Shown: piece by piece, positions 1 through 64,000 of the stretch | Layout of the letters: each line of letters opens with the position of its first letter | How positions within the stretch are numbered: position 1 is the first letter of the stretch | Assembly: GCF_000158475.2 (NCBI RefSeq) | Contig: NZ_KI392031.1 | Location: forward strand, 526,287-590,286 | Reading direction: 5' to 3' | Origin: Oxalobacter paraformigenes | GTDB taxonomy: Bacteria; Pseudomonadota; Gammaproteobacteria; Burkholderiales; Burkholderiaceae_D | Length of the DNA: 64,000 nt | Notes under the pieces: generated by a model | Seen by the model: the letters and a program-made list of their open reading frames with translations, nothing else | What the model was told of the DNA's origin: nothing | The model's database searches: none | Made by a program: the position numbers and the translations under genes

Positions 1-642
1 TACGGCGCTGTTTTCCGGGGGCGGGACGCCTGCCGTTTTTCCGTTTGCCTCTTCCCCGTTTTTGTTTTCCGCTTCTCCCATTCCTTTTTTTCGCATGCAA
101 CTGAGGGTTTTTCTTTTTTTGTTCTGCTAATACTCATTTCTGTATTTTTGGCTTTTTTTAACCGCATGATTTTTATCGGTTTTTTTGTTAAGTTGCCTTG
201 GCGTGAAGAAGGCGGGCAACGGTGTCGCCCGCGGACGGTTTTCCGTTTTCGTCTGTTTTTCCCTGAAATTTGATAGACTTACGCTGTTCTCTTGTCGAAA
301 TGGAAAGAGTGGATGGGTCTGTTAATGAGTATTAACAGACCTTGACCGGATGGCGGGTTTCGTCTTTTCCGCACAACATCATTTTTTGCGGGTTTCCCCG
401 TTCGGGGAAGCTTCTTTCGCCGGGCGGATTTTTGCGGCGGATTTTTTCCCGGCCTCAAAAAAAACGGCAAATCCGGGAGGCGGCAACTGCCGCGTTCCTG
501 TCATGACCGCTGTGGCAGGGCGCGATTGCCGGCGCGGGACGGGAGGGAATGACGCCGGAACGGTTTTCATCGGGTATACTGACCGGATCGCAGGGGTTTG
601 CGGACGGCTTTTGGCCATTCCGTTTTCTGAAAGGAGGCTTGT
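1..642. other. gene-free upstream region with short inverted repeats
   Basis: I see no credible coding sequence here. The DNA is T-rich on the plus strand in its first 280 bases. It holds the 26-base palindrome at 316-341 and a related inverted copy at 123-138, described separately. The ORFs that cross 279-960 are shadows of the downstream ATPase gene or have noncoding composition. Confidence 0.6.
316..341. repeat. perfect 11-bp inverted repeat, possible operator
   Basis: GGTCTGTTAAT and ATTAACAGACC flank the loop GAGT and pair perfectly over 11 bases. No T-run follows, so it does not look like a terminator. A 15/16 match to one side plus loop (AATGAGTATTAACAGA) lies inverted at 123-138, and TATTAACAGAC recurs at 3095-3105 ahead of the autotransporter gene. 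A protein-binding site is the simplest reading. Confidence 0.5.
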
Positions 643-1962
643 GTGCTGTCTTCGTTTTCGATTCGCAATTTCCGCTCCATTCTCGATATGACGGTCAATT
701 TTTCCTTTGCGGAAAAAAAGGCGCCGGCCGGGTTCCGGGAGTCGGATACCGTTTTTTTCATCGGGTCCCAAAAGAACGGGCGGCTGGTGCCGGCGCTGGC
801 CCTGTACGGCTCGAACGCTTCGGGCAAATCGAATGTCCTGATGGCGCTGGGGACGTTCAGGGAATGCGCGGTTTCCGGTGTAGAGGGCAAGTTCCATCCC
901 AACAAGCTGCATCCCGGTTTACGCCCGACGATGTTTGAGGCCTCGTTTGTCCGTGACGGCAAACGTTTTGTCTATGCCATCGAGTATGACCGGGACGAAT
1001 TCCTGAAGGAATCGCTGATGCTGGACAATACGGTGCTTTTTGCGCTGGAAGCGGAACGCCATTATGTCGATCCGGTGGCGACGCCCGCCTATCCGGCCGC
1101 GCGGCTGGAAGAGATTTTCCGGGTCGAGTGCAGTACGCCGCAGGGCAAGCAGACGGCGTCGTTTCTGTCGGTGATCGGCAAGCGTTATCCGGGATTGAAT
1201 CCGCTGGTGACGGCGGTTTATGATTTTTTCAATGACGGGATCGTGGTGTTAAGCGAAAACAGCATTCATATTTCGCGCGGCGTGGATAGGCTGGCTGGCG
1301 TGCTGGAAAAGGCGGACGATCCCGACCCGTTAAGGAACGCGTTTGGACGGATTACGGAATTGCTGGAAAGTCTGGATATCCAGATCAACCGGATGGAACT
1401 GAACCGCAAACGCATGCGGCTCGACCGCGACGCGCGCGCGCGGAATTATCTGGATGTCGATCCCGAGTTTCTGACTTGCCTGACGAGTTTCGAGAAGGAA
1501 GGCGAGAATATCGTGTTAAATACCGACCGTATCCGCTCGTTTCATCAGGATGCCGAAGGCAAGGAGGTCGAGTTCGATTTCATGACGGAAGAGTCGAGCG
1601 GCACGCAGATCGTGGCGGGACTTCTGGGCGTTTTTCTGGCGGCGCTGGAAAGCGGCGGGGTGGTGGCGGTCGATGAGCTGGATCGCTCGCTTCATCCGCT
1701 TTTGCTGATCGAGATGGTGCGCCTTTTCAAGGACAGGCGGTACAACGACCGGGGAGCGCAGCTTGTTTTCACGGCGCACAATACCGATATCCTGGACGCG
1801 AATCTCTTGCGCGTGTCGGAGGTGGGGATCGTCAGCAAGACCTTGCGGGACGGTTCGGTGATGACCCGGATTTCGGATTTCCGCCATGTCGGCAATATCG
1901 CGAATTTCAGGAAACAGTATCTGACCGGCCGTTTTTCAGGCATTCCCTTTCCTTATATCTGA
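643..1962 (+). CDS. RloA/AbiLi-like AAA ATPase, probable phage-defence subunit
   Basis: The gene encodes a 439-residue ABC/SMC-like AAA ATPase. A P-loop, GSNASGKSN, lies at residues 56-64. An ABC-signature-like EESSGTQ lies near 316-322, a Walker B stretch VVAVDELD near 340-347, and a D-loop/H-loop region with LVFTAHNTD after that. The order is that of the AAA_15/RloA group (AbiLi in lactococcal AbiL). The start is GTG at 643, preceded by AAGGAGG at 631-637. Its stop is four bases from the start of a RloB-like gene, so the two are almost certainly co-translated. By family, such ATPases sense phage infection and license a partner nuclease or toxin. That role is inferred and not visible in the sequence. 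Confidence 0.8.
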   Translation: MLSSFSIRNFRSILDMTVNFSFAEKKAPAGFRESDTVFFIGSQKNGRLVPALALYGSNASGKSNVLMALGTFRECAVSGVEGKFHPNKLHPGLRPTMFEASFVRDGKRFVYAIEYDRDEFLKESLMLDNTVLFALEAERHYVDPVATPAYPAARLEEIFRVECSTPQGKQTASFLSVIGKRYPGLNPLVTAVYDFFNDGIVVLSENSIHISRGVDRLAGVLEKADDPDPLRNAFGRITELLESLDIQINRMELNRKRMRLDRDARARNYLDVDPEFLTCLTSFEKEGENIVLNTDRIRSFHQDAEGKEVEFDFMTEESSGTQIVAGLLGVFLAALESGGVVAVDELDRSLHPLLLIEMVRLFKDRRYNDRGAQLVFTAHNTDILDANLLRVSEVGIVSKTLRDGSVMTRISDFRHVGNIANFRKQYLTGRFSGIPFPYI

Positions 1963-1966
1963 AACA

Positions 1967-2572
1967 ATGGGCAAAAAGAAACGCAAACCGCTGACCGAGA
2001 CGGTGGTCGTCATTTGCGAGGGCGCTTCGGAATATGTTTATTTGCAGGAGATAAACCGTTTTTTCCGCGAACACAAAATCCGGCTCGCCTTTGCCGCCAG
2101 GGTGATCGGCAGCGGTGTTTACAAGGCGGCGGTGAACCGGTACCGCGACGTTCGCCGCGAACTGAAAGACGCCGAGATCGTGATCTGGGTGGATCGGGAC
2201 ATTTATCTGCACAGCCAGAAAAAGCTCTATGAGAACAAGCCCGATACGGTGCCCGATTTTCTTTTTTCCCGCATGAATTTCGAGGATTTTCTCGCGCTGC
2301 ATATGGATCGGCGGACGTTGATGAAATGGCAGGCGGTCTGCGAGGAACACCACCATTTTTCCGAACCGCTGCCGTCCGGGATTTATTTGCCGCTTTACAG
2401 GGTGGCCTGTTTTCCCGCTTACAAAAAGGGCAAGCTGCCTTTTAAAATCACCGATGAGACACTGGGGCGTCTTTTCGCCAACCTGAAACGCAAGCAGGTG
2501 CGCTTCAAATGCGATTTCGGCACGTTTCTGGAAGAACGGATGCGGATTGTGGAACAGCAGGATGAGGAGTGA
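1967..2572 (+). CDS. RloB/AbiLii-like TOPRIM-fold partner protein
   Basis: This is a 201-residue cytoplasmic protein of the RloB type. The N-terminal pattern VVICEGASE (E18 and E22) followed by IVIWVDRD (D76 and D78) is what a TOPRIM-like catalytic core shows: one glutamate and a DxD pair for metal binding. The start ATG lies 4 bp after the stop of the ATPase, with only a weak Shine-Dalgarno sequence, so translational coupling is likely. RloA/RloB pairs occur in restriction loci and as the AbiL abortive-infection system. By analogy this subunit would be the nuclease-like effector controlled by the upstream ATPase. No methylase or restriction gene is seen nearby, so the pair appears to be free-standing. 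Confidence 0.75.
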   Translation: MGKKKRKPLTETVVVICEGASEYVYLQEINRFFREHKIRLAFAARVIGSGVYKAAVNRYRDVRRELKDAEIVIWVDRDIYLHSQKKLYENKPDTVPDFLFSRMNFEDFLALHMDRRTLMKWQAVCEEHHHFSEPLPSGIYLPLYRVACFPAYKKGKLPFKITDETLGRLFANLKRKQVRFKCDFGTFLEERMRIVEQQDEE

Positions 2573-3135
2573 GGGACTGCCCGTAAAGGGGGTGTTCTGT
2601 CTGCATGTCCGCTTCTGTTCAGGTGAAATCGCCACAGGGCAGGGCTGTTCCCGATAAACGAAAGGGTGTACAGGACAGGTTCCCGTGTCAGGCAGAATCG
2701 GTTTCAGGCAAACACAGCCGTTTTCCGGTTGGGCGGAAAGGAACGGGAAGCACATCGTACCGTCAGCGGGAAACGGGTGGAAGACCGGCGCTTTCATGTA
2801 TCGCCATGCAGGCGGAAGGTCTCATGACTGGCCGGCGTATGACCGGTGTTGTGCAGGCGATACACCGTTCGGGAACGGTCAATGTCCGGCAATAACCGTT
2901 AACGGATTTATTTCTCATGCCACCCATACCGTGAACCACAGCGCCAAGTTTATCAAAAACAAGGGAAAAAACCGGAAGACCGCGGATTTCCCCTTTCCTT
3001 TTTTTCCGGACTGATTGACGGCATTTATCAGAATGGAAAATAAAAACCCCATTTAAATCATATTGTTACTGAATTCCAAACATCCGTTAACGGTTATTAA
3101 CAGACATTTGCGGTGTCAATCAGGTTGGGGGAGAA
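2573..3135. other. intergenic region upstream of autotransporter with inverted 16-mers
   Basis: No gene is supported here. Two copies of a 16-base sequence face each other: ATAACCGTTAACGGAT at 2892-2907 and its exact reverse complement at 3082-3097. Each contains the 10-base palindrome CCGTTAACGG. The downstream copy runs directly into TATTAACAGAC. The region should carry the promoter and control sites of the autotransporter gene. I could not pick a convincing -35/-10 pair. Confidence 0.5.
2892..3097. repeat. pair of inverted 16-bp repeats (2892-2907 and 3082-3097)
   Basis: The two 16-mers are exact reverse complements, 174 bases apart, and each centres on CCGTTAACGG. Their position 39 bp upstream of the autotransporter start suggests paired operator sites that could support looping. 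The ends of a small non-autonomous element are an alternative. Confidence 0.5.
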
Positions 3136-5751
3136 ATGAACCGGATATTCAGGGTGTTGTTTGGCAGGACAAGCGAGATGAATGGGGTATGCGGGGAGAC
3201 GGCGGAAAACCGGGGGATGCATCCGCTAAAAGCAACGGTAGCCATCACGGCGCTGGCGATGACGGGGATGGCCGGGGAAGCGGTCGCGGCGGTTTCATGG
3301 GTTGATGGGGAATACCTTGTTTCAGGCAAGGGGATAACGACACAGGAAGAAGCGAATGCCATTCATTTTTCCGGAGACGTAACCCTCATCAAAAAATCAC
3401 CGGATTTATATGCTGGCCTGATTGGTGATGCCGGAAGCAAAACGGATGAGGCTCTTTCATTCGATGGGCAAAATCAGTCCGCGGTGTTTTCCACGGAAGG
3501 GGATACAAGAGGTGTCGGCGGGGTTATCGGTAGTGTGAACAATCCGGTCCGTTTTTTGAACTTCAGGGATCTGACTTTTAAAGCGAATACCGGTAATGTC
3601 ATTAACGGCACGCAACTGAATATAGGTCAGTCAGGCGCATCCATAGACACCCTGAATATTCTGACCCATGAGAAATCCGGCGCGAATTACGCCTGGATAG
3701 TGTACGGGAAGTACGACGGAAACGAATGGCAGAAGGCGACCAGTCAGGTTTACAGCAAGACCGTCAATATTGGCGCATTCGATAACCCGGCCAGGTATGG
3801 TGTCTCGGCAGCCAATAAAGGCACACTGTATGTTGAATCGGAACAAACCCGGATTTATTCAAAAGGGGCTGCAATAAACGCGCAAAAAGATACGAAACTC
3901 ACGATCAGGGCGCGAAAGGCAGACGGCAGCGGTCAATTGGGCCTTTATACGAACGATATTACCCTTCATGCTTCTGGCGGCACTCTGGAACTTGATGCGG
4001 ATAAGCTTGAGGTGGTTTCTTCATATGAAGATTCACCCGCTGCACGGAATCTTGCCCTGTTTGCTTATAATGGGGCAACGGTAGATATCAAAGCCGATAC
4101 GGCGACTTTCAGCACGGTAAACAATGCGACCGGTGAAAATGATGCAAATGCGTTTGTATTAAATTCGACAGCCGGTTCAAACGTCAGTATCACCACCCGA
4201 AAGAGCCTGACCATTAATGGCGGGATTGGTTCAGCGCTTTCCAATACGGATGGTGAAACGTATCCGGGATCATCACTGACCTTGACTGCTGACGGTGGCA
4301 GGATGACTGTCAACGGGGATATTCAAAGTGTCAACAGCTATGAGGCAGGGGAAAGTTTTAATCATCAGAGGATAAACCTTGTTGCCCGTTCCGGCGCCAT
4401 TGTGGAGACTCATGGCGAAATCAGGGATAACGGTACTTCAGGAGTTGGCGGCGTTTCCATTGAGCTGGCGGATTCGACATGGAATGTCGGCGGGATGAAA
4501 AATAACCTGAACACCATCACAGGCGATCATGCCCTCATCAACAACCATGTCGATGCGCAGATACAGGTGGGGGAACTGAAAACAGAACAGGGAAGCATGA
4601 CCACCTATAATACGGGCAGCGCAACGGAAGGCCAGTTGAAAATCGGGAAAAAAGAGGGAGGGCTGACCGTCCTGCTCGATAGCCGGGGCGTGGATGAACT
4701 CGGTGGAAGCAGCGCAGCGGAAGCGGCTGGAAAGCTGGCGGCCATAGCCGAAGTGGAAAGCGGCGACAAGGCTGTCACGTATGCCACTGAAGAAGGTTCG
4801 GTTATCGGAAAAATGGAAGTCAAAACCGATGCATCGGGCAATATTACCCGTGTATCGGAAGCCAAAAACACGGTCACCGACAGCCTGCAAAAAATCGGCG
4901 CGATGAACTTTTTAAGCTTCCGTGCGCAGACAAACGACGTATCCAGACGCATGGGCGATTTGCGCACGATGCCGCAAGCCGACGGAGCCTGGGCCAGAGC
5001 CATTGCGGGCCAAAGCGAATACAAAAGCATCCACAACACCTACCAGACCCTGCAAATCGGAGGCGACAAACGGATCGGCAACTTCTATGTCGGCGGAACC
5101 GCCAGCTACACCGATGGAGACGGCAAACTCCATAACGGCACGACCGACGACAAGAACTGGAACTTCGGAATATACGGAGGGTGGATAAACGACGACGGCC
5201 AGTACATCGACGTGATCGTCAAACGGCACAAACTGGAAACCGACTTCGACCTGCACAACACAAGCGGAACCGGCGTATCGGGAAGCTACGATACCTGGGG
5301 AACTTCCGCCAGCGTCGAATACGGATGGAGAGTCGGCATAGGCGGTACCCCCTACTACCTCGAACCGCAGGCCGAACTCATGCTCGGTCACCTGAACGGC
5401 GTCAACTACCGAACCGGCGCGGGAACCGACGTCAAACAGGAAGGAATCGACACGGCAGTAGGGCGACTGGGCCTGGCAGCGGGCTGGGTCAGTCCGGAAA
5501 AGAAGGGAAGTGCCTACATCAAGGCCAGCGTCCTGCATGACTGGGAAGGAGACGCGAAGACACGAGTTGGCAAAGGAAACATCAGCCGGAGCTATACCGA
5601 AGAAATGGGCGGCACCTGGGGAGAATTCGCGCTGGGCGGCACCTGGAACATCAACAAGAGCCTTGCGGCCTATGGCGAAGTGGAAACGACCGCCGGCAGC
5701 CCGGTCAGAACCACCTATCAGGTCAGCGGAGGCATCCGTTACAGCTTCTGA
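3136..5751 (+). CDS. type Va autotransporter with extended signal peptide
   Basis: The protein has 871 residues. The first ~51 form an extended signal peptide: an N-terminal MNRIFRVLFG-type extension, then a basic/polar stretch and a hydrophobic core ending in AVAA. Residues ~52-600 are a low-complexity, Thr/Asn/Gly-rich passenger of short beta-type repeats, typical of a right-handed beta-helix. The last ~255 residues, from about 617 (GAWARAIAG), form the 12-strand outer-membrane beta-barrel and end in GGIRYSF with the expected terminal Phe. GGGGGAGAA sits just before the ATG. The passenger has no recognisable protease triad, so an adhesin role is more likely than an enzymatic one. The passenger DNA is more AT-rich than its neighbours. 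Confidence 0.92.
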   Translation: MNRIFRVLFGRTSEMNGVCGETAENRGMHPLKATVAITALAMTGMAGEAVAAVSWVDGEYLVSGKGITTQEEANAIHFSGDVTLIKKSPDLYAGLIGDAGSKTDEALSFDGQNQSAVFSTEGDTRGVGGVIGSVNNPVRFLNFRDLTFKANTGNVINGTQLNIGQSGASIDTLNILTHEKSGANYAWIVYGKYDGNEWQKATSQVYSKTVNIGAFDNPARYGVSAANKGTLYVESEQTRIYSKGAAINAQKDTKLTIRARKADGSGQLGLYTNDITLHASGGTLELDADKLEVVSSYEDSPAARNLALFAYNGATVDIKADTATFSTVNNATGENDANAFVLNSTAGSNVSITTRKSLTINGGIGSALSNTDGETYPGSSLTLTADGGRMTVNGDIQSVNSYEAGESFNHQRINLVARSGAIVETHGEIRDNGTSGVGGVSIELADSTWNVGGMKNNLNTITGDHALINNHVDAQIQVGELKTEQGSMTTYNTGSATEGQLKIGKKEGGLTVLLDSRGVDELGGSSAAEAAGKLAAIAEVESGDKAVTYATEEGSVIGKMEVKTDASGNITRVSEAKNTVTDSLQKIGAMNFLSFRAQTNDVSRRMGDLRTMPQADGAWARAIAGQSEYKSIHNTYQTLQIGGDKRIGNFYVGGTASYTDGDGKLHNGTTDDKNWNFGIYGGWINDDGQYIDVIVKRHKLETDFDLHNTSGTGVSGSYDTWGTSASVEYGWRVGIGGTPYYLEPQAELMLGHLNGVNYRTGAGTDVKQEGIDTAVGRLGLAAGWVSPEKKGSAYIKASVLHDWEGDAKTRVGKGNISRSYTEEMGGTWGEFALGGTWNINKSLAAYGEVETTAGSPVRTTYQVSGGIRYSF

Positions 5752-6259
5752 TGGACCCGAAAGCGCTTTCCCGTCTGACGGAGAAAGCGGGCTTTTCCCT
5801 TTCCCCTGTCTTTTAAAAAAAGGCGGGGGTTTTTGTTTGGGCAGTAGCGGGCAAAGAGAAGGGAAAAGAAACGAAAGAATGCAAACGGGAAAACCGGAAA
5901 AAGCGGAGAAGAAGCGGCGGGGGATGCCAGTCAAACAGGCAGAGGGGAAAAGGGATTGAAAAGGAAAGGAAAAAACGGGAAATACACGGAGTTGTCCACA
6001 GAAAACGGGGATAAACGGGCCGGCAGGTAAAAAAGGGAAACACGGGAGGGCCGTTCGGGATGTCCGGTTTCCTGTGGCGGTAAAAATGGAAAGGAAAAAG
6101 CGGGAATGGCCGGGGAAGGTATGGTGCGGTCAGGCTTTTTCCGGGGTGCTTGGTGAAAACGGCGATGTGGCGGGCGATGAAAGGGGAAACCATGCCCCGG
6201 ATGTTTCCGGAGGAACGGGGGAACCTCCGGAAAAAAGGGGATGGCCGGCATGAAAAACC
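5752..6259. other. convergent intergenic region
   Basis: Apart from the terminator at its left end, this purine-rich stretch between two convergent genes shows no gene, RNA or repeat that I can support. Confidence 0.5.
5764..5796 (+). terminator. intrinsic terminator of the autotransporter gene
   Basis: CGCTTTC (5764-5770) pairs with GAAAGCG (5783-5789), with an inner CCGT/ACGG stem, followed by a T-rich stretch. It lies 13 bp after the stop. Confidence 0.75.
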
Positions 6260-8626
6260 CTAGCGGTGTTTCCGTTTTTTCAGCGCGGTCTCAAGCTGTT
6301 TTAGCGCCTGTTTCAGCCTGGCGGCCGGGCAGGCGATGTTGATGCGGGCGAATCCTTTTCCACCGGGGCCGAAGATTTCGCCGTCGTCCAGCCACAGACC
6401 CGCTTCGTTCACGATGAAGTCGTCCAGTTTCTTGCCCATCAGGCCGGTACCGGAAAAGTCGAGCCAGGGAAGGTAGGTGCCTTCCGGTTCGATCAGGTCA
6501 ACGCCCGGCAGGCGTTCGGCAACGAATTGGCGCAGGATCGCCAGATTGCCGGAGAGATAGGCCAAAAGAGCGTTCAGCCATTTTTCGCCGTCTTCGTAGG
6601 CAGCCTGCGCGGCGACGAGGCCGGCGGTGTTCATCTGGCTGTAGCCGGTGGCGTCGATTTCACGCTGGAACTGGCGGCGGATCGCTTCATTGGCGATGAA
6701 GATGTTGGAGACTTGCAAGCCGGCGAGGTTGAAGGTTTTGCTGGGCGCGGTGCAGACGATGGCTTCCTGAAGGTATGGGTCGCCCAGCGTGCCGAACGGG
6801 GTATAAGTATGGCCCGGGAAGGTGAAATCGGCATGGATTTCGTCGGAAATGACGGTGACCTTGTGGGCATGGCAGATGTCGGCCATTGCCGTCAGTTCTT
6901 TTTTCGTCCAGACGCGGCCGACCGGGTTGTGCGGGTTGCAGAGGATGAAGAGCCGTACCCTGTTTTCGACGATTTTGCGTTCGAAGTCCGCGAAATCGAC
7001 GGTGTAGCGGCCCTCCCGCAGGATGAGTTCGTTGTTGACGACTTTGCGCCGGTTGTCGCGGATGGAAGCGGCAAAGGGGTAATAGACCGGCGGCTGGATC
7101 AGGATGGCGTCGCCTTCTCCGGTCAGGGCGCGGATGGCGGCGCAAATGGCGAAAACGACGCCCGGGGTTTTGACGAGCCATTCTTCTTTCACGTTCCAGT
7201 GGTGCCGCCGGGCGAACCAGCCTTGCAGGGCGGAAAAGTAGCCGGGTTTGGGTTCCGTATAACCGTAAATGGCGTGTTCGGCCATGTTCCGGAGGGCGGC
7301 GGTCACAGCCGGGGGACAGCGGAAATCCATGTCGGCGACCCACATCGGGATGACGTTTTCCGGTTTGCCGCGCGCTTTGGCGAAGTCGAATTTGAGCGAT
7401 CCGGTGCCGGTGCGGTCGATGATTTCATCGAAGTGGTAAGGGTCCGGACAACTGGAGGAGGGGCAGGCGGACGGGATATCCATGTCCATGGCCTGCGCCA
7501 GATCGGCGATCAGGTCGCCAGCGTTTTCCAGCCCGACCGAGAGGCGCAGCAAGCGGTTGGTGATGCCGCGGGCGTTGCGTTCGGCTTCCGGAATGGCGGC
7601 GTGCGTTTGCGTGGCCGGGTAGGTAATCAGGGTTTCGGTGCCGCCAAGGCTTTCGGCGAACCGGATGAGTCTGACGCGTTCGAGGATGCGGCGTACCAGT
7701 TTTTCGCCGCCGGCCGCTTCCGTGACCTCAAAGGAAATCATGCCGCCGAAGCCGGTGGCCTGTCTGAGGGATGTGTCATGTCCCTTGTGGCCGGGCAGGC
7801 CCGGATAGTGCACCTTGCCGACTTTCGGGCAGGCCGCGAGCCAGTGGGCGATCTGCCGGGCGGTTTCTTCCTGTTTTTTCAGGCGGACGGCCAGGGTTTT
7901 GAGACCGCGGGAGACGAGCCAGCTGTCGAAGGGCGCCAATGCCGCGCCGGTGGTCAGCCGGATGAATTTGAGTTTTTCGGCGACGATTTCCGAGTCGCAG
8001 ACGAGTATGCCGGCGACGGTGTCGTTGTGTCCGGCGAGATATTTGGTCGCGCTGTGCAAAACGATATCCGCGCCGAGTTCGATCGGCCGCTGGAAGACCG
8101 GCGACAGAAAGGTGTTATCGACGATCAGGAGGATATGGTTTTTTCGCGCGATGCGGGCGATCGCCCGGATATCGGTGACGTGCATTAACGGGTTGGTCGG
8201 CGTTTCGATGAAGATCGCCTTCGTTTCGGGCCGCAACAGGGCTTCGACTTTGGCGGGGTCGGAAGTGTCGGCCCAGTCGAAAGTCAGGCCGTTTTTCATC
8301 GAGATGCGGGAAAAGAGACGCCAGGTGCCGCCGTACAGGTCGTCGGAGGCGACGATGTGGTCGCCCGGCGAGAACAGTTCCATCAGGGCGGTGGCGGCGG
8401 CCATGCCGGAGGTGAAGGCCAGCGCGGCCGCGCCGCCTTCGAGTTCTGTCATGGTCGCTTCCAGCGCGTCGCGCGTCGGGTTGGTGTCGCGGGTGTAATC
8501 GTAGCCGGTGCTTTTGCCCAGTGCCGGATGGGCGAAAGTCGCGGTCTGGTAGATCGGGGTCGAGAGGGCGCCGCTTTTGTCGGTGTCCGCTTTCCCCGCA
8601 TGGATACAGAGGGTTTCCAGTTCCAT
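6260..8626 (-). CDS. fused trans-sulfuration PLP enzyme + MalY/PatB-type C-S lyase
   Basis: One 788-residue frame holds two fold-type-I PLP enzymes. Residues 1-380 are a Cys/Met-metabolism enzyme (cystathionine gamma-synthase/lyase type) with SGMAA near 73-77 and the PLP lysine in HSATKYLAGHND (K195). Residues ~400-788 are a MalY/PatB-type aminotransferase-like beta C-S lyase with MWVADMDF, NPHNPVGR, SDEIHAD and the PLP lysine in TAPSKTFN (K630). About 20 residues rich in Ser, Cys and Pro link them. Together they could turn an activated homoserine plus cysteine into cystathionine and then homocysteine, if domain 1 is a synthase. If domain 1 is a lyase or O-acetylhomoserine sulfhydrylase, the direction differs. 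Both active sites look intact. The gene follows cysK by 41 bp on the same strand, supporting a cysteine/methionine operon. Confidence 0.88.
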   Translation of the reverse strand: MELETLCIHAGKADTDKSGALSTPIYQTATFAHPALGKSTGYDYTRDTNPTRDALEATMTELEGGAAALAFTSGMAAATALMELFSPGDHIVASDDLYGGTWRLFSRISMKNGLTFDWADTSDPAKVEALLRPETKAIFIETPTNPLMHVTDIRAIARIARKNHILLIVDNTFLSPVFQRPIELGADIVLHSATKYLAGHNDTVAGILVCDSEIVAEKLKFIRLTTGAALAPFDSWLVSRGLKTLAVRLKKQEETARQIAHWLAACPKVGKVHYPGLPGHKGHDTSLRQATGFGGMISFEVTEAAGGEKLVRRILERVRLIRFAESLGGTETLITYPATQTHAAIPEAERNARGITNRLLRLSVGLENAGDLIADLAQAMDMDIPSACPSSSCPDPYHFDEIIDRTGTGSLKFDFAKARGKPENVIPMWVADMDFRCPPAVTAALRNMAEHAIYGYTEPKPGYFSALQGWFARRHHWNVKEEWLVKTPGVVFAICAAIRALTGEGDAILIQPPVYYPFAASIRDNRRKVVNNELILREGRYTVDFADFERKIVENRVRLFILCNPHNPVGRVWTKKELTAMADICHAHKVTVISDEIHADFTFPGHTYTPFGTLGDPYLQEAIVCTAPSKTFNLAGLQVSNIFIANEAIRRQFQREIDATGYSQMNTAGLVAAQAAYEDGEKWLNALLAYLSGNLAILRQFVAERLPGVDLIEPEGTYLPWLDFSGTGLMGKKLDDFIVNEAGLWLDDGEIFGPGGKGFARINIACPAARLKQALKQLETALKKRKHR

Positions 8627-8667
8627 TGATCGTCTCTTTTTCGTTGTCCTGATGGGTCAGGTTTCCG

Positions 8668-9603
8668 TCACGCGTCGGGAAACAGGGCCGTTGAAAGGTA
8701 ACGCTCGCCATTGTCGGCCAAAAGCGCCACAATGGTCTTGCCCCGGTTTTCCGGGCGTCTGGCCAGTTCGGTCGCCGCCCAGAGCGCCGCGCCGGACGAG
8801 ATGCCGACCAGTACGCCTTCGGTGTGGGCCAGCTGTTGCGCGGCGGCAAAGGCCGCTTCGTTCGGTACCGGCAGGACTTCGTCATAAACGGCGGTGTCCA
8901 GTACGCCGGGGATGAAGCCCGCGCCGATGCCCTGTATCTTGTGGGGGCCGCTCTGGCCGCCGGAAAGGACAGGCGAGGAAGCCGGTTCGACGGCGACGAC
9001 TTTGACGGCGGGATTTTTTTCTTTCAGGAAAGCGCCGGTTCCGGTCAGGGTGCCGCCGGTGCCGACGCCGGCAACGAAAATATCGACTTTTCCATCCGTA
9101 TCCCGCCAGATTTCCGGGCCGGTCGTCGCCTTGTGGGCAGCCGGGTTGGCGGGATTGTCGAATTGCAGGGGAACGAAGCTGCCGGGGATGGATTCGGCCA
9201 GTTCCTGCGCTTTTTCAATCGCGCCTTTCATGCCTTTGGCGCCTTCGGTCAACACGAGGTCGGCGCCGTAGCCGCGGATCAGTTTCTGGCGTTCGACGCT
9301 CATGGTGTCGGGCATGGTGATGATGATGCGGTAGCCGCGGGCGGCGGCAACAGCGGCCAGGCCGATGCCGGTATTGCCGGAGGTCGGTTCGATGATTGTC
9401 GAGCCGGGCACGAGCTTGCCTTCGGCTTCGGCCGCGTCGATCATGGCTTTGGCGACGCGGTCCTTGACGCTGCCGGCCGGATTGAAGTATTCCAGCTTCG
9501 CCAAAATAGGGGTGTCGAGCGAGTTTTTGGCGGCATAGCGGGACAGTTCGAGCAGGGGGGTGTTGCCGATCAGGTCGGTGGCGCTTTTGGCGATGTTTGG
9601 CAT
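8668..9603 (-). CDS. cysK: cysteine synthase A (O-acetylserine sulfhydrylase)
   Basis: This 311-residue cytoplasmic enzyme condenses O-acetylserine with sulfide to give cysteine. It carries DLIGNTPLL at the N-terminus, the PLP lysine in NPAGSVKDR (K47), the substrate loop EPTSGNTG and the phosphate-cup GVGTGGT. I chose the ATG at 9603 because it is preceded by GGAGCT and gives the usual MPNI...IGNTPLL start. A longer frame to 9666 has no support. The length is normal for CysK. An Rrf2 regulator lies upstream on the same strand and the fused trans-sulfuration gene lies 41 bp downstream. Confidence 0.95.
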
Positions 9604-9880
9604 GGTAGCTCCTTGATAATCAGTGAAATCGTTGACAGCATGAAAAACGGGAAAATGGCCGCGCATGGGCCGGCCGCTTCACATTCGGGAAAGCGGAAAG
9701 CGGCAACGGCAGAAAAGGGATGCGCGGACAGGAAAAAACGGCATTTGCCGTACCGGCAGAAGGGGCCGGTTTTCCGGAACGGGTTCACATCGGGCGGCGT
9801 CCCGAATGGAGGGAGCCGGAAAATGTCGGGTCATGGTTTTTCTTTCTTCGCTCGGTTAAAGGATATGTCTGTCGCGGCTT

Positions 9881-10345
9881 TCAAAAGCAGATGGGCAGTT
9901 GCCTGCCGGATTCATTCATGTCGGGGCAGGTTCCCATGCCGCGCATGTCCGCGAGCTCTTTCAGGTTTGTCGAGTTAAGGTAGTTCAAGACGACATGATG
10001 AAGGCCTTCCCAGAAGCGGACGGCTGTGCAGTTGGCGTATTGGGGGCATTCGTTCGGCGTCGTTTCCAGACAGGCCACACAGGCGAGATTGCCTTCGATG
10101 GGCCGGAGAATGTCGCCGATCGTATAACTTTCCGGCTGGCGGGAGAGTTTGTAGCCGCCTTGCGGCCCGCGGACGCTTTGGATCAGGCCGGCTTTGCCGA
10201 GCGCGGTCGCGATCTGTTCCAGATATTTGGGGGAAATGTGTTGCCGTGCAATGACGTCTTTCAGCGAGATATAGTTGCCGTTGCCATATTGCACCAGGTC
10301 GATCATGAAGCGCAGCGCGTATCGTCCTTTGGTCGAAATCTTCAT
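9881..10345 (-). CDS. Rrf2-family transcriptional regulator, probable cysteine/Fe-S sensor
   Basis: This 154-residue winged-helix protein has the Rrf2 hallmark start MKISTKGRYALR and the wing GPQGGYKL. It has cysteines at 89, 92, 100, 106, 140 and 153. The cluster CVACLETTPNEC...C is wider than the compact C-x5-C-x5-C of IscR, so a cluster is possible but its type is open. It is encoded head-to-tail with cysK (277 bp gap) and not with iscS/iscU. That context points to control of cysteine synthesis, as CymR does in Firmicutes, more than to Isc control. A TATAAT box 75 bp upstream and an inverted repeat across the -35 position suggest autoregulation. Confidence 0.85.
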   Translation of the reverse strand: MKISTKGRYALRFMIDLVQYGNGNYISLKDVIARQHISPKYLEQIATALGKAGLIQSVRGPQGGYKLSRQPESYTIGDILRPIEGNLACVACLETTPNECPQYANCTAVRFWEGLHHVVLNYLNSTNLKELADMRGMGTCPDMNESGRQLPICF

Positions 10346-10419
10346 TGTTTACTTTATCAGGCAGATTGTAACGTGAAGGTCTGGATTGTCTACAGGCATG
10401 ATTTTACCTGTTTTGCCGT

Positions 10420-10451
10420 ATTATACCCATTTCCTATGTATAAGGTAGGAA
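10420..10451 (-). promoter_or_regulatory. promoter and candidate operator of the Rrf2 gene
   Basis: On the minus strand TATAAT (plus 10420-10425) lies 75 bp upstream of the Rrf2 start. The perfect inverted repeat TTCCTA-N9-TAGGAA occupies 10431-10451 and covers the -35 position, where no good TTGACA is found. This is where an autoregulator would bind. Confidence 0.5.
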
Positions 10452-10657
10452 TTTATGAAGAATGTTGGAAAATGGAAAATTTCCGGGTGTTTCCGGAAAA
10501 GGTCGAGGGGGAACTGGTCTGGTGTGCCGTTTCTGTCCGTTTCCGCCGGAGCGCTTTTCCCTTTGCGGGAAGGGGAGGAAAATGTTCCCGGCCTTTTTCC
10601 GGAAACCGGGTGGAAAAAAGCTTGTAAAAAGGGCGGGGGCTGGACTAAAATAAACAT

Positions 10658-10741
10658 GCGGGGACTTGATGGACGGTTTCTCCGGAAACCGGAACCGATC
10701 GAAAACCCCATACGCGGCTTCGCCAGAGCCGCGTTTTCTTT
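10658..10741 (+). ncRNA. candidate small RNA with own promoter and terminator
   Basis: TTGTAA at 10622-10627 and TAAAAT at 10646-10651, 18 bp apart, could start a transcript near 10658. It would contain a 7-bp hairpin (CGGTTTC/GAAACCG, 10674-10691) and end at the strong terminator 10713-10741, giving about 85 nt. No ORF fits it. This is inference from signals only. Confidence 0.35.
10713..10741 (+). terminator. intrinsic terminator with no upstream gene
   Basis: CGCGGCT (10713-10719) pairs with AGCCGCG (10727-10733), followed by TTTTCTTT. The nearest gene on its left runs the other way, so it must end some other plus-strand transcript. Confidence 0.7.
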
Positions 10742-11403
10742 TGGGCAAACGCGTTGCCTGTTTTTCCGTTTTTTCTTCTTTGCCGCCGCTTCCCGTTTTC
10801 TTTTCGCCTCTCGGCCGTTTGTCCGGCTGTTTTTTTCCTTTCCGCCCGCTTTGGCGGTATGCGGATGGGGTTTTGCGGCCGTATCCGTCTGGCAAGCGGA
10901 TTGCGCCGCCGGTTTTTTCCGCGTTCGGCAAGCGTGCCATTTGGGCGGTTCGCTGCCGTTTTCCCTTTCCGACGGCCAGGTCGGGAGCCGGTTTTCAAGG
11001 GTCATGCCAGCCGGCGGAAAGCGGGATGGCCGTCTTTTTTCCATCCGGGACGTTGTTTTCCGGGGACAGGGCAGGCGATTGTGAGGCCGCGTTCCGAAGA
11101 GACGGCAGTGGGAAGAGCGGACGGCGGGAAAACGAAAGTTCCAGACAAATTAAGGGGATGCCCGCGCTCTGGCGGGCGTCGTCACCGCCGGGAAAACAGG
11201 GCAATAAAAAAAAGCTGAACAAACAGGTATAAAAAACTTTCTTGCCGGTGAACTGGAGTTGTTTTAAAACGTATCCCGCTGCCTTCACGCATCCTCTCCG
11301 GTGAAAACAATATGGCGGCATTGAGTTCAACATTAAACCTTAAAGGAGCGTTAGTTTCAAAAAATGGAGGAGAGAGAATTTTCAAAAAATCAAGGTACTT
11401 ATA

Positions 11404-11631
11404 ATGTCTACTCAAACCAAATCTCAAGCAGTCGGGGCATTCATGGCTTCGGTTTTCGTCTGTTTTATGGCGATCGGTGTTATTCTGGGCGGCGTATATG
11501 GCACGCAGCAAAAGGCGGAATTCAATCCGCTGCCTTATGCGCTGGGCAACGCGTATGACGCGGAGATGTTCCAGGCATTGAATACCCATCATGCCAGCTA
11601 TGATATGGACGCGAATACCAGTCGTGCCTGA
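11404..11631 (+). CDS. small single-span membrane protein, unknown function
   Basis: This 75-residue protein has a short polar N-terminus, one hydrophobic helix at about residues 9-31 (VGAFMASVFVCFMAIGVILG) and a polar C-terminal tail of ~40 residues. AAGG lies about ten bases before the ATG. A strong terminator follows 20 bp after the stop, which supports a real single-gene transcript. I do not recognise the family. It could be a small accessory subunit of a membrane complex or a stress-induced small protein. Nothing nearby indicates which. Confidence 0.6.
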   Translation: MSTQTKSQAVGAFMASVFVCFMAIGVILGGVYGTQQKAEFNPLPYALGNAYDAEMFQALNTHHASYDMDANTSRA

Positions 11632-11650
11632 TCCGGCTTTTTGAGTTCGG

Positions 11651-11695
11651 CCCGCATCGCGAGCGATGCGGGTTCGGCAAAAGCCGTTTTTTCTT
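11651..11695 (+). terminator. terminator after the small membrane protein
   Basis: A 9-bp stem, CCCGCATCG/CGATGCGGG (11651-11672), is followed by a second hairpin CGGC-AAAA-GCCG (11675-11686) that runs into TTTTTTCTTTTT. Confidence 0.8.
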
Positions 11696-12012
11696 TTTCT
11701 CCGTTTCCTGCCCTGACCGGGCTCTGCAACGGTTTGTTCCCGGTTCCTTCCTGATTTTCTGTCTGTGTTTTTTTCTGTACTGACGCCACTGTGACGTCGC
11801 TTGCCGCTTGTCGTCCTGTTGGCTGTTTTCCGGTTACCTGTCCGGAAAATGACGGCAGACCCGGAAGCGGTTTTCCTGCGTTATGGAAATCTCCGGTTTC
11901 GCGTCAGCGCAGGACGATTTCCTGTTTTCCCTTCCCGCAAAGGCCGGGCGTTTTTGCCGGACAGGTCAGCTTCGGCGATTGTTGTACCCCAAGGGGTCCC
12001 CGGAAGCCAGGC

Positions 12013-12142
12013 CCCCGGCTTCGGCGGGATCGCCGCGACGGTTTCTTCCGTTCTGGACGGGCTTTTGGCCGGCTATGTCGGTGAGGAAGTCGCTAAATGG
12101 GAGGGGGAACAGTTAAGCAAAATTAACACAAGCAAACGCTGA
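12013..12142 (+). pseudogene. remnant of the C-terminus of the proline-rich protein (copy 1)
   Basis: The plus strand here encodes IAATVSSVLDGLLAGYVGEE, nearly the same as the C-terminal segment of the intact protein at 15929-17203, and then a different short tail ending at 12142. Nothing upstream restores the rest of the gene. Bases 11696-12012 before it hold no other gene. It lies 85 bp upstream of a Sel1 gene on the same strand, the same arrangement as remnant copy 2. Confidence 0.7.
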
Positions 12143-12227
12143 TTTTTATAAATATTTTTAATAGCAAATCCGTTTTCAGGTTTGTTATTATATGAAGAGA
12201 TTTGGAAAAACCCTTCTTTAATGAACC

Positions 12228-13103
12228 GTGCTTTTTTTCCTGCATTTATTAAATAAAAGAATCCATAAGCTCACTTATCTTTTTTGTGGGTTAGTGATTT
12301 CTTTTATGTTGCCTTCTTATGCACATGAAAATCCAAAATGCCTGAACTATTATAAAAATTATCAATATGGTAAAGCACTTGCCTGTTTCAAAGAATCTTC
12401 TACATCAGGAGATCCGGTGGTACAACGCAAATTGGGTTATATGTACCTTAATGGCCTTGCCGTTAAAAAAAACAGTTCAAAGGCAATGGAATGGTTTGTC
12501 AAATCGTCAAAACAGGGAAATGCGGAAGCACCTTTTGATATCGGAGTCATGTATCAAAACGGAAAAGGGGTGAAACAGGACTACAGAAAAGCTAAAGAAT
12601 GGTATTTGATTGCAACTCAACGCGGTCATGCTGAAGCTGGAACCAATATCGGGTATCTTTATGAAAAAGGTCTGGGCGTTGCGCAAGATTGCTCACAAGC
12701 CAGAGAATGGTACGAAAAAGCCATGGCACAAGGCGATGTTTCCGCCATGATAAACCTGGGCAATTTATTTTATAAAGGTTGCGATGGCGAACAGGACAGG
12801 GTTCTGGCGTTCATGCTCTGCAAAAAGGCGGCCGAACTGGGTGACGCCTATGCCCAGTTCAATCTGGCCGAATTGTACCGCACCGGCCGCGTCACCTCGG
12901 AAAACTCCGGCAAGGCGCTTTACTGGTACCGGAAAAGCGCCGATCAGGGCACAGTCAAAGCCATGCGCAAGCTGGCGACGATCCATGACAGGGGCTGGCT
13001 GGGCCAGCCGGTCAACAAGCCGCTCGCCCGCGAATGGGAAAGAAAGGCTGATGCCGCCGAAGCGCGGCAACGACGTGAAGAAACGGAATCCGGTCCGGTT
13101 TGA
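12228..13103 (+). CDS. exported Sel1-repeat protein, cassette copy 1
   Basis: The protein has ~291 residues with an N-terminal signal peptide (hydrophobic core LTYLFCGLVISF, then a cleavage-like SYAH) followed by about six 36-residue Sel1 repeats (A.....G....Y..G.GV..D...A..WY..A). The start used is GTG at 12228. The start is uncertain because a run of seven T directly follows and no strong Shine-Dalgarno sequence is seen. The last ~110 residues are almost identical to those of copies 2 and 3, while the N-terminal half is divergent and AT-rich. The homology to copy 3 runs past the stop into the antisense end of the neighbouring proline-rich gene. Periplasmic Sel1 proteins serve as immunity proteins for some T6SS phospholipases. 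That role is a hypothesis here. Confidence 0.82.
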   Translation: MLFFLHLLNKRIHKLTYLFCGLVISFMLPSYAHENPKCLNYYKNYQYGKALACFKESSTSGDPVVQRKLGYMYLNGLAVKKNSSKAMEWFVKSSKQGNAEAPFDIGVMYQNGKGVKQDYRKAKEWYLIATQRGHAEAGTNIGYLYEKGLGVAQDCSQAREWYEKAMAQGDVSAMINLGNLFYKGCDGEQDRVLAFMLCKKAAELGDAYAQFNLAELYRTGRVTSENSGKALYWYRKSADQGTVKAMRKLATIHDRGWLGQPVNKPLAREWERKADAAEARQRREETESGPV

Positions 13104-13752
13104 AGCCGCATTATTGTTGGTTTGGCGGGGTATTGCTTGAAATGGGACGAGACAAATCCGCTTTCTTGCGGGTTAAACGACGTATCAGTTTCACGTGCAC
13201 AGTCTGAAACAAAATCGCACACCGTAAAATCCGGATACTGACCCATCAACTCACTGGATTTCTCCGGTCGGGTTGAGCCGTCAACGGTATAAGCAAGCTC
13301 AACCGGCGGCATGTGGAGTTCGTCAAACGCCTTATGCATTTCAGGGATGTTACTGATTGAAGTAATCATCCGGCCACGGATGTTTGCGCAGTCCAGCCAA
13401 TTCGTCATAATCGGCCAGCCGGAACCCGATATCGTGTGTTCCTCTGCTTGCCAGCAAGGCAGAGTACAGTAGAACAGGATAGGTAGCTGATCTACAGGTC
13501 AATGCCATCTTCCCTGTTTTGCCGTTGAATCGCCTTCCGATCCGGTCAGAGAAGAGCTATGGACAAATCCTGTTCCCGCTTTTGAAAACGCTTTCTGACA
13601 AGAGAAGTATTGCCCTTTCAAACGTTTGACTGACGACTTTTTCAGAAAAAACAGTTTTTGCAATGGAAAAATTCTGTCATCTGTTATCGGTCAGTGCCTC
13701 GTGTGTTTTCAAACGGCCTGTTCAGGCAGCCTATCTGCCAGAAAAAACAGGC
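13104..13752. other. rearranged interval with gene fragments
   Basis: The first ~20 bases repeat the antisense 3' end of the proline-rich gene (compare 15922-15945). The rest holds a SUMF1-like fragment at 13350-13559 and unassigned sequence. A minus-strand ORF spanning 12944-13408 is mostly a shadow of the Sel1 gene and I do not accept it. Confidence 0.5.
13350..13559 (-). pseudogene. C-terminal fragment resembling a formylglycine-generating-enzyme (SUMF1) domain
   Basis: In one minus-strand frame about 67 codons read through GRRFNGK, TCRSATYP and the end motif IGFRLADY, then stop at 13350-13352. CRSA...GFRL is how SUMF1/FGE-type domains end. An in-frame stop cuts the frame off near 13560 and no upstream part of the domain is found, so this is a broken remnant. 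SUMF1-domain proteins are often encoded beside secreted effectors and Sel1 genes, which fits the surroundings. The family call rests on a short motif and could be wrong. Confidence 0.4.
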
Positions 13753-14616
13753 CTAAGGCTCCATTTCCTCGCGTCGTTGCCGTGCTTCGGCGGCATCAGC
13801 CTTTCTTTCCCATTCGCGGGCGAGCGGCTTGTTGACGGGCTGGCCCAGCCAGCCCCTGTCATGGATCGTCGCCAGCTTGCGCATGGCTTTGACTGTCCCC
13901 TGATCGGCGCTTTTCCGGTACCAGTAAAGCGCCTTGCCGGGGTTTTCCGAGGTGACGCGGCCGGTGCGGTACAATTCGGCCAGATTGAACTGGGCATAGG
14001 CGTCACCCAGTTCGGCCGCCTTTTTGCAGAGCATGAACGCCAGAACCCTGTCCTGTTCGCCACCCAGCCCTTCATAAAACAAATTGCCCAGATTGACTAT
14101 CGCAGAGGCATGGCCTTGTGCGGCAGCGCGGGCATACCAGAATCGGGCTTGTTCATAGCTTTGCTCTACACCATCGCCTTGCGCATAAAGGAGGCCCAAA
14201 TAGTATTGAGCGTTTGCATATCCTTTGCTGGCTGATTTCAGGTGCCACTGTCGCGCTGTTTGATAATTCTGGGTAATGCCCTGCCCATTTCCATACATGA
14301 CTCCGATATCGAACATGGCCTGTGCATTACCCTGTTTGGCCGATTTGAGAAACCAGTACAGCGCTTTTTCCGAATCTTTGGGCACAACGATCCCTTTCAG
14401 ATACATGTAAGCTATATTCCGTTGAACTCTGGAGTTGCGTTGTGCATCGGGTTTGGAAAAGTATTGCCATGCTTTCTCAAATTGCCTGTCTTGATAATAC
14501 TGAAGACCGGTTGAGGCATTATCAGCGTATGAAAGACGAAAAAAAGGCAAAACGGACAGGAAAAAAACAACGATAAAAAATCGGTGCTTTTTTAATAAAA
14601 AATGAAAATTCTTCAA
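13753..14616 (-). CDS. exported Sel1-repeat protein, cassette copy 2
   Basis: The protein has 287 residues if it starts at the TTG at 14616, which has AAGGGG eight bases upstream. The alternatives, GTG at 14649 and ATG at 14625, have no usable Shine-Dalgarno spacing. A signal peptide (FFIVVFFLSVLPFF, then SYADN) is followed by about six Sel1 repeats. From about the fifth repeat on, the sequence is nearly identical to copies 1 and 3. It is on the opposite strand to them and follows remnant copy 2 of the proline-rich gene. It would be periplasmic. A scaffold or immunity-type binding role is plausible, with specificity in the divergent N-terminal repeats. Confidence 0.8.
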   Translation of the reverse strand: MKNFHFLLKKHRFFIVVFFLSVLPFFRLSYADNASTGLQYYQDRQFEKAWQYFSKPDAQRNSRVQRNIAYMYLKGIVVPKDSEKALYWFLKSAKQGNAQAMFDIGVMYGNGQGITQNYQTARQWHLKSASKGYANAQYYLGLLYAQGDGVEQSYEQARFWYARAAAQGHASAIVNLGNLFYEGLGGEQDRVLAFMLCKKAAELGDAYAQFNLAELYRTGRVTSENPGKALYWYRKSADQGTVKAMRKLATIHDRGWLGQPVNKPLAREWERKADAAEARQRREEMEP

Positions 14617-14723
14617 AAATAGCATCCCCTTTTTCTTTCGTTTATCCACATTACCAAATAAATATGAATTTTTGAAGAGCTAATAATGGTTGTTTTGGTC
14701 TTGTTTTGGATAATTCTGTTTTA

Positions 14724-14930
14724 GCCATTCCCCCTCCCATTTAGCGACTTCCTCACCGACATAGCCGGCCAAAAGCCCGTCCAGAACGGAAGAAACCGTC
14801 GCGGCGATCTCGCCGAAATTGGGCGCGTAACGGCTGGGGAAAAGCCCCCCCCCCCCGGCACAAAACGCTCTGTCATCGCCGCGATCGCTCCGGCCGCAAT
14901 GGACTGGGCCAGCAAGTCGTTTCCGGTTTA
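14724..14930 (-). pseudogene. frameshifted remnant of the proline-rich protein (copy 2)
   Basis: The minus strand matches codons ~350-415 of the intact gene (LLAQSIAAGAIAAMTERFVPG, then GYVGEE after the shift). A run of twelve C at 14845-14856 replaces the seven C found in the intact gene at 16079-16085, and the five extra bases destroy the frame. Homology ends abruptly near 14930. The block sits directly upstream of Sel1 copy 2 on the same strand. Confidence 0.75.
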
Positions 14931-15045
14931 GTGGAAGAATGTGGGAGTCATGATGAATTGGAAAATGAATACGGTATTCCTCACTGACGGATAACGGATT
15001 TGTTATGATTGACTAACTATTCCCATTTTTTAATGACCATTGAAA

Positions 15046-15921
15046 ATGCCTACCTCGTTTTATATGTCGAGTAAAACAGTCAAATGTCTTGTTTATTCTG
15101 CTTTTCTTTTTCTGGCAGTATTGATGACGGTCGCAAATGCGGACAATGTTTCAAAAGGCTTGATGTTCTATAAAAATAAACAGTATTCACAGGCGTTGAC
15201 TTATTTGACCAGACCGGACGCACGGAAAAATCCGCAAGTGCAAACCACGTTGGGACGAATGTATTTTTACGGATTGGGCGTTAAACAGGATTATGCAAGA
15301 GCACTGGAATGGCACCGAAAAGCTGTTGAGCAGGGTTCAGCCAAGGCAGAGTATCGCATTGGAACGATGTATGGCTCCGGTAAAGGTTTACCTAAAGATT
15401 ATAAAAAAGCCTTTGAATGGTATCTTAAAGCGGGCAAAAAGAACGATGAGGAAGCCCAGTACAATCTGGGTTACTATTTTCATTATGGATTAGGTATAAG
15501 GCAAGATTACGAACAGGCCCGGTTCTGGTATGCCCGGGCTGCCGCACAAGGCCATGCCTCTGCAATAGTCAATCTGGGGGTTTTCTTTTATGAAGGGCTG
15601 GGCGGCGAACGGGACAGGGTTCTGGCGTTCATGCTTTACAAAAAGGCGGCCGAATTGGGCAATGCCCGTGCCCAGTTCAATCTGGCCGAATTGTACCGTA
15701 CCGGCCGCGTCACCTCGGAAAACCCCGGCAAGGCGCTTTACTGGTACCGGAAAAGCGCCGATCAGGGGACAGTCAAAGCCATGCGCAAGCTGGCGGTCAT
15801 TTATGACAAGGGCTGGCTGGGCCAGCCGGTCAACAAGCCGCTCGCCCGCGAATGGGAAAGAAAGGCCGACGCCGCCGAAGCGCGGCAACGACGTGAAGAA
15901 ACGGAATCCGGTCCGGTTTGA
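15046..15921 (+). CDS. exported Sel1-repeat protein, cassette copy 3
   Basis: The protein has 291 residues starting at the ATG at 15046 (a TTG at 15040 is the alternative). The signal peptide core is CLVYSAFLFLAVLMTV, with a VANA-D cleavage-like site, followed by about six Sel1 repeats. The C-terminal ~110 residues match copies 1 and 2 almost exactly. Its stop is only 7 bp from the stop of the intact proline-rich gene, which converges on it. This is the one place where a complete pair of the two gene types survives. By analogy with Sel1 immunity proteins of T6SS lipases it may protect against or chaperone the neighbour, although the convergent order argues against simple co-expression. Confidence 0.85.
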   Translation: MPTSFYMSSKTVKCLVYSAFLFLAVLMTVANADNVSKGLMFYKNKQYSQALTYLTRPDARKNPQVQTTLGRMYFYGLGVKQDYARALEWHRKAVEQGSAKAEYRIGTMYGSGKGLPKDYKKAFEWYLKAGKKNDEEAQYNLGYYFHYGLGIRQDYEQARFWYARAAAQGHASAIVNLGVFFYEGLGGERDRVLAFMLYKKAAELGNARAQFNLAELYRTGRVTSENPGKALYWYRKSADQGTVKAMRKLAVIYDKGWLGQPVNKPLAREWERKADAAEARQRREETESGPV

Positions 15922-15928
15922 AGCCGGA

Positions 15929-17203
15929 TTATTGTTGGTTTGGCGAATCGTCGATCAGCTTTTTCGCCTCCCATTCAGCGACTTCCTCACCGACATAGCC
16001 GGCCAAAAGCCCGTCCAGAACGGAAGAAACCGTCGCGGCGATCTCGCCGAAATTGGGCGCGTAACGGCTGGGGAAAAGCCCCCCCGGCACAAAACGCTCT
16101 GTCATCGCCGCGATCGCTCCGGCCGCAATGGACTGGGCCAGCAAGTCGTTTCCGGTTTTATCCAGGACTTGCCGGTGAATCTGTCCGGCCAGACGGTTCC
16201 ATTCATGCGCCGTCCAGTAAATGGTGCTGCCCGGCAGCCTGCGCGACACGGCAATCAGGATAGCCGGTTCCACCACCGAACCCGACAAGGCGCTCATCTT
16301 TTCTTTCATTTCGTGAATCTGCTGGGCCGTCTTGTCCGGATATGAAAAGTCCTGCCGTTCTTTCTGATACGTGTCTTCCAGCCGCTTTTCCCAGTCCGCC
16401 AGATAGCGGGCGTCCGACTGCGCCTTGTCAAGCGGAGGCGTTCGGGCAAACCGGTCGGGGCGCTCGCTGGCCCGCTCGAAAACGGTCGCCTCATGATTGG
16501 GCCTCATGCCATTCAGAAACGACTGGCGAAGCGACTTGAAAAACGGCCGCGCATAATCGGGCCCCTTTTCCTGTTCCCACTGGTGCAAACGGGATAACTC
16601 GCTGTTGACGCGGGCGACCGCTTCCATACCCGACACGGGTGACGCGCTTTCCCGCATCTGCCGCCAGAGCAATGCCCCCGGCTGCCTGTCCGGATTGAAC
16701 GCCATGTCAAAGGTCTTCTCCGGCACATCGTGCCGCGCGGCCTGCATGAGACGCACCGAGGGCGCATTGGCGAAATCGTGTTCTTCTTCCAGAGAGGACG
16801 CGACGGCTTTATGCTGTCCGGCCTGAAACAGGCGGGAAGACGCCTGATTGTCCGGATCGTGTTCTGTGCCGAGCGTATCGGCCGTTGCCTGCAAACCGGC
16901 GGCCAGACCGGACGGGTACGGTGGTTTGAGGGCGCGGGTACCGGAAATAGCCGGCGTAAAACCGCTCTGTGCCGGCGGGGAGGCGGCCGGCGTTTTCGGT
17001 GATGAAGGGGGCGTCAAGGCCTGTGTTTGCCCGAACGGCAGGGCATTACGTGCAGCCCGCGGGGGTTTGGCCGATCCGGACGCGCCCGGATCCGGCCGGG
17101 AAAAGTCGCCGTTTTCGTCACTGGCCCCGTCGCAGAGGCCGTCTTTTTGGAGCCGGGCCGGGTAGGGGGAAGCGGTCTTCCCCCATTCGATGCGGTCTTG
17201 CAT
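15929..17203 (-). CDS. proline-rich protein of unknown function, possible secreted effector
   Basis: The protein has 424 residues from the ATG at 17203, which has AAAGGA eight bases upstream. A longer frame to 17434 lacks a start signal. Residues 1-140 are Pro/Ala/Ser-rich and disordered-looking, with no signal peptide. The middle is charged and alpha-helical (e.g. EKRLEDTYQKERQ). Residues ~310-415 are more hydrophobic, with LLAQSIAAGAIAAM and IAATVSSVLDGLLAGYV, which could be amphipathic or membrane-inserting helices. I recognise no catalytic motif. Two truncated copies of its C-terminus lie within 5 kb, each next to an exported Sel1 gene. That association and the disordered N-terminus suggest an effector exported by a contact-dependent system. 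It could equally be a host-range or surface-associated protein. Confidence 0.6.
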   Translation of the reverse strand: MQDRIEWGKTASPYPARLQKDGLCDGASDENGDFSRPDPGASGSAKPPRAARNALPFGQTQALTPPSSPKTPAASPPAQSGFTPAISGTRALKPPYPSGLAAGLQATADTLGTEHDPDNQASSRLFQAGQHKAVASSLEEEHDFANAPSVRLMQAARHDVPEKTFDMAFNPDRQPGALLWRQMRESASPVSGMEAVARVNSELSRLHQWEQEKGPDYARPFFKSLRQSFLNGMRPNHEATVFERASERPDRFARTPPLDKAQSDARYLADWEKRLEDTYQKERQDFSYPDKTAQQIHEMKEKMSALSGSVVEPAILIAVSRRLPGSTIYWTAHEWNRLAGQIHRQVLDKTGNDLLAQSIAAGAIAAMTERFVPGGLFPSRYAPNFGEIAATVSSVLDGLLAGYVGEEVAEWEAKKLIDDSPNQQ

Positions 17204-17866
17204 GGGATTGTCCTTTATGAAAGCTGTTTGCCGGACGGCCGATCCCGTCCGGTTTTTATGTTCAGGGGCGCGCTGCCTGCGCGCTGTCCGTTTTAAAATA
17301 ACACGACCTTTCATGGCTTCCGCACTTTTCTGGCACTTTTCTGGCAGGGAAAGACTTGTCGGGCTTTCTCTTTTGCGGTGGAAAAACGATGCACGGAAAG
17401 GAGACGGGGCCGGGAAAGCGCACGCATGGGCCATCTGCCGGTCAGGGACTGCCGGCCGGAAAACGGCACGCCAAGGGGGGCGTTTGCGGAAAGGTGTCTG
17501 TTGGACGGTGCCCGCTCTTTGCCGCCTTGTTATCGGGGTGTTCCTGCCGCTTGCCTGCGCAGGACGGTTTGGGCGAAAGGGAGGGACGTCCCCTGATTCA
17601 ACCGGTATCGCTGCGCCGGTTAGGCTGTGCGGGTTTTGCCGGTGGCGGCTACGGGCAACACCCGAAAAACGCCTTCAAAAGGCGGGAGGGACTGCCGGTT
17701 CCGGTGAGATGAGCGGCTTGCCGCGTTGTATGGATGCGGCTGCCGCCGGCATGTTTTCTGGGGAAGCGTTCCGTTTTCATGGCGGCGCGACGGGGTTCCG
17801 GTTTTGCCGGAGAAGACGGGAATGGCGGAAAGGGGGCGAGGCGCCTGCTGGAGGGGCGGGGCGCTT
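17204..17866. other. gene-free interval
   Basis: Lying between two minus-strand genes, this GC-rich stretch contains only low-complexity Arg/Gly-rich frames. I see no RNA gene, clear promoter or repeat. Confidence 0.5.
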
Positions 17867-19450
17867 TTACCGGAGCCAGTCCTCGTCGAATTTGTCGGCC
17901 GGCCCGGTTTTTTCTTCAGCTGGTTTGGCTTTTGCCGGGCTTTCCGCGTCGCGTTGCGGCAGCGGAAGAACGACTTGCGCCGCTTTTTCTTTTGCCAGTG
18001 CCGCATCGGCCCGCTGTTGCCATTTTTCCGCCAGTTTCGCGTTCGGGCGCTGTCCCAGTTTGCCGTACCGGTACACGTCGGCCAGATATTCCATGGCGGC
18101 GGCATGGCCGTTTGCGGCGCTTTTTCCGAACCATTTCCGGGCAAGCGCGTCGGTTTTCGCGCGGTTCGCTTTCGTCAGGGCTTCGGGGTGCTGGACGTAG
18201 AGGGTTGCCAGATTGTACTGGGCATGGGCGTTTCCGCGTTTCGCGGCTTTCAGGAAATAGTGTCCCGCCCTGACGCGATCCGTGGCAACGCCCATGCCGT
18301 CGAGATAAGCCATGCCCAGATTGTTGAGGGCTTTGGGATGGCCCTGTTCTGCCGCTTTGGCAAACCATCCGGCGGCCCTGGCGTAATCCTGCGGGGTGCC
18401 GTGGCCGAGGTAATGGAGCTGGCCGAGATTGAACATGGCAGAGACGTTGCCTTGCGCGGCTGCCGCCTCGTACCATTTCCGGGCGGTTATAAAGTCCTGC
18501 ATGACGCCGGTTCCGCTGTCGTAGAGATAGCCGAGGTTGTTCTGGGCGGGCGCATAGCCTTTTTCCGCCGCTTTCGTGTACCAGCTGGCGGCGCGCGGTT
18601 CGTCTTTGCCGACGCCCAGGCCGGTTTCATAGAGCCAGGCCAGCGCGGTCTGCGCCTGTACGTTACCCTGTTCGGCGGCCTTGTAGAACCACCGCGCCGC
18701 TTCCAGGTCGTCGCGTTTGACGCCCCGGCCTTCGCTGTAGGCGCGTCCGAGCCGGGTTTGCGCGCTTGCAATGCCGCCTTCGGCCGCTTTCCGGTACCAG
18801 AGAAGGGCCTGTGCCGGGCTGGCGTGGACGCCGATGCCTTTTTCATACAGGTAACCGAGCTTGTACTGGGCGTTCGGGATGCCGGCTGTGGCGGCACGGT
18901 GGTACCAGTTGAAGGCTTCGCGGCTGTTTTTCGTAGTGCCCAGCCCTTTTTCAAAGGAATAGGCGGTATAGAGCTGGGCGATGGAGTGGTTTTGTCTGGC
19001 CGCTTTCAGGTACCAGGAAAAGGCTTTGCCGTGGTCGGTCGGCACGCCCAGTCCCATGCTGAACATGTTGCCGAGCGCGGTTTGTACAAGCGGGTCTTTT
19101 TGCGCGCCGGACGCCATCAGGTAGGGGAGGGCTTCGAGGTATTTCTGTTGCCCGTAGAGCTGGATGCCCCGGGTTTTCGCGTCGATGGGCGTTTGCGGGG
19201 CGGTTTCCGCGTTGCCGGGGGCTTCGCTGGCCGTTTCTTTGGCCGTTTCGCCGGCCCTGTCCGGCGAGGCGCGTTCAACCTGCCTTTCTCCACTGGCCGC
19301 CGGTTTTCCGGTTTCCGCATGAAGCGGGCAGAAGGCGGCGGCCGCCAGCAGCGCGATGGCGAAAAGGCGGGAAAACAGGGAGGACAGACCGGTTTGCATC
19401 ATGATGGAATAAGGTAAGGCCGGTTCGGCGGCGTTCATTATGACAGGCAT
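17867..19450 (-). CDS. exported Sel1-repeat protein (~527 residues)
   Basis: An N-terminal signal peptide (LFAIALLAAAAFCPLHAE) and a ~60-residue polar, Pro/Glu-rich linker are followed by ten or so consecutive Sel1 repeats, then a charged Ala/Lys-rich tail. The start is uncertain. ATG at 19450 has GGAG close by, while 19438 and 19402 are in frame without a good ribosome site. An upstream extension that overlaps arsP in another frame is not real. The gene follows arsP by 56 bp and may be read through from it. No active-site motif is seen, and a periplasmic scaffold role is typical of the family. Confidence 0.85.
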   Translation of the reverse strand: MPVIMNAAEPALPYSIMMQTGLSSLFSRLFAIALLAAAAFCPLHAETGKPAASGERQVERASPDRAGETAKETASEAPGNAETAPQTPIDAKTRGIQLYGQQKYLEALPYLMASGAQKDPLVQTALGNMFSMGLGVPTDHGKAFSWYLKAARQNHSIAQLYTAYSFEKGLGTTKNSREAFNWYHRAATAGIPNAQYKLGYLYEKGIGVHASPAQALLWYRKAAEGGIASAQTRLGRAYSEGRGVKRDDLEAARWFYKAAEQGNVQAQTALAWLYETGLGVGKDEPRAASWYTKAAEKGYAPAQNNLGYLYDSGTGVMQDFITARKWYEAAAAQGNVSAMFNLGQLHYLGHGTPQDYARAAGWFAKAAEQGHPKALNNLGMAYLDGMGVATDRVRAGHYFLKAAKRGNAHAQYNLATLYVQHPEALTKANRAKTDALARKWFGKSAANGHAAAMEYLADVYRYGKLGQRPNAKLAEKWQQRADAALAKEKAAQVVLPLPQRDAESPAKAKPAEEKTGPADKFDEDWLR

Positions 19451-19506
19451 TTTCTCCGCTGTGAATGGGCCGGGTTCCTTCGGGAAACGGGACGGCTGGC
19501 GATGTC

Positions 19507-20649
19507 TCAGAGCAGGATGGGAGCGAGAAAATTGTAAAGCCAGCCGGTTGCCGTCAGGAGGACGAACAGAACGGCGACAAAGAGCGCCAGTAGCGGCCAG
19601 CGCATGACCTGTTTTAACATGACCAGTTCCGGCAGGCTGGCGGCGACAGTACCCATGCAGAAAGCCAGTGTCGTCCCGACCGGAAGGCCCTTGTTCAGCA
19701 GGCTTTCCATGACGGGCACGATTCCCGTGACGTTGGTATAAAGTGGAATGCCTGCCATGACGGCCAGCGGGACAGACCACCAGCGATCCGGTCCGGAGTG
19801 GGCCGCGAACCATTCTTGCGGAACAAAGCCGTGAAGGGCGGCGCCAAGGCCGACGCCGATGACGATCCACAGCCAGACCCGGCGGAAAATGCCACGTGTT
19901 TCGGACAGGGCGAAACGGTGCCGGAAAGACCAGCCGGTTTTGGGCGGGGCGGCAGGCGGGGCGGCGGGCCGGGCGGGAATCAGGGTAATGACCGGACGGG
20001 CGGGCTGTCGTTGCAGGAAGGGCTGAAGCCAGCGTTCGGCAGAGAGGGCATCCATGAGAAAGCCGCCTGCCATGCCGCAAAAGAGTCCGGTGGCAATATA
20101 GATCAGGGTGAATTGCCAGCCGATCAGGCTCCAGAGCAGGATGACGGCGATTTCATTGATGAGCGGGGACGTGATCAGAAAGGCCATGGTAATGCCCGGC
20201 GGGATGCGGGCGGTCGTAAAACCGATGAAAAGGGGAACGCTGGAACAGGAACAGAAGGGGGTGACAGCTCCGAAAACGGCTCCCAGCAGGTAGCCGGCGC
20301 TCCGGCTTTTTCCGGCCAGGAAGTCGCGGATTTTCCCGGTCGGAAGCGAGGCGCGCAGCCAGCCGATGACGTAAACCGTCAGAATCAGCAGCAAAAAGAT
20401 TTTGAGAGTGTCGTAAATGAAGAATTCGAGGGCGTCGCCCAGTGGGGTGTCCGCCGGAAGCGCCGCCACATCCCGGATCAGCCAGCGTGCAAACGCTTCG
20501 ATTTTCGAGTAAGCCAGCCACCAGAACGTCAGGGCGACAGCGGCTGTCGCGAGATAGCGTATTTTAGAGGCGGTTTTCCGGTTTCCGGTCAACCGGGAGG
20601 GGGATGTGTCCGGTTTTTCGGGAGGAAGGTTTTCACAGCAGGCCGGCAT
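19507..20649 (-). CDS. arsP: ArsP/DUF318-family permease
   Basis: This 380-residue inner-membrane protein has about eight to ten hydrophobic segments. It carries the family signature TPFCSCSSVPLFIGF, in which a Cys-Ser-Cys sits in a re-entrant region, and a second LITSPLINEIA motif. A cytosolic loop of ~60 residues rich in Pro/Ala lies in the middle. AAGGAAAG precedes the ATG at 20649. An ArsR repressor gene lies 56 bp upstream. ArsP proteins export trivalent organoarsenicals. Other DUF318 permeases have no known substrate, so arsenical export is inferred from the pairing. No arsC, arsB or arsM is seen nearby. Confidence 0.82.
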   Translation of the reverse strand: MPACCENLPPEKPDTSPSRLTGNRKTASKIRYLATAAVALTFWWLAYSKIEAFARWLIRDVAALPADTPLGDALEFFIYDTLKIFLLLILTVYVIGWLRASLPTGKIRDFLAGKSRSAGYLLGAVFGAVTPFCSCSSVPLFIGFTTARIPPGITMAFLITSPLINEIAVILLWSLIGWQFTLIYIATGLFCGMAGGFLMDALSAERWLQPFLQRQPARPVITLIPARPAAPPAAPPKTGWSFRHRFALSETRGIFRRVWLWIVIGVGLGAALHGFVPQEWFAAHSGPDRWWSVPLAVMAGIPLYTNVTGIVPVMESLLNKGLPVGTTLAFCMGTVAASLPELVMLKQVMRWPLLALFVAVLFVLLTATGWLYNFLAPILL

Positions 20650-20671
20650 GGGGCTTTCCTTTTATTTTATT

Positions 20672-20683
20672 ATTTGGCTAAAT
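20672..20683 (-). promoter_or_regulatory. second ArsR-type operator site, between arsR and arsP
   Basis: ATTTGGCTAAAT is the exact reverse complement of the site in the arsR promoter. It lies 22 bp upstream of the arsP start, inside the 56-bp arsR-arsP gap. Confidence 0.5.
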
Positions 20684-20705
20684 GAGCAAGTTCAGGGTAA
20701 AAAAA

Positions 20706-21023
20706 TCATTTCAGCTTGTCGAGTTTGTCACGGGCCTGCCGGCGGATGGCATCTGCCGTGCAGTGCAGGAACTGGTCCAGACAGCACATGGCAAGGCGGT
20801 AATAGATGTTGGTGCCGCGTTTTTCGGAATCGACGATGCCGGCCGTTTTCAGGACGGAAAGATGCCGGGATACGGTGGACATGTCGTCGCCGACGAGAGA
20901 CTGCAAATCGCAGACGCACTTTTCACCTTTGCGCAGGGCATCGACCATTTGCAGACGGCTGGGGTGACCCAGGGCCTTGAAGATTTTGGCCTGTTCGTCG
21001 ATGAAGGCGCTGAATTCGGTCAT
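20706..21023 (-). CDS. arsR: ArsR-family metalloregulatory repressor
   Basis: This ~105-residue winged-helix protein carries the As(III)-sensing motif KCVCDL in the helix before the recognition helix, followed by STVSRHLSVLK, the DNA-reading helix. A second CC pair (MCCLDQFLHC) near the C-terminus could add ligands. I use the ATG at 21023. The in-frame ATG at 21044 would leave a leader of about five bases given the promoter below. Neither start has a strong Shine-Dalgarno sequence. It should repress itself and arsP and release DNA on binding arsenite or a related thiophilic ion. Confidence 0.85.
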   Translation of the reverse strand: MTEFSAFIDEQAKIFKALGHPSRLQMVDALRKGEKCVCDLQSLVGDDMSTVSRHLSVLKTAGIVDSEKRGTNIYYRLAMCCLDQFLHCTADAIRRQARDKLDKLK

Positions 21024-21055
21024 GGCGGTGTGGTGTATAAACATGGCTGTTTGGT

Positions 21056-21084
21056 AATTTAGCCAAATAATGGGATCCTGTCAA
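21056..21084 (-). promoter_or_regulatory. arsR promoter with overlapping ArsR operator
   Basis: On the minus strand TTGACA (plus 21079-21084) and TAAATT (21056-21061) are separated by exactly 17 bp. The imperfect palindrome ATTTAGCCAAAT (21057-21068) overlaps the -10 box and spacer, so a bound repressor would block polymerase directly. Confidence 0.7.
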
Positions 21085-21480
21085 GGAAGGAACCGGGGAA
21101 CGGTTTTGCCGGATTGGCGCGGGGGCGGGCCTGCTTCCGGCTGGCAGGAAGGGGGTGTGTGGTTTCAGGCGAGGGGGTGTCGCGAAGGGAACGACCGGTC
21201 TGTTTCGGCAGGAGACGGGGCCGGTACGGATTCGCACGGGCCGGCGTCCCGGAAAGACGGCAGGCAAATTCCGGAACAGGACGGGGCGCGTGAAGCGTCC
21301 GCGGCGGCAAGCCCGGTTTTCCGGGGGCGCCGTGGAAAGGGGGGAGGGGAACGCGGGTTTGCCGCCTGTGGAGGACAGCGGATCCGGTTTCCGGATAAAC
21401 CGGACGGGGTTTCCGGCCAGTATTTTCAGTCACCCTTCCCCATAAAAAGGCCTGGTAAATCGTTTGACGGCGGTTTTCCA

Positions 21481-21502
21481 TCCCTGTAACAAGGGATTTT
21501 TT
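21481..21502 (+). terminator. hairpin plus T-run in a gene-free interval
   Basis: TCCCT (21481-21485) pairs with AGGGA (21492-21496), followed directly by six T. Confidence 0.5.
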
Positions 21503-21599
21503 CCGATCCAAAGCGGGATTTCCCGTCTTTTTCCTGCGGTTTTTTCCCGGATTTTCACCCGAACTGTCCGGAAAACAACATGTTTTACAAAGACCGGCA

Positions 21600-21645
21600 A
21601 ACCCCGTATTCATGCGGGGTTGAAGCCTTTTTCGGCCTTTTTTGT
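21600..21645 (+). terminator. hairpin plus T-run in a gene-free interval
   Basis: AACCCCG (21600-21606) pairs with CGGGGTT (21615-21621). A second imperfect GCC/GGC hairpin ending in CTTTTTTG follows. No plus-strand gene precedes it. Confidence 0.5.
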
Positions 21646-21883
21646 TCATCCTGTTTCTAACACCTCCCTGCTTGTGGTCGGGCGAGGTGGCGGGGGTGGA
21701 CGGCTTTTGGCCGGATAGGGATGGCCCGGCCGTTTTTGCGGGCGGGTATGGGGGGGTTAGGCGTTTTTTCCCGGAGAAGCGGCAAGGTTTCCGGGCAGGG
21801 CGACGGGATGCCGGGAAGGAGTGGGCGGGCGCGGGCGGCTGGAAGAAAAAGGCCGGCAAGGGGAACCATGCCGGGCGCTGTTT

Positions 21884-22537
21884 TTACCGGACGGCTGGGG
21901 GACTGTTTTTTTCCTCTGGCGGACGGCTCTTTTCCGGCGGTGTTTCAGTTAACCAGGCCCGGAGCCGGGCCGCGTCGGTTTTCAGGCCGGCTTCGATGTC
22001 GGACAGGCCGGAGAGGAGGCGGCGGGCTTCGTGGTGGCCTTGCCGGGAAGCCTGTTTTAGCCAGTGGCGGGCTTTTTCAAGGTTTTCCTCGCCCGGGTTT
22101 TCGGAAAGGAGGAGTTTCGCCAGCCCGGTCTGGGCTTCGGCATGCCCTCTGGCGGCCGCTTTTTCCAGCCATGCTTTCGCCTGCGACAGGTCAGGTGCGG
22201 CGCCCAGCCCTTCCAGGTAGAGCGTGCCGAGGCGGGCTTCGGCATCGTCCAGTCCCTGCCGGGCGGCTTTTTCGATCCAGAAGCGGGCTTCGCGGTTATC
22301 CTGCGGGACGCCTTCGCCTTTGAGGTAGAGAAGGCCGACTGTCAATTGCGCTCTGGCGTCGCCGTCGTGCGCTTTCGCCAGTTCGGTGGCCGGATCGGCC
22401 GAGAGGGCGGCGGTTGTGGCGGGTTTTCCGGGGGGTGCGGCAGGTTCCTTCTGGCAGCCGTTCAGGAAAACGGCCGCGAACGGAAGCAGAAGGGCAAAGC
22501 CCAGTGCGGTGAATGGTTTTCTGAAAGACAGCGACAT
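21884..22537 (-). CDS. Sel1-repeat lipoprotein
   Basis: The protein has 217 residues. A lipoprotein signal ends in the lipobox LNGC near residue 28, followed by a Pro/Ala linker and about three Sel1 repeats (residues ~55-165) with a helical tail. It should be membrane-anchored on the periplasmic side. It is not closely similar to the cassette Sel1 proteins at 12-16 kb, and no partner gene is adjacent. A hybrid kinase gene starts beyond it on the same strand with a 95-bp gap. Confidence 0.82.
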   Translation of the reverse strand: MSLSFRKPFTALGFALLLPFAAVFLNGCQKEPAAPPGKPATTAALSADPATELAKAHDGDARAQLTVGLLYLKGEGVPQDNREARFWIEKAARQGLDDAEARLGTLYLEGLGAAPDLSQAKAWLEKAAARGHAEAQTGLAKLLLSENPGEENLEKARHWLKQASRQGHHEARRLLSGLSDIEAGLKTDAARLRAWLTETPPEKSRPPEEKNSPPAVR

Positions 22538-22632
22538 GGCGGAGGCGGTTAAAATCGTTTTGTCAGTCTATTTTAAACCGGAAATGAAGGGTTTGCCGAC
22601 AGGGGCGTCTGCTGTGGAAAGAGGGATGTCTT

Positions 22633-25600
22633 TCAGGCCGTTTGGAGAGGCTGGCCGTTTTTCGGATGGAAGGCGGTGTCGCCCAGCCATTTTTGCAGCA
22701 GCCCGTTTAAGCGGTCTATGTCCAGTGGTTTGGGAATATGGCCGTTCATGCCCGCCAAAAACGCTTTCCGGATGTCTTCGGGAAAGGTATTGGCTGTCAT
22801 GGCGATGATGGGAACGGTGCGCGCGTCCGGGCGCGGCAGTTCCCGGATCGCGCCGGTGGCTTCATGGCCGTTCATGACCGGCATCTGGATGTCCATAAAG
22901 ACGAGATGGTAAAAACCGGCGGGCGAGGCGGCGAATTTGTCAACGGCCGCTTTGCCGTCTCCGGCCGTTTCCACGATAACGCCGCTCATGGCGATCAGTT
23001 CGCAGGCGATTTCGGCGTTTAGGGGGTTGTCTTCGGCAAGCAATATCCGTTTCCCGGCGAATTGCGGCCTGGCGGCAGGCGGGGCAAGGGTTCCGGCGTT
23101 TTTCAGCGGGTGTCGGAGGCGTTTCAGCGTATCGGTCAGGGTGGTTTTGAAAACGGGTTTGGGCATGACGGCCGTTATTTCCGCGTCGTTAGCGTCGGTT
23201 GCCGCGCCGGGCCAGTCGTCGTCCATGAGGACGAGGGCCGGTTTTCCGTTTTTCCGGATGGCGTGTATGGCGCTGGCCGCCTCGCTGCCGCTCATGTCCG
23301 GGAGGGCGTTATCGAGCAGAACGGCGTCCCAGTCCTGCCGCTTTTCATGAGACTGCCGGATTTTGCGCAGGGCTTCTTTTCCGGAAGAGGCGCTGTCGTG
23401 ACGGCTCCCCAGTTCGTAAAGCAGCCGGCAAAGGCTGTCGCGCAGGCCGGTTTCGCCAGCGACGACGAGTACGCGCAGTGGAGCGAAGGCGTGCCCGTGG
23501 TCGCTGGCGTCTTCCAGCCATTTGAGATAGAGCGTGACGGTGAAACGCGAGCCTTTGCCCGCTTCGCTTTCGACGTCGATGCTGCCGTTCATCAGGCGGG
23601 CGATGGTCAAGGCGATGGTCATGCCCAGTCCCGTTCCCTGTATGTGGTTCGTGCGCGAGTCTTTTTCGCGCTCGAACGGCTCGAAGATTTTTTTCCGGAA
23701 TTCGTCTGACATGCCGATGCCGTTATCCTCGAAGACGAACCGGTAACAGCCGACGCCGCGTATTGCCGCTTCCGATTCGGAAATGGTCCAGGTAATGACG
23801 CCGCCGTCCGGCGTGTATTTGATGGCGTTGGAGAGGATGTTCAGGAAAATTTCCTGTATTCTCTGCGGGTCGCCTTTGATGGTTTCGTGTTCCAGTTGCC
23901 GGACATTCACGCGCAGGGTGTGCTTTTGCCGCTGGATGGCCGGGCGGGTCATGGCAAGCGTATCGCCGATCAGCCCGGAGAGCGTGAACGGTTTTTCTTC
24001 CAGAAAGAATTTGCCGCTTTCGATTCGGCATGTGTCCAGCACTTCATTGATCAGGTTCAGCAGGTGCTGGCTGGACGTGTCGATTTTTTCCAGACAGTCC
24101 CGGATTTTTCCCGTATCGCCGGGATGGTTTTTCGCAATGGTCGTCAGCCCGATGATGGCGTTCATCGGGGTGCGCATGTCGTGCGACATTCTGGAGAGGA
24201 AATGGCTTTTGGCTTCATTGGCGCTTTTGGCCGCTTCAAACGCCTCGGTCAGCGCCTGCCGGTGCTGTTCCTCTTTTTTCAGCATGTCGTGGATATCGCG
24301 CAGGGTCATCAGGATGCGCTGCCGTTTGTTGCCGATATAGCAAAGCGACAGTTCCTTGTGGCGCAGTTCGCCGTTTTGCGGGCTGCGGAAATAGAGATGG
24401 ATATCCTTTTCCCGGTCGAGTTTTTCGGGCAGGGAGGCGTTCAGCATCTCGTCCAGAAACGGCCGGCGGTCTTCCTCGCAAACGAAAAGGGCCGCGAATT
24501 TCCGGACGCCGGAGGTGTTCCGGCCGAAAGGGGGCATGCCCCGCGCGTCGAACCGGTCGGAGAAACGGGCTTCGTAGGTGCCGGTTTCGACATTCCAGAT
24601 CAGGATGCAGTCATAGTTCCGCTGGATCGTGAAATCGTAAATGGACTGGAGCTTGATGTTTTCCAGTTCGGCTTTCTTGTGTTCGGTAATGTCGCCTGAG
24701 AGACCGACGACAAAGGTGGGACGGCCGTCGTCGTCTTCCGAAATGGTCGTGAAAATCACTTCGCGCCAGGTCTGGCCGTCTTTCAGACGATAGGTGGTCG
24801 TTGCGGTTTTTTCGCCTTCGCGGATTTTCCGGTAGGCCTGAAAATAGTTTTCGTGGTCTTCCCCGAAAACCATTTCGCGGGCGAAATCATAAGGCACGTC
24901 GGGGTAGCGTTCGCGATATCCGTAGTGTTCGTACATGCGGCGCGGCAGGATGGCCAGGTTCTTCCGGGGATAGTAATAGAACTCGTACATCGACGTGTTT
25001 TTCAGCGCTTCGTGCAAAATGGTCTGCCGGGCGCGGTTCAGTTCTTCCTGCCGGAGCGCGGCCTGTTTGTCGTCGTCGATATTGCGTGAGAGGAGGATGG
25101 CGATCACGTCGTCATTGACCGGATTGTCCAGAAAAATGAAGTGCGTGTCTGTCCAGCGGTACTGGTTGTCATGGCGTTTCTGCCGATGCTCCATGACGAT
25201 CTCGCGCGTGCCCTGCGCATGCGCCGGGAGCAGCGCTTTTCGGCTGAACCGGTTCCCGAATTCCTCCCGGAAATCGGGATGCAGGGTGTCTGAGGCAGTC
25301 TGGAAAAGATCGTCGAATTTCCCGGTTGCCGGCGGATTGTTCAGGTTGTCCAGCGCATTGTGAAGGATGGAATAGGTGTTGCGCGAGAGGTTGACGGAAA
25401 TGGCGCGGGGATAGAGTTTTGCCGTGACCGTTTCGAGTTTGCGCCTTTCCAGTTCCAGACGCCGTTCCGCTTCGGAGGGTTTGTGGGGAGCCAGTGAAAT
25501 CAGGTAAGCGTCTTCTTCTTCCCACTGCATGGAAATGGCGGTCACATCGAGGGTGGGCTCGCCGAAAACCGGGGCGTATCTGTCCGTTTCGTAAGTCCCG

Positions 25601-25806
25601 GTTTTGCCGATGTGCTGCAGGGGGCAACGCGCGCAGTTCCTCTGCCAGGCGTCCTGGCAAATGTCGCCATGCCGGATGTGCGGAATGGCTTTTCTGACCA
25701 GATCGTTGAAGTAGAGAATGCGGCGGTCGCTCTGCCGTATGACGTAAAGGGCTGTCCCGTTCAGATTGTTCAGGATGGTTTCGAGATTTTTTGCCTGATT
25801 GACCAT
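22633..25806 (-). CDS. cytoplasmic PAS-rich hybrid sensor histidine kinase with two receivers
   Basis: The protein has 1057 residues and no membrane segment. Residues ~1-480 hold several PAS-like segments. The first carries C50, C59 and C62 (CARC at 58-61 region) and might bind a metal or sense redox. HisKA follows with H542 in SHDMRTPMNAIIGL, then HATPase_c with DNGIGM (~695) and GTGLGM (~724). Receiver 1 (~778-895) keeps D832 and a KP motif, but its acidic pocket reads VVAGET, so phosphate chemistry there is doubtful. Receiver 2 (~918-1040) is complete, with AEDN and D972. Phosphorelay would need a separate Hpt protein, none of which is in the window. AAGGA precedes the ATG. Signal and output are unknown. 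Confidence 0.88.
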   Translation of the reverse strand: MVNQAKNLETILNNLNGTALYVIRQSDRRILYFNDLVRKAIPHIRHGDICQDAWQRNCARCPLQHIGKTGTYETDRYAPVFGEPTLDVTAISMQWEEEDAYLISLAPHKPSEAERRLELERRKLETVTAKLYPRAISVNLSRNTYSILHNALDNLNNPPATGKFDDLFQTASDTLHPDFREEFGNRFSRKALLPAHAQGTREIVMEHRQKRHDNQYRWTDTHFIFLDNPVNDDVIAILLSRNIDDDKQAALRQEELNRARQTILHEALKNTSMYEFYYYPRKNLAILPRRMYEHYGYRERYPDVPYDFAREMVFGEDHENYFQAYRKIREGEKTATTTYRLKDGQTWREVIFTTISEDDDGRPTFVVGLSGDITEHKKAELENIKLQSIYDFTIQRNYDCILIWNVETGTYEARFSDRFDARGMPPFGRNTSGVRKFAALFVCEEDRRPFLDEMLNASLPEKLDREKDIHLYFRSPQNGELRHKELSLCYIGNKRQRILMTLRDIHDMLKKEEQHRQALTEAFEAAKSANEAKSHFLSRMSHDMRTPMNAIIGLTTIAKNHPGDTGKIRDCLEKIDTSSQHLLNLINEVLDTCRIESGKFFLEEKPFTLSGLIGDTLAMTRPAIQRQKHTLRVNVRQLEHETIKGDPQRIQEIFLNILSNAIKYTPDGGVITWTISESEAAIRGVGCYRFVFEDNGIGMSDEFRKKIFEPFEREKDSRTNHIQGTGLGMTIALTIARLMNGSIDVESEAGKGSRFTVTLYLKWLEDASDHGHAFAPLRVLVVAGETGLRDSLCRLLYELGSRHDSASSGKEALRKIRQSHEKRQDWDAVLLDNALPDMSGSEAASAIHAIRKNGKPALVLMDDDWPGAATDANDAEITAVMPKPVFKTTLTDTLKRLRHPLKNAGTLAPPAARPQFAGKRILLAEDNPLNAEIACELIAMSGVIVETAGDGKAAVDKFAASPAGFYHLVFMDIQMPVMNGHEATGAIRELPRPDARTVPIIAMTANTFPEDIRKAFLAGMNGHIPKPLDIDRLNGLLQKWLGDTAFHPKNGQPLQTA

Positions 25807-26207
25807 GCCATTCCTTCGGGATGCCGCCAGCGGCTTGCCCGCAGCGTGTTACCGCGCTGCCGTTTTGCCGCCAGCGGCTGGAAATCCGGTTTCCGGGACG
25901 CTGAAGCGATGCGTTTTTCCCTATTGTAAACCTGAAAGTTGTCTTCAGGAAAATTTTTGCCAGGTCCGGCCTTTTCGTGAAAGGCGCGGGCGGGCGTATT
26001 GTGGAAAACGGCCGGGAAAAGGCGGGGAAAACGCTTTTCGCCGTCCCGGGCGGGATGAGGGGAACCTGGCGGGGTTTTCCAGACGGGTGGACGTCCCCTG
26101 CGGGAGCGGTCCTGAAAGGGCCGTTCTGGCGGACGCGGCGCGAAACGGATGCGCGAAAGGTGCCGGTTCTTTCGCCGGAGGGGATGAAACCGGAAAGGCG
26201 TTTTTCC
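25807..26207. other. gap between the two kinase genes
   Basis: The gap is about 400 bp, GC-rich and without a credible gene. It should contain the promoter of the first kinase, but I see no clear boxes. Confidence 0.45.
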
Positions 26208-28478
26208 TTACGGCGCTTTCAGGTGTTTTCTCAGGGCGCTCCGGATGTCTTCCATGCTGACGGGCTTGGTGACATAGCCGTCCATGCCTGCCGCGTATGC
26301 GTTTTCCACGTCTTCCATGAACGCGTTTGCCGACATGGCCACGATCGGGGCCGGAAAGCGGCCACTGGCCTGCTCGAATTGCCGTATCAGGCGGGTGGCT
26401 TCGTACCCATCCATTTCGGGCATCTGGATGTCCATGAAAACGAGGCTGTAATACCCTTCCGGCGCATGGCTGAAAAGCTGGAGCGCTTCCTTGCCGTTCC
26501 AGGCCATGTCGATCGTGGCGGCGCTGCAGTGCCGGATGAACTCGTTCGATATTTCCTGATTCATTTCATTGTCTTCGACCAGCAGAATGCGGCCTTGCAG
26601 CTCGGCGCCGGATTTTCCGGCCGGTTCGGCTTTCTGCGGCAGGGACTGGCCGCCGGTGATGATTTCGTGCATCACATGGTACAGTTGCGACTTGAAAAGC
26701 GGTTTGGCCAGGAAGGCGTTGACGCCGGCTTCTTTCGCTTCTTCCTCGATTTCCGTCCAGTCGTAGGCGGTCAGGATAATGATGGGCAATTCATTGCCCA
26801 CGATGCTCCGGATGCAACGGGTCGTTTCCAGCCCGTCCATTTCCGGCATTTTCCAGTCGATGATGACGGAGTGATAGTCCCGGTTGAGCCGGTGGGCGGT
26901 TTCGACCTTGCCGACGGCTTCCGCGCCGGAGAGCACCCATTCGCTGCGCATGCCGATTTCCTCCAGCATGGCACTGGTGTTTTCGCAGATGTCCCTGTCG
27001 TCGTCCACCACGAGAGAGCGCAGTTCCCGGAGAACGCTGAAATCGAACCGTTCGGCTTCTTTTTTTTGCAGTTTCAGGGGAAGGGTGACGGTAAAGGTCG
27101 TTCCCTTGCCCGGTTCGCTTTGCACGTCGATCTGGCCGTTCATCATGTCCACGATGTTTTTCGTGATGGCCATGCCGAGACCGGTGCCCTCTATCTTGCT
27201 GCCGGTTGCGGTTTTGGCGCGTTCGAACGGGTTGTAGATTTTTTTCAGGAAATCGCTGTCCATGCCGATACCGGTATCGCTGACAACGAACCGGTACGTG
27301 CCGTACCCCGGATATTGCGGCGGCAATTCGGTGATGGCCAGACGAATCCTGCCGCCTGCCGGCGTGAATTTCAGCGCGTTGCCCATGAGGTTCAGCAAGA
27401 TCTGGTTGACGCGCAGCGTGTCGCCGATGACTTTTTCATGGTCGATGCCCGACACGCTGATGTCCAGGTCCAGCCGGCGTGAGCTGGCTTGTTGCTGGAG
27501 GATGGTGAAAAGGCCGGCGACCAGTTCCGGCAAATCGAATTCCTCGTTGTTCAGGGCGATTTTCCCGCTTTCGATCTTGCTCATGTCCAGCACATCGTTG
27601 ATCAGGCCCAGCAGATGGCGGGAAGACGCCGATATCTTGCCGAGACAGTCGCGAATCCGGGACGGTTCGTGCAGGTGCAATGTGGCCAGCGTCGTCATGC
27701 CGATAATGGCGTTCATCGGCGTGCGGATGTCGTGCGACATGTTGAACAGGAACTGCGATTTGGCGGCATTGGCGTTCTGGGCGGATTCGAGCGCTTCCCG
27801 CAGCGCGTTTTGCATGGTTTCTTCCTGTTCGTTTTTTTTCTTCAGCAGGTACAAATAGATGAAGAGCGCCGCCATGACCGCCATAATGAGGAGGGTCGAG
27901 AAAAAGAACGTGCTGTTGCGGAAATCCTGCGACTGTTTCGCGAACTGGGCGAATTTCGTCTGGGAGCCGGCCAGTATGGACCCGGTGAGGCGATACATTT
28001 CCCCGATTTTGGGCGTGATGTTTTTCGCGATGAACGAGGCGGTATCCCTGGCGGTAAAACCGGGGTCGTCGCACAGGTCAAGCAGCTGGTCCTGTTCCTT
28101 TTTGAGGTCGGCATAAAGCTGGCGCAACATCGACACGTCTTCCGGCCGATAGGTATAGTTGCTCCGCATGAAATCCAGATTCGGGAGGATGGACGCGTCG
28201 ATATTTTTATAATGACGGCGCACGCTTTCCGTCATGCCGGGCGTGCGCGCATAGACCAGACGCTCCGGCAGGATGCCGAGCTGGGCCAGATCGGCGTTGA
28301 CCTTGCCTACCGCAACTGCAATGGGATAGGGATGGTCGCCGATGTTTTTTATCTGGTCGGTGATCCGGCTGGTGTTGACCAGGGTAAGGATATAGTAAAC
28401 GGCCAGCAGACAGGTCAGCATGACGGCAGTCCATGCCGACAGTTGCCTTGCGTTAAGCCGGGTTATCTTGTTCAGCAA
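26208..28478 (-). CDS. membrane hybrid sensor histidine kinase with two receivers
   Basis: I place the start at a TTG at 28478 because AAAGGAG lies ten bases upstream. The in-frame ATG at 28505 has no ribosome site, and the Shine-Dalgarno sequence would fall inside its coding sequence. This gives ~756 residues: one membrane helix near the N-terminus (AVMLTCLLAVYYILTLV), a ~170-residue periplasmic helical sensor region, a second helix (STLLIMAVMAALFIYLYLL), HisKA with MSHDIRTPMNAIIG (~248), HATPase_c with DTGIGM and GTGLGM, receiver 1 with VDDD and IIDWKMPEMDG (~540), and receiver 2 with VEDN and FMDIQMPEMDG (~682). Both receivers look functional. It is paralogous to the kinase at 22.6 kb in its C-terminal half. 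The ligand is unknown. Confidence 0.88.
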   Translation of the reverse strand: MLNKITRLNARQLSAWTAVMLTCLLAVYYILTLVNTSRITDQIKNIGDHPYPIAVAVGKVNADLAQLGILPERLVYARTPGMTESVRRHYKNIDASILPNLDFMRSNYTYRPEDVSMLRQLYADLKKEQDQLLDLCDDPGFTARDTASFIAKNITPKIGEMYRLTGSILAGSQTKFAQFAKQSQDFRNSTFFFSTLLIMAVMAALFIYLYLLKKKNEQEETMQNALREALESAQNANAAKSQFLFNMSHDIRTPMNAIIGMTTLATLHLHEPSRIRDCLGKISASSRHLLGLINDVLDMSKIESGKIALNNEEFDLPELVAGLFTILQQQASSRRLDLDISVSGIDHEKVIGDTLRVNQILLNLMGNALKFTPAGGRIRLAITELPPQYPGYGTYRFVVSDTGIGMDSDFLKKIYNPFERAKTATGSKIEGTGLGMAITKNIVDMMNGQIDVQSEPGKGTTFTVTLPLKLQKKEAERFDFSVLRELRSLVVDDDRDICENTSAMLEEIGMRSEWVLSGAEAVGKVETAHRLNRDYHSVIIDWKMPEMDGLETTRCIRSIVGNELPIIILTAYDWTEIEEEAKEAGVNAFLAKPLFKSQLYHVMHEIITGGQSLPQKAEPAGKSGAELQGRILLVEDNEMNQEISNEFIRHCSAATIDMAWNGKEALQLFSHAPEGYYSLVFMDIQMPEMDGYEATRLIRQFEQASGRFPAPIVAMSANAFMEDVENAYAAGMDGYVTKPVSMEDIRSALRKHLKAP

Positions 28479-28842
28479 AGGGATCGTTCTCCTTTCTGAA
28501 CGCATCCGGTTCGCCTGGTAAAAATATCGGTTGACCGTCCGGTTTTCTAAGGCTTTCCCTTCATGAAAGCCCGGCGCCGACAGGGCAAGACAGAAGACAG
28601 GGACCTTTTTTCCGGCTACCCGCCGGGAGAGGGCAGTCCGGAGAAAAATCCTGCGAAACGGTTTTTTTAAACAGGATGTGTTCAAATATTGTTGATTTTA
28701 CGTTGTCCGGCAATGGTTTGGCAATGAAAATATGGTTTGACGGCAAAAAATGCGGCACCGTCAAATGGCAACCCCCCTGTCCGGAACGGACAGGGAAGGC
28801 GGTTCGGGCAAATTGCCGGATAACCGGCAGGGGGCGGGAGAC
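28479..28842. other. upstream region of the second kinase
   Basis: The region holds no gene. It separates the kinase start from the end of the broken GGDEF gene on the same strand. The AT-rich patch at 28670-28740 is the likeliest promoter area. Confidence 0.45.
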
Positions 28843-30217
28843 TCAGCGGAGGTCGAGGCGGGTATCGGAGACGTCGATGGGAACGCCTGTTTGCGCCTCG
28901 GTCCATTGTTTGACGGCCACCCGGTTGACGGGACGGTTTTTCGCCTTTTCGGCCATCATTTTTTTGTCTGCCAGGGCGACCGGTTTGTTGATCGAGGTCT
29001 GGCCAATCGCATTGACCGGTCCGAACGACAGGAAAACCGGCATCGTGTCCGGCGTGGCGTTGTGAATGTCCATGACGGCACGGATCCTGTCGAGTACCTG
29101 ACGGGTGGCGGGTTTAGGGCACCGCAGCAGCAAAATGGTGAATTCGTCGCCGCCGGTGCGGGCGACGATATCGTTTGCGCGGGTGCCCTGCCGGCTCAGC
29201 GAGGCGGCGGTTTCAAGAGGGTGTCGCCTGCGGTGTGTCCCAGATTGTCGTTGATGAGTTTCAGGCCGTCCACGTCGCCGTAGATGATACTGGCGGGATA
29301 CTGTTCTGCGCGGTGACAGCCGCGAGTTGTTCGTCGAAATGGAAGCGGCTGTACAGCCCGGTCAGGGTATCGTGGTTGATCAGGTGGGCCAGCGATTCCT
29401 GGGTGTGGCGCAATTTGGTGATGTCGGTGTGCAGGCCGACGATCCGCTCGGCTTTTCCGTTTTTATCGCGCCGGGTGGCCTTGCCGCGCCCCAGTATCCA
29501 CTTGTAATCGCCGCTGGCTGTCCTGAACCGGTAAATGCATTCGAACATATCGCCCAGTTCGGGGGATTCGATGAATTCGAACTGTTTTTGGACGGTGGCG
29601 TTCAGGTCGTCCGGATGCACGCGTTCGATCCAGCTTTCGACCCGTTGCGGAAATTCGTCCGGCGTGTAACCGCACATGGCGATATAGCGGGAGCTGAAAT
29701 ACACTTCGCCGGTGGCGGGCGTCCAGTCCCGGATGCCGTCGCGCGCCGCTTCCAGCGCGAAGCGCATGCGGTCGTGGGCGACGGCAAGTTTTCGGACGAT
29801 GGATTCGGGCGTTTCCGTGCCGATGTGGATGCCGACGAGCCGTATCGCCCGGCCGTCGCCGTCGCGGCAGACGACGAAACCGCGCGAGAGAAGCCGCAGG
29901 TAGTCGCCTTTTGCCGTTTTCAGCCGGAAACGGGTTTCAAAAGATTCGCCCGCGTCGGGTGTTTCGATGATTTGCATCTGCTAATGGAAATTAAGCGTCC
30001 AGTCTTCCGGATGAATGAGATTTTCCCAGGTCGTGATATGGTAGGGGAACTGCCCGGGCGCGTAGCCGAGCATGGTGAGATAGGTCTTGTTGAAGTAAAG
30101 CGTGTGCGTGTACGGTTCCCACAGCCAGATGCCGTAATCGGCTTTCAGGAGACCGTTAAAGAGCGGGAAAATGTCTTCCCCGTTTTCGGAAACGACGGCA
30201 TCGGGGTTGAAAAACAT
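28843..30217 (-). pseudogene. degraded PAS-PAS-GGDEF diguanylate cyclase gene
   Basis: Three minus-strand frames join into one protein: a PAS segment (GYAPGQFPYH, HPEDW), a second PAS/PAC (GYTPDEFPQR, HPDDL, YKWILGRG) and a GGDEF domain (DTLTGLYSR, then YGDVDGLKLIND, ARTGGDEF at 29140-29154, and a C-terminal GVPIDVSDTR). Three lesions separate the parts: a TAG stop at 29981-29983 in place of a glutamine- or glutamate-like codon, one missing base near 29291-29297, and another near 29212-29222. The catalytic GGDEF signature itself is intact. As it stands the gene cannot give the full cyclase. Sequencing error could explain one lesion but is unlikely to explain all three. The start used, ATG 30217, is approximate. 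Confidence 0.8.
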
Positions 30218-30563
30218 GGGCTGAAGGGGTTTCCGGATGAAAGCGAAATTTGTCTGTTGTAGCAGCGTTTTAAACGATGTGTTAAAAGGCCGGGCGCTCC
30301 CGGCGCGGACTTGAAGGAGCTTCCCCGACGGGAAGCCTTGGCCTCGCCGGGTGCGCTGTCCGGATACGGCGTTTTGGGAACCGTTTTCCTGCGGGCAGGA
30401 TGCCGGAAACGCCAGCGGCCGGGCAGGCAATGGAAAGACGCTTGCCAAAGCGGCTTTTGCCGGACCGGCAGGGAAAACCGCGGTTCCGGAGCCGGCCCGT
30501 CTTTTCGGTTCAGACTGTTTTTTCGGGCAGGCCGGGGCGTTTCTGTCCGTGAAACGGTGCCGT
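30218..30563. other. upstream region of the degraded cyclase gene
   Basis: A minus-strand frame continues through here to 30592, but it is Arg/Pro-rich and overlaps the rhodanese gene, so I treat it as noncoding. I see no other feature. Confidence 0.45.
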
Positions 30564-30977
30564 TTACAGAAATTCGTACTTCCCGCCGGCATGATAGACG
30601 GGTGTGCCTTGCAGGTACCAGAGATTGTCTTTTTGCGGACGGGCTTTCCGGATGATGTCGTAGGCTATGCCGGCGCGCCGTCCGGTGCGGCAGACGATCA
30701 GCACGGGGCCGTCGGGAATGTTGTCGAGATTTTGGGGCATGACGTCAACCGGGATCAGTTTGGCGCCGGGAATGTGGCCGCGGGCGTATTCTTCAGGCGT
30801 GCGCACGTCGATGATGGTCAGCCTTTTGCCCTCTGAATGGATCAGCGCTATCGCTTTTTCCGGAAGGAGCGGGCCGGATCGCGGCAGGGAACCGGCGGCA
30901 CAGGCGAAGCCGGAAAAACCGACAAACAGGGCGATCAGCAAGGCAGAAAGCCAGTGGCGGGAAAGGGAACGTTGCAT
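30564..30977 (-). CDS. exported rhodanese-domain protein
   Basis: The protein has 137 residues. A signal peptide (LSALLIALFVGFSGFACAAG) is followed by a single rhodanese domain with IIDVRTPEEYARGHIPGA and the active-site loop CRTGRRAG (C96). It would act in the periplasm as a sulfurtransferase or thiol carrier, with the cysteine forming a persulfide. Single-domain exported rhodaneses of this size are common, and the physiological acceptor is usually unknown. It has no obvious operon partner: the next gene on the same strand begins 100 bp upstream. Confidence 0.88.
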   Translation of the reverse strand: MQRSLSRHWLSALLIALFVGFSGFACAAGSLPRSGPLLPEKAIALIHSEGKRLTIIDVRTPEEYARGHIPGAKLIPVDVMPQNLDNIPDGPVLIVCRTGRRAGIAYDIIRKARPQKDNLWYLQGTPVYHAGGKYEFL

Positions 30978-31079
30978 GAAATCTCCGGATTGAAAAGAGG
31001 GAAAACAGGTTTGGGGTGGTTTGGAACGCTTATTGTAACGGCATCCGGAAGAAATGGCTTGCCGTCAACGCAAGACAGG

Positions 31080-31691
31080 TCAGTCGTCTTCCCGGACGGC
31101 TTGCCGTTCCGGCAGGCCGTCCGGATAGATGAAGTAGCCGATCATGTGCCAGGTTTCCTGCGTGAGGAAGGAAATTTTGGCTTTCAGGCTGGCGTAGCGG
31201 GTCGAGGGCGTGGGCGAGGACCAGGCGGTCATGCCGATGTCGCCGGCAATGTGCATGGCGCGTTTCATATGGATGGGATCGCTGACGATGAGGGCGGTGG
31301 AAAGGCCGTTTGCCTGCATGATGGCTTTTGCGTTCAACAGGTTTTCCCGCGTGGTCTGGGACGCTTCCTCAATCAGGATGTCGTTTTCGGGAATGGCGTG
31401 CGAGAGCGCGTAGCGGCGGGCGACGAACGCTTCGGAATACGGCGCGTTTTTCGATTTGCCGCCGGTCAGGATCAGTTTTCTGACGTAGCCGTTTTCGTAA
31501 AGCCACAGGCCGTGCCGGATCCGCTCCTCGAAGACAGGGGAGGGGCGCTTGTACCAGGCGGCCGCGCCTAAAATGATGGCGGCGTCCGCCGTTTTTTTCT
31601 GATCGACTGTCGAAAAGAGGGCAATCGAGCAAAAGATGTAGGCAACAAACAGAAAGGCGGCGATAACGAGAATCCTCAAGCTTTTCTTCAT
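31080..31691 (-). CDS. YdcF/DUF218-family membrane-anchored protein
   Basis: The protein has 203 residues. One N-terminal membrane helix (LRILVIAAFLFVAYIFCSIALF) anchors a DUF218 domain with AIILGAA, LILTGGKSKN, ASQTTRENLLNA and ALIVSDPIHMKRA, the usual motif order for YdcF/SanA/ElyC-like proteins. Members affect cell-envelope integrity and some bind S-adenosylmethionine, but the reaction is not established. The length is typical. It stands alone between gene-free gaps. Confidence 0.85.
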   Translation of the reverse strand: MKKSLRILVIAAFLFVAYIFCSIALFSTVDQKKTADAAIILGAAAWYKRPSPVFEERIRHGLWLYENGYVRKLILTGGKSKNAPYSEAFVARRYALSHAIPENDILIEEASQTTRENLLNAKAIMQANGLSTALIVSDPIHMKRAMHIAGDIGMTAWSSPTPSTRYASLKAKISFLTQETWHMIGYFIYPDGLPERQAVREDD

Positions 31692-32183
31692 GCCGCTATT
31701 GTACCTCCACCCCCTGCCATCGTGTAGGACGGCCGGCAGGGGGAACGTTTGGGGAAAAGCGGATCGGGCATGTTTTCGGCAAGCGGCCGGGAATGCGGGA
31801 CGCGCCCTGGCGTTTTGTCCCGTTTCCGGGGCGGCCGCTCAATCCGGGTGCAGTGCGGAATCCGCCGGCGCTCTTGCCGGACGCGAGACGGGCAGCCATG
31901 CGGGTTTTGCCGTGAAGCAGGCCGGGGCCGGGCCAAAAAGGTGGCGCGGGGCGTTTCGCGCGTCCTGAATGGCTGGCCGGAAAAGGCGGCGTGTTCTTTG
32001 CCCTTTGACGGCGCGTCTTTGCCGGACACGGGATGAGGCACGGCATGGCTTTTCCGGAGGCGAAAAAGGGATTGTGTCCGGTCGGGCGCGACAGGAAGGC
32101 GGCCGGAAAAACGGGGGATCTGGCGGCCGGCCGCCTGCCGGTTCGCGCGGTTTCCGGGAGGGCTGCCGGGCGGCGATGGCCGG
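31692..32183. other. gene-free interval
   Basis: About 490 bp, GC-rich, with frames of Arg/Pro-rich composition only. I see no feature I can support. Confidence 0.5.
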
Positions 32184-32471
32184 TCAGGGCGCTTGTTTTC
32201 GCCCGCCTTCCATGATGAAAACCCGTTCTTCGCCGGTGTCTTTGTCATAGACCTCGATTTTCACGTCTTTTCCATGACTGGAAATGCGGTCGATTTCCAC
32301 TTCGTGATATTCCTCCTTGCCCTGGTCGAAGATTTCGACGGTATGGCCTTTTTTGACCTTGACGAGTCTGGAGGTGATGGCGATGGGGGTGCCGGTTTTC
32401 TCCTCGACGCCGTCCCAGGCAAACGCGGCGGTGAGGGGAAAGAGCAGCAGCAGGGCAAACCGTTTTTTCAT
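32184..32471 (-). CDS. small exported protein, DUF5334-like
   Basis: The protein has 95 residues. A signal peptide (MKKRFALLLLFPLTAAFA) is followed by WDGVEEKTGTPIAI and a small beta-rich domain with VEIFDQG and YHEVEIDRI. The pattern AWDG...VEIxDxG...YHxVEI resembles the DUF5334 group of exported proteins of unknown function. The assignment is from memory of the pattern. It is a monocistronic gene with ~950 bp of empty sequence upstream. Confidence 0.75.
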   Translation of the reverse strand: MKKRFALLLLFPLTAAFAWDGVEEKTGTPIAITSRLVKVKKGHTVEIFDQGKEEYHEVEIDRISSHGKDVKIEVYDKDTGEERVFIMEGGRKQAP

Positions 32472-33417
32472 GGCCTTGAAAGGGGAGTGGGGTTTTCAGG
32501 ATATCCGGCCTGTTTTGGATACGGATTTGCCTCAATGATAGCAGCAGACCCGGCATTTTTCAGCATCGGACTGAAGGGGAGGTCGGAACACCGGCTCATG
32601 GGAGTGTCGGCTCCGGCCCGCCGGAACGGGATTGCCAAGGCGGCCGGCATTTCCGAAAAGAGAAGCGGGGCGGCGTTCTCCGCCTTGCGCCGGAAAGGAC
32701 GAAACGGAAAAGCCTTCCCGCCCGGGCAGCCTGCGCCGGGCGGGGGCATAAAGAACGCGGCGGGATGGTTTTCGCGCCGGGGCGGGGAGAAGGGCAATAC
32801 CGGCCAGCCGTTTTGCGAGGGCCGGCCTGTCGTGGCGGGTGAAGGAGGGGGTGTTCAGGGTTCAGCCTGTGCCGGTAACACGCGGTTTGCTGGCAGGGAT
32901 AACGGTAATGTTACCGCCGGTATCGACAGGCGGGGTAAATTCCGGTTGGGGCTTGCCAGTGTCTGTTAGGCGCCGGGCAGGAAAAGATGACGCTGGCGAA
33001 ATGCCGCGCGCGTCCGGAAACGGGCGAAGCGGCCGCCCTGTTTGCCGATCCCGGTTTTGCCCGTTTGGCAGGGCAGATGGCGTTTGCGGGCGGCAGGCTT
33101 GCCGTGACGTTTGCCTGACGGGAGAACGGAGTCCGGTTTCTTCCGTGAATGCCTTGCCGTTTGCCGGCCTGCCGGGAAGCGGACTGTCCGGGCCGGTTCC
33201 CTGCCGCGCCAGCTGCCGGATTGTCGCTGTCCGGCTGGAAAACCCCTGAAAGAGCGAGGGAGTCCGGCAAGCCCGGCATGGCGCGGCGTTTCTGCCGCGA
33301 CAGAAGAAAGGGCGGGAAGAGGACGGAAAAAGGACAGAAAGGCGCGAAAAAGAAGTGAAACAGAGCGAAAAAGAGAAACGGGACGAAAAGGCGGAATAAA
33401 GACGGAAAAGACCGCCT
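32472..33417. other. long gene-free interval
   Basis: About 950 bp without a credible coding region. The right end (33240-33410) is a strongly purine-biased plus strand rich in GAAA and GGAC words. There is no hairpin or repeat of note. Confidence 0.5.
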
Positions 33418-34692
33418 TTATTCCGGCCGGATTGGTTTTTTCACGGCGCCGTTTTCAACGACAGCGTACATGAGGCGGCCGTCAAAGACGCCGTCCCTGT
33501 CCTGAAATCCGAGTGTCGCGGTAAAACGGATGTTGCCGTTTTCGTTGTCTTCCGTTTGGATATCCAGAGACTGCAAGCGGATTTTGCCGGCCCATTTTTC
33601 CGGTGATACCGGCGGGAGTCCGGCGTTTTTCCGCCAGAGGTTGGCGGAATCGGCGAGGCCTTCGGCTATCCGGTGCTGCCAGATTTTCAGGCCGTCTTCT
33701 TCCATCTCGCGGAGATGGCGGCCGATGGCGGACAAATGCCTTTTTATTCCTTCTTCATGCGGGCACGGGACTTTCACGGGCTTTTTGGCGCCCGCTTCCC
33801 GGATGAGTTCGATGGCTTTTTCCAGATAGCGGATTTTTTCGTCCAGATCGATTCGCGGGTTTTCCCAGAGCGTTTCCAGTATGGTCAGGCGTTCTTCAAG
33901 CGGCTTGCCGGGAAGGACGGCGGATCGTTCCAGATGTTCCTGCGTCTCGCGCTCTTCCCGCGTCATGTCGGGTTCGATGCCGTAGAGCCGGTTTCCTCCC
34001 TCGATCATCCGGTCGGTCAGATCGTCGAGCAAATGCGCCAGTTCGTGCACTTCCCGCGGGAGACCGATTCCGTTTTTTTCCGCTTTTTCTTCCACGATCC
34101 GGACAAGTTGCAGGATTTTGGCCAGCACGACCGTAAACTGCGTGTCGTCCCGCATCAGTTCGCCGGGCAACTGCATGGCTTGCAGCAAATCGTGGAGTTC
34201 GATGAGGGACGCATTGACCTGCCGGCATTTCGCCGGAAGATCAATGCCGGGGTTGTTCCATATTGTGGCCGCTTTCCGGAACGCCCCGATAAAACTGTGC
34301 GGGTCGATATAGTCCCAGTACCGGCGTTCCAGCGCGTCGTCCGCGGGCGGAGGCAGCCTGGCCTTCAGCGCTTTCAGGCGGGTTTGCAGGGTTTTTATAT
34401 AGTGTTTTTGCGCCGGGGAAAGCGGAGCGCTTCGTGTACGTTTCGGCGGGGTTTGCGGCACGGCAGGCGAGGCGGCGGACGTTTCGGGCGAGGCGATGGC
34501 AAGCGAAAAGGCAATCCTTTTTCGCCAGACGGTCGCTTTTGTTTCCGGCGGCGTCTTGTAGCCCCGGAACCGGAAAGTGACCCCGTCGGGCTGGAAAACC
34601 GTGTGTTCTTCCAGCGTCAGCCGGGAAAGCCCGGCTATTTTGTCGGCGGGACGAAATGCCCAGCTTTTTTCCCTGCTCTGTTTGCTTGTCAT
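33418..34692 (-). CDS. uncharacterised ~424-residue helical protein
   Basis: The start is the ATG at 34692. A longer frame adds only low-complexity residues and no start signal. There is no signal peptide or membrane segment. Residues ~25-75 form a beta-rich opening, a Pro/Thr-rich linker follows, and ~85-350 are almost entirely alpha-helical with Leu/Glu/Arg heptad-like patterns (EKIRYLEKAIELIREA). A short C-terminal beta segment has LGFQDRDGVFDGRLMY. I recognise no family. Charged helical proteins of this kind can be scaffolds or phage/effector-related, but nothing adjacent supports a specific role. It lies between two large gene-free gaps. Confidence 0.6.
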   Translation of the reverse strand: MTSKQSREKSWAFRPADKIAGLSRLTLEEHTVFQPDGVTFRFRGYKTPPETKATVWRKRIAFSLAIASPETSAASPAVPQTPPKRTRSAPLSPAQKHYIKTLQTRLKALKARLPPPADDALERRYWDYIDPHSFIGAFRKAATIWNNPGIDLPAKCRQVNASLIELHDLLQAMQLPGELMRDDTQFTVVLAKILQLVRIVEEKAEKNGIGLPREVHELAHLLDDLTDRMIEGGNRLYGIEPDMTREERETQEHLERSAVLPGKPLEERLTILETLWENPRIDLDEKIRYLEKAIELIREAGAKKPVKVPCPHEEGIKRHLSAIGRHLREMEEDGLKIWQHRIAEGLADSANLWRKNAGLPPVSPEKWAGKIRLQSLDIQTEDNENGNIRFTATLGFQDRDGVFDGRLMYAVVENGAVKKPIRPE

Positions 34693-35842
34693 GATGTCGG
34701 TCGCTTGTGTTTGCCGCTTGCCGGAAAAGGAAAACGCCCCTTCATCGCCTTTTTCCGGAAATCGCGGCGGCGCCGGGCCGGTACGGTCTGTTTTCCCGGA
34801 AAAAACGGCTCTGGCGGAAAACCGGAACGGTTTCGCTTTCGCCTGTCTGGCCAAACGGACTGAACCTTTTTATACGGACAGTAACATAAATGCAGGCAAA
34901 AGAAAAAACATCTTTTCGCTCCTTTTGCTTTTTTCAGGGTTTGCGGCCAGAGAGAGGCAAAACGCGATTGACAGGAAGGGCTATCCCTTTGCCGCTACGG
35001 TCGCCGGCCGGGACGTCCGCCGTCCTGCCCGTTTGTCCTGTGTCTGTGCCACTGCGCTCCCTGCGACGCCCCGTCCGGCCGGGGGCGGCCGATGCCGTAA
35101 AGGGCCGAGGCGGATTCAGCGGAAAAGCGGATGGACGCAGGGCAAAAGGCGGCTGATCCGGATACAGGCAGGGAGCCTCCGATCCGGCGGCATTCCAATC
35201 CGGAGGGGAAAAAGGCCTTGTCGCGCCTGTCGGGGAAGGAAGACAAACTGTTTTCCGGTTCGGGGAACAGGGCGGTTCGGGCGGCCAGCCTTTAAAGCGG
35301 GCACTTTACCGGATATGGACAGGGTTTTCGGCCTCGACCGTTTTCGCCGGCGGTCTGGCAGCGGGCAGGGTGACATGAGGTAAGGCGATACGGTTTTCCG
35401 CCTGTCCCCTCCGTTACGGCAAGCGCGCCAGTGCCGTTTCGGGTTGGGCCGGTTCCCGGAAACAGGGGCTTCGCGCATTCAAGGGACGTGGCCTGTCGCA
35501 TCGGCCTGTTTGCGGTATGGCTGTGTTTTCATCTGCGCGCCCGCAAGGGAGGCGACGGTGTCTTCGGGAAGCCCGATATACCGGGCTTTTCAGGGGCCGG
35601 ATTCGGGAACCGCGCCATGTTTGACGCCAAAGGAAGCGGTTTTTCCGAACGGTTCGGTTTTTACAGCGTTTTTCAGGAACTGGCCCGTGCGGACGCCTCA
35701 CCGGGGAGGGCCTCTGGGCCCGGGACGCCCGCGTTTTCTGCCCGGCAGGGCGATGAAGGAAGGGGGCGGCGGTTTTCAGGCAGGGAAAACCGAAACGGTT
35801 CCGGATTGGCCGGAACCCCGGGAAGAGGGAAAGGAACGGCCC
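34693..35842. other. long gene-free interval
   Basis: About 1150 bp on which I can place no gene. Frames in all directions are Arg/Pro/Gly-rich and lack start signals. It may hold decayed genes beyond recognition. Confidence 0.5.
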
Positions 35843-36397
35843 CTATTTCCGGACGCCGGTTTTTCCGGTTTTGGTTGCGGCGTCCGTCGGGGGTTCCTTG
35901 CGGAAATTCCGGTTTCTCAGTTTGCGCAGCAGGAAATACTGGACGATCCACATGACAAGGATCAGGACGGCGGTGCCGAGAAACATGACCTTGCGCAGGA
36001 AGGCCCGGTCTTCGGCTTCTTTCGGGTCTTCGGCGACGGTCGCTTTTTCGTATGCCGGGGCTGGCTGCGCTTCTTTTTCACTGCCCGTCCTGTTGCCGGC
36101 AAGGGGCGGGGCGGCTGGCGTGGCGGTGTTTTTGCCGTTGGCGGACGCGTCGCGGTCGGTCATGGCGACAGCCGGGGTCTTGTCGGCGTATAGCGTGTCC
36201 AGCGCCCTGATGGCTTCTTCGTGGCCTTCTCTGGCGGCTTTTTCAAGGTAGGGAATGGCGTCCTGGTATTTTTTCGCCTGATACAGTTCCAGTCCCCGCG
36301 ACAGGTCGTCGGCATGCGCCAGATGAACCGGGGCAATGATGGCGAAGGTCAGGGAGAGCAGGAGGCAGAACAGGAACGGCAGTGTTTTTTTCGGCAT
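35843..36397 (-). CDS. exported protein with one Sel1-like repeat and a C-terminal membrane helix
   Basis: The protein has 184 residues from the ATG at 36397. A signal peptide (LPFLFCLLLSLTFAIIAP, then HLAHADD) is followed by one Sel1/TPR-like unit (GLELYQAKKYQDAIPYLEKA), an Ala/Pro/Thr-rich linker and a C-terminal membrane helix (VMFLGTAVLILVMWIVQYFLL) with a basic tail. The mature protein would face the periplasm, anchored by its C-terminus. Function is unknown. The repeat unit is related to those of the larger Sel1 proteins in the window. Confidence 0.72.
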   Translation of the reverse strand: MPKKTLPFLFCLLLSLTFAIIAPVHLAHADDLSRGLELYQAKKYQDAIPYLEKAAREGHEEAIRALDTLYADKTPAVAMTDRDASANGKNTATPAAPPLAGNRTGSEKEAQPAPAYEKATVAEDPKEAEDRAFLRKVMFLGTAVLILVMWIVQYFLLRKLRNRNFRKEPPTDAATKTGKTGVRK

Positions 36398-36553
36398 GAT
36401 AAGGTTTCGTTGCAAGGCAAAAGGCAGGCTGCCGCCCGGGCGACAGCCTTGCAAGGCTTTATTCTAGCAAAGTTATGCGGCCGTAAACAGGGGACAGGCC
36501 GAAACGCCGCCCCTTTTGCGGGACGGGGCGGAAAGGGGATCTCTCCTGCCCGC

Positions 36554-37408
36554 TTATTCCGGATAGTTGGTGTCGATGGCGACCGGTTCGATGCCGTTCA
36601 TGTCGGCCTGGATTTTTTTGATCTGGCGGTTGGCGACCTTGTAGGCGTCCGGGCCGAGGAATAGATGCAGGGGCGGGTTTTCCATGCCGGAAACGGACAG
36701 GATGATTTCCGCGCCGCGCACGGGGTCGCCGATTTGCTGGTGGTTCATTTTTTTCAGCAGCATGTGGAAGGCTTCGCGTTTTGCGGCGTAATCGGGAATG
36801 GACGTGTCTTCAAACTGCATGGAGTCGGCCAGAAAGTCGGTGCGGAAGTTGCCCGGTTTGACGCAGGTGACCCGGATGCCGAAGTCGGCCAGTTCGTCGC
36901 GCAGGGATTCGGAAAGTCCGGCTATGGCGAATTTGGACGCGCAGTAAATGCCGCTGCCCGGAAATCCGGTGAAACCGGCCATCGACGAGAGGTTGAAGAT
37001 GTGGCCGGAGCGCTGCCGGCGCAGGTAGGGCAGGGCGTTGCGGATGACGTTCAGGACGCCGAAGACGTTGACGTCGAATTCGCGCCGGGCCAGCGTGTCG
37101 CTGATTTCTTCCACATAGCCGAACTGGCCGTAGCCGGCGTTGTTGACGATGACGTCGAGCCCGCCGAATTTTTCGACGGTTTTCGTCAAGGCGTTTTTGA
37201 CGGAAACTTCGTTGACGAGATCGGTTTCAAGGGGAAGAAAGCGGTCGTTTTCCCGGCCGATGGCCAGTTCGAGTCTGGCCAGTTGCCGTGTGGTCGAGGC
37301 AACGCGGTGGCCTTTTTCCAGCAGGAGGTTGGTCAATTCCAGTCCGAATCCGCGCGAGGCGCCGGTGATGAACCAGACTTTTCCGTTTTTCGGGCGCTTG
37401 TTTTCCAT
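36554..37408 (-). CDS. short-chain dehydrogenase/reductase
   Basis: This 284-residue classical SDR has the nucleotide-binding TGASRGFG near residue 15, NNAG near 90, the catalytic Ser in NLSSMAG and the YxxxK pair in YCASK. The Arg/Thr pattern after TGASRG and the length suit the NAD(P)-dependent oxidoreductase group often annotated without substrate. AAAGGAG precedes the ATG by seven bases. It is monocistronic. The substrate cannot be told from sequence or neighbours. Confidence 0.9.
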   Translation of the reverse strand: MENKRPKNGKVWFITGASRGFGLELTNLLLEKGHRVASTTRQLARLELAIGRENDRFLPLETDLVNEVSVKNALTKTVEKFGGLDVIVNNAGYGQFGYVEEISDTLARREFDVNVFGVLNVIRNALPYLRRQRSGHIFNLSSMAGFTGFPGSGIYCASKFAIAGLSESLRDELADFGIRVTCVKPGNFRTDFLADSMQFEDTSIPDYAAKREAFHMLLKKMNHQQIGDPVRGAEIILSVSGMENPPLHLFLGPDAYKVANRQIKKIQADMNGIEPVAIDTNYPE

Positions 37409-38134
37409 TTCCTGACTCCTTTAAGTGGTAAGGCCTGACGGGGCAGGCGTTGGCGGGATGGGACTGGAGTAAGTGTAACGGATACGGCGGAAAAATGGCG
37501 GAAGTCAGCCGGTTTTTTCGCGAAAAAACGGCGGCCGTTGCAACGCGCGTGCCGGGTGGGCGGCTTTTCAGGGCCTCTGTGTCCACGGACGGAGCCGCCG
37601 CGTCTTTTTCGTGAGGTCTTTTCGTGCCGGCGCTGGCGGTTTTTGCTGCGGAAAGGGCGTGCCGGCGGAAAAAGCCGGGGAAACGCCGGCTGCCCGCTCT
37701 GGCGGAGCCACCCCGCTGTGTTCGGGGCAGCCTGCGGCAGCGGCGATCGAAAGCCGTCAGAACGCGTTTTTCGGGACAGAGGAGCAGGACAGGGAACGGC
37801 GGAAACCGGGACGGCCGCTGGTTTACGGCCAGTCGCCGCCGTGCCGGGTTTCCCGGTTTTCGGGGGGCGCAAGGCGGCGCCATGAAGCGGGAAGAGGCGC
37901 GTTTGCGGCGGGAAAAGGCCGGCAGGCCGGTTTTTTTCGCGCCGATGAAAGAAAAAGAGCGGGCCGGTATAAGGCTGTCGCCCTTGCCTTTAGGCCGATC
38001 CCGTTTTGCCGGACTGAAATGGCGGGGGACGCGGCTTTTGTGGGACACGCCGGTTTCCGGCAGGGTTTTCCGGCCGGCCGGGTGAACCGGACACTGTCGG
38101 GCGCGTGTCCTGTCCGGTTTTGTTTTGTCGCCTG
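37409..38134. other. gene-free interval
   Basis: About 725 bp between the SDR gene and thyA, both on the minus strand, with no supported gene or RNA. Confidence 0.5.
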
Positions 38135-38968
38135 TCAGACGGCGATGGGGGCGGCGATGGCCGGGTGCGGATCGTATCCGGTGATTTCGAAGTCGTCGAG
38201 CGTGTAATCGAAAATGGAGGGTTTGTTCTTCAGTTTCAGCCCGGGCAGGGCGCGCGGTTCGCGGGAAAGCTGGAGGCGGGCCTGATCGAAATGGTTTTTG
38301 TACAGGTGCAGGTCGCCGATGGAATGGATCACTTCGCCGGGTTCCAGCCCGCACTGCCGGGCGATCATGTGGGTTAACAGGGCGGTGGAAGCCGTGTTGT
38401 ACGGGATGCCGAGGAAAATGTCGCCGGAGCGCTGGGTCATCATGCAGGAAAGCCGCCCGGCCGCCACCTGGAACTGGTACATGACATGGCAGGGGGCGAG
38501 CGCCATTTTGCCGTCTTTGACGTTGTCTTGCGGCGATTTCTTTTCGCTGGGCAAAAGCGCCACGTTCCAGGCGCTGATGATGTGGCGGCGGCTGTCGGGA
38601 TTTTCCCGGATGGAGTCGATCACGGCGGCAACCTGATCGTATCGCTTCCCGTCGGAACCTTCCCAGGATCGCCACTGGGCGCCGTAGATCGGGCCAAGGT
38701 CACCGGTTTCGGTAGCCCATTCGTCCCAGATCGTGACCTTGTTTTCGTGCAGATAGCGCACGTTGGTGCCGCCTTGCAAAAACCAGAGCAGTTCGCAGAT
38801 GATGGAACGGATGTGCAGCCGTTTGGTGGTCAAAAGCGGCAGGCCGTTTTTCAGGTCGTGCCGCATCATGCGGCCGAAGACGGCGCGGGTGCCGGTGCCG
38901 GTGCGGTCGCCCTTGTCGGCGCCGGTTTCCAGTATTTCCTTTAAGAGGTTCAGGTATTGACGTTCCAT
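38135..38968 (-). CDS. thyA: thymidylate synthase
   Basis: This 277-residue enzyme converts dUMP to dTMP with methylene-tetrahydrofolate in the cytoplasm. It carries the start [19 protein letters not shown], the catalytic cysteine in [12 protein letters not shown] (C160), [13 protein letters not shown] and the C-terminal PIAV. An extra ~13 residues lie between WNVA and MALAPCH relative to the common bacterial form, an insertion also known in other ThyA proteins. No dihydrofolate reductase gene follows, although thyA-folA is a frequent pair. Confidence 0.95.
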
Positions 38969-39042
38969 GTTTTATCGACGAACCGCCGTTTTATCGGTTC
39001 GGGAGGAAGGGTGAAAACGGCATTGTAGCGCATCCGGCCGGC

Positions 39043-40998
39043 TCAGTTAAAGACGTCTTGCGCCGGAACCTGCGGTACGCTCACAGGCGGTATGGCGGCA
39101 GGCGGCGGGCTGGCCGCTTTGCCCGCCGCCTGTGCCGGGGGAAGGCGGGCGGAACCGTCCGGTGGCGCTGTTCTCATGTCGTCGAGTTTTGAAAGCGCCC
39201 GGGCGGCGTCGGGATGGCCCGCTTTTTGCGCCATCCCGAACCAGTCGCGGGCCTTGTCCGGATCGCGCGCTACGCCGTTGCCTCTGGCGTAGATCGTTCC
39301 CAGAATGAAGGCCGATTCGGCATGGCCGGCCCGGGCGGCTTTGGTGAAATAATGGATGGCTTCGGGAATGTCTTGCGGCACGCCGACGCCCAGATACAGG
39401 AGGCTGGCGTAAAAGTGGCTGGCGTCGGCATAGCCGCTGCCCGCGCTTTTCCTGAGCCATGTTGCCGCGGTGTCGGGCTCCTGTTTCAGGGCGTTGGCGG
39501 AAAGCAGAAACAGGGCCAGACGGTACTGGGCGGGAGCATAGCCCTGCCGGGCCGCCTTTTCAAACCATTCGCGGGCTTTGGCCGGGTCGGCCGGCGCGCC
39601 ACGGCCGTGAGCGTAAAGGAGCGCCAGCTGTTCCTGCGCATACGGGTCGTTCAGGCGCGCCGCTTTTTCAAACCGGCGGAACGCTTCCGTGTCGTTTTGC
39701 GCCGTGCCGATGCCTTTAAGAGAGAGGTAACCGAGCGCGGATATCGCGCGGATATCGTTTTGGGCGGCCGCTTTTGAAAACCATGTTGCGGCTTCTTCCG
39801 GATCCGGCGGGATGCCGTCGCCTTTCAGCGTCAGGTAGCCGAGCGTGTATTGCGCCGGCGGGAAGCCTTCTTCCGCCAGCCGCGTGAATTCTTTTATCGC
39901 GGCCTGCCGGTTTTCGGGGCCGCCTTTTCCGGCAAATTGCAGCAGGGCAAGCTGATAGGCGGCGTTCCGGTGACCGCTTTGGGCCGCCTTTTCAAACCAC
40001 TCGCGGGCACTGGCCGGATCGGCCGGCATGCCGATGCCGTTTTTGGCCATCATGCCGAGTTCGAACCGGGCTTGCCTGTCGTTTCGGGCGGCCGCTTTTT
40101 CCAGCCATTTTCGGGCGGCGGCCGGGTCGGGCGGCGCGGTCGTTTTGCGCAGGTTCAGGATGCCGAGCGCGGTCATGGCCGGAACATGGCCCTTTTCGGC
40201 CGACTGACGGAACCATTGCATGGCCAGCGCCTCGTTTTTCGGCGTTCCCTCACCGGATACGAGCATCGTGCCGAGCCAGTACATGGCAGCGGGATGCCCT
40301 GTCTTGGCCGCTGCCGCGAACAGGGCGAGGGCTTTTTCCGGATCGGCTTTCACGCAGATTCCGTTTTTGTAGAGCATGCCGCGATCGACATATTCATCGG
40401 CGTCCTGCGCTTCTGGATGGGCACGGAGGATGTCGAGCACGGCGGCGCACCGGCTGTCTTCTCCGTTTGCCGCGGGTGAAGCGGAAGGGGTGGCCGCAGC
40501 GGCGGGAATGGAGGAAGCCGGAAGGGAACCGGAAGAATCCGCGGCAACCGGAGCAACCGGAAAAGGCGCTCTGGCCGGGCTGGCGGCCGTTTCCGGAGCG
40601 GACGGGGCGGCTGGAGGGAGGGCAACAGCGGGTGAAACCGGCAAAGCGGAAGGTGCTGACGATACTGACGGGGCAGGCGAGGCCGATAAGGCAGGCGAGG
40701 CAGGGGGGGCCGGGGGGAGAGAGGAAGCGGAAGCGCTGCCGATGCCGGAAGCGGGTGGCGCGCTGGTGTCTGGGTGTTCCTGTTCTTCCGCCTGCGATTC
40801 GTATTTCAGAATGTCCGGCCGGGTATCGACGGGTTTTCCCGAGCTGATGATTTCGCCGATGAAGGTGAAAAGGGCGGGCGTTTTCCATTCGGCGGGACGG
40901 GAGGCGTTTTCATACAGGCGGTCGTCGGCATGGACGGCCGAAACGCTGGCCAACAGCGGGAAAAACGCCAAAAGGCAGGGAAAAAGACGGGGATGCAT
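39043..40998 (-). CDS. exported Sel1-repeat protein (~651 residues)
   Basis: The start is the ATG at 40998, giving the signal peptide LFPCLLAFFPLLASVSAVHA. A frame extending to 41562 has noncoding composition. After ~50 residues comes a long Ala/Ser/Pro stretch (to ~190), a likely flexible linker, then about twelve Sel1 repeats and a Pro/Ala-rich tail. It should be a periplasmic or surface repeat scaffold. Its repeats use mainly GG-rich codons, like the 1527-residue paralogue at 52.6 kb. No partner gene is adjacent: 74 bp separates its stop from the start of thyA on the same strand. Confidence 0.85.
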   Translation of the reverse strand: MHPRLFPCLLAFFPLLASVSAVHADDRLYENASRPAEWKTPALFTFIGEIISSGKPVDTRPDILKYESQAEEQEHPDTSAPPASGIGSASASSLPPAPPASPALSASPAPSVSSAPSALPVSPAVALPPAAPSAPETAASPARAPFPVAPVAADSSGSLPASSIPAAAATPSASPAANGEDSRCAAVLDILRAHPEAQDADEYVDRGMLYKNGICVKADPEKALALFAAAAKTGHPAAMYWLGTMLVSGEGTPKNEALAMQWFRQSAEKGHVPAMTALGILNLRKTTAPPDPAAARKWLEKAAARNDRQARFELGMMAKNGIGMPADPASAREWFEKAAQSGHRNAAYQLALLQFAGKGGPENRQAAIKEFTRLAEEGFPPAQYTLGYLTLKGDGIPPDPEEAATWFSKAAAQNDIRAISALGYLSLKGIGTAQNDTEAFRRFEKAARLNDPYAQEQLALLYAHGRGAPADPAKAREWFEKAARQGYAPAQYRLALFLLSANALKQEPDTAATWLRKSAGSGYADASHFYASLLYLGVGVPQDIPEAIHYFTKAARAGHAESAFILGTIYARGNGVARDPDKARDWFGMAQKAGHPDAARALSKLDDMRTAPPDGSARLPPAQAAGKAASPPPAAIPPVSVPQVPAQDVFN

Positions 40999-41715
40999 AT
41001 GCCTGAAGCGGGGCCAAATTTTTATGGTAGTGCCAAAGGGCGTTTTATGCAATAAAAGGCGGGGGCAAAAGCGTGTCCGTTCACGGACTTTGCGGCAAGG
41101 GCTGAAAGGGCTGGCAAAGGGTTCCCTTGCGGCGGAAGCCAGAAGAGGCCGGGGCCGGGCGGCACGGTTTCTTTCGGCCCTTGCAGGGAAAAGGACGGCT
41201 TTATCGCCGGTACCGCTCCCTGTTTTCCCGGACGGGGAAGACGCGGGCAAAAAAGAGGCTTTCTTGCGGCGGATGTGTTGTATGGCGCCTGAGATCGGGG
41301 AAGGGCTATGGCGGTTGCCGGGGTTCGGCGGGTCAAGCGGATGTGACCGTTTGCGCGATATCGTTCCCTTTTCCGGGCCGGTTCCGGAAAAGGCCGGCAG
41401 GCGGATCGGGAGAGAAGGGGCCGGTACCGGGGAAAATGGAGGAAAGGCGGGGCGGCCCCGACCGGTCTGTCGCGGAAGTCTTTGTCTGGCGCCCTGCCCC
41501 CGGCAAGGACGGAAAGCGGCGTACAGCCTGTCCGGCGTTCTTTTGCGGGCAGGCGGCGACATCCGGGGGGAAGCAAAACGGCGGGAGACAGTGCATCCGG
41601 TTTGGTAAGCCGGAGGCGTCAGGGTGTGGCCCGGTTGCCGAAAATTCCCGGAAAAAGGGCTTTATGGCATAAAATGGCGGAATTCTCCGGCCAGAGCCGG
41701 ATTGTTGACTGATTA
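40999..41715. other. divergent gene-free interval
   Basis: About 700 bp between divergently oriented genes. It should hold promoters for both the Sel1 gene and the glycosyltransferase, but I see no clear box pairs and no other feature. Confidence 0.5.
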
Positions 41716-42744
41716 ATGGAAACGTTTTGTATGGCTTTACCGCTTGTCTCCGTCATTGTCCCGGTTTACCGGGCGCAGGCGTACCTGGCGCGCTGTCTGG
41801 ATTCGATTGTCGGCCAGACTTACCCGAATCTGGAAATTCTTCTGGTGGACGACGGTTCTCCGGATGCCTGCGGCGCGATATGCGACGATTACGCGGCAAG
41901 GGATGCCCGCATCCGGGTGTTTCATCTGGAAAACGGCGGGGTGGCCAGAGCGCGGAATGTCGCGCTCGACGCCATGACGGGCGAATATGTCATTTTCGTC
42001 GATGCCGACGATTATATCGCGCCGGAACTGGTCGAAAAGGCGCTTCAAACGGCGCGGGAACGTTCGGCGGACATTGTGGTGTTCGATTTCTGGAATATCG
42101 AAAAAGACGGGCTGCAACTGATGACCCAGTGTTATCATCCCGGCGATGTCGGCATTGAAAAAATGCGGGAACTGATCCTGAAAGACGAGCTTTTAAGCTA
42201 TATGTGGAACAAGTTTTTCCGGGCCAGCCTCTTTGAAGGTATCCGCATCGCGTCGGTCCGGACTTTTTCGGACTTGCTGGTGATGCCGCGGATTTTCATG
42301 CAGGCCAAAAGCGCGGTTTATGTCCGGACGCCCTATTATTACTACAATCTCCTGAACGACGGTTCCCTGACGTCCATAAAAAGCGTGTCCAACAAGCAGA
42401 ATGCGAAAAACCGCTACGGCATGTTCCGGGCATGGGAAGAACGCGAGCGGGTGGCCCGGGAATGCTGTGAAAGCGTGGTGGAATACAGCGAACGCCGGGC
42501 GGTCAACAGTGCGATCAGTACGCGCGTGATTGATTTGTACAGACCCGCTTTGTCGGAAGAGGAAACGGAACGGCTCGGGCGGTTTCTGGAAGACAAGAAA
42601 CGGAACCGGGTGTCCCGCATCGACGCGAAATACCGGACGCTCTGGTGGCTGTCCGATCATTGTCCGCTCCTTTGCCGTCTGTACGGGTATCTCAGCGTGA
42701 AATTGTTCCAGTGGAAACTGGCCCTGAAAGAAAGGAAAGCCTGA
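41716..42744 (+). CDS. family 2 glycosyltransferase
   Basis: This 342-residue GT-A enzyme opens with LVSVIVPVYRAQAYLARCLDSI, then LLVDDGSPDACG, ENGGVARARN and the metal-binding FVDADDYI. ATG 41716 is used; ATG 41731 is an alternative that begins nearer the fold. The C-terminal ~130 residues are basic and helical, with no membrane span. Such enzymes add a sugar in cell-surface polysaccharide or LPS core synthesis. It stands alone here, so the acceptor cannot be inferred. Confidence 0.9.
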   Translation: METFCMALPLVSVIVPVYRAQAYLARCLDSIVGQTYPNLEILLVDDGSPDACGAICDDYAARDARIRVFHLENGGVARARNVALDAMTGEYVIFVDADDYIAPELVEKALQTARERSADIVVFDFWNIEKDGLQLMTQCYHPGDVGIEKMRELILKDELLSYMWNKFFRASLFEGIRIASVRTFSDLLVMPRIFMQAKSAVYVRTPYYYYNLLNDGSLTSIKSVSNKQNAKNRYGMFRAWEERERVARECCESVVEYSERRAVNSAISTRVIDLYRPALSEEETERLGRFLEDKKRNRVSRIDAKYRTLWWLSDHCPLLCRLYGYLSVKLFQWKLALKERKA

Positions 42745-42942
42745 AGCCGGACAGGCCAGCCGGGCTGTGCCGGCGGGGCGCGGGAAAACGCCCTTTTCCG
42801 GAAAAGTCCGGCCTTGCAAGACGGCTGGCGCGGGAACGCCTTTTCCGGCCGTCCTGTGGCCGTATGGGGGCAAAAGGAAAGTCCGCGAAGCCATCCGTCT
42901 CCGGACGGCCACGCGGGGAAAGGGGAAGAGGGCGTCTTTTTT

Positions 42943-44406
42943 TTATTCCAGATTGCCCAGATGCAATGTCTTCACTTCCAGATAGTCTTCCAGTCCCAGC
43001 ACCGAGCCTTCCCGGCCGAGTCCCGATTCCTTGACGCCGCCGAACGGGGCGACGGTGGAGGAAACGCCGGTGTCGTTGATGCCGATCATCCCGGCCTCGA
43101 CCGCTTCCGACATCCGGAAAACGCGCGAGAGGTCTTTCGTATAGAAATACGCAGCCAGCCCGAAAGGCGTGTTGTTGGCGCGATAGACGGCTTCCTGTTC
43201 CGTTTGGAAGCGGAAACAGGCGGCGACCGGCCCGAAGGTTTCCTCGTGCGCGAGCGCCATATCGTCAGAGCAGTGCGAAAGCAGCGTCGGTTCGTAAAAC
43301 GTGCCGCCCAGCGGACTCCGTTTGCCGCCGGTCACGATTTCCGCGCCTTTGTCCAGAGCGTCTTTGACGTGCCGTTCAACTTTTTCCAGCGCTTTTTCAT
43401 CAATTAAGGGGCCGATGGCAACGCCGGGCGTCATGCCGTCGCCAACCGTCAGCCTGCCGATGGCTTCCGCCAGTTTTCCGACATAGGCGTCATAGACGGC
43501 ATCCTGTACATAAATGCGGTTGATGGCGACGCACACCTGTCCGGCATTGCGGAACTTGTTGGCAACCGTGCCGGCCACGGCGGCGTCGATGTCGGCATCG
43601 TCGAACACGATCAAGGGCGCGTTGCCGCCCAGTTCCATCGTGACGCGCTTTAAGGTGTCGGCCGCGTTTCTGACCAGCGTCTTGCCGACCGCGGTCGAAC
43701 CGGTGAACGTGATCTTGCGCACGTCGGAAGACGCCATGATCGCGTCGGAAATGGCGTGTGTATCGCCGCAGACGCCGTTCAGTACGCCGGGCGGGATGCC
43801 GGCCGCGTCGGCCAGCGCCAGCAGGGCATTGGCGCACAGCGGGGTTTCGGCGGCCGGCTTGATCAGCGCGGTGCAGCCGGCCGCCAGCGCGGGCCCCAGT
43901 TTCCGGGTCAGCATGGCCATCGGGAAATTCCAGGGCGTGATGGCGGCGACGACGCCGACCGGTTCGCGCGTTGCGAAAATCCGGGAATGCGGCTTGAAGG
44001 GCGGGATGATTTCCCCGTTGGCGCGCCGGGCTTCTTCGGCGAACCACTGGATGAAACTGGCGGCGTAATCGACTTCGCCCAATGCTTCGGGCAGGGGTTT
44101 GCCCTGTTCGGCCGTCATCAGTTCGCCGAGAAAGGGTTTGTTTTCCATAATCAGGGCATACCACCGGTTCAGGATGGCGGCCCGTTCGGCCGCGGTCGTT
44201 TTCCGCCAGTCGGAAAACGCCGTTTTCGCCGAAATGATGGCCGCTTCCGTTTCCTCGCGGCCGCTCCAGGCGACGTCGGCCAGCCGTTCGCCGGTGGCCG
44301 GGTTCGTGTCCGGGAACGTCTTGCCGGTCGTGATCCACTTGCCGTGGATGAAAGCGCCGGTCTTGAAAAATTCGTTGTTTTTGAGTCTGTCGTGCAGTGC
44401 GCTCAT
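42943..44406 (-). CDS. gabD: succinate-semialdehyde dehydrogenase-type aldehyde dehydrogenase
   Basis: The protein has 487 residues of the ALDH superfamily. PWNFP, FTGSTAVGK, the general base E258 in ELGG and the nucleophile C292 in NAGQVCVAINRIYV are in place, with EETFGPV toward the end. Overall pattern and length fit GabD, which oxidises succinate semialdehyde to succinate with NAD(P). The usual GQTCVCANR reads GQVCVAINR, a mild deviation beside the nucleophile. No gabT or gabP is nearby, so another aldehyde substrate is possible. Confidence 0.85.
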   Translation of the reverse strand: MSALHDRLKNNEFFKTGAFIHGKWITTGKTFPDTNPATGERLADVAWSGREETEAAIISAKTAFSDWRKTTAAERAAILNRWYALIMENKPFLGELMTAEQGKPLPEALGEVDYAASFIQWFAEEARRANGEIIPPFKPHSRIFATREPVGVVAAITPWNFPMAMLTRKLGPALAAGCTALIKPAAETPLCANALLALADAAGIPPGVLNGVCGDTHAISDAIMASSDVRKITFTGSTAVGKTLVRNAADTLKRVTMELGGNAPLIVFDDADIDAAVAGTVANKFRNAGQVCVAINRIYVQDAVYDAYVGKLAEAIGRLTVGDGMTPGVAIGPLIDEKALEKVERHVKDALDKGAEIVTGGKRSPLGGTFYEPTLLSHCSDDMALAHEETFGPVAACFRFQTEQEAVYRANNTPFGLAAYFYTKDLSRVFRMSEAVEAGMIGINDTGVSSTVAPFGGVKESGLGREGSVLGLEDYLEVKTLHLGNLE

Positions 44407-44543
44407 GGCGTCTCCTCGTTGTCAGGAACGTTTTTTGACAGGGACAAGCATACCGCAGGCAGACGGCTTTGACCATGATGCAAATGAAGGACAGGTATCC
44501 GCAAGGGCAGGCATGGCGGAATACGGCTTCGGGCATGGGCCGA

Positions 44544-44571
44544 AAGGCCTCTCCCTGCCGGGAGAGGCCTT
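44544..44571 (-). terminator. strong hairpin downstream of the first fibre array
   Basis: AAGGCCTCTCCC and GGGAGAGGCCTT form a perfect 12-bp stem around TGCC, 67 bp past the last gene of the array. The T-run on the minus strand is short (TTT), so it may be a terminator or a decayed fibre-gene leader hairpin, which it resembles. Confidence 0.55.
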
Positions 44572-44638
44572 GCGTGAAACAGGACGCCGCGTTCGCTCAT
44601 GGCGCAAATGCGGCGGAAGACGGGGCGGCGACCGGTTT

Positions 44639-45475
44639 TCAGGCGCTTTCGCCGCAGGCGTGCCAGAGAAAACCGTTCCAGTGGCCGCTTTTCCTGTTGT
44701 TTAACTGGCAAGCCGTGAAACCGGAATCCGATTGGGCCGCCAGCCCGATGCTGGCGGCATGGTTCTTTTCTCCGGTGAAACCGGAGGGCGTCAGGCTGAT
44801 GTGCCAAAGCGTTCCGAAAGCCCGCGGAAAAGCGATGGAAACCGTTCCTCCGGGGCCGATGGCGGCTTCTCCGCCCTGTTCCAGCCAGCCGTCCGGCCAC
44901 AGGCAGTACCAGTTTTTCCCGTCGTGCCGCGAGTCGGCCATTTGCCTGTCAGTCGCCCGGCTAAAGGGGAGCGGGCCGGTTTCGCCGCTTGTGGTCTTGT
45001 CCGTTTCCGCCCGGCAGACGGACAGTTCGGCAGGAGCCTCAGGGCGGGAGGAAGAAGCGGGATTGCTGTGCCCGTCTGCGCCCCTGCCGGAAAAGTCGGC
45101 GGAAAAAGCCGGTTCTTCCGGACGGGTCTGGCCGCCTGCCGCGCCGGTTTTCGCGGCAGGGAACAAGCGGTTGTGAACGGTGTCCAGCGCGGCGGGCTTC
45201 TTTTCCGTGGCGTTGCCGGAGAACGCGGCCGGGGCCGGGTGCAGCGCCTCGTATTCGGCCTGCCAGCGTTCGACATAAGGGGCGACTTCGGCTTCATACG
45301 AGGCGATGGCTTCGTTCGACATGACCCCGCCGGTACGGTATTCGATATGGCCGCGGCCGTTGTGCCACTGGAGCGCGTGCAGGTTTTCGGCATGCGCCGT
45401 GAAGGCGCACGACAGGGCCATGCCGTCGCAAATGATGATCCCGTCGGCCGGAATGACGGTAACGTGTTCTTTCAT
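44639..45475 (-). CDS. tail-fibre-associated protein, last gene of array 1
   Basis: The protein has 278 residues from the ATG at 45475, with AAGGAGACC upstream. Residues 1-75 carry VTVIPADGIIICDGMAL, ALQWHNGRGHIEY and YVERWQAEYEAL, a layout seen in small proteins that follow phage tail-fibre genes. The rest is Ser/Thr/Pro-rich, then a beta-rich C-terminal half (~170-278) with WYCLWPDGWLEQGG and GTVSIAFPRAFGTLW. The WPDGWxxQxG...F...F motif resembles the tip module of some prophage fibres (gp53-like). It starts 11 bp after the stop of the collar gene and belongs to the same operon. It may be a second fibre tip or a chaperone. Confidence 0.75.
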   Translation of the reverse strand: MKEHVTVIPADGIIICDGMALSCAFTAHAENLHALQWHNGRGHIEYRTGGVMSNEAIASYEAEVAPYVERWQAEYEALHPAPAAFSGNATEKKPAALDTVHNRLFPAAKTGAAGGQTRPEEPAFSADFSGRGADGHSNPASSSRPEAPAELSVCRAETDKTTSGETGPLPFSRATDRQMADSRHDGKNWYCLWPDGWLEQGGEAAIGPGGTVSIAFPRAFGTLWHISLTPSGFTGEKNHAASIGLAAQSDSGFTACQLNNRKSGHWNGFLWHACGESA

Positions 45476-45486
45476 ACCGGGTCTCC

Positions 45487-46434
45487 TTACTGTTTCAGGA
45501 TGAAGCAAAGGGCGTAATAGGGCGGTACGGTCGAAACCGAACCGGACAGGCTGTGGGAGTGGGGCTGGTTGCCGCCTTGTACTGTTGTGTACAAATAGGT
45601 AAAGGCAAAATTATCAGTGGTTCTTTCTACTTGAAATCCATTACCTGCGTTGCCACTACGGCTTATGTAATAACCAACGCCATGATTGTGCGATGGTATC
45701 TGATTGATCGTTAGAGTCGTCTCGCCTGTCTGGCCCGATACGGCACCAGTTGTCGCTCCTCCTTTTGCATACACCGCATACGCCTTGCCCGCCCCGACAA
45801 CGAAGCGGTCGCGCAGGTCGGGCGTGCCGTTTTCTCCATTGCAGAGCAGCCAGCCGGAAGGGATATGGTCGGCCGCTCCCGAGTACATCGCGATCAGGCC
45901 GGAGGGGATGCCTTCGCTTTTGTCCAGCTTTTCCATCAGTTCGGTCTTGTCGGCCTTTTCGTCCAGTACCGGCATGAGGGAAACGCCGAAGGCAGGGTTT
46001 TCGAGCACCCATTTGTTCAGGGTGGCGTCGTATTTCATTTCCAGCCAGTGGCCGTCGCCGGCGATGTCGCCGGGCAAAAGGGGCAAGTTGTTGCCCTTGA
46101 CGATCGGCAGGGCGCCGGTTTCGTCCGCCCGGAAAGTAGGGACAGCGGTCGTGCTGGCCGCTTTGGCCCGAATTTGCACATGCAGGCCGTGCAGCGGTTT
46201 CAGGATGGGCGGGGTGAAGGCGGCCGTCAGGGCGTCGGCCGTGCCGGCGGCGTCGGCGCGGTATTTTTCCTGTGCGCCGAAAACGTCGCGGGCGTCCTGT
46301 TTGTCGGCACTGTCGGTGCCGAAAAGATCGGCGATGAATTGCCGGAGGTTGCCCATCGCGAGCCGGAATTCGCCGGTCGTGGTTTCGGGTTTCTTGGTGC
46401 CTTCCAGCAGGTTCTTGTCAGGCAGAATAGCCAT
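45487..46434 (-). CDS. phage tail-collar fibre protein (module C)
   Basis: The protein has 315 residues. The N-terminal attachment region (MAILPDKNLLEGTKKPETTT, GEFRLAMGNLRQF) and a shared mid-section with GNNLPLLPGDIAGDGHWLEM are followed by a short helix, then a tail-collar domain (GLIAMYSGAADHIPSGWLLCNG, TPDLRDRFVVGAG) and a His-rich C-terminal tip (QIPSHNHGVGYY, QPHSHSLSG). Such proteins form the distal receptor-binding fibre of phages and tailocins. The ATG at 46434 is preceded by AGAGAGA-type Shine-Dalgarno sequence right after a hairpin and T-run. N-terminal ~150 residues match modules A and B, while the tip does not. Confidence 0.88.
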   Translation of the reverse strand: MAILPDKNLLEGTKKPETTTGEFRLAMGNLRQFIADLFGTDSADKQDARDVFGAQEKYRADAAGTADALTAAFTPPILKPLHGLHVQIRAKAASTTAVPTFRADETGALPIVKGNNLPLLPGDIAGDGHWLEMKYDATLNKWVLENPAFGVSLMPVLDEKADKTELMEKLDKSEGIPSGLIAMYSGAADHIPSGWLLCNGENGTPDLRDRFVVGAGKAYAVYAKGGATTGAVSGQTGETTLTINQIPSHNHGVGYYISRSGNAGNGFQVERTTDNFAFTYLYTTVQGGNQPHSHSLSGSVSTVPPYYALCFILKQ

Positions 46435-46445
46435 TCTCTCTCCAT

Positions 46446-46470
46446 AAAAAAGCCTTCCCTGCCGGGAAGG
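46446..46470 (-). terminator. leader hairpin + T-run before module C
   Basis: On the minus strand CCTTCCC/GGGAAGG (plus 46464-46470 and 46453-46459) around a 4-base loop is followed by C and six T, then ATGGAG and the start codon 12 bases on. It lies between the DUF4376 stop and the fibre start. Confidence 0.75.
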
Positions 46471-46533
46471 GGGTGTGACAAAAAACGGGATACCCTGTTG
46501 CGGCCTATCCCGTCACAGAAACGGTTTCTTTTT

Positions 46534-47193
46534 TCAGGCTGCCATGCCGGACGCGATATCGACCGCTTCCAGTTTTTTCACCGACCGGGCCGCGGCAATG
46601 GCGTCGCACAAGGCCCACTTCCGCGCGTAAAGCGCTTCCCTGTGGGCGATGATCTCCAGTTGCAGGGTTTTCAGTTGCGAAAGCCTTAGCTCATGAAACG
46701 TGTTGTCATACGCACGGAACCGGGCCGTTTCCTGCCCTTTCGCTTCCATCGACAAAATAAGGTTCGCAACGTTCCGGCTCGCCGTCTCATCGGCATTAAC
46801 CTCGAACCCGGCAGAAGACAGGCAATGCGCTTTTCCCGAAGCGCTGGCAAAAGCCGCATCCAGTTCGGCGAGTTTCCGTTGCCTGACCGTTTCCAGCGAT
46901 GGCGGAGGCGGTTCCGTCAGGGCGCCTTCCGGGACGATCATGCCGGTTTCGGTGATCGTGTGTTCGGTGCCGTCGGGCAGCCAGTACGTCGTGCCGCGGT
47001 AATCGTAACGGACGCTCCAGCGTCCGTTTCGGAAGACGGCGCATTCGTGTTCGCCGGTGATGGGCGGTTCGAGTTCAGTGGCGTTGGCCGGAATCAGCCA
47101 GACGTCCTTTTCGCGCGGGGACGGTTCGGCCGTGGTTTCGCCGACATAAAGGCCAGCTTCGTCGTATTCATAAACGGTTCGTGTTGCTTTCAT
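46534..47193 (-). CDS. DUF4376-domain tail-fibre assembly protein (module B partner)
   Basis: The protein has 219 residues. The N-terminal half (YEYDEAGLYVGET, RNGRWSVRYDYRGTTYW) resembles phage tail-fibre assembly proteins. The C-terminal half carries a DUF4376-type helical domain with RFRAYDNTFHELRLSQLKTL and ALYARKWAL. It likely folds or caps the fibre encoded just upstream. TAAGGAG is the Shine-Dalgarno sequence, and its TAA is the stop of the fibre gene, so translation is coupled. Nearly identical to the protein at 48284-48943 except in the last ~15 residues. Confidence 0.82.
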   Translation of the reverse strand: MKATRTVYEYDEAGLYVGETTAEPSPREKDVWLIPANATELEPPITGEHECAVFRNGRWSVRYDYRGTTYWLPDGTEHTITETGMIVPEGALTEPPPPSLETVRQRKLAELDAAFASASGKAHCLSSAGFEVNADETASRNVANLILSMEAKGQETARFRAYDNTFHELRLSQLKTLQLEIIAHREALYARKWALCDAIAAARSVKKLEAVDIASGMAA

Positions 47194-47202
47194 GGTTGCT
47201 CC

Positions 47203-48186
47203 TTAATATTTGATGCAGTAGCGGACGGTGATGGACGGCGGCCGGACGGTGTCGGAGGCGCCATAAATCGGATTGGAACGGGAAGCCTCGAATCCAGCCC
47301 GGTAATGGTTTTGACTTCCTGCGTGATAGCCTCCAAATGCGCCTACGTCGATATTATAAAAGGCGCCTGTCTGATAAGCGGTTGCATGGGCAATGGCTCC
47401 CGATACAATCGTTCCTGTCACATTCGGCAAACCGGCCGCCAATACTCTCCCCGCCGTGTCATTACCCTGCATCCAGCGTCCCCGGAAATCCGGCAGATTG
47501 AACGTCGTCAGCCCGTCTCCGCCGTAAGTTCCGCCGATCACCGCACAGAGTTCCGGGTAGGCCGACGGGCTCAGGCTTGCGCCATTGCAATACAGAAAGC
47601 CCTCCGGCGTGATGTTGCCGCCGACGGCGATAATGGTGCCGGCCGGCAGCTTTTCCGCCTTGTCCAGTTTGCCGGCCAGTTCTGCCATGATTTCCCACCG
47701 GTCGGCTTTTTCATTCACAACCGGCATGACCGAGACGCCGAAAGCGGGATTTTCCAGCACCCATTTTTCAAGGCTTCCGTCGTATTGCATTTCCAGCCAG
47801 TGACCATTTCCGGCGATGTCGCCGGGCAAAAGGGGCAAGTTGTTGCCCTTGACGATCGGCAGGGCGCCGGTTTCGTCCGCCCGGAAAGTCGGGGCGGCAT
47901 TCGTGTTGGCCGAACGGGCCCTGACGCGCACATGCATGCCGTGCAGGGGAACCGTTACCGTGTGCGGGAAAACCGCTTCCAGGGCGTCGGAAGTGCCGGA
48001 CGCTTCAGCCTGATACTTTTCCTGCACACCGAAAATGTCGCGCGCCTCCTGCTTGTCACGACTGTCGGTGCCGAAAAGATCCGCGATGAATTGCCGGAGG
48101 TTGCCCATCGCGAGCCGGAATTCGCCGGTCGTTGTTTCAGGCTCTTTCGTGCCCTCCAGCAGGTTTCTGTCGGGTAGTCTGGTCAT
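47203..48186 (-). CDS. phage tail-collar fibre protein (module B)
   Basis: The protein has 327 residues from the ATG at 48186, with GGAGACACC before it. A longer frame to 48321 runs through the terminator hairpin and is not real. The N-terminus MTRLPDRNLLEGTKEPETTT and mid-section match modules A and C. After the KLDKAEKLPAGTIIAVGG hinge comes a collar domain (EGFLYCNGASLSPSAYPELC, GGDGLTTFNLPDFRGRWMQG) and a distinct tip ending YGASDTVRPPSITVRYCIKY. The role is a receptor-binding fibre. Confidence 0.88.
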   Translation of the reverse strand: MTRLPDRNLLEGTKEPETTTGEFRLAMGNLRQFIADLFGTDSRDKQEARDIFGVQEKYQAEASGTSDALEAVFPHTVTVPLHGMHVRVRARSANTNAAPTFRADETGALPIVKGNNLPLLPGDIAGNGHWLEMQYDGSLEKWVLENPAFGVSVMPVVNEKADRWEIMAELAGKLDKAEKLPAGTIIAVGGNITPEGFLYCNGASLSPSAYPELCAVIGGTYGGDGLTTFNLPDFRGRWMQGNDTAGRVLAAGLPNVTGTIVSGAIAHATAYQTGAFYNIDVGAFGGYHAGSQNHYRAGFEASRSNPIYGASDTVRPPSITVRYCIKY

Positions 48187-48197
48187 GGTGTCTCCAT

Positions 48198-48224
48198 AAA
48201 AAAAGACCTTCCTGCAAGGGAAGG
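48198..48224 (-). terminator. leader hairpin + T-run before module B
   Basis: CCTTCC/GGAAGG (plus 48219-48224 and 48207-48212) is followed on the minus strand by TC and seven T, then ATGGAGACACC-ATG. It sits between the DUF4376 gene of module A and this fibre gene. Confidence 0.75.
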
Positions 48225-48283
48225 CCGGGGTGGCATAATAAAAAAGGCGCGTGTGCGCCCGGTAATCAATGACGGTGCCGTTT

Positions 48284-48943
48284 TCAGACGGGCTGGTCAA
48301 AGGTAATGTCGATGTTTTCAAGCGCTTTTACCGACCGGGCGGCGGCAATCGCATCGCGCAAGGCCCATTTCCGGGCATAGAGCGCTTCCCTGTGGGCGAT
48401 GATCTCCAGTTGCAGGGTTTTCAGTTGTGAAAGCCTTAGCTCATGAAACGTGTTGTCATACGCACGGAACCGGGCCGTTTCCTGCCCCTTCGCTTCCATC
48501 GACAGGACAAGATTCGCGACATTTTGGCTTGCCGTCTCATCGGCATTAACCTCGAACCCGGCAGAAAACAGGCAATGCGCTTTTCCCGAAGCGCTGGCAA
48601 AAGCCGCATCCAGTTCGGCGAGTTTCCGTTGCCTGACCGTTTCCAGCGATGGCGGCGGCGGTTCCGTCAGGGCGTCTTCCGGGACGATCATGCCGGTTTC
48701 GGTAATCGTGTGTTCGGTGCCGTCGGGCAGCCAGTACGTCGTGCCGCGGTAATCGTAACGGACGCTCCAGCGTCCGTTTCGGAAGACGGCGCATTCGTGT
48801 TCGCCGGTGATGGGCGGTTCGAGTTCAGTGGCGTTGGCCGGAATCAGCCAGACGTCCTTTTCGCGCGGGGACGGTTCGGCCGTGGTTTCGCCGACATAAA
48901 GGCCGGCTTCGTCGTATTCGTAAACGGTTCGTGTTGCTTTCAT
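48284..48943 (-). CDS. DUF4376-domain tail-fibre assembly protein (module A partner)
   Basis: The protein has 219 residues, a close copy of the protein at 46534-47193. It shares the same N-terminal assembly-like half and DUF4376 half, with differences concentrated in the last ~15 residues (ALENIDITFDQPV here). It is translationally coupled to the module A fibre through TAAGGAG, nine bases separating stop and start. The near identity next to fibres with different tips suggests recent duplication or gene conversion of the unit, with the chaperone serving a conserved part of the fibre. Confidence 0.82.
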   Translation of the reverse strand: MKATRTVYEYDEAGLYVGETTAEPSPREKDVWLIPANATELEPPITGEHECAVFRNGRWSVRYDYRGTTYWLPDGTEHTITETGMIVPEDALTEPPPPSLETVRQRKLAELDAAFASASGKAHCLFSAGFEVNADETASQNVANLVLSMEAKGQETARFRAYDNTFHELRLSQLKTLQLEIIAHREALYARKWALRDAIAAARSVKALENIDITFDQPV

Positions 48944-48952
48944 GGTTGCTCC

Positions 48953-49954
48953 TTAATATTTGATGCAGTAGCGGACATTTATTGACGGGGGACAGACTGT
49001 ATCGGAAGCGCCGTAGATGCCATTCGACAGGGAAGCGTTGAAAACCACCATTGCAGGGCCGCCCGTATTGGAGTTGTAGGCTCCGGAACCGCCGCCAGTA
49101 TAGGAGCCTGCAAAAACGCCTGTTCCGTTGGGTTCCGGGCCGTAAGACCAGCAAAAGTCGGTTATCGTACCGTAGAGATTCGGCAACCCTGCCGCCAGTA
49201 CGCCTCCTGCCTTGTCGCTCCCTCTCATCCACCGGTTCCGCAAATCCGGCAGATGGAACATCGTCGCGCCATCGCCGCCATAGGTATAGCCGATGACGGC
49301 AAAGAGTTCCGGGTAAACGGAAATCAGCAACGGGGCGCCGTTGCAGTGCAGATAACCGTCTGGCGTGACGTTGCCGGCGACGGCGATCACGCTGCCGACG
49401 GGTATTTTTTCGGTGTTGTCGAGTTTTCCGGCCAGTTTTTCGTCCAGTTCCGTTTTGTCGGCTTTTTCCGCCAGTTTCGGTTCCATGAACGCGTCAACCG
49501 AGACGCCGCAGGCCGGGTTTTCGAGCACCCATTTGTTCAGGGTGGCGTCGTATTTCATTTCCAGCCAGTGGCCGTCCCCGGCGATGTCGCCGGGCAAAAG
49601 GGGCAGGTTGTTGCCCTTGACGACCGGCAGGGCGCCGGTTTCGTCCGCCCGGAAAGTCGGGGCGGCATTCGTGTTGGCTTCTTTGGCCCGAACTTGCGCG
49701 TGCAGGCCGTGCAGCGGTTTCAGGATGGGCGGGGTGAAGGCGGCCGTCAGGGCGTCGGCCGTGCCGGCGGCGTCGGCGCGGTATTTTTCCTGTGCGCCCA
49801 GCGTGTCGCGGGCGTCCTGTTTTTTCGAGCTGTCATTGCCGAGCAACTCGGCAATGAATTGCCGGAGGTTGCCCATCGCGAGCCGGAATTCGCCGGTCGT
49901 CGTTTCAGGCTCTTTCGTGCCTTCCAGCAGGTTTTTGTCGGGAAGAATAGCCAT
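48953..49954 (-). CDS. phage tail-collar fibre protein (module A, first of array 1)
   Basis: The protein has 333 residues. The N-terminus MAILPDKNLLEGTKEPETTT and the shared mid-section lead to a helical hinge (KLAEKADKTELDEKLAGKL), a collar domain (GYLHCNGAPLLISVYPELFA, GGDGATMFHLPDLRNRWMRG) and a tip ending YGASDTVCPPSINVRYCIKY. The closing motif is shared with module B, while the ~70 residues before it are unlike any other module. This is the first gene of a six-gene minus-strand operon. The ATG is preceded by GGAGAAAAC following a hairpin and T-run. Confidence 0.88.
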   Translation of the reverse strand: MAILPDKNLLEGTKEPETTTGEFRLAMGNLRQFIAELLGNDSSKKQDARDTLGAQEKYRADAAGTADALTAAFTPPILKPLHGLHAQVRAKEANTNAAPTFRADETGALPVVKGNNLPLLPGDIAGDGHWLEMKYDATLNKWVLENPACGVSVDAFMEPKLAEKADKTELDEKLAGKLDNTEKIPVGSVIAVAGNVTPDGYLHCNGAPLLISVYPELFAVIGYTYGGDGATMFHLPDLRNRWMRGSDKAGGVLAAGLPNLYGTITDFCWSYGPEPNGTGVFAGSYTGGGSGAYNSNTGGPAMVVFNASLSNGIYGASDTVCPPSINVRYCIKY

Positions 49955-49965
49955 GTTTTCTCCAT

Positions 49966-49994
49966 AAAAAAAGGCCTTCCTGCCAGGGAAGGCC
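49966..49994 (-). terminator. leader hairpin + T-run before module A
   Basis: GGCCTTCC/GGAAGGCC forms a perfect 8-bp stem (plus 49973-49980 and 49987-49994), followed on the minus strand by seven T and then ATGGAG. No gene lies upstream on this strand, so it cannot be the terminator of a preceding gene. It must act on the fibre transcript itself. Confidence 0.75.
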
Positions 49995-50007
49995 TGTGTC
50001 GGTCAAT

Positions 50008-50029
50008 AAAAAAGGGCGCAAACGCGCCC
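50008..50029 (-). terminator. second, promoter-proximal terminator in the array 1 leader
   Basis: GGGCGC/GCGCCC (plus 50014-50019 and 50024-50029) around AAAC is followed on the minus strand by six T. It lies between the promoter candidate and the module A hairpin, giving two tandem attenuator-like structures. Confidence 0.7.
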
Positions 50030-50038
50030 CACACCCTT

Positions 50039-50069
50039 ATTTTAAGGGGAAATTTTTTTTCGGTCAGCT
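50039..50069 (-). promoter_or_regulatory. promoter candidate of fibre array 1 with shared 12-mer
   Basis: On the minus strand CTGACC (plus 50062-50067) and TAAAAT (50039-50044) are 17 bp apart. The 12-mer TTTCGGTCAGCT at 50058-50069 recurs at 60132-60143 and 61434-61445 ahead of the other fibre units. Confidence 0.55.
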
Positions 50070-50156
50070 CAAACCGGCCGTTTTTTTATTTTATTTTCAT
50101 GAATTTGAGGTTATAGTCGCGTTTTGTTTTTTCTTTTTTCTGGAAGGACATTCGTT

Positions 50157-50621
50157 TTGAGAATTCTGAAAGCGCAACCCGAGGATCTGGGCGTGATTCT
50201 GGCCTTGCAGTACCGTGCCTATCGCAGTGAAGCCCGATTGCTGGGCAATGACCGGATACCGCCTCTGATGCAGACGCTGAAAGAGGTGGAAAAGGAATTC
50301 AGGGAAGGCATTATCCTGAAAGCGGTGGATGAAGCCGGGGTGATTATCGGTTCGGTCAGGGCGCGCGAGGAAGGCGATACGCTTTATATCGGCAAGCTGA
50401 TGGTCTTGCCGGAAAAGCAGGGCCGGGGCATCGGGACGCAATTGCTGGTCGCGATCGAAAAATCGTGTCCGAAACCGCGCTACGAACTGTTCACGAGCAA
50501 CATCAGCATCAAAAACCTGAAGCTCTATGAAGGGCTGGGATACAAACGCTTCAAAGAAGAACAGGTGACGCCCAACCTGAATTTCGTCTATATGGAAAAG
50601 GTAATGAAAACGCCTGCCTGA
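50157..50621 (+). CDS. GNAT-family N-acetyltransferase
   Basis: The protein has 154 residues. I chose the TTG at 50157 because GGAAGG lies nine bases upstream and the fold begins at LRILKAQPEDL. The frame is open to 50124 but without a ribosome site. It has the acetyl-CoA binding pattern LMVLPEKQGRGIGTQLL and a C-terminal NLKLYEGLGYKRF. The acceptor is unknown. It diverges from fibre array 1 with ~200 bp between them and has no functional link that I can see. Confidence 0.88.
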   Translation: MRILKAQPEDLGVILALQYRAYRSEARLLGNDRIPPLMQTLKEVEKEFREGIILKAVDEAGVIIGSVRAREEGDTLYIGKLMVLPEKQGRGIGTQLLVAIEKSCPKPRYELFTSNISIKNLKLYEGLGYKRFKEEQVTPNLNFVYMEKVMKTPA

Positions 50622-51483
50622 GCGGAAGGCGAAAAAGCTCGGGAAGACGGCAGCCCGGATTATTCCGGCTGCCGTTTTGGTTTGTTTGGCCCGAAAAAGG
50701 CGCCTGGCCTGCCGGAACCGGTTCCCGCGAGGGAGACGGTGTCTTTTTCATCAGGTTTCGACCGTTTCTTTTTTCATCCCTGCGCTTCCGGCTCGCGAGC
50801 CGGGAAGTCCGCTTGCCGGGATTGGCGGGGACAGGTCCGGGGCGTCCGGTTCTCCCGCCGGGCAGGGAGGAGGCCTTGGACGCGGGAAAAGAAAAGGCCT
50901 TTCTTCCTGACAACCGGCCGAAGGCCATGAACGGGACAGTGTCATACGTCTTGACAAGGCGCATCGCATCGCGGGTTTTGCCGCCTTGCGGGAACCCGCC
51001 TGTTTCCGGAGGGGAAAAGCGGCTGTGCGGACCGGTCGCTGTTTGCTGAACGGGCGCGAAGCGGGAAGGATACAGCCGCCTGAACGTTGCGCCTTGCCTG
51101 CGCCAGACGGTATCGGCGGGGCAGGGTGTTCAACAGCGGGAACGGAAAAGTGTCCAAACACTTTTTTGCTGCAAGGCAGGGAATGAAGTAAAGTGGCAGA
51201 CGGAGCCGTCATGGCGGTTCCGGAGGGCTGAACACCCTCTGCTTAACTCGGCTGGCAACCGATAAAGTGCTACCGACGTATGCCAGCGTGCGGGTTTATA
51301 CTCGCGCGTTGGTGGCGGCGGTTGCACATTTTTTATGTGTGCAAAAACAACATGATCGGGTTTTCGATAAAACATACTTGTTTTGTTAATTGACTCGCAA
51401 GTGACGCACAAGCGGTACTGAACATACCTTGACTGAGCGACATTTGCGGGTCGATAGCCAATGTCGGTTCTCGTCTTCAGTCA
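50622..51483. other. gene-poor interval leading to repeat copy A
   Basis: No gene is supported. From about 51170 the composition shifts to lower GC with several short stem-forming words (for example around 51300-51350), which may reflect a fragment of a mobile element. The left half is GC-rich filler. Confidence 0.45.
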
Positions 51484-51573
51484 AACGGGACGGGCGGGTG
51501 TCTGTGAATAAAAGACCTTCTCCGGAAGGAAATAAGCAGGCAGTGTAGTTAGGGCTGTGTTCAGCACCCGCTC
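51484..51573. repeat. direct repeat, copy A
   Basis: About 90 bases matching 52013-52102 with roughly ten mismatches. Both begin AACGGGACGGGCGGGTG and end near TGTTCAGC-CCCGC. The copies lie 529 bp apart in the same orientation and flank a small ORF. Confidence 0.75.
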
Positions 51574-51608
51574 TCCCGACCCTCGCACGGTCGTAACCGG
51601 ACGAACAC

Positions 51609-51815
51609 ATGAATGACGAAGAGACCTTTTTTATCGCCGATCTGGGCGAACGCAGGGAAATTTTCATTAACGGACAAACCGAAAAAATCCCCCGGTACGT
51701 GGTCTGGAACAAAGCGGCGACAAAAATCGTTGAGCAGAGTGACGATCTGTCTTATCTGCTGGACAAGTATCGTCTGTCACGCATCCACGTGCTGAAGTAT
51801 CGTCGTATTGAATGA
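51609..51815 (+). CDS. small orphan protein between direct repeats
   Basis: This 68-residue, charged, soluble-looking protein (ETFFIADLGERREIFING, YVVWNKAATKIVEQSDDL) has one predicted beta-alpha-beta stretch. It has normal coding composition but no strong Shine-Dalgarno sequence and no known family that I recognise. It lies between two ~90 bp direct repeats, as a cargo gene of a small mobile unit would. Confidence is limited by its length. Confidence 0.45.
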   Translation: MNDEETFFIADLGERREIFINGQTEKIPRYVVWNKAATKIVEQSDDLSYLLDKYRLSRIHVLKYRRIE

Positions 51816-52566
51816 TTCAGGCCAACGGCTTGCCGGGTGGGGCAGCCGGTCGCCGTCGCGGCGCGAACGGTCTGAACCGGAATCGCGGTTTGCCGGCCGG
51901 ATGCCAATGGCTTGTCCGGACTGGCGGACAAAACCCTGGCCGGTTTTGCCGGTTCTTTTGTCTGCCGTTCAGGACTGGCCTGCCGCTTGCGAGCCGGTTT
52001 TCTTTTCAATCGAACGGGACGGGCGGGTGGCTGTGAATAAGAGACCTTCTCCGGGGGGAAATCAGCAGGCAGTGTCGTTAAAGCTGTGTTCAGCGCCCGC
52101 TTTCCAGGCCATACCGTGGCGGCGCGGCAAAACGGGCAGCGTGCTGCTGCCGCTGATGTCGGGAGACGCGCCGGGCTGTTTTCTTATTCTTGTCGCTAAG
52201 GTATCGCCGAACCGGAAAAGGCTTCCGGCGCGCGCCGGAGCAAGGCGTTTGTGGCGCTCCGGTTACGGCGGCGGTGTTCACGGTTTTTTCTTCTGTTTCC
52301 GTCTGTTTGTCCTTGTTTTCCAACAGCGGCAGGGCCGGGTTTGACGGGTTTGCCCGGAGGCGCGGAAAAACGTGTCCGCTTCTCTGAAAGCATGCCGGGG
52401 CGGAAGGAGGTTGTGGCTTCTGAAACGCTGAATGCGGCCCGATCCGGCTTGCCGTTCGGGGTTCATGCCGCGCCGCTTCGGAGGGAACGGTCTTGCGGCA
52501 GGGCGGGAAAAGGCCGCGCAGCGAGCCGGGAGCGTGCGGCGTTTTGCGCCGTCAGGGAAACGGGGG
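51816..52566. other. interval with repeat copy B, otherwise empty
   Basis: Apart from the direct repeat at 52013-52102 there is no supported feature. The long plus-strand frames that start here are antisense shadows of the giant Sel1 gene. Confidence 0.5.
52013..52102. repeat. direct repeat, copy B
   Basis: The same ~90-base sequence as 51484-51573. What follows it (CTTTCCAGGCC onward) does not resemble what follows copy A, so the duplication is limited to the repeat. Confidence 0.75.
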
Positions 52567-55500
52567 TTACCGGCCCATTTCGTTCAGCCTTTTTTGCGCC
52601 TTGGCATTGCCGTTTCCGGCGGCCAGCGTGTACCAGTGGATGGCTTGCGCCCTGTCTTTCGGCACGTCCGATCCGGATTCATGGTACCGGCCAAGCAGGT
52701 ATTGCGCGCCGGGCTGTCCCCGTTCGGCCGCTTCGCGCACCAGGGCAAGGCCTTTCTTTTTGTCGATGGGGGTTCCCGTTCCGGACAGGTAGCAGTTTCC
52801 CAGCAGAAAGAGGGCGGTGGGATCGCCGTCGCGCGCGCCTTCGGTGTACCAGTAGAAGGCTTTTTTCGTGTCCTTTTGGGTGCCAAGGCCCTGTTCGTAA
52901 AGGAAGGCGAGGGCGCTCTGGGCGTCGCGGTGTCCGGCCTTGGCGGCCAGCAAGTGCCAGTGGAAGGCTTTGGCGTGGTCTTTGGGCACGCCCAGTCCCA
53001 TCTGATAGCGCATGCCCAGATCGTAGCGGGCTTCGGCAAAGTCGTGTTGCGCGGCTTTTTCCGTCCAGTAAAACGCCTTTTTTTCGTCTTTTTCGACGTA
53101 AAAGCCCTTGTCGTAAGCGCGGGCAAGCCGGTATTGGGCGATTTCATCGTCGCCGTTCGCCGCTTTTTCAAGCCATCCAAAGCCCGTTGCCCTATCCTGC
53201 GGCAGGCCGATGCCGTAAATGTAAAGCAGGGCCAGATGGTATTGCGCCGCCGGGTCGTCCTGCCGGGCGGCGGCATGCAGGAGCGTGGCGCCGCGGCTTT
53301 CGTCTTTCGCTGTGCCGCGGCCGTCGATCAAGGCCAGTCCGGCTTCCCGCATGGCTTCCACGTTTCCCGATGCGGCGCTCTGGCTGTACCAGTAAAAGGC
53401 CTGGGCGTCGTCCCGGGCGAGGCCAAGGCCTTCCCTGTAGAGGATGCCGAGCGCGTACTGGGCTTTGGGGAAGCCCGCTTCGGCAGAGCGCGTGTACCAG
53501 TGGGCGGCTTTGGCGAAGTCCTGTTCGCCGCCGTCTCCGGTGTCATAGCAGCGCGCCAGCCCGAATTGGCCGCCGGGTTCGTCTTGCCGGGCCGCTTTTT
53601 CAAACCAGAGGCAGGCCATTTTTGCGTTTTGGGGAACGCCCATCCCTTTGCTGTACAGTACGCCAAGCAGGTTCTGGGCTTCGGGCTGGCCTTTTTCGGC
53701 GACCGGGACAAGGATGTCCAGCGCTTTTCCGGTATCTTTTGGGACGCCGTTTCCGAGCAGGGTCATGTAGCCCAGCACGAAGGAGGCGTCGAGGTTGCCG
53801 TTACGGGAAGCCTTTTCGATCCAGAAGGCGGCCTGTTTTTCGTTTTTTGCAACGCCATGTCCGTTCCAGAGGGCTTTCCCGGTCATGTACTGGGCCTCAG
53901 CATAGCCGGCTTCGGCGGCCTGAAGAAAGGAGGCGAAGGCTTTTTTGGGGTCTTGCGGCGTGCCACGGCCTTCCTGATAACAATAGCCGAGGTAATGGAG
54001 GGCGGTCGGGTCGCCGGTTTGCGCCGCGTTTTCCAGCAGGGCAAAAGCTTTTCCGTCGTTTTTTTCGCTGTCAGGCGCGATGAGCAGTTGAAGGGCCTCG
54101 ACGATGTCGCCTCTGGCGTTGTCGTCCCTGGTGACAGGCGGCGCGTTTTCCGCGGGATCGGACGCCCGGAAAGCGGCCGTTTGCGCGGTCCGGTTCCATC
54201 CGCTTTCCGACAGGGCTTGGATGGCGTCGGGCTGGTTTTGCGCGGCCGCTTTTTCCAGCCACTGGCGGCCTTTTTCCGGGTTTTGGGGAACGTTTTTTCC
54301 CAGGAGATAAAGCGTTCCCAGCAGGTACCGGGCGTCGGCATTTCCCTGTTCGGCGGCCTCGGTCAGCCATGTCAGGGCGGTTTCCGTTTCGTCGAAAGCA
54401 GCAAGGCTTGCCAGGGCGAGGATAGCGGCCTGATAGCGGGCCTGTGCCGGGCCCTGTTTTCCGGCCTTGACGAGCCAGCTTGCGCCGCTTGCCGGATCGG
54501 CCGGGCCGCCTTCGCCGTTGAGCAACATGAGGCCATAGGCATGCTGTGCGTTCGCATGGTTTTGCGCGGCGGCTTTTTCGAGCCATTGCCGCGCTTTGGG
54601 CTTGTTTTCCGGAATGATATCGCCATCGCGGAAAGCAAGACCCAACTGGTATTGGGCTTCGGCATGGCCGTTTTTGGCGGATTTTTCCATCCACCGGAAA
54701 GCTTCCGCGGGATTTTTTTCGCCGCCTTCCCCATTGAGCGTCAGGACACCCAGCCAGTATTGCGCTTCGGCGTGACTCTGGTCTGCCGCCTTGCGATACC
54801 ACTGGCGCGCGGCTTCGGGGTTTTCAGGAAGGCGCTTTCCGATGTGGTTTTCCACTCCAAGGCGGTACTGGGCCGCCGGGTCGCCGTTTTCGGCCGCTTT
54901 TTCCAGCCATTGAAGCGCCATGGCGTCGTTTTTCGCGGTGCCGCTTGCATTGGTGTAAAGGAGGGCCAGTTTGTACTGGGCTTTCGTATCGCCCTGCCGG
55001 GCCGCTTTTTCGTAAAGGGCAAACGCTTCTTCCGGGTTTTCCGGACCGCCCAGTCCTTCCAGCAGGCAGGTCGCCAGCCAGTATTGCGCCTTGACGTGGC
55101 CCTGTTCGGCAGCCTGGCGGTACCACCGGCGGGCGGCTTCGAGGTTTTTGGGGATGCCTTCTCCGTTATGGTTCAGGATGCCCAGCGTGTACTGGGCGTC
55201 GGCATTCCCGTTTTTGGCGGCTTTTTCAAACCAGACGAGGGCTTTGCTGACATCTTGCGCGTCACTTGTTCCTTCCTGAAGACAATGGGCATACCAGTAT
55301 TGCGCTGTGGCATAGCCCTGTTCGGCGGCGCGCCGGTACCATTCGCATGCCGCTTTCAGGTTTTTGGGGATGCGTTTTCCGGTATGGTTTTCCGTGCCCA
55401 TCCAGTATTGGGCGTTGGCGTATCCCTTTTGCGCGGCTTCGCTTATCCATCTGAGCGCGGTTTTGGCCGATTCGGGGGAAGAGTCGTGAGCCAGTATGGC

Positions 55501-57150
55501 TTGCCCCCTGAAATACATGCCTTGCGGATCGCCCTGCTGCGCCGCTTCCAGAAGCAGGCGGGCTCCCGTTTTCGGATCGGCCGGGCCGCCTTCGCCGTTT
55601 CCCAGCATGAGGGCATAGGCGCTTTTCGCCGCGGCATGGTTCTGTGCGGCCGCTTTTTCCAGCCATTGCCGCGCTTTTTGCTTGTCTTCGGGAACACCCC
55701 TTCCGTCCCGGTAGGCCTGGCCGAGCAGGTATTGGGCTTCGGGCTGGCCGTTTTCCGCCGCGCGGGAAAGCCATTTTCGCGCTTTCGTCTCGTCTTTGGC
55801 GACGCCTTGTCCCGCATGGTACATCCGTGCCAGATTGAGCTGGGAGAGGGGATCGCCGTATTGTGCCGCTTTTTCAAACCAGATGAAGGCTTGCCCTTCG
55901 TCTTTGGCGACGCCTTTGCCGGCAAAATAGGCGCCGCCCATCATGTTTTGCGCCTGAATGTCGCCTTTTTCGGCGGCGCTTTTGAGGTAGGGAATGGCTT
56001 TTTCCGGATCGGCAACGCCACTTTCGTCATGAAAGAGCAAGGCGCCGAGCAGGAGTCCCGCCTCGGTATGGTCCTGTGCGGCGGCTTTTTCAAGCCAGAG
56101 GACGGCTTCTTTCCGGTTTTGGGCAACGCCGACGCCGGCGGTCAGCATTTTGCCGTAGAGGTTCTGGCTTTCCGCGTCGCCCGCTTCGGCGGCACGGCGG
56201 TACCAATAGGCCGCTTTTTTCATATCGACGCCGACGGCAAGGCCGGACTGATAGAGCGATCCCATCAGGCGCGTGGCTTCCAGATCGTTCCTTTCAGCCG
56301 CTTCTTCTACCCATTGGACGGCCTGTTTCGCTTCGTCGGGATTGTCTTTTTGCCGGGAATAACGCAGGAGATATGCCATTGCCAGCGACAGTTGCGCTTG
56401 CGGCCAGCCGCCTTTGGCCGAACGCACGAGCCATTTCCGCGCTTCGTCCGGGTTTTGGGGGAGGCCAGCGCCGTTTTTGTATTGTTTGTAAAGATGGTAT
56501 TGCGCCTGTGCGTTGCCTGCATGGGCCGCTTTTTCCAGCCATCCGGCCGCTTCCTTTTCGTTTTGCGGCAGGCCGACGCCGTAAAGCAGGGCCAGTCCCA
56601 TGCCGGTCTGCGCTCCGACATGGCCGTTTTCCGCGGCGATTCGGTACCAGTACATCGCTTCCCGTTCGCTTTTGGCCGTTCCCCGGCCTTTGGCGTAGCA
56701 GCCGGCGAGCCAGTACTGGGCGTCCGGCAGGTTTTGCCGGGCGCTTTGCAAAAACCAGTCGAAGGCTTTTTGGGGGTTGACGGTCGTGCCTTTCCCGGAC
56801 AGATACATCAGGCCGAGAAAATATTGCGCATACGGTTCGCCGGCTTTGGCCGCTTCCTCAAACCGGAGGCGGGCGGCGTGCCAGTCCGGTTTGCCGGCAA
56901 GGCCCGAGGCCCGGATTGCCCCCGTCAGGGTTTTCATCAGCGGATCATCTGTCACCTGTTCCGCTTTTTCCAGCGCTTTTTCCAGCTCCGTGTCCGCCGG
57001 GAAGGCGTTTTGCCGGTTTTCTGCGGCGGAAAAGGAGGCATACGGATCCAAAGCCGTCGCAACGGCATGGGCGGCCGGCCCGCTTGCGAGAAGCGCCGCC
57101 AGACACAGGGCAGGGAGCGCGCGGGAGAGAAAGGAAGGGAAAAAGGGCAT
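52567..57150 (-). CDS. giant exported Sel1-repeat protein (1527 residues)
   Basis: The start is the ATG at 57150, giving the signal peptide ALPALCLAALLASGPAAHA. The open frame continues to 57816 but without coding character. Roughly 36-38 Sel1 repeats of ~36 residues run from about residue 65 to the end. They are broken by one linker of ~45 residues near 1000 (TAAFRASDPAENAPPVTRDD) that divides the protein into two solenoids. Typical Sel1 proteins have 200-600 residues, so this is exceptionally long. No enzymatic domain is present. It should form a long periplasmic or outer-surface superhelix for protein binding. The high internal repetition makes expansion and contraction by recombination likely. 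Confidence 0.88.
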   Translation of the reverse strand: MPFFPSFLSRALPALCLAALLASGPAAHAVATALDPYASFSAAENRQNAFPADTELEKALEKAEQVTDDPLMKTLTGAIRASGLAGKPDWHAARLRFEEAAKAGEPYAQYFLGLMYLSGKGTTVNPQKAFDWFLQSARQNLPDAQYWLAGCYAKGRGTAKSEREAMYWYRIAAENGHVGAQTGMGLALLYGVGLPQNEKEAAGWLEKAAHAGNAQAQYHLYKQYKNGAGLPQNPDEARKWLVRSAKGGWPQAQLSLAMAYLLRYSRQKDNPDEAKQAVQWVEEAAERNDLEATRLMGSLYQSGLAVGVDMKKAAYWYRRAAEAGDAESQNLYGKMLTAGVGVAQNRKEAVLWLEKAAAQDHTEAGLLLGALLFHDESGVADPEKAIPYLKSAAEKGDIQAQNMMGGAYFAGKGVAKDEGQAFIWFEKAAQYGDPLSQLNLARMYHAGQGVAKDETKARKWLSRAAENGQPEAQYLLGQAYRDGRGVPEDKQKARQWLEKAAAQNHAAAKSAYALMLGNGEGGPADPKTGARLLLEAAQQGDPQGMYFRGQAILAHDSSPESAKTALRWISEAAQKGYANAQYWMGTENHTGKRIPKNLKAACEWYRRAAEQGYATAQYWYAHCLQEGTSDAQDVSKALVWFEKAAKNGNADAQYTLGILNHNGEGIPKNLEAARRWYRQAAEQGHVKAQYWLATCLLEGLGGPENPEEAFALYEKAARQGDTKAQYKLALLYTNASGTAKNDAMALQWLEKAAENGDPAAQYRLGVENHIGKRLPENPEAARQWYRKAADQSHAEAQYWLGVLTLNGEGGEKNPAEAFRWMEKSAKNGHAEAQYQLGLAFRDGDIIPENKPKARQWLEKAAAQNHANAQHAYGLMLLNGEGGPADPASGASWLVKAGKQGPAQARYQAAILALASLAAFDETETALTWLTEAAEQGNADARYLLGTLYLLGKNVPQNPEKGRQWLEKAAAQNQPDAIQALSESGWNRTAQTAAFRASDPAENAPPVTRDDNARGDIVEALQLLIAPDSEKNDGKAFALLENAAQTGDPTALHYLGYCYQEGRGTPQDPKKAFASFLQAAEAGYAEAQYMTGKALWNGHGVAKNEKQAAFWIEKASRNGNLDASFVLGYMTLLGNGVPKDTGKALDILVPVAEKGQPEAQNLLGVLYSKGMGVPQNAKMACLWFEKAARQDEPGGQFGLARCYDTGDGGEQDFAKAAHWYTRSAEAGFPKAQYALGILYREGLGLARDDAQAFYWYSQSAASGNVEAMREAGLALIDGRGTAKDESRGATLLHAAARQDDPAAQYHLALLYIYGIGLPQDRATGFGWLEKAANGDDEIAQYRLARAYDKGFYVEKDEKKAFYWTEKAAQHDFAEARYDLGMRYQMGLGVPKDHAKAFHWHLLAAKAGHRDAQSALAFLYEQGLGTQKDTKKAFYWYTEGARDGDPTALFLLGNCYLSGTGTPIDKKKGLALVREAAERGQPGAQYLLGRYHESGSDVPKDRAQAIHWYTLAAGNGNAKAQKRLNEMGR

Positions 57151-57793
57151 GGTGTTCTGGGCGGTGAGGCGTGTGCGCACGGTGTTGACGGTATTGAAAA
57201 TGATCTTAGCAGGTCGGGAAAGTGTCGTGAAGCGTTCGGTGGAATCAGTGGGGAAAGTGCGACAGGGAGCGACAACATGCGGGCGATCGGTTGTCCCGCC
57301 GTTTTTGGCGGGGTGGCGCCGGAACGGTTTGAAACCGGGGGAGAGGGAAAACCGGAAACGGGGAAAGCGGAAAAACGGGAAAGCGGGAAAGCGGTCAGCC
57401 GTGGATGGCGTTTTTCGCTCTGGATGGGAATGTCCGTCTGGCGGGCGACAGGTGTGCCCGAAGAGGGCTTTTCTGCCCGGTTTTTCCCGCCACGCGGGTT
57501 GGGGGGCGATCTGGCGCGGGTTGTGTGCCGTTCGGCGGGGTTTTCTTTTGAAAAAAACGGCATGGCATGGCGGGGGCAGGTACCCGGCTTTCCTGTCTGT
57601 CCGGTTCGGCGTCATGTCGGGAGAGAAAAAGTGGGGGGTAAAAAAGCGAACAGCGTCATGGCGGGGTGTCGTGCCCGGAGGCAGGCTGGCTTTCATTCCC
57701 GATTTGTCCCACCGGCTGGCGGGCGAAACCGGCGGGAGCCGGCAGGAGGCCCTGCCGGTTTTTGCAGCCGCTTTTTTGCCGGTGTCCTTTGGA
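57151..57793. other. gene-free interval before fibre array 2 end
   Basis: About 640 bp with no supported gene. The first ~60 bases upstream of the giant Sel1 gene contain the likely promoter. The rest is GC-rich without recognisable structure. Confidence 0.5.
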
Positions 57794-58597
57794 CTAGACC
57801 CGGTTGATGGCGGCATGAAAGGCCTTGATGCAGGGCAAGAGCGTCAGGGCAGGGGGCTGGACAGTATCGGAAGCGCCGAACAGTGCGTTGCTTCTGCTTA
57901 AATCCGTTGCGACAGAACAGTTCACAAACCATTCCGATCCGCTGGCGGAAGAGGAGGGATTCACGATGGAATTGCTCGCGTGCAGGGAATGAAACATGCC
58001 GCTCATCGCTATTTCCGCCAGATCATGTGTTGCGCTTGGCGAGTTTTTGGCGGCAAAGCCGGTAAAAGTGCCGGTGGCGTTAGGCAATCCGGCTTCCTTC
58101 ACCGTTCCCGGTGTCGCGCTGCCTTCGGCAAACCGCCCGATCATGTCCGGCAGATTGAAGGTGGTTTCCCCGTCGCCGGCTCCGAAGGCGGTTCCGATCG
58201 CGGAAAAGAGTTCCGGATACATGTCCCGCCCGACAGCCGCGCCGTCACATTTCAGATAGCCGGCAGGCGGTTCGGCCATCGCGAAATAGTGAACGCTTCC
58301 GACCGGTACGCCGCTTTCGGCCATTGCCTGTATGGCGGCTTCCAGTGTGCTTGCGTCCGTCTTGGCGTCCAGTTCGGACCGGTCGGCCTTGTTTCGGGCC
58401 AGAACGTCAAGGCGGCTCTCCAGTTCCGCCAGATCAATGCCCAGCGCCAGCCGTGCCGCTTCCTTGTCGGCACTGTCTTCCCCCAGCAGTTCATTCAGAT
58501 AGTCCCGCAGTTTGCCGAGGGCGTCTTTCATTTCCCCCGTGGTCGTTTTCGGCAGCTTGCTGCCGTCCAGCAGGTTTTTTTCAGGTAATTGGGTCAT
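57794..58597 (-). CDS. phage tail-collar fibre protein (module D, array 2)
   Basis: The protein has 267 residues from the ATG at 58597 (GGAGAACGAC upstream; ATG 58627 and others are in the leader). The N-terminus MTQLPEKNLLDGSKLPKTTT and the segment KLRDYLNELLGEDSADKEAA are almost identical to module F. The hinge is a short coiled coil. The collar domain has PPAGYLKCDGAAVGRDMYPE and GAGDGETTFNLPDMIGRF. The tip of ~95 residues differs from all others until the closing ALFGASDTVQPPALTLLPCI. It is the last gene of array 2. Confidence 0.88.
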   Translation of the reverse strand: MTQLPEKNLLDGSKLPKTTTGEMKDALGKLRDYLNELLGEDSADKEAARLALGIDLAELESRLDVLARNKADRSELDAKTDASTLEAAIQAMAESGVPVGSVHYFAMAEPPAGYLKCDGAAVGRDMYPELFSAIGTAFGAGDGETTFNLPDMIGRFAEGSATPGTVKEAGLPNATGTFTGFAAKNSPSATHDLAEIAMSGMFHSLHASNSIVNPSSSASGSEWFVNCSVATDLSRSNALFGASDTVQPPALTLLPCIKAFHAAINRV

Positions 58598-58609
58598 GTC
58601 GTTCTCCAT

Positions 58610-58638
58610 AAAAAAGACCCGCTTCACCGAAGCGGGTC
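58610..58638 (-). terminator. leader hairpin + T-run before module D
   Basis: GACCCGCTTC/GAAGCGGGTC forms a perfect 10-bp stem (plus 58616-58625 and 58629-58638). Six T follow on the minus strand, then ATGGAGAACGAC-ATG. Confidence 0.8.
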
Positions 58639-58726
58639 ATGACAAAATAAAAATCGCTCTTGAAAGCGGCGTTTCCAGCGGGATGCGCCGGGGTACGCGA
58701 TGGGCCGCTATTGCCCGTTCCGAAAG

Positions 58727-59068
58727 CTAGCGATGAAGGTGGATATGGATTTCCAGTCGCTGGAACGGTTCCGCTTGTATTTCCCTTTCCGGCCCGGCTT
58801 TGGTTTCCGGTTCCGCTGTGGCCGTAACAGGCGTTTCGCTGAAAGAGGAAGCGGGCGTTGCGGAAACCGCCGCCGCTTCCTGTCCGGTCATGGCCGGTTT
58901 TTCCGCAAGGGGCAGGGAAACGGCAGGCGCAGTGAACCGGCCATCGGCGTAAACATGGCCCGTCTGTACGTGGCCGGGGGCCTCGATCCACCGGAAATCA
59001 GGGTGAACGTCGAACGGGACAGCGGCCGTTTCGATGACGCGGCCGGTTTTATCAATGAGTGCGTGCAT
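58727..59068 (-). CDS. small tail-fibre partner protein
   Basis: The protein has 113 residues from the ATG at 59068, with AAAGGAG seven bases upstream. Residues 1-50 (MHALIDKTGRVIETAAVPFD, WIEAPGHVQTGHVYADGRF) match the style of short proteins that follow phage tail-fibre genes. The rest is a Pro/Ala/Thr/Glu-rich, probably disordered tail. It starts 11 bp after the stop of the glycine-rich fibre gene and ends 89 bp before the module D hairpin, so it belongs to array 2. Likely a fibre-assembly helper for module E. Confidence 0.7.
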   Translation of the reverse strand: MHALIDKTGRVIETAAVPFDVHPDFRWIEAPGHVQTGHVYADGRFTAPAVSLPLAEKPAMTGQEAAAVSATPASSFSETPVTATAEPETKAGPEREIQAEPFQRLEIHIHLHR

Positions 59069-59079
59069 GATGTTCTCCT

Positions 59080-60009
59080 TTACCATTCGATGTAACAGGC
59101 ACCGGGCAAACCGGCTACCGTGCCTCCGCCGCCGGCGCCGACTGTTACCGCTACGGCTTCTCCCGGTGTCACCGTGATATAAGCCGCGACACTTCCGCCC
59201 GAACCGCCGACAGAGGAGGCATCCTTTGCGCTTCCGCCTCGGCCTGCCCCAAAACTGTAAGTGTCTATCCACCCGCCGCAGGCAAAGGTCTTGGCGGGGA
59301 CGCTGCCGCCACCCGAAGCACGGCCCGCGTTGCCTGCCGTTGCAATGCAGGGGCCTGTAGCCGAGCCTGCCGCGCCGGCTCCTCCCGCGACCTCATCGTC
59401 ATACCCGCCGCCTCCGCCGGGAGCCGTTGCGTACGCGCCGAAACTGGTCACCCCTCCGGCGCCGCCTGTACCGTGATACCACCCGCCGCCTCCACCGCCG
59501 CCCACACACATCACAAATACCTGTGTCACCCCGGCAGGTACCGTAAAGATGCCGGATGAGGTGAAAAGCTGCATCCCGTGCCGGAGGGCGGATATCCGGT
59601 TATTGACATAATTTTTAATCCCTTCACTGGTCACAGGCCGCGTACTCCCGGCTGTGGGCGTGCTGTCGGCGATAATGCCGTAGCTCTCCAGCGTATCCGA
59701 CCTTTCCGGTTTGTTTGCCAGATGGTTGTAGTCGCCGGTGGTAGCGACAAGGGAAAGCTCGTTTTTGTTCGCTTTTTCCTCCAGCGCCGCGTCAACCGCC
59801 TGTTTGTCGGCTTTGGAAGCGATGCCGTCATTCAGGCGGCTGATGTCGATGCCGAGGGTTTGGCGGGCGGTTTCCTTGTCCGAACTTTCGTCGCCGAAGA
59901 GTTCGAAGAGGAATTGGCGGATATTGCCCATCGCGAGCCGGAATTCGCCGGTGGTGGTTTCGGGGTTTTTCGTGCCGTCGAGCAGTTCTTTTTCTGGCAG
60001 TTTTGTCAT
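59080..60009 (-). CDS. tail fibre with glycine-rich adhesin tip (module E, first of array 2)
   Basis: The protein has 309 residues from the ATG at 60009. The N-terminus MTKLPEKELLDGTKNPETTT, GEFRLAMGNIRQFLFELFGD places it with the other modules. A helical hinge and a TGDYNHLANKP...PVTSEGIKNYVNNRI segment follow, then a tip that replaces the collar with poly-glycine runs (GGGGGGGW, GGVTSFG, GGGGGYDDEV, GGSGGSVA) and ends GLPGACYIEW. Gly-rich tips of this kind occur in T4-like adhesins and many prophage fibres, where they form polyglycine-II sandwiches with variable loops. Swapping a collar tip for a Gly-rich one on the same base shows modular exchange. Confidence 0.86.
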   Translation of the reverse strand: MTKLPEKELLDGTKNPETTTGEFRLAMGNIRQFLFELFGDESSDKETARQTLGIDISRLNDGIASKADKQAVDAALEEKANKNELSLVATTGDYNHLANKPERSDTLESYGIIADSTPTAGSTRPVTSEGIKNYVNNRISALRHGMQLFTSSGIFTVPAGVTQVFVMCVGGGGGGGWYHGTGGAGGVTSFGAYATAPGGGGGYDDEVAGGAGAAGSATGPCIATAGNAGRASGGGSVPAKTFACGGWIDTYSFGAGRGGSAKDASSVGGSGGSVAAYITVTPGEAVAVTVGAGGGGTVAGLPGACYIEW

Positions 60010-60021
60010 GGTTTTCTCCAT

Positions 60022-60053
60022 AAAAAAAGACCCCGCTTCAAATGAAGGAGGTC
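60022..60053 (-). terminator. leader hairpin + T-run before module E
   Basis: An imperfect hairpin pairs GACC/GGTC at the base and CTTCA/TGAAG at the top (plus 60029-60053), followed on the minus strand by seven T, then ATGGAGAAAACC-ATG. No gene precedes it on this strand. Confidence 0.7.
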
Positions 60054-60547
60054 TGTGTTGATCTTGCTTGCGGTTTTCAGTTTTCCGGGCGCAATCTGGG
60101 CGCCACAGGGGAATGGTAGTATAAAAAAATTTTTCGGTCAGCTGCTGTCGCGTATCGGACTCTGGCGCAACCTGTTGGCGCGTTGCCGCTCAGGATATGC
60201 CTTAAGCCGGTTTTCCGGCAACAGGCTGGCGCTCTCCGGCATGCTTTTTTTGTGAGGTGATGGGCCAGCGCCTTGCCTGAAAAGACGGCTTTTTTTACCC
60301 TGTCCGGTAAAGGTTTCCGGGAAAACGGAATCCGCGGGCCGGAATAAGGGCGTCCCGGTTTTCCGGCCCGCTTCTCTTTATGGCGCCGACCGGTCGGGGA
60401 CGGTGGCAATGGCATGTTCTCATGTTTGTCCCTGTTTTCCACCGGCAAGTCGTTGGGACAATCCCCGAATCGCTCAGGGTTTTGCCCACTGGCCGGCTTG
60501 CCTGTTTGAAAAGCCGGCCGGCGTCCCCTGAGCGGTGCACGGTTTTT
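60054..60547. other. gene-free interval between fibre units 2 and 3
   Basis: The interval holds the array 2 promoter candidate and GC-rich sequence without a gene. The word GGGCGCCACAGG at about 60099 recurs near 61401 upstream of module F, so the two leaders share more than the 12-mer. Confidence 0.5.
60113..60143 (-). promoter_or_regulatory. promoter candidate of fibre array 2 with shared 12-mer
   Basis: CTGACC (plus 60136-60141) and the weak box TACCAT (60113-60118) are 17 bp apart. TTTCGGTCAGCT lies at 60132-60143. The -10 is poor, so activation by a factor bound at the 12-mer is possible. Confidence 0.4.
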
Positions 60548-61318
60548 TTATGCCTGGAAGGCTTTGACGCAGGGAAGCAATGTCAGGGCCGGGGGCTGGA
60601 CGGTATGGGAGTTGCCGTAGATGGGGGACGATCTGGAGGCATTCAGATTGAGCCAGTTTTTATACAGTATCCACCCTTCCGGATTGCCCACTTTCGGTGC
60701 ATCAGACCAGTTATCGTTCCAGTAAGCCGCTCCACGTATTTCGCCTGAAGTGGTCGCCAAATAGGCTGATGCGGTAATGTTCGGCAACCCCGCTTCCCTG
60801 ACCGTTCCGGGCGTGACACTCCCTTCGGCAAACCGCCCGATCAGGTTCGGCAGGTTGAAGGTGGTTTCTCCGTCGCCGCTCCCGTATGTGTCCTTGATCG
60901 TCGCGTAAAGGTCGGGATACGTTTCCCGCCCGACGGCCGAGCCATCACATTTCAGGTAACCGGCCGGCGCTTCGACTGCCGTAAACATGACGATGGTTCC
61001 AACCGGAATTCCCCCCGTCACGATTTTTTCTTCAAGTGCCTGCAAGCGGCTTTCCAGCACAGTTTTATCGACCTTGTCCTGAACGGCTGTTTCGATGGCG
61101 GTTATGGCGTCCTGACCCGCTTTCATGTCGATTTTTGCGTCCAGTTCCGCCAGATCAATGCCCAGCGCCAGCCGTGCCGCTTCCTTGTCGGCACTGTCTT
61201 CCCCCAGCAGTTCATTCAGATAGTCCCGCAGTTTGCCGAGGGCGTCTTTCATTTCCCCCGTGGTCGTTTTCGGCAGCTTGCTGCCGTCCAGCAGGTTTTT
61301 TTCAGGTAATTGGGTCAT
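60548..61318 (-). CDS. phage tail-collar fibre protein (module F, solitary)
   Basis: The protein has 256 residues from the ATG at 61318 (GGAGAACGAC upstream). Residues 1-~70 match module D almost exactly. A coiled-coil hinge (ITAIETAVQDKVDKTVLESR) precedes a collar domain (PAGYLKCDGSAVGRETYPDL, GSGDGETTFNLPNLIGRF), followed by a short unique tip with GAAYWNDNWSDAP and the shared end YGNSHTVQPPALTLLPCVKA. No partner gene follows it. It is a separate single-gene unit with its own promoter-like element. Confidence 0.88.
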   Translation of the reverse strand: MTQLPEKNLLDGSKLPKTTTGEMKDALGKLRDYLNELLGEDSADKEAARLALGIDLAELDAKIDMKAGQDAITAIETAVQDKVDKTVLESRLQALEEKIVTGGIPVGTIVMFTAVEAPAGYLKCDGSAVGRETYPDLYATIKDTYGSGDGETTFNLPNLIGRFAEGSVTPGTVREAGLPNITASAYLATTSGEIRGAAYWNDNWSDAPKVGNPEGWILYKNWLNLNASRSSPIYGNSHTVQPPALTLLPCVKAFQA

Positions 61319-61330
61319 GTCGTTCTCCAT

Positions 61331-61362
61331 AAAAAAAGACCCCGCTTCAAATGAAGGAGGTC
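61331..61362 (-). terminator. leader hairpin + T-run before module F
   Basis: The same imperfect hairpin as module E (plus 61338-61362), followed on the minus strand by seven T, then ATGGAGAACGAC-ATG. It stands directly in the leader with no upstream gene to terminate. Confidence 0.7.
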
Positions 61363-61414
61363 TTGTCGGTTGGTGTTTTCCGGTTTTCGGGCGCAACCCG
61401 GGCGCCACAGGGAG

Positions 61415-61445
61415 AATGTACATCATGAAAAAGTTTCGGTCAGCT
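61415..61445 (-). promoter_or_regulatory. promoter candidate of module F with shared 12-mer
   Basis: CTGACC (plus 61438-61443) and TACATT (61415-61420) are 17 bp apart, with TTTCGGTCAGCT at 61434-61445. Confidence 0.45.
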
Positions 61446-62135
61446 CCGGTTTGCGGCCGGGGTAGCGAAACGGCGGCATCGGTACAACAGTGCGGAAAAA
61501 GCGGCGGGCCATCCGGTTTCGGCCTCCGGCACATTTATTGATACGGGGACAAATCTTCAGGTAAATAGAGTTATCCTGACAGATTTCATGTGTTCTGCAA
61601 GAGGCCGGCAACCGAAGGGGTCAGGATGGGCCGCTGGCGGTTTCGGGAGAGATTGCCGGGGGCGGTGAAGAAGCGGTTTCCGGACAGGAAACAGGCGGGA
61701 CAGGAGAGGGCCGAAACGGCAGGATGAAAGGGCGGGATGGCGCCGGATGGGTTTTCGGGTGGCGTCGCCTGTTCCGTTTCCGGAGGCATCCGGCTGGTGA
61801 GGGAGTGCCTTCCGTATGTCCGGCCGGCAATAAAAAGAGGGACGCGTCCGGCTGGCGGCATCCCTGTGCCGGTCCCGCGCTGTCCGGCAGGGGGCAGGAT
61901 GAAAGCCGGAAAGGTTCCGCTTGCTGTTTGCCGTGCTGCCGGCGGGTAGGGAAGGCTGGAAACGCCATCGGTTTCCCGCAGAAGAGGCGAAGGAAGGCGG
62001 CCTTGCCGCAAGGTTCCGGCAGGATGCCGCGGTTTGCGAAGCCGGCTGAAGTTTGGGGGACGCCTGTTTCCGGAAATGCCGGCGTCGCTTGGGGGTTTGC
62101 AGTGGCCCGGCAATGGGGGAATGCCGGGGGCGCGT
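61446..62135. other. gene-free interval
   Basis: About 690 bp between module F and the MATE gene, both on the minus strand. I see no supported gene, and the frames are Arg/Gly/Pro-rich. Confidence 0.5.
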
Positions 62136-63539
62136 TCATTCCGGCATCACGGCTTTGGCCTGTTTCGCCGCGACTGTCGCGGCGGCATTTTTATGCTTCA
62201 AATACATCAGGCCGGCAACGCACAGGGTGAGCGCTTCGGCCACCGGAACGGTTGCCCAGATGCCGTCGATGCCCAGTAGTGGGGGGAGGGTGAAGAGCAG
62301 GACGGTCAACAGGCCGCAGCCGCGCAGAAGCGAGATGACGAGCGAGCGTCTGGCCTGTCCGATCGAGGTGAAGTAGCCGGCGATCAGGATGTTGAAGCCG
62401 TTGAACAGGTAGGCGAACGCTAAAATGGCGGTGCCGTTGGCGGCCAGCGTGATGATGTCGCTTTCCTGCGTGCTGAAAAAGGACGACACGAGTTCGCGCC
62501 CGAAAAAGGCGAAGCTGGAAAAGGTCACGACGGCAAACACGGCGGTGACCCGGGCGGCCAGTTTCAGCGTGGCGCGGATGCGTTCGGGATTGCCCATGCC
62601 GTGGTTGTAGCTGATGATCGAGCGGATGCCTTCGCTCATGCCGATGATGCAGGCCATCAGCACGAAGTGCAGGTAGTTGATCGCCGTGAAGGCGGCCACG
62701 CCTTTTTCACCCACGGTATTGATCAGCGTGATGTTGAACATCAATGTGACGACGGCGGCCGACAGTTCGGTGACGCCTTCGGCGCTGCCGATGTAAAGGA
62801 TTTTGCCGACGAGCGCTTTCCGGAAGCGCCCGGCAAACAGGTTGACCGGGGTGTGCCGGTGCAGGAGGGCGGGCAGGTACACGCACAGCCCCAGCGCGTA
62901 GCTGATGCCGGTGGCGAGCGCCGCGCCGGCGACTCCCCATCCGAACGCGACGATGAAAAGAAGGTCGAACGCGATGTTGGACGCGACCATGGTCAGCATG
63001 CCCGCAGTGGCGTAAATCGGCCGTCCCGTGGCTTTCACGACGGCGTCGCACATGAACATGGCGACCGGCAACGGGAAAAAGAAGGCCAGTACGCGGATGT
63101 AGGCGACGGCGTCGCCCGAGAGCACGTCGTTTGCGCCCATCACGGTGATGAGACGGGGAGCGGCAAGGCAAATGACGAGGCCGGCCGCCCAGCTGACGGC
63201 AACGGCGAAGACAAGGCCGGTTTTCAGGGCGTCGTTGGCGGTGTGGAGGTCGCCTTCGCCGAGTTTCATGCCGACGGTGCACTGGCAGCCGACGCACATG
63301 ACGATGGCAAAGGCGATCAAAAGGCTGTAGAGCGGGATGACGAGGTTGATGGCGGCCATCGCGTTCGCGCCGACAAAGTTGCCGACGAGGATGCCGTCGA
63401 TGAAGACCTGCGCCGACAGCAGAAAGAGCGCCAGCATGCCCGGTATGACGAATTTGACGAAAAGCCGCGGGATAGGGCCTGTGGCGAGTTCTTTTTCTCC
63501 CCGGGAGGGTATCCCGGTCTGTTTTTTTGCCTGTTCCAT
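62136..63539 (-). CDS. MATE-family multidrug/cation antiporter
   Basis: The protein has 467 residues from the ATG at 63539 (AGGTC upstream). A frame to 63770 adds noncoding-looking residues. About twelve membrane helices form two homologous halves. Typical segments are LFVKFVIPGMLALFLLSAQVFIDGI, MAAINLVIPLYSLLIAFAIV and GMSEGIRSIISYNHGMGNPE, with an Asp-containing first helix and the QxxxNxG-like MSEGIRSIISYNHGMG. The order suits the MepA-like/DinF-side MATE group that extrudes cationic drugs using a Na+ or H+ gradient. The substrate is not predictable. No regulator is adjacent. Confidence 0.9.
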   Translation of the reverse strand: MEQAKKQTGIPSRGEKELATGPIPRLFVKFVIPGMLALFLLSAQVFIDGILVGNFVGANAMAAINLVIPLYSLLIAFAIVMCVGCQCTVGMKLGEGDLHTANDALKTGLVFAVAVSWAAGLVICLAAPRLITVMGANDVLSGDAVAYIRVLAFFFPLPVAMFMCDAVVKATGRPIYATAGMLTMVASNIAFDLLFIVAFGWGVAGAALATGISYALGLCVYLPALLHRHTPVNLFAGRFRKALVGKILYIGSAEGVTELSAAVVTLMFNITLINTVGEKGVAAFTAINYLHFVLMACIIGMSEGIRSIISYNHGMGNPERIRATLKLAARVTAVFAVVTFSSFAFFGRELVSSFFSTQESDIITLAANGTAILAFAYLFNGFNILIAGYFTSIGQARRSLVISLLRGCGLLTVLLFTLPPLLGIDGIWATVPVAEALTLCVAGLMYLKHKNAAATVAAKQAKAVMPE

Positions 63540-64000
63540 TTTTTGACCTGCTTTCTGTATCGACTTGAAAACGCCCCGGTTTTGCCGGCCAGTGTGCCGC
63601 ATCCCCTGCCGCAAGGCATCGGTGAAACGGAATGCGGTTGATTTGAACTGTGTTTGAAGGGAATGTCCCTTTATTGCCGATAAAACCCCAACGCGCGCTT
63701 TCCCGGACGGATTCCGGGAACGGCAAAGACAATCCGGGCGGTAACCCGTGTCTTTGGTGTTACGCGACAATGAGCGGTTTCATGGGTAAGTCGTTTGTCA
63801 GACAAGTGATTGAAGAGGAAAGCCTCTTTCCAGAGGCTATTTTTGACCGGTTATATTACCACATTCTGGCGGTTTGGGGAACCGGCGCCGGAACGTGACG
63901 CGGGCCGGACAGGCCGGAGAGGGTGCGGAGAAGGTGCCGGAAAGTGAAAGGCCAAAACGGCTGGCCGTGTGGCGGCGAAAAGGGGCGGGGTGGTGTCGGG
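63540..64000. other. right-end region without a complete gene
   Basis: A plus-strand frame at 63650-63898 (82 codons) overlaps the terminator below and has no convincing start, so I leave it out. The window ends in GC-rich sequence. Confidence 0.45.
63821..63844 (+). terminator. intrinsic terminator
   Basis: AGCCTC (63821-63826) pairs with GAGGCT (63833-63838), followed by A and five T. The nearest plus-strand gene is unknown, so it may end a short transcript starting near 63640-63760. Confidence 0.6.

Follow-up and report, generated by a model that had tools for sequence, protein, structure and literature searches.

The PrtN pyocin regulon places scattered tail-type bacteriocin genes under one regulator, and in lambdoid phages a small regulator gene, Q, precedes the late promoter, after which come a terminator and the late genes. 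An early pause is also part of this module, as the cited part of the source describes (PMC9371919). In Pseudomonas aeruginosa, the regulator AlpA recognises an element in the promoter and needs a promoter-proximal pause, the first gene is directly preceded by intrinsic terminators, and two unlinked operons are controlled, according to the sections of the two reports drawn on here (PMC7969949, PMC9371919). GafZ is an antiterminator that switches on a host-borne phage-like cluster, the Caulobacter gene transfer agent; in the portion of the account cited, its promoter element lies between -35 and -10, and one target is described (PMC11150451). Here, we analyse leaders of tail-fibre genes in a 64,000-nt stretch of Oxalobacter paraformigenes DNA (the window) and similar leaders before scattered fibre genes and phage-tail gene clusters. 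A shared start, a promoter motif with predicted terminators directly behind it, suggests that all of these genes may be turned on jointly by a single antitermination protein of phage type.

Leaders of orphan tail-fibre genes in the window

Orphan tail-fibre genes lie on the minus strand of the window at 60548-61318 (256 aa, Collar domain), 59080-60009 (309 aa), 57794-58597 (267 aa, Collar domain), 48953-49954 (333 aa, Collar domain), 47203-48186 (327 aa, Collar domain) and 45487-46434 (315 aa), along with a gene for a fibre/assembly-type protein of 219 aa with DUF4376 (48284-48943). All six leaders (6/6) show a hairpin, a T-run, ATGGAG and a start codon, exactly where the initial annotation had placed them. 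Folding energies of the terminator hairpins range from -12.4 to -18.2 kcal/mol, and the distance from hairpin end to ATG is 16-17 nt.

Three leaders, sited at 61331, 60022 and 49966, carry GCTGACCGA, a 17-nt spacer and a TANNNT -10 motif, all upstream of the terminator hairpin, and their first hairpin ends TTGCGCCC. In the unit A leader (61318-61444, minus strand), GCTGACCGA starts at 61444, the -10 TACATT occupies 61420-61415 and the predicted +1 is 61408; hairpin 1 (61406-61390) includes TTGCG at 61396-61392, and the terminator stem (61362-61338) is followed by T7, ATGGAG and the fibre start at 61318. The unit B leader (60009-60142, minus strand) has GCTGACCGA from 60142, -10 TACCAT at 60118-60113, predicted +1 at 60106, hairpin 1 at 60104-60088, a terminator stem at 60053-60029 plus T7, and the fibre start at 60009. 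The leader of the three-unit array (49954-50068, minus strand) has GCTGACCGA from 50068, -10 TAAAAT at 50044-50039, predicted +1 at 50032, hairpin 1 with a T-run at 50030-50013, a terminator stem at 49995-49972 plus T-run, and the fibre start at 49954. Neither the promoter motif nor the first hairpin formed part of the initial annotation.

The other three leaders are internal to gene arrays and have no promoter motif, so their fibres would need polymerase to pass earlier terminators. All on the minus strand, they comprise 58597-58668 (weak hairpin 58668-58655; terminator stem 58638-58616 plus T6; fibre start 58597), 48186-48260 (hairpin with T-run 48260-48245; terminator stem with T-run 48226-48205; fibre start 48186) and 46434-46512 (hairpin with T-run 46512-46486, assigned by eye; terminator stem with T-run 46470-46453; fibre start 46434). 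The proposal that these leaders are attenuators released by antitermination has support from anatomy: at three sites a predicted terminator lies between promoter motif and gene, and a shared antitermination factor is a natural way to read this. Three units had been said to have no gene upstream to be terminated, which is only partly correct. At 49966 the ORF next upstream (165 aa) is divergent; at 60022 and 61331, however, a same-strand fibre gene and a long same-strand ORF end ~0.5 kb and ~0.7 kb upstream, respectively.

Between 44500 and 63000, both strands together hold 63 terminator-like sites, compared with 37.5 +/- 5.6 in shuffled sequence. Folded singly against shuffles, four of the six leaders reach z-scores of -2.29 to -5.44; the remaining two (-1.15 and -1.55) fold no better than many shuffles.

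A leader family shared by fibres and tail operons

Model searches detected ~40 such leaders, confined to two of 13 Oxalobacter genomes (G000 and G001), with matches at E<=5 in 16 and 26 places. The R2 model, run with stricter filters against 245 family genomes, matched the same two only. For counting, we used the 42 entries at E<=5, minus G000 47336 (inside an ORF) and G001 1897145 (no leader-like layout), plus G000 818252 (found via a tail locus) and G001 1605812 (from an earlier model search). Leaders without a terminator were kept, start codons of several leaders were picked by hand from protein N-termini, and counts over this set are not independent because several leaders are near-identical copies.

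Genes headed by the leader include dispersed orphan fibres, repeat-family proteins and two kinds of phage-tail operon. One, lambda-J-like, is headed in both G000 and G001 by the leader variant GCTGACAGAA; the other is a contractile tail operon in G001 (1210-1220 kb), where eight of ten ORFs were profile-tested and gave tail-type matches, one of them below its cut-off, and where no head genes were seen in the ORF lists. In 23/23 genes with the window-type fibre N-terminus (10 in G000 and 13 in G001), 14-27 nt separate the end of a terminator hairpin from the start codon. The leader had been described as heading fibre genes, but it is not confined to them.

A conserved promoter element and a pause-like motif

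Across 15 of 15 aligned leaders, GCTGACCGA is invariant, the 17-nt spacing is fixed and TANNNT is present; in a wider alignment, GCTGACCGA occurs in 21 of 22, the remaining leader having GCTGACAGA. GCTGACCGA thus provides the conserved promoter element beyond the sigma-70 hexamers that characterises Q/AlpA-type systems. A sigma-70 consensus scan returned a single promoter-like site where 4.2 were expected, and it recovered just one of the three leader promoters, so the promoter assignment rests on the alignment, not on the scan.

The TTGCG block agrees with the consensus sequence for polymerase pausing (G..TTGCG). In 34 of the 42 leaders, TGYG is found together with a G at -10 or -11, at a predicted RNA 3' end of +14 to +16; shuffled leaders have TGYG in 9.2 of 42 on average and in 17 at most. 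The search models contain the TTGCG block, so that its frequency among the leaders is partly a matter of selection. TGYG is absent from eight leaders; both lambda-J tail-operon leaders adjoining the candidate regulator gene (below) lack it and have a spacing of 16 nt. By-eye inspection of the leaders recognised no -10-like pause element.

The 9-nt invariant block overlaps -35, as the site of an ordinary, PrtN-like activator could, and a single activator would be able to serve all sites, the terminators then only dampening or insulating with no antiterminator involved. We consider this unlikely: polymerase recruited by an activator alone would still run into the terminators on its way from promoter motif to start codon, and the pause-like block and the phage parallels described below would be left unexplained. 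PrtN itself was rejected as the regulator, PF11112 having an above-cut-off match in none of the 13 genus genomes.

Predicted terminators before the start codon

A terminator is predicted in 36 of 42 leaders, compared with 1-7 of 42 in 20 shuffles, and still in 36 when hairpin 1 is left out; six leaders have none, and single leaders hold up to five hairpin/T-run sites. These figures come from a folding-based scan; a bulge-free scan found terminators in fewer leaders. The terminator ends <=40 nt from the start in 30 of 42 leaders but before only 8 of 143 other ORFs (>=250 aa, taken mechanically from ten loci). Prediction therefore places an intrinsic terminator between promoter and first gene, as in Q/AlpA-type systems. 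The earlier observation that stems differ while the structure stays was borne out across the family, with 30 different stem pair strings among the 36 terminator-bearing leaders; stems were compared one by one, and their pairs are canonical by construction, so the comparison falls short of a formal covariation test. RNAalifold returned only three pairs from the leader alignment because the second stems do not align.

A terminator in a 5' leader that also has a first hairpin, with stems that vary from leader to leader, would suit classical attenuation, in which alternative RNA folds or a local response to translation or a ligand would choose fibres one by one. One simple test showed no excess of upstream pairing competing with the terminator 5' arm (36 leaders, mean z +0.45; one of 36 below -2), the leader type is common to unlike genes, and Rfam gave no match at gathering threshold anywhere in the window; this explanation appears quite improbable. 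The suggestion that one fibre might be made at a time is likewise not supported, given the leader type shared by fibres and tail operons, the three window sites inside arrays without a promoter motif, and the lack of competing pairing in that one test.

The fibre cassettes are paralogous (median identity 62% over the N-terminal 50 aa), and some leader similarity therefore reflects descent. Could the hairpins be stabilisers of mRNA 5' ends or leftovers of cassette duplication, their likeness to terminators incidental or leaky and without regulatory role? Stems change while hairpin and T-run are kept in all 23 of these fibre genes, the pair also precedes unrelated genes, and stability does not need tandem terminators, which makes this reading very improbable.

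A candidate regulator gene

Upstream of the lambda-J-like tail operon lies a gene for a 116-117-aa protein, the P0007 family; of the 13 Oxalobacter genomes, the two with the leaders, and no others, have this gene. The gap to the variant promoter GCTGACAGAA is 140 nt in G001 and ~0.86 kb in G000, a linkage of candidate gene and late promoter as seen for regulators of Q/AlpA-type systems. The common antitermination factor that the initial annotation had proposed looking for thus has a candidate by linkage, but the searches did not establish P0007 as a homologue of known Q proteins. Pfam, PHROG and NCBIfam assign no family to either orthologue, a sub-threshold rve_3 match excepted, and the PF06530 profile does not match P0007. 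Aligning the P0007 family to Phage_antitermQ (PF06530) with hhalign gave a weak link (probability 24%, E=8e-4). A P0007 profile run against 399 order genomes returned its own match plus two remote relatives, G001 not being matched there; one relative has weak best matches to Q-like phrog_79 (E=0.013) and, below cut-off, PF06530 (E=0.054), and a profile search of the other gave no Q match.

The structure model built from two sequences is poor (pLDDT 46.6); that built from 49 sequences (pLDDT 76.3) is all helices, and a fold search with it gave no PDB match at E<=0.001. As a single query, P0007 had one irrelevant phage-record match (E=0.9) and no relative in IMG/VR. A viral scan with E. coli QuuD gave 100% identical sequences for all of its best 80 matches. 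The ~1 kb before the P0007 gene contains no exact LexA box (CTGT-N8-ACAG) in either genome and one 1-mismatch site in each.

A parallel module in phages

Homologues of the P0007 family were found at 65 IMG/VR loci, of which 55 were extracted and 51 retained after dropping repeats or short ends. A module of -10, hairpin and terminator follows the homologue at 17 of 51 loci versus 15 of 510 control windows, and at 12 of 51 versus 2 of 153 under a stricter test; several modules contain GAGTTGCGCCC. The other 34 loci score as non-modules, among them the closest homologue by E-value (L132, 48%). In reverse, when 20 loci were picked solely for the promoter pattern, seven of them proved to carry a family member 0-39 nt upstream; several of the seven are related in sequence, and one match is weak (E=0.008).

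Discussion

Our preferred reading, to which we assign a probability of about 0.58, is that the leaders are promoter-proximal terminators of a phage-late-type regulon that the Oxalobacter chromosome has captured, under Q/AlpA-like processive antitermination. Promoter and pause-like motifs, hairpins, terminator anatomy, dispersal, co-occurrence of the candidate gene and the phage parallel are all read from sequence and point to this model; start site, termination, pausing, binding, antitermination and joint induction are the steps we infer. Transcription would start from a sigma-70-type promoter with its -35 region inside GCTGACCGA, and polymerase would pause near +15 at the consensus pause, itself part of the 5' hairpin. 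By default, polymerase would stop at one to several terminators ahead of the start codon. While polymerase is paused, P0007, small and probably helical, would join it at the promoter, and the loaded polymerase would ignore later terminators, like that carrying lambda Q or Pseudomonas AlpA. This would activate tail operons, dispersed fibres and repeat-family genes at the same time; the presence of one leader type before orphan fibres and tail operons alike argues for such joint switching.

More tentatively, and at somewhat less than even odds, we propose that Oxalobacter has taken over a new phage antiterminator family, marked by the GAGTTGCGCCC-type pause/hairpin leader, and uses it to operate a distributed tailocin. 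The genes for the tail bodies would sit at a single site, which in the window's species apparently has no fibre gene, and those for many alternative fibres and repeat-family proteins would be scattered over the chromosome, all silent behind terminators until released together by one protein. If true, dozens of dispersed sites would belong to a single processive-antitermination regulon, and there would be a testable explanation for the expression of scattered tail-fibre genes along with the particle they decorate. The signature of promoter element, TTGCG hairpin, terminators and P0007 family gene would make phage late promoters of this type findable by sequence, and the system hints that a gut commensal may produce antibacterial particles of narrow spectrum.

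Among known systems, the PrtN regulon resembles ours in placing scattered tail-type genes under a single regulator, in Oxalobacter a candidate, but the Oxalobacter leaders hold terminators and the genus genomes lack an above-cut-off PF11112 match. GafZ, as described in the cited portion, shares host-borne phage-like genes, an antiterminator and a promoter element; it has one target rather than many dispersed leaders, the Oxalobacter regulator is a candidate, and the two regulators are set side by side by description. The lambdoid Q module shares a small regulator gene, late promoter, terminator and early pause; P0007 has only the weak profile link to Phage_antitermQ, and the Oxalobacter terminators, unlike those of Q, sit just before the start codon in dispersed copies. 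P0007 is not recognisably related to AlpA by the searches done, and the Oxalobacter system is known from sequence alone. Still, the AlpA regulon, in the sections cited, has the same layout of promoter element, pause and terminators before the first gene. Its element (GGGACG..) lies between -35 and -10, whereas GCTGACCGA overlaps -35; and where AlpA is reported there to control two operons, the Oxalobacter leaders number ~40 sites in two genomes and head tail fibres and tail operons, unlike the AlpA regulon.

Predicted terminator hairpins stand directly before fibre start codons

All six leaders described in the initial annotation were found in the window sequence (G000:C2:526287-590286, in a genome of 2.49 Mb), on the minus strand at 46446, 48198, 49966, 58610, 60022 and 61331. 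The genes behind them encode tail fibres, as a domain search placed a Collar domain in four and all six matched PHROG tail families. Compared pairwise (21 fibres, 210 pairs), these proteins resemble each other at the N-terminus (median identity 62% over 50 residues) but not at the C-terminus (24% over the last 100). A 1749-aa protein with 27 Sel1-repeat stretches lies between both fibre clusters (52567-57816, minus strand).

In this genome and its genus relative G001, the terminator hairpin ends 14-27 nt 5′ of the start codon in all 23 genes found to share this fibre N-terminus. For 30 of the 42 leaders in the wider set, the distance from the terminator end to the start codon is at most 40 nt, which holds for 8 of 143 other ORFs (mechanically listed, at least 250 aa). 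At least one terminator was predicted in 36 of the 42 leaders (60 terminators overall) against 1-7 of 42 in 20 shuffles, in counts that are not independent owing to several near-identical copies (for example, four FENHFG leaders, or 731594 with 1646267). The search models stop at hairpin 1, and later hairpins thus fall outside those searches; with hairpin 1 excluded, terminators were still present in 36 leaders. Some leaders were first picked up through the TTTTTTATGGAG pattern. The stems vary, with 30 distinct pair strings among the 36 leaders, derived by folding each sequence singly and thus showing variety rather than formal covariation. No excess pairing of the upstream leader with the terminator arm was found.

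A promoter motif, a first hairpin and a predicted pause

The terminator order of the initial annotation holds, but a promoter motif and a first hairpin had been overlooked at 61331, 60022 and 49966. These leaders carry GCTGACCGA, with 17 nt between CTGACC and TANNNT, followed by a GC-rich hairpin that ends TTGCGCCC near the predicted +1. The promoter motif is present in 14 of the 23 fibre genes; the other nine, including 48198, 46446 and 58610, have the terminator only, sometimes with another hairpin. Short same-strand genes precede each of these three, one of them of fibre/assembly type by profile test, and five of the six promoter-less G001 fibre genes sit within a fibre cluster at 1575-1584 kb.

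The TTGCG block fits the core-polymerase consensus pause, G-10Y-1G+1 as described in excerpts of PMC4604602. In 34 of 42 leaders, TGYG occurs at a predicted RNA 3′ end of +14 to +16 and is accompanied by a G at position -10 or -11, with both Gs in 22 of them. Shuffles have TGYG in 9.2 leaders on average (maximum 17) and both Gs in 0.7, although the leader counts are partly selected, as the search models contain TTGCG and the shuffle control leaves that selection in. The consensus pause has further positions, and the lambda pR′ pause lies at +16/+17. Informative for a putative pause are the distance of TTGCG from the -10 element and its fit to the consensus, with +1 itself a prediction.

The leader set extends across two genomes

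R1, built from 15 leaders to model the sequence of the promoter and of hairpin 1, matched two of 13 genus genomes (7 of the 13 at least 90% complete). The rebuilt model, R2, matched 16 and 26 places in two genomes at E≤5; across 245 family genomes, under stricter filters, its matches were confined to the same two. Leader-headed genes include fibres of two N-terminal types, MTKLP and FKPFA, the latter with PHROG tail-fibre matches, and proteins beginning DYFG or FENHFG, for which a family search gave no match. DYFG-protein leaders carry up to four or five terminator-type sites each. Genes reading as Sel1-repeat proteins often trail the DYFG/FENHFG genes. A leader before a pesticin-lysozyme-domain protein is a weak model match with no terminator.

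Promoter-like TTGACC or CATAAT lies directly 3′ of several DYFG-type genes and 5′ of Sel1-repeat-like genes (loci L123, L124, L125, L092, L096, L038), as though the latter were partner or immunity genes with expression of their own. At L040 (G000:C2:1645845-1646323), a leader copy precedes an ORF that diverges from fibre sequence after ~52 residues; its neighbours are baseplate genes and the gene of a 2045-aa protein that has a PBECR1 nuclease-like domain. At L075 (G001 1649773), a GCTGAGCGAA promoter copy lacking a terminator stands before an HATPase-like + DUF4325 protein, beside an orphan fibre. L013 and L014 (G000:C2:984946 and 1333149) encode the same 78-aa protein, which by eye reads as ribosomal L28; TTTTTTATGGAG precedes its start, but no GCTGACC leader does. 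In L038:4699-7199 (G000:C2 ~726.7-729.2 kb), frames repeat GRTLTGAWIET and VAPSRVRGLK, and the stretch has the appearance of a translated CRISPR array.

In G001 the leader also stands before a contractile tail operon (promoter 1209246), profile-tested for eight of ten ORFs (DUF3383, KPP10_Orf10, phage lysozyme, spike, Baseplate_J, DUF2612, Collar), with an additional baseplate-hub match below its cut-off. In both genomes a lambda-J-like tail operon is headed by GCTGACAGAA, a variant in which the spacing is 16 nt and TTGCG is absent; it is a weak model match in G001 (E=0.345) and unmatched in G000. Neither ORF list nor sequence revealed a fibre gene after gpJ in the window's genome, so the tail of this species may use dispersed fibres only.

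A candidate regulator linked to the tail promoter

The candidate regulator, a 116/117-aa protein with 64% identity between both species, occurs once in each of the same two of 13 genus genomes as the leaders. In G001 its gene lies 140 nt upstream of the promoter of the lambda-J tail operon; in G000 the distance is ~0.86 kb and takes in two small ORFs. By eye, these two (L117:14550-15185, G000) resemble a BrnT/BrnA toxin-antitoxin pair; they are absent from this position in G001. Protein-family searches with the regulator returned no family and one sub-threshold rve_3 match, and its predicted all-helical structure matched none among solved structures; any link to known Q proteins, judged from sequence, is weak.

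An alignment with two remote relatives led to 65 IMG/VR loci. By eye, several show a TTGAC promoter directly after the family gene, together with terminators and a hairpin containing TTGCGCCC or GTGCGCCC, and with terminase-like ORFs beyond. In a systematic test, a module of -10 element, hairpin and terminator follows the family gene in 17 of 51 loci, compared with 15 of 510 control windows. Conversely, in 20 loci picked solely by TTGAC...GAGTTGCGYCC, a family member lies 0-39 nt upstream in seven (several being related sequences, and one weak), and no regulator-family match was found anywhere else in the 20. On the IMG/VR contig L285, one leader has exactly the sequence of a leader from O. 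formigenes, with no regulator-family member in the stretch examined.

Comparison with known antitermination systems

Terminators also stand within operons and one behind another, which makes processive antitermination the economical reading. We put the probability that the Oxalobacter leaders form a Q/AlpA-like processive antitermination regulon at a little under 60%. A more tentative proposal, to which we give slightly less than even odds, is that Oxalobacter captured a new antiterminator family that would run a distributed tailocin with scattered fibres. Confidence in both is slightly lowered because the window's species does not have the regulator gene directly beside the tail promoter and because part of the pause count reflects selection. 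The initial suggestion that one fibre is made at a time found no support in this analysis.

Among the top-listed literature matches, in a search that covered a minority of subscription papers, no paper described this system; exact orphan-fibre phrases returned no paper, and the sole match for tailocin together with Oxalobacter was a maize-rhizosphere study. According to excerpts of PMC7969949 and PMC9371919, Q proteins and AlpA load on polymerase with the help of an element in the promoter and of an early pause and, once loaded, prevent terminator hairpins; GafZ has a related layout in the portion of PMC11150451 consulted. The Oxalobacter set shows an element and terminators, together with a predicted pause and a linked gene for a candidate regulator. 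The kind of system is already known, and its scale, leader signature and regulator family appear new.
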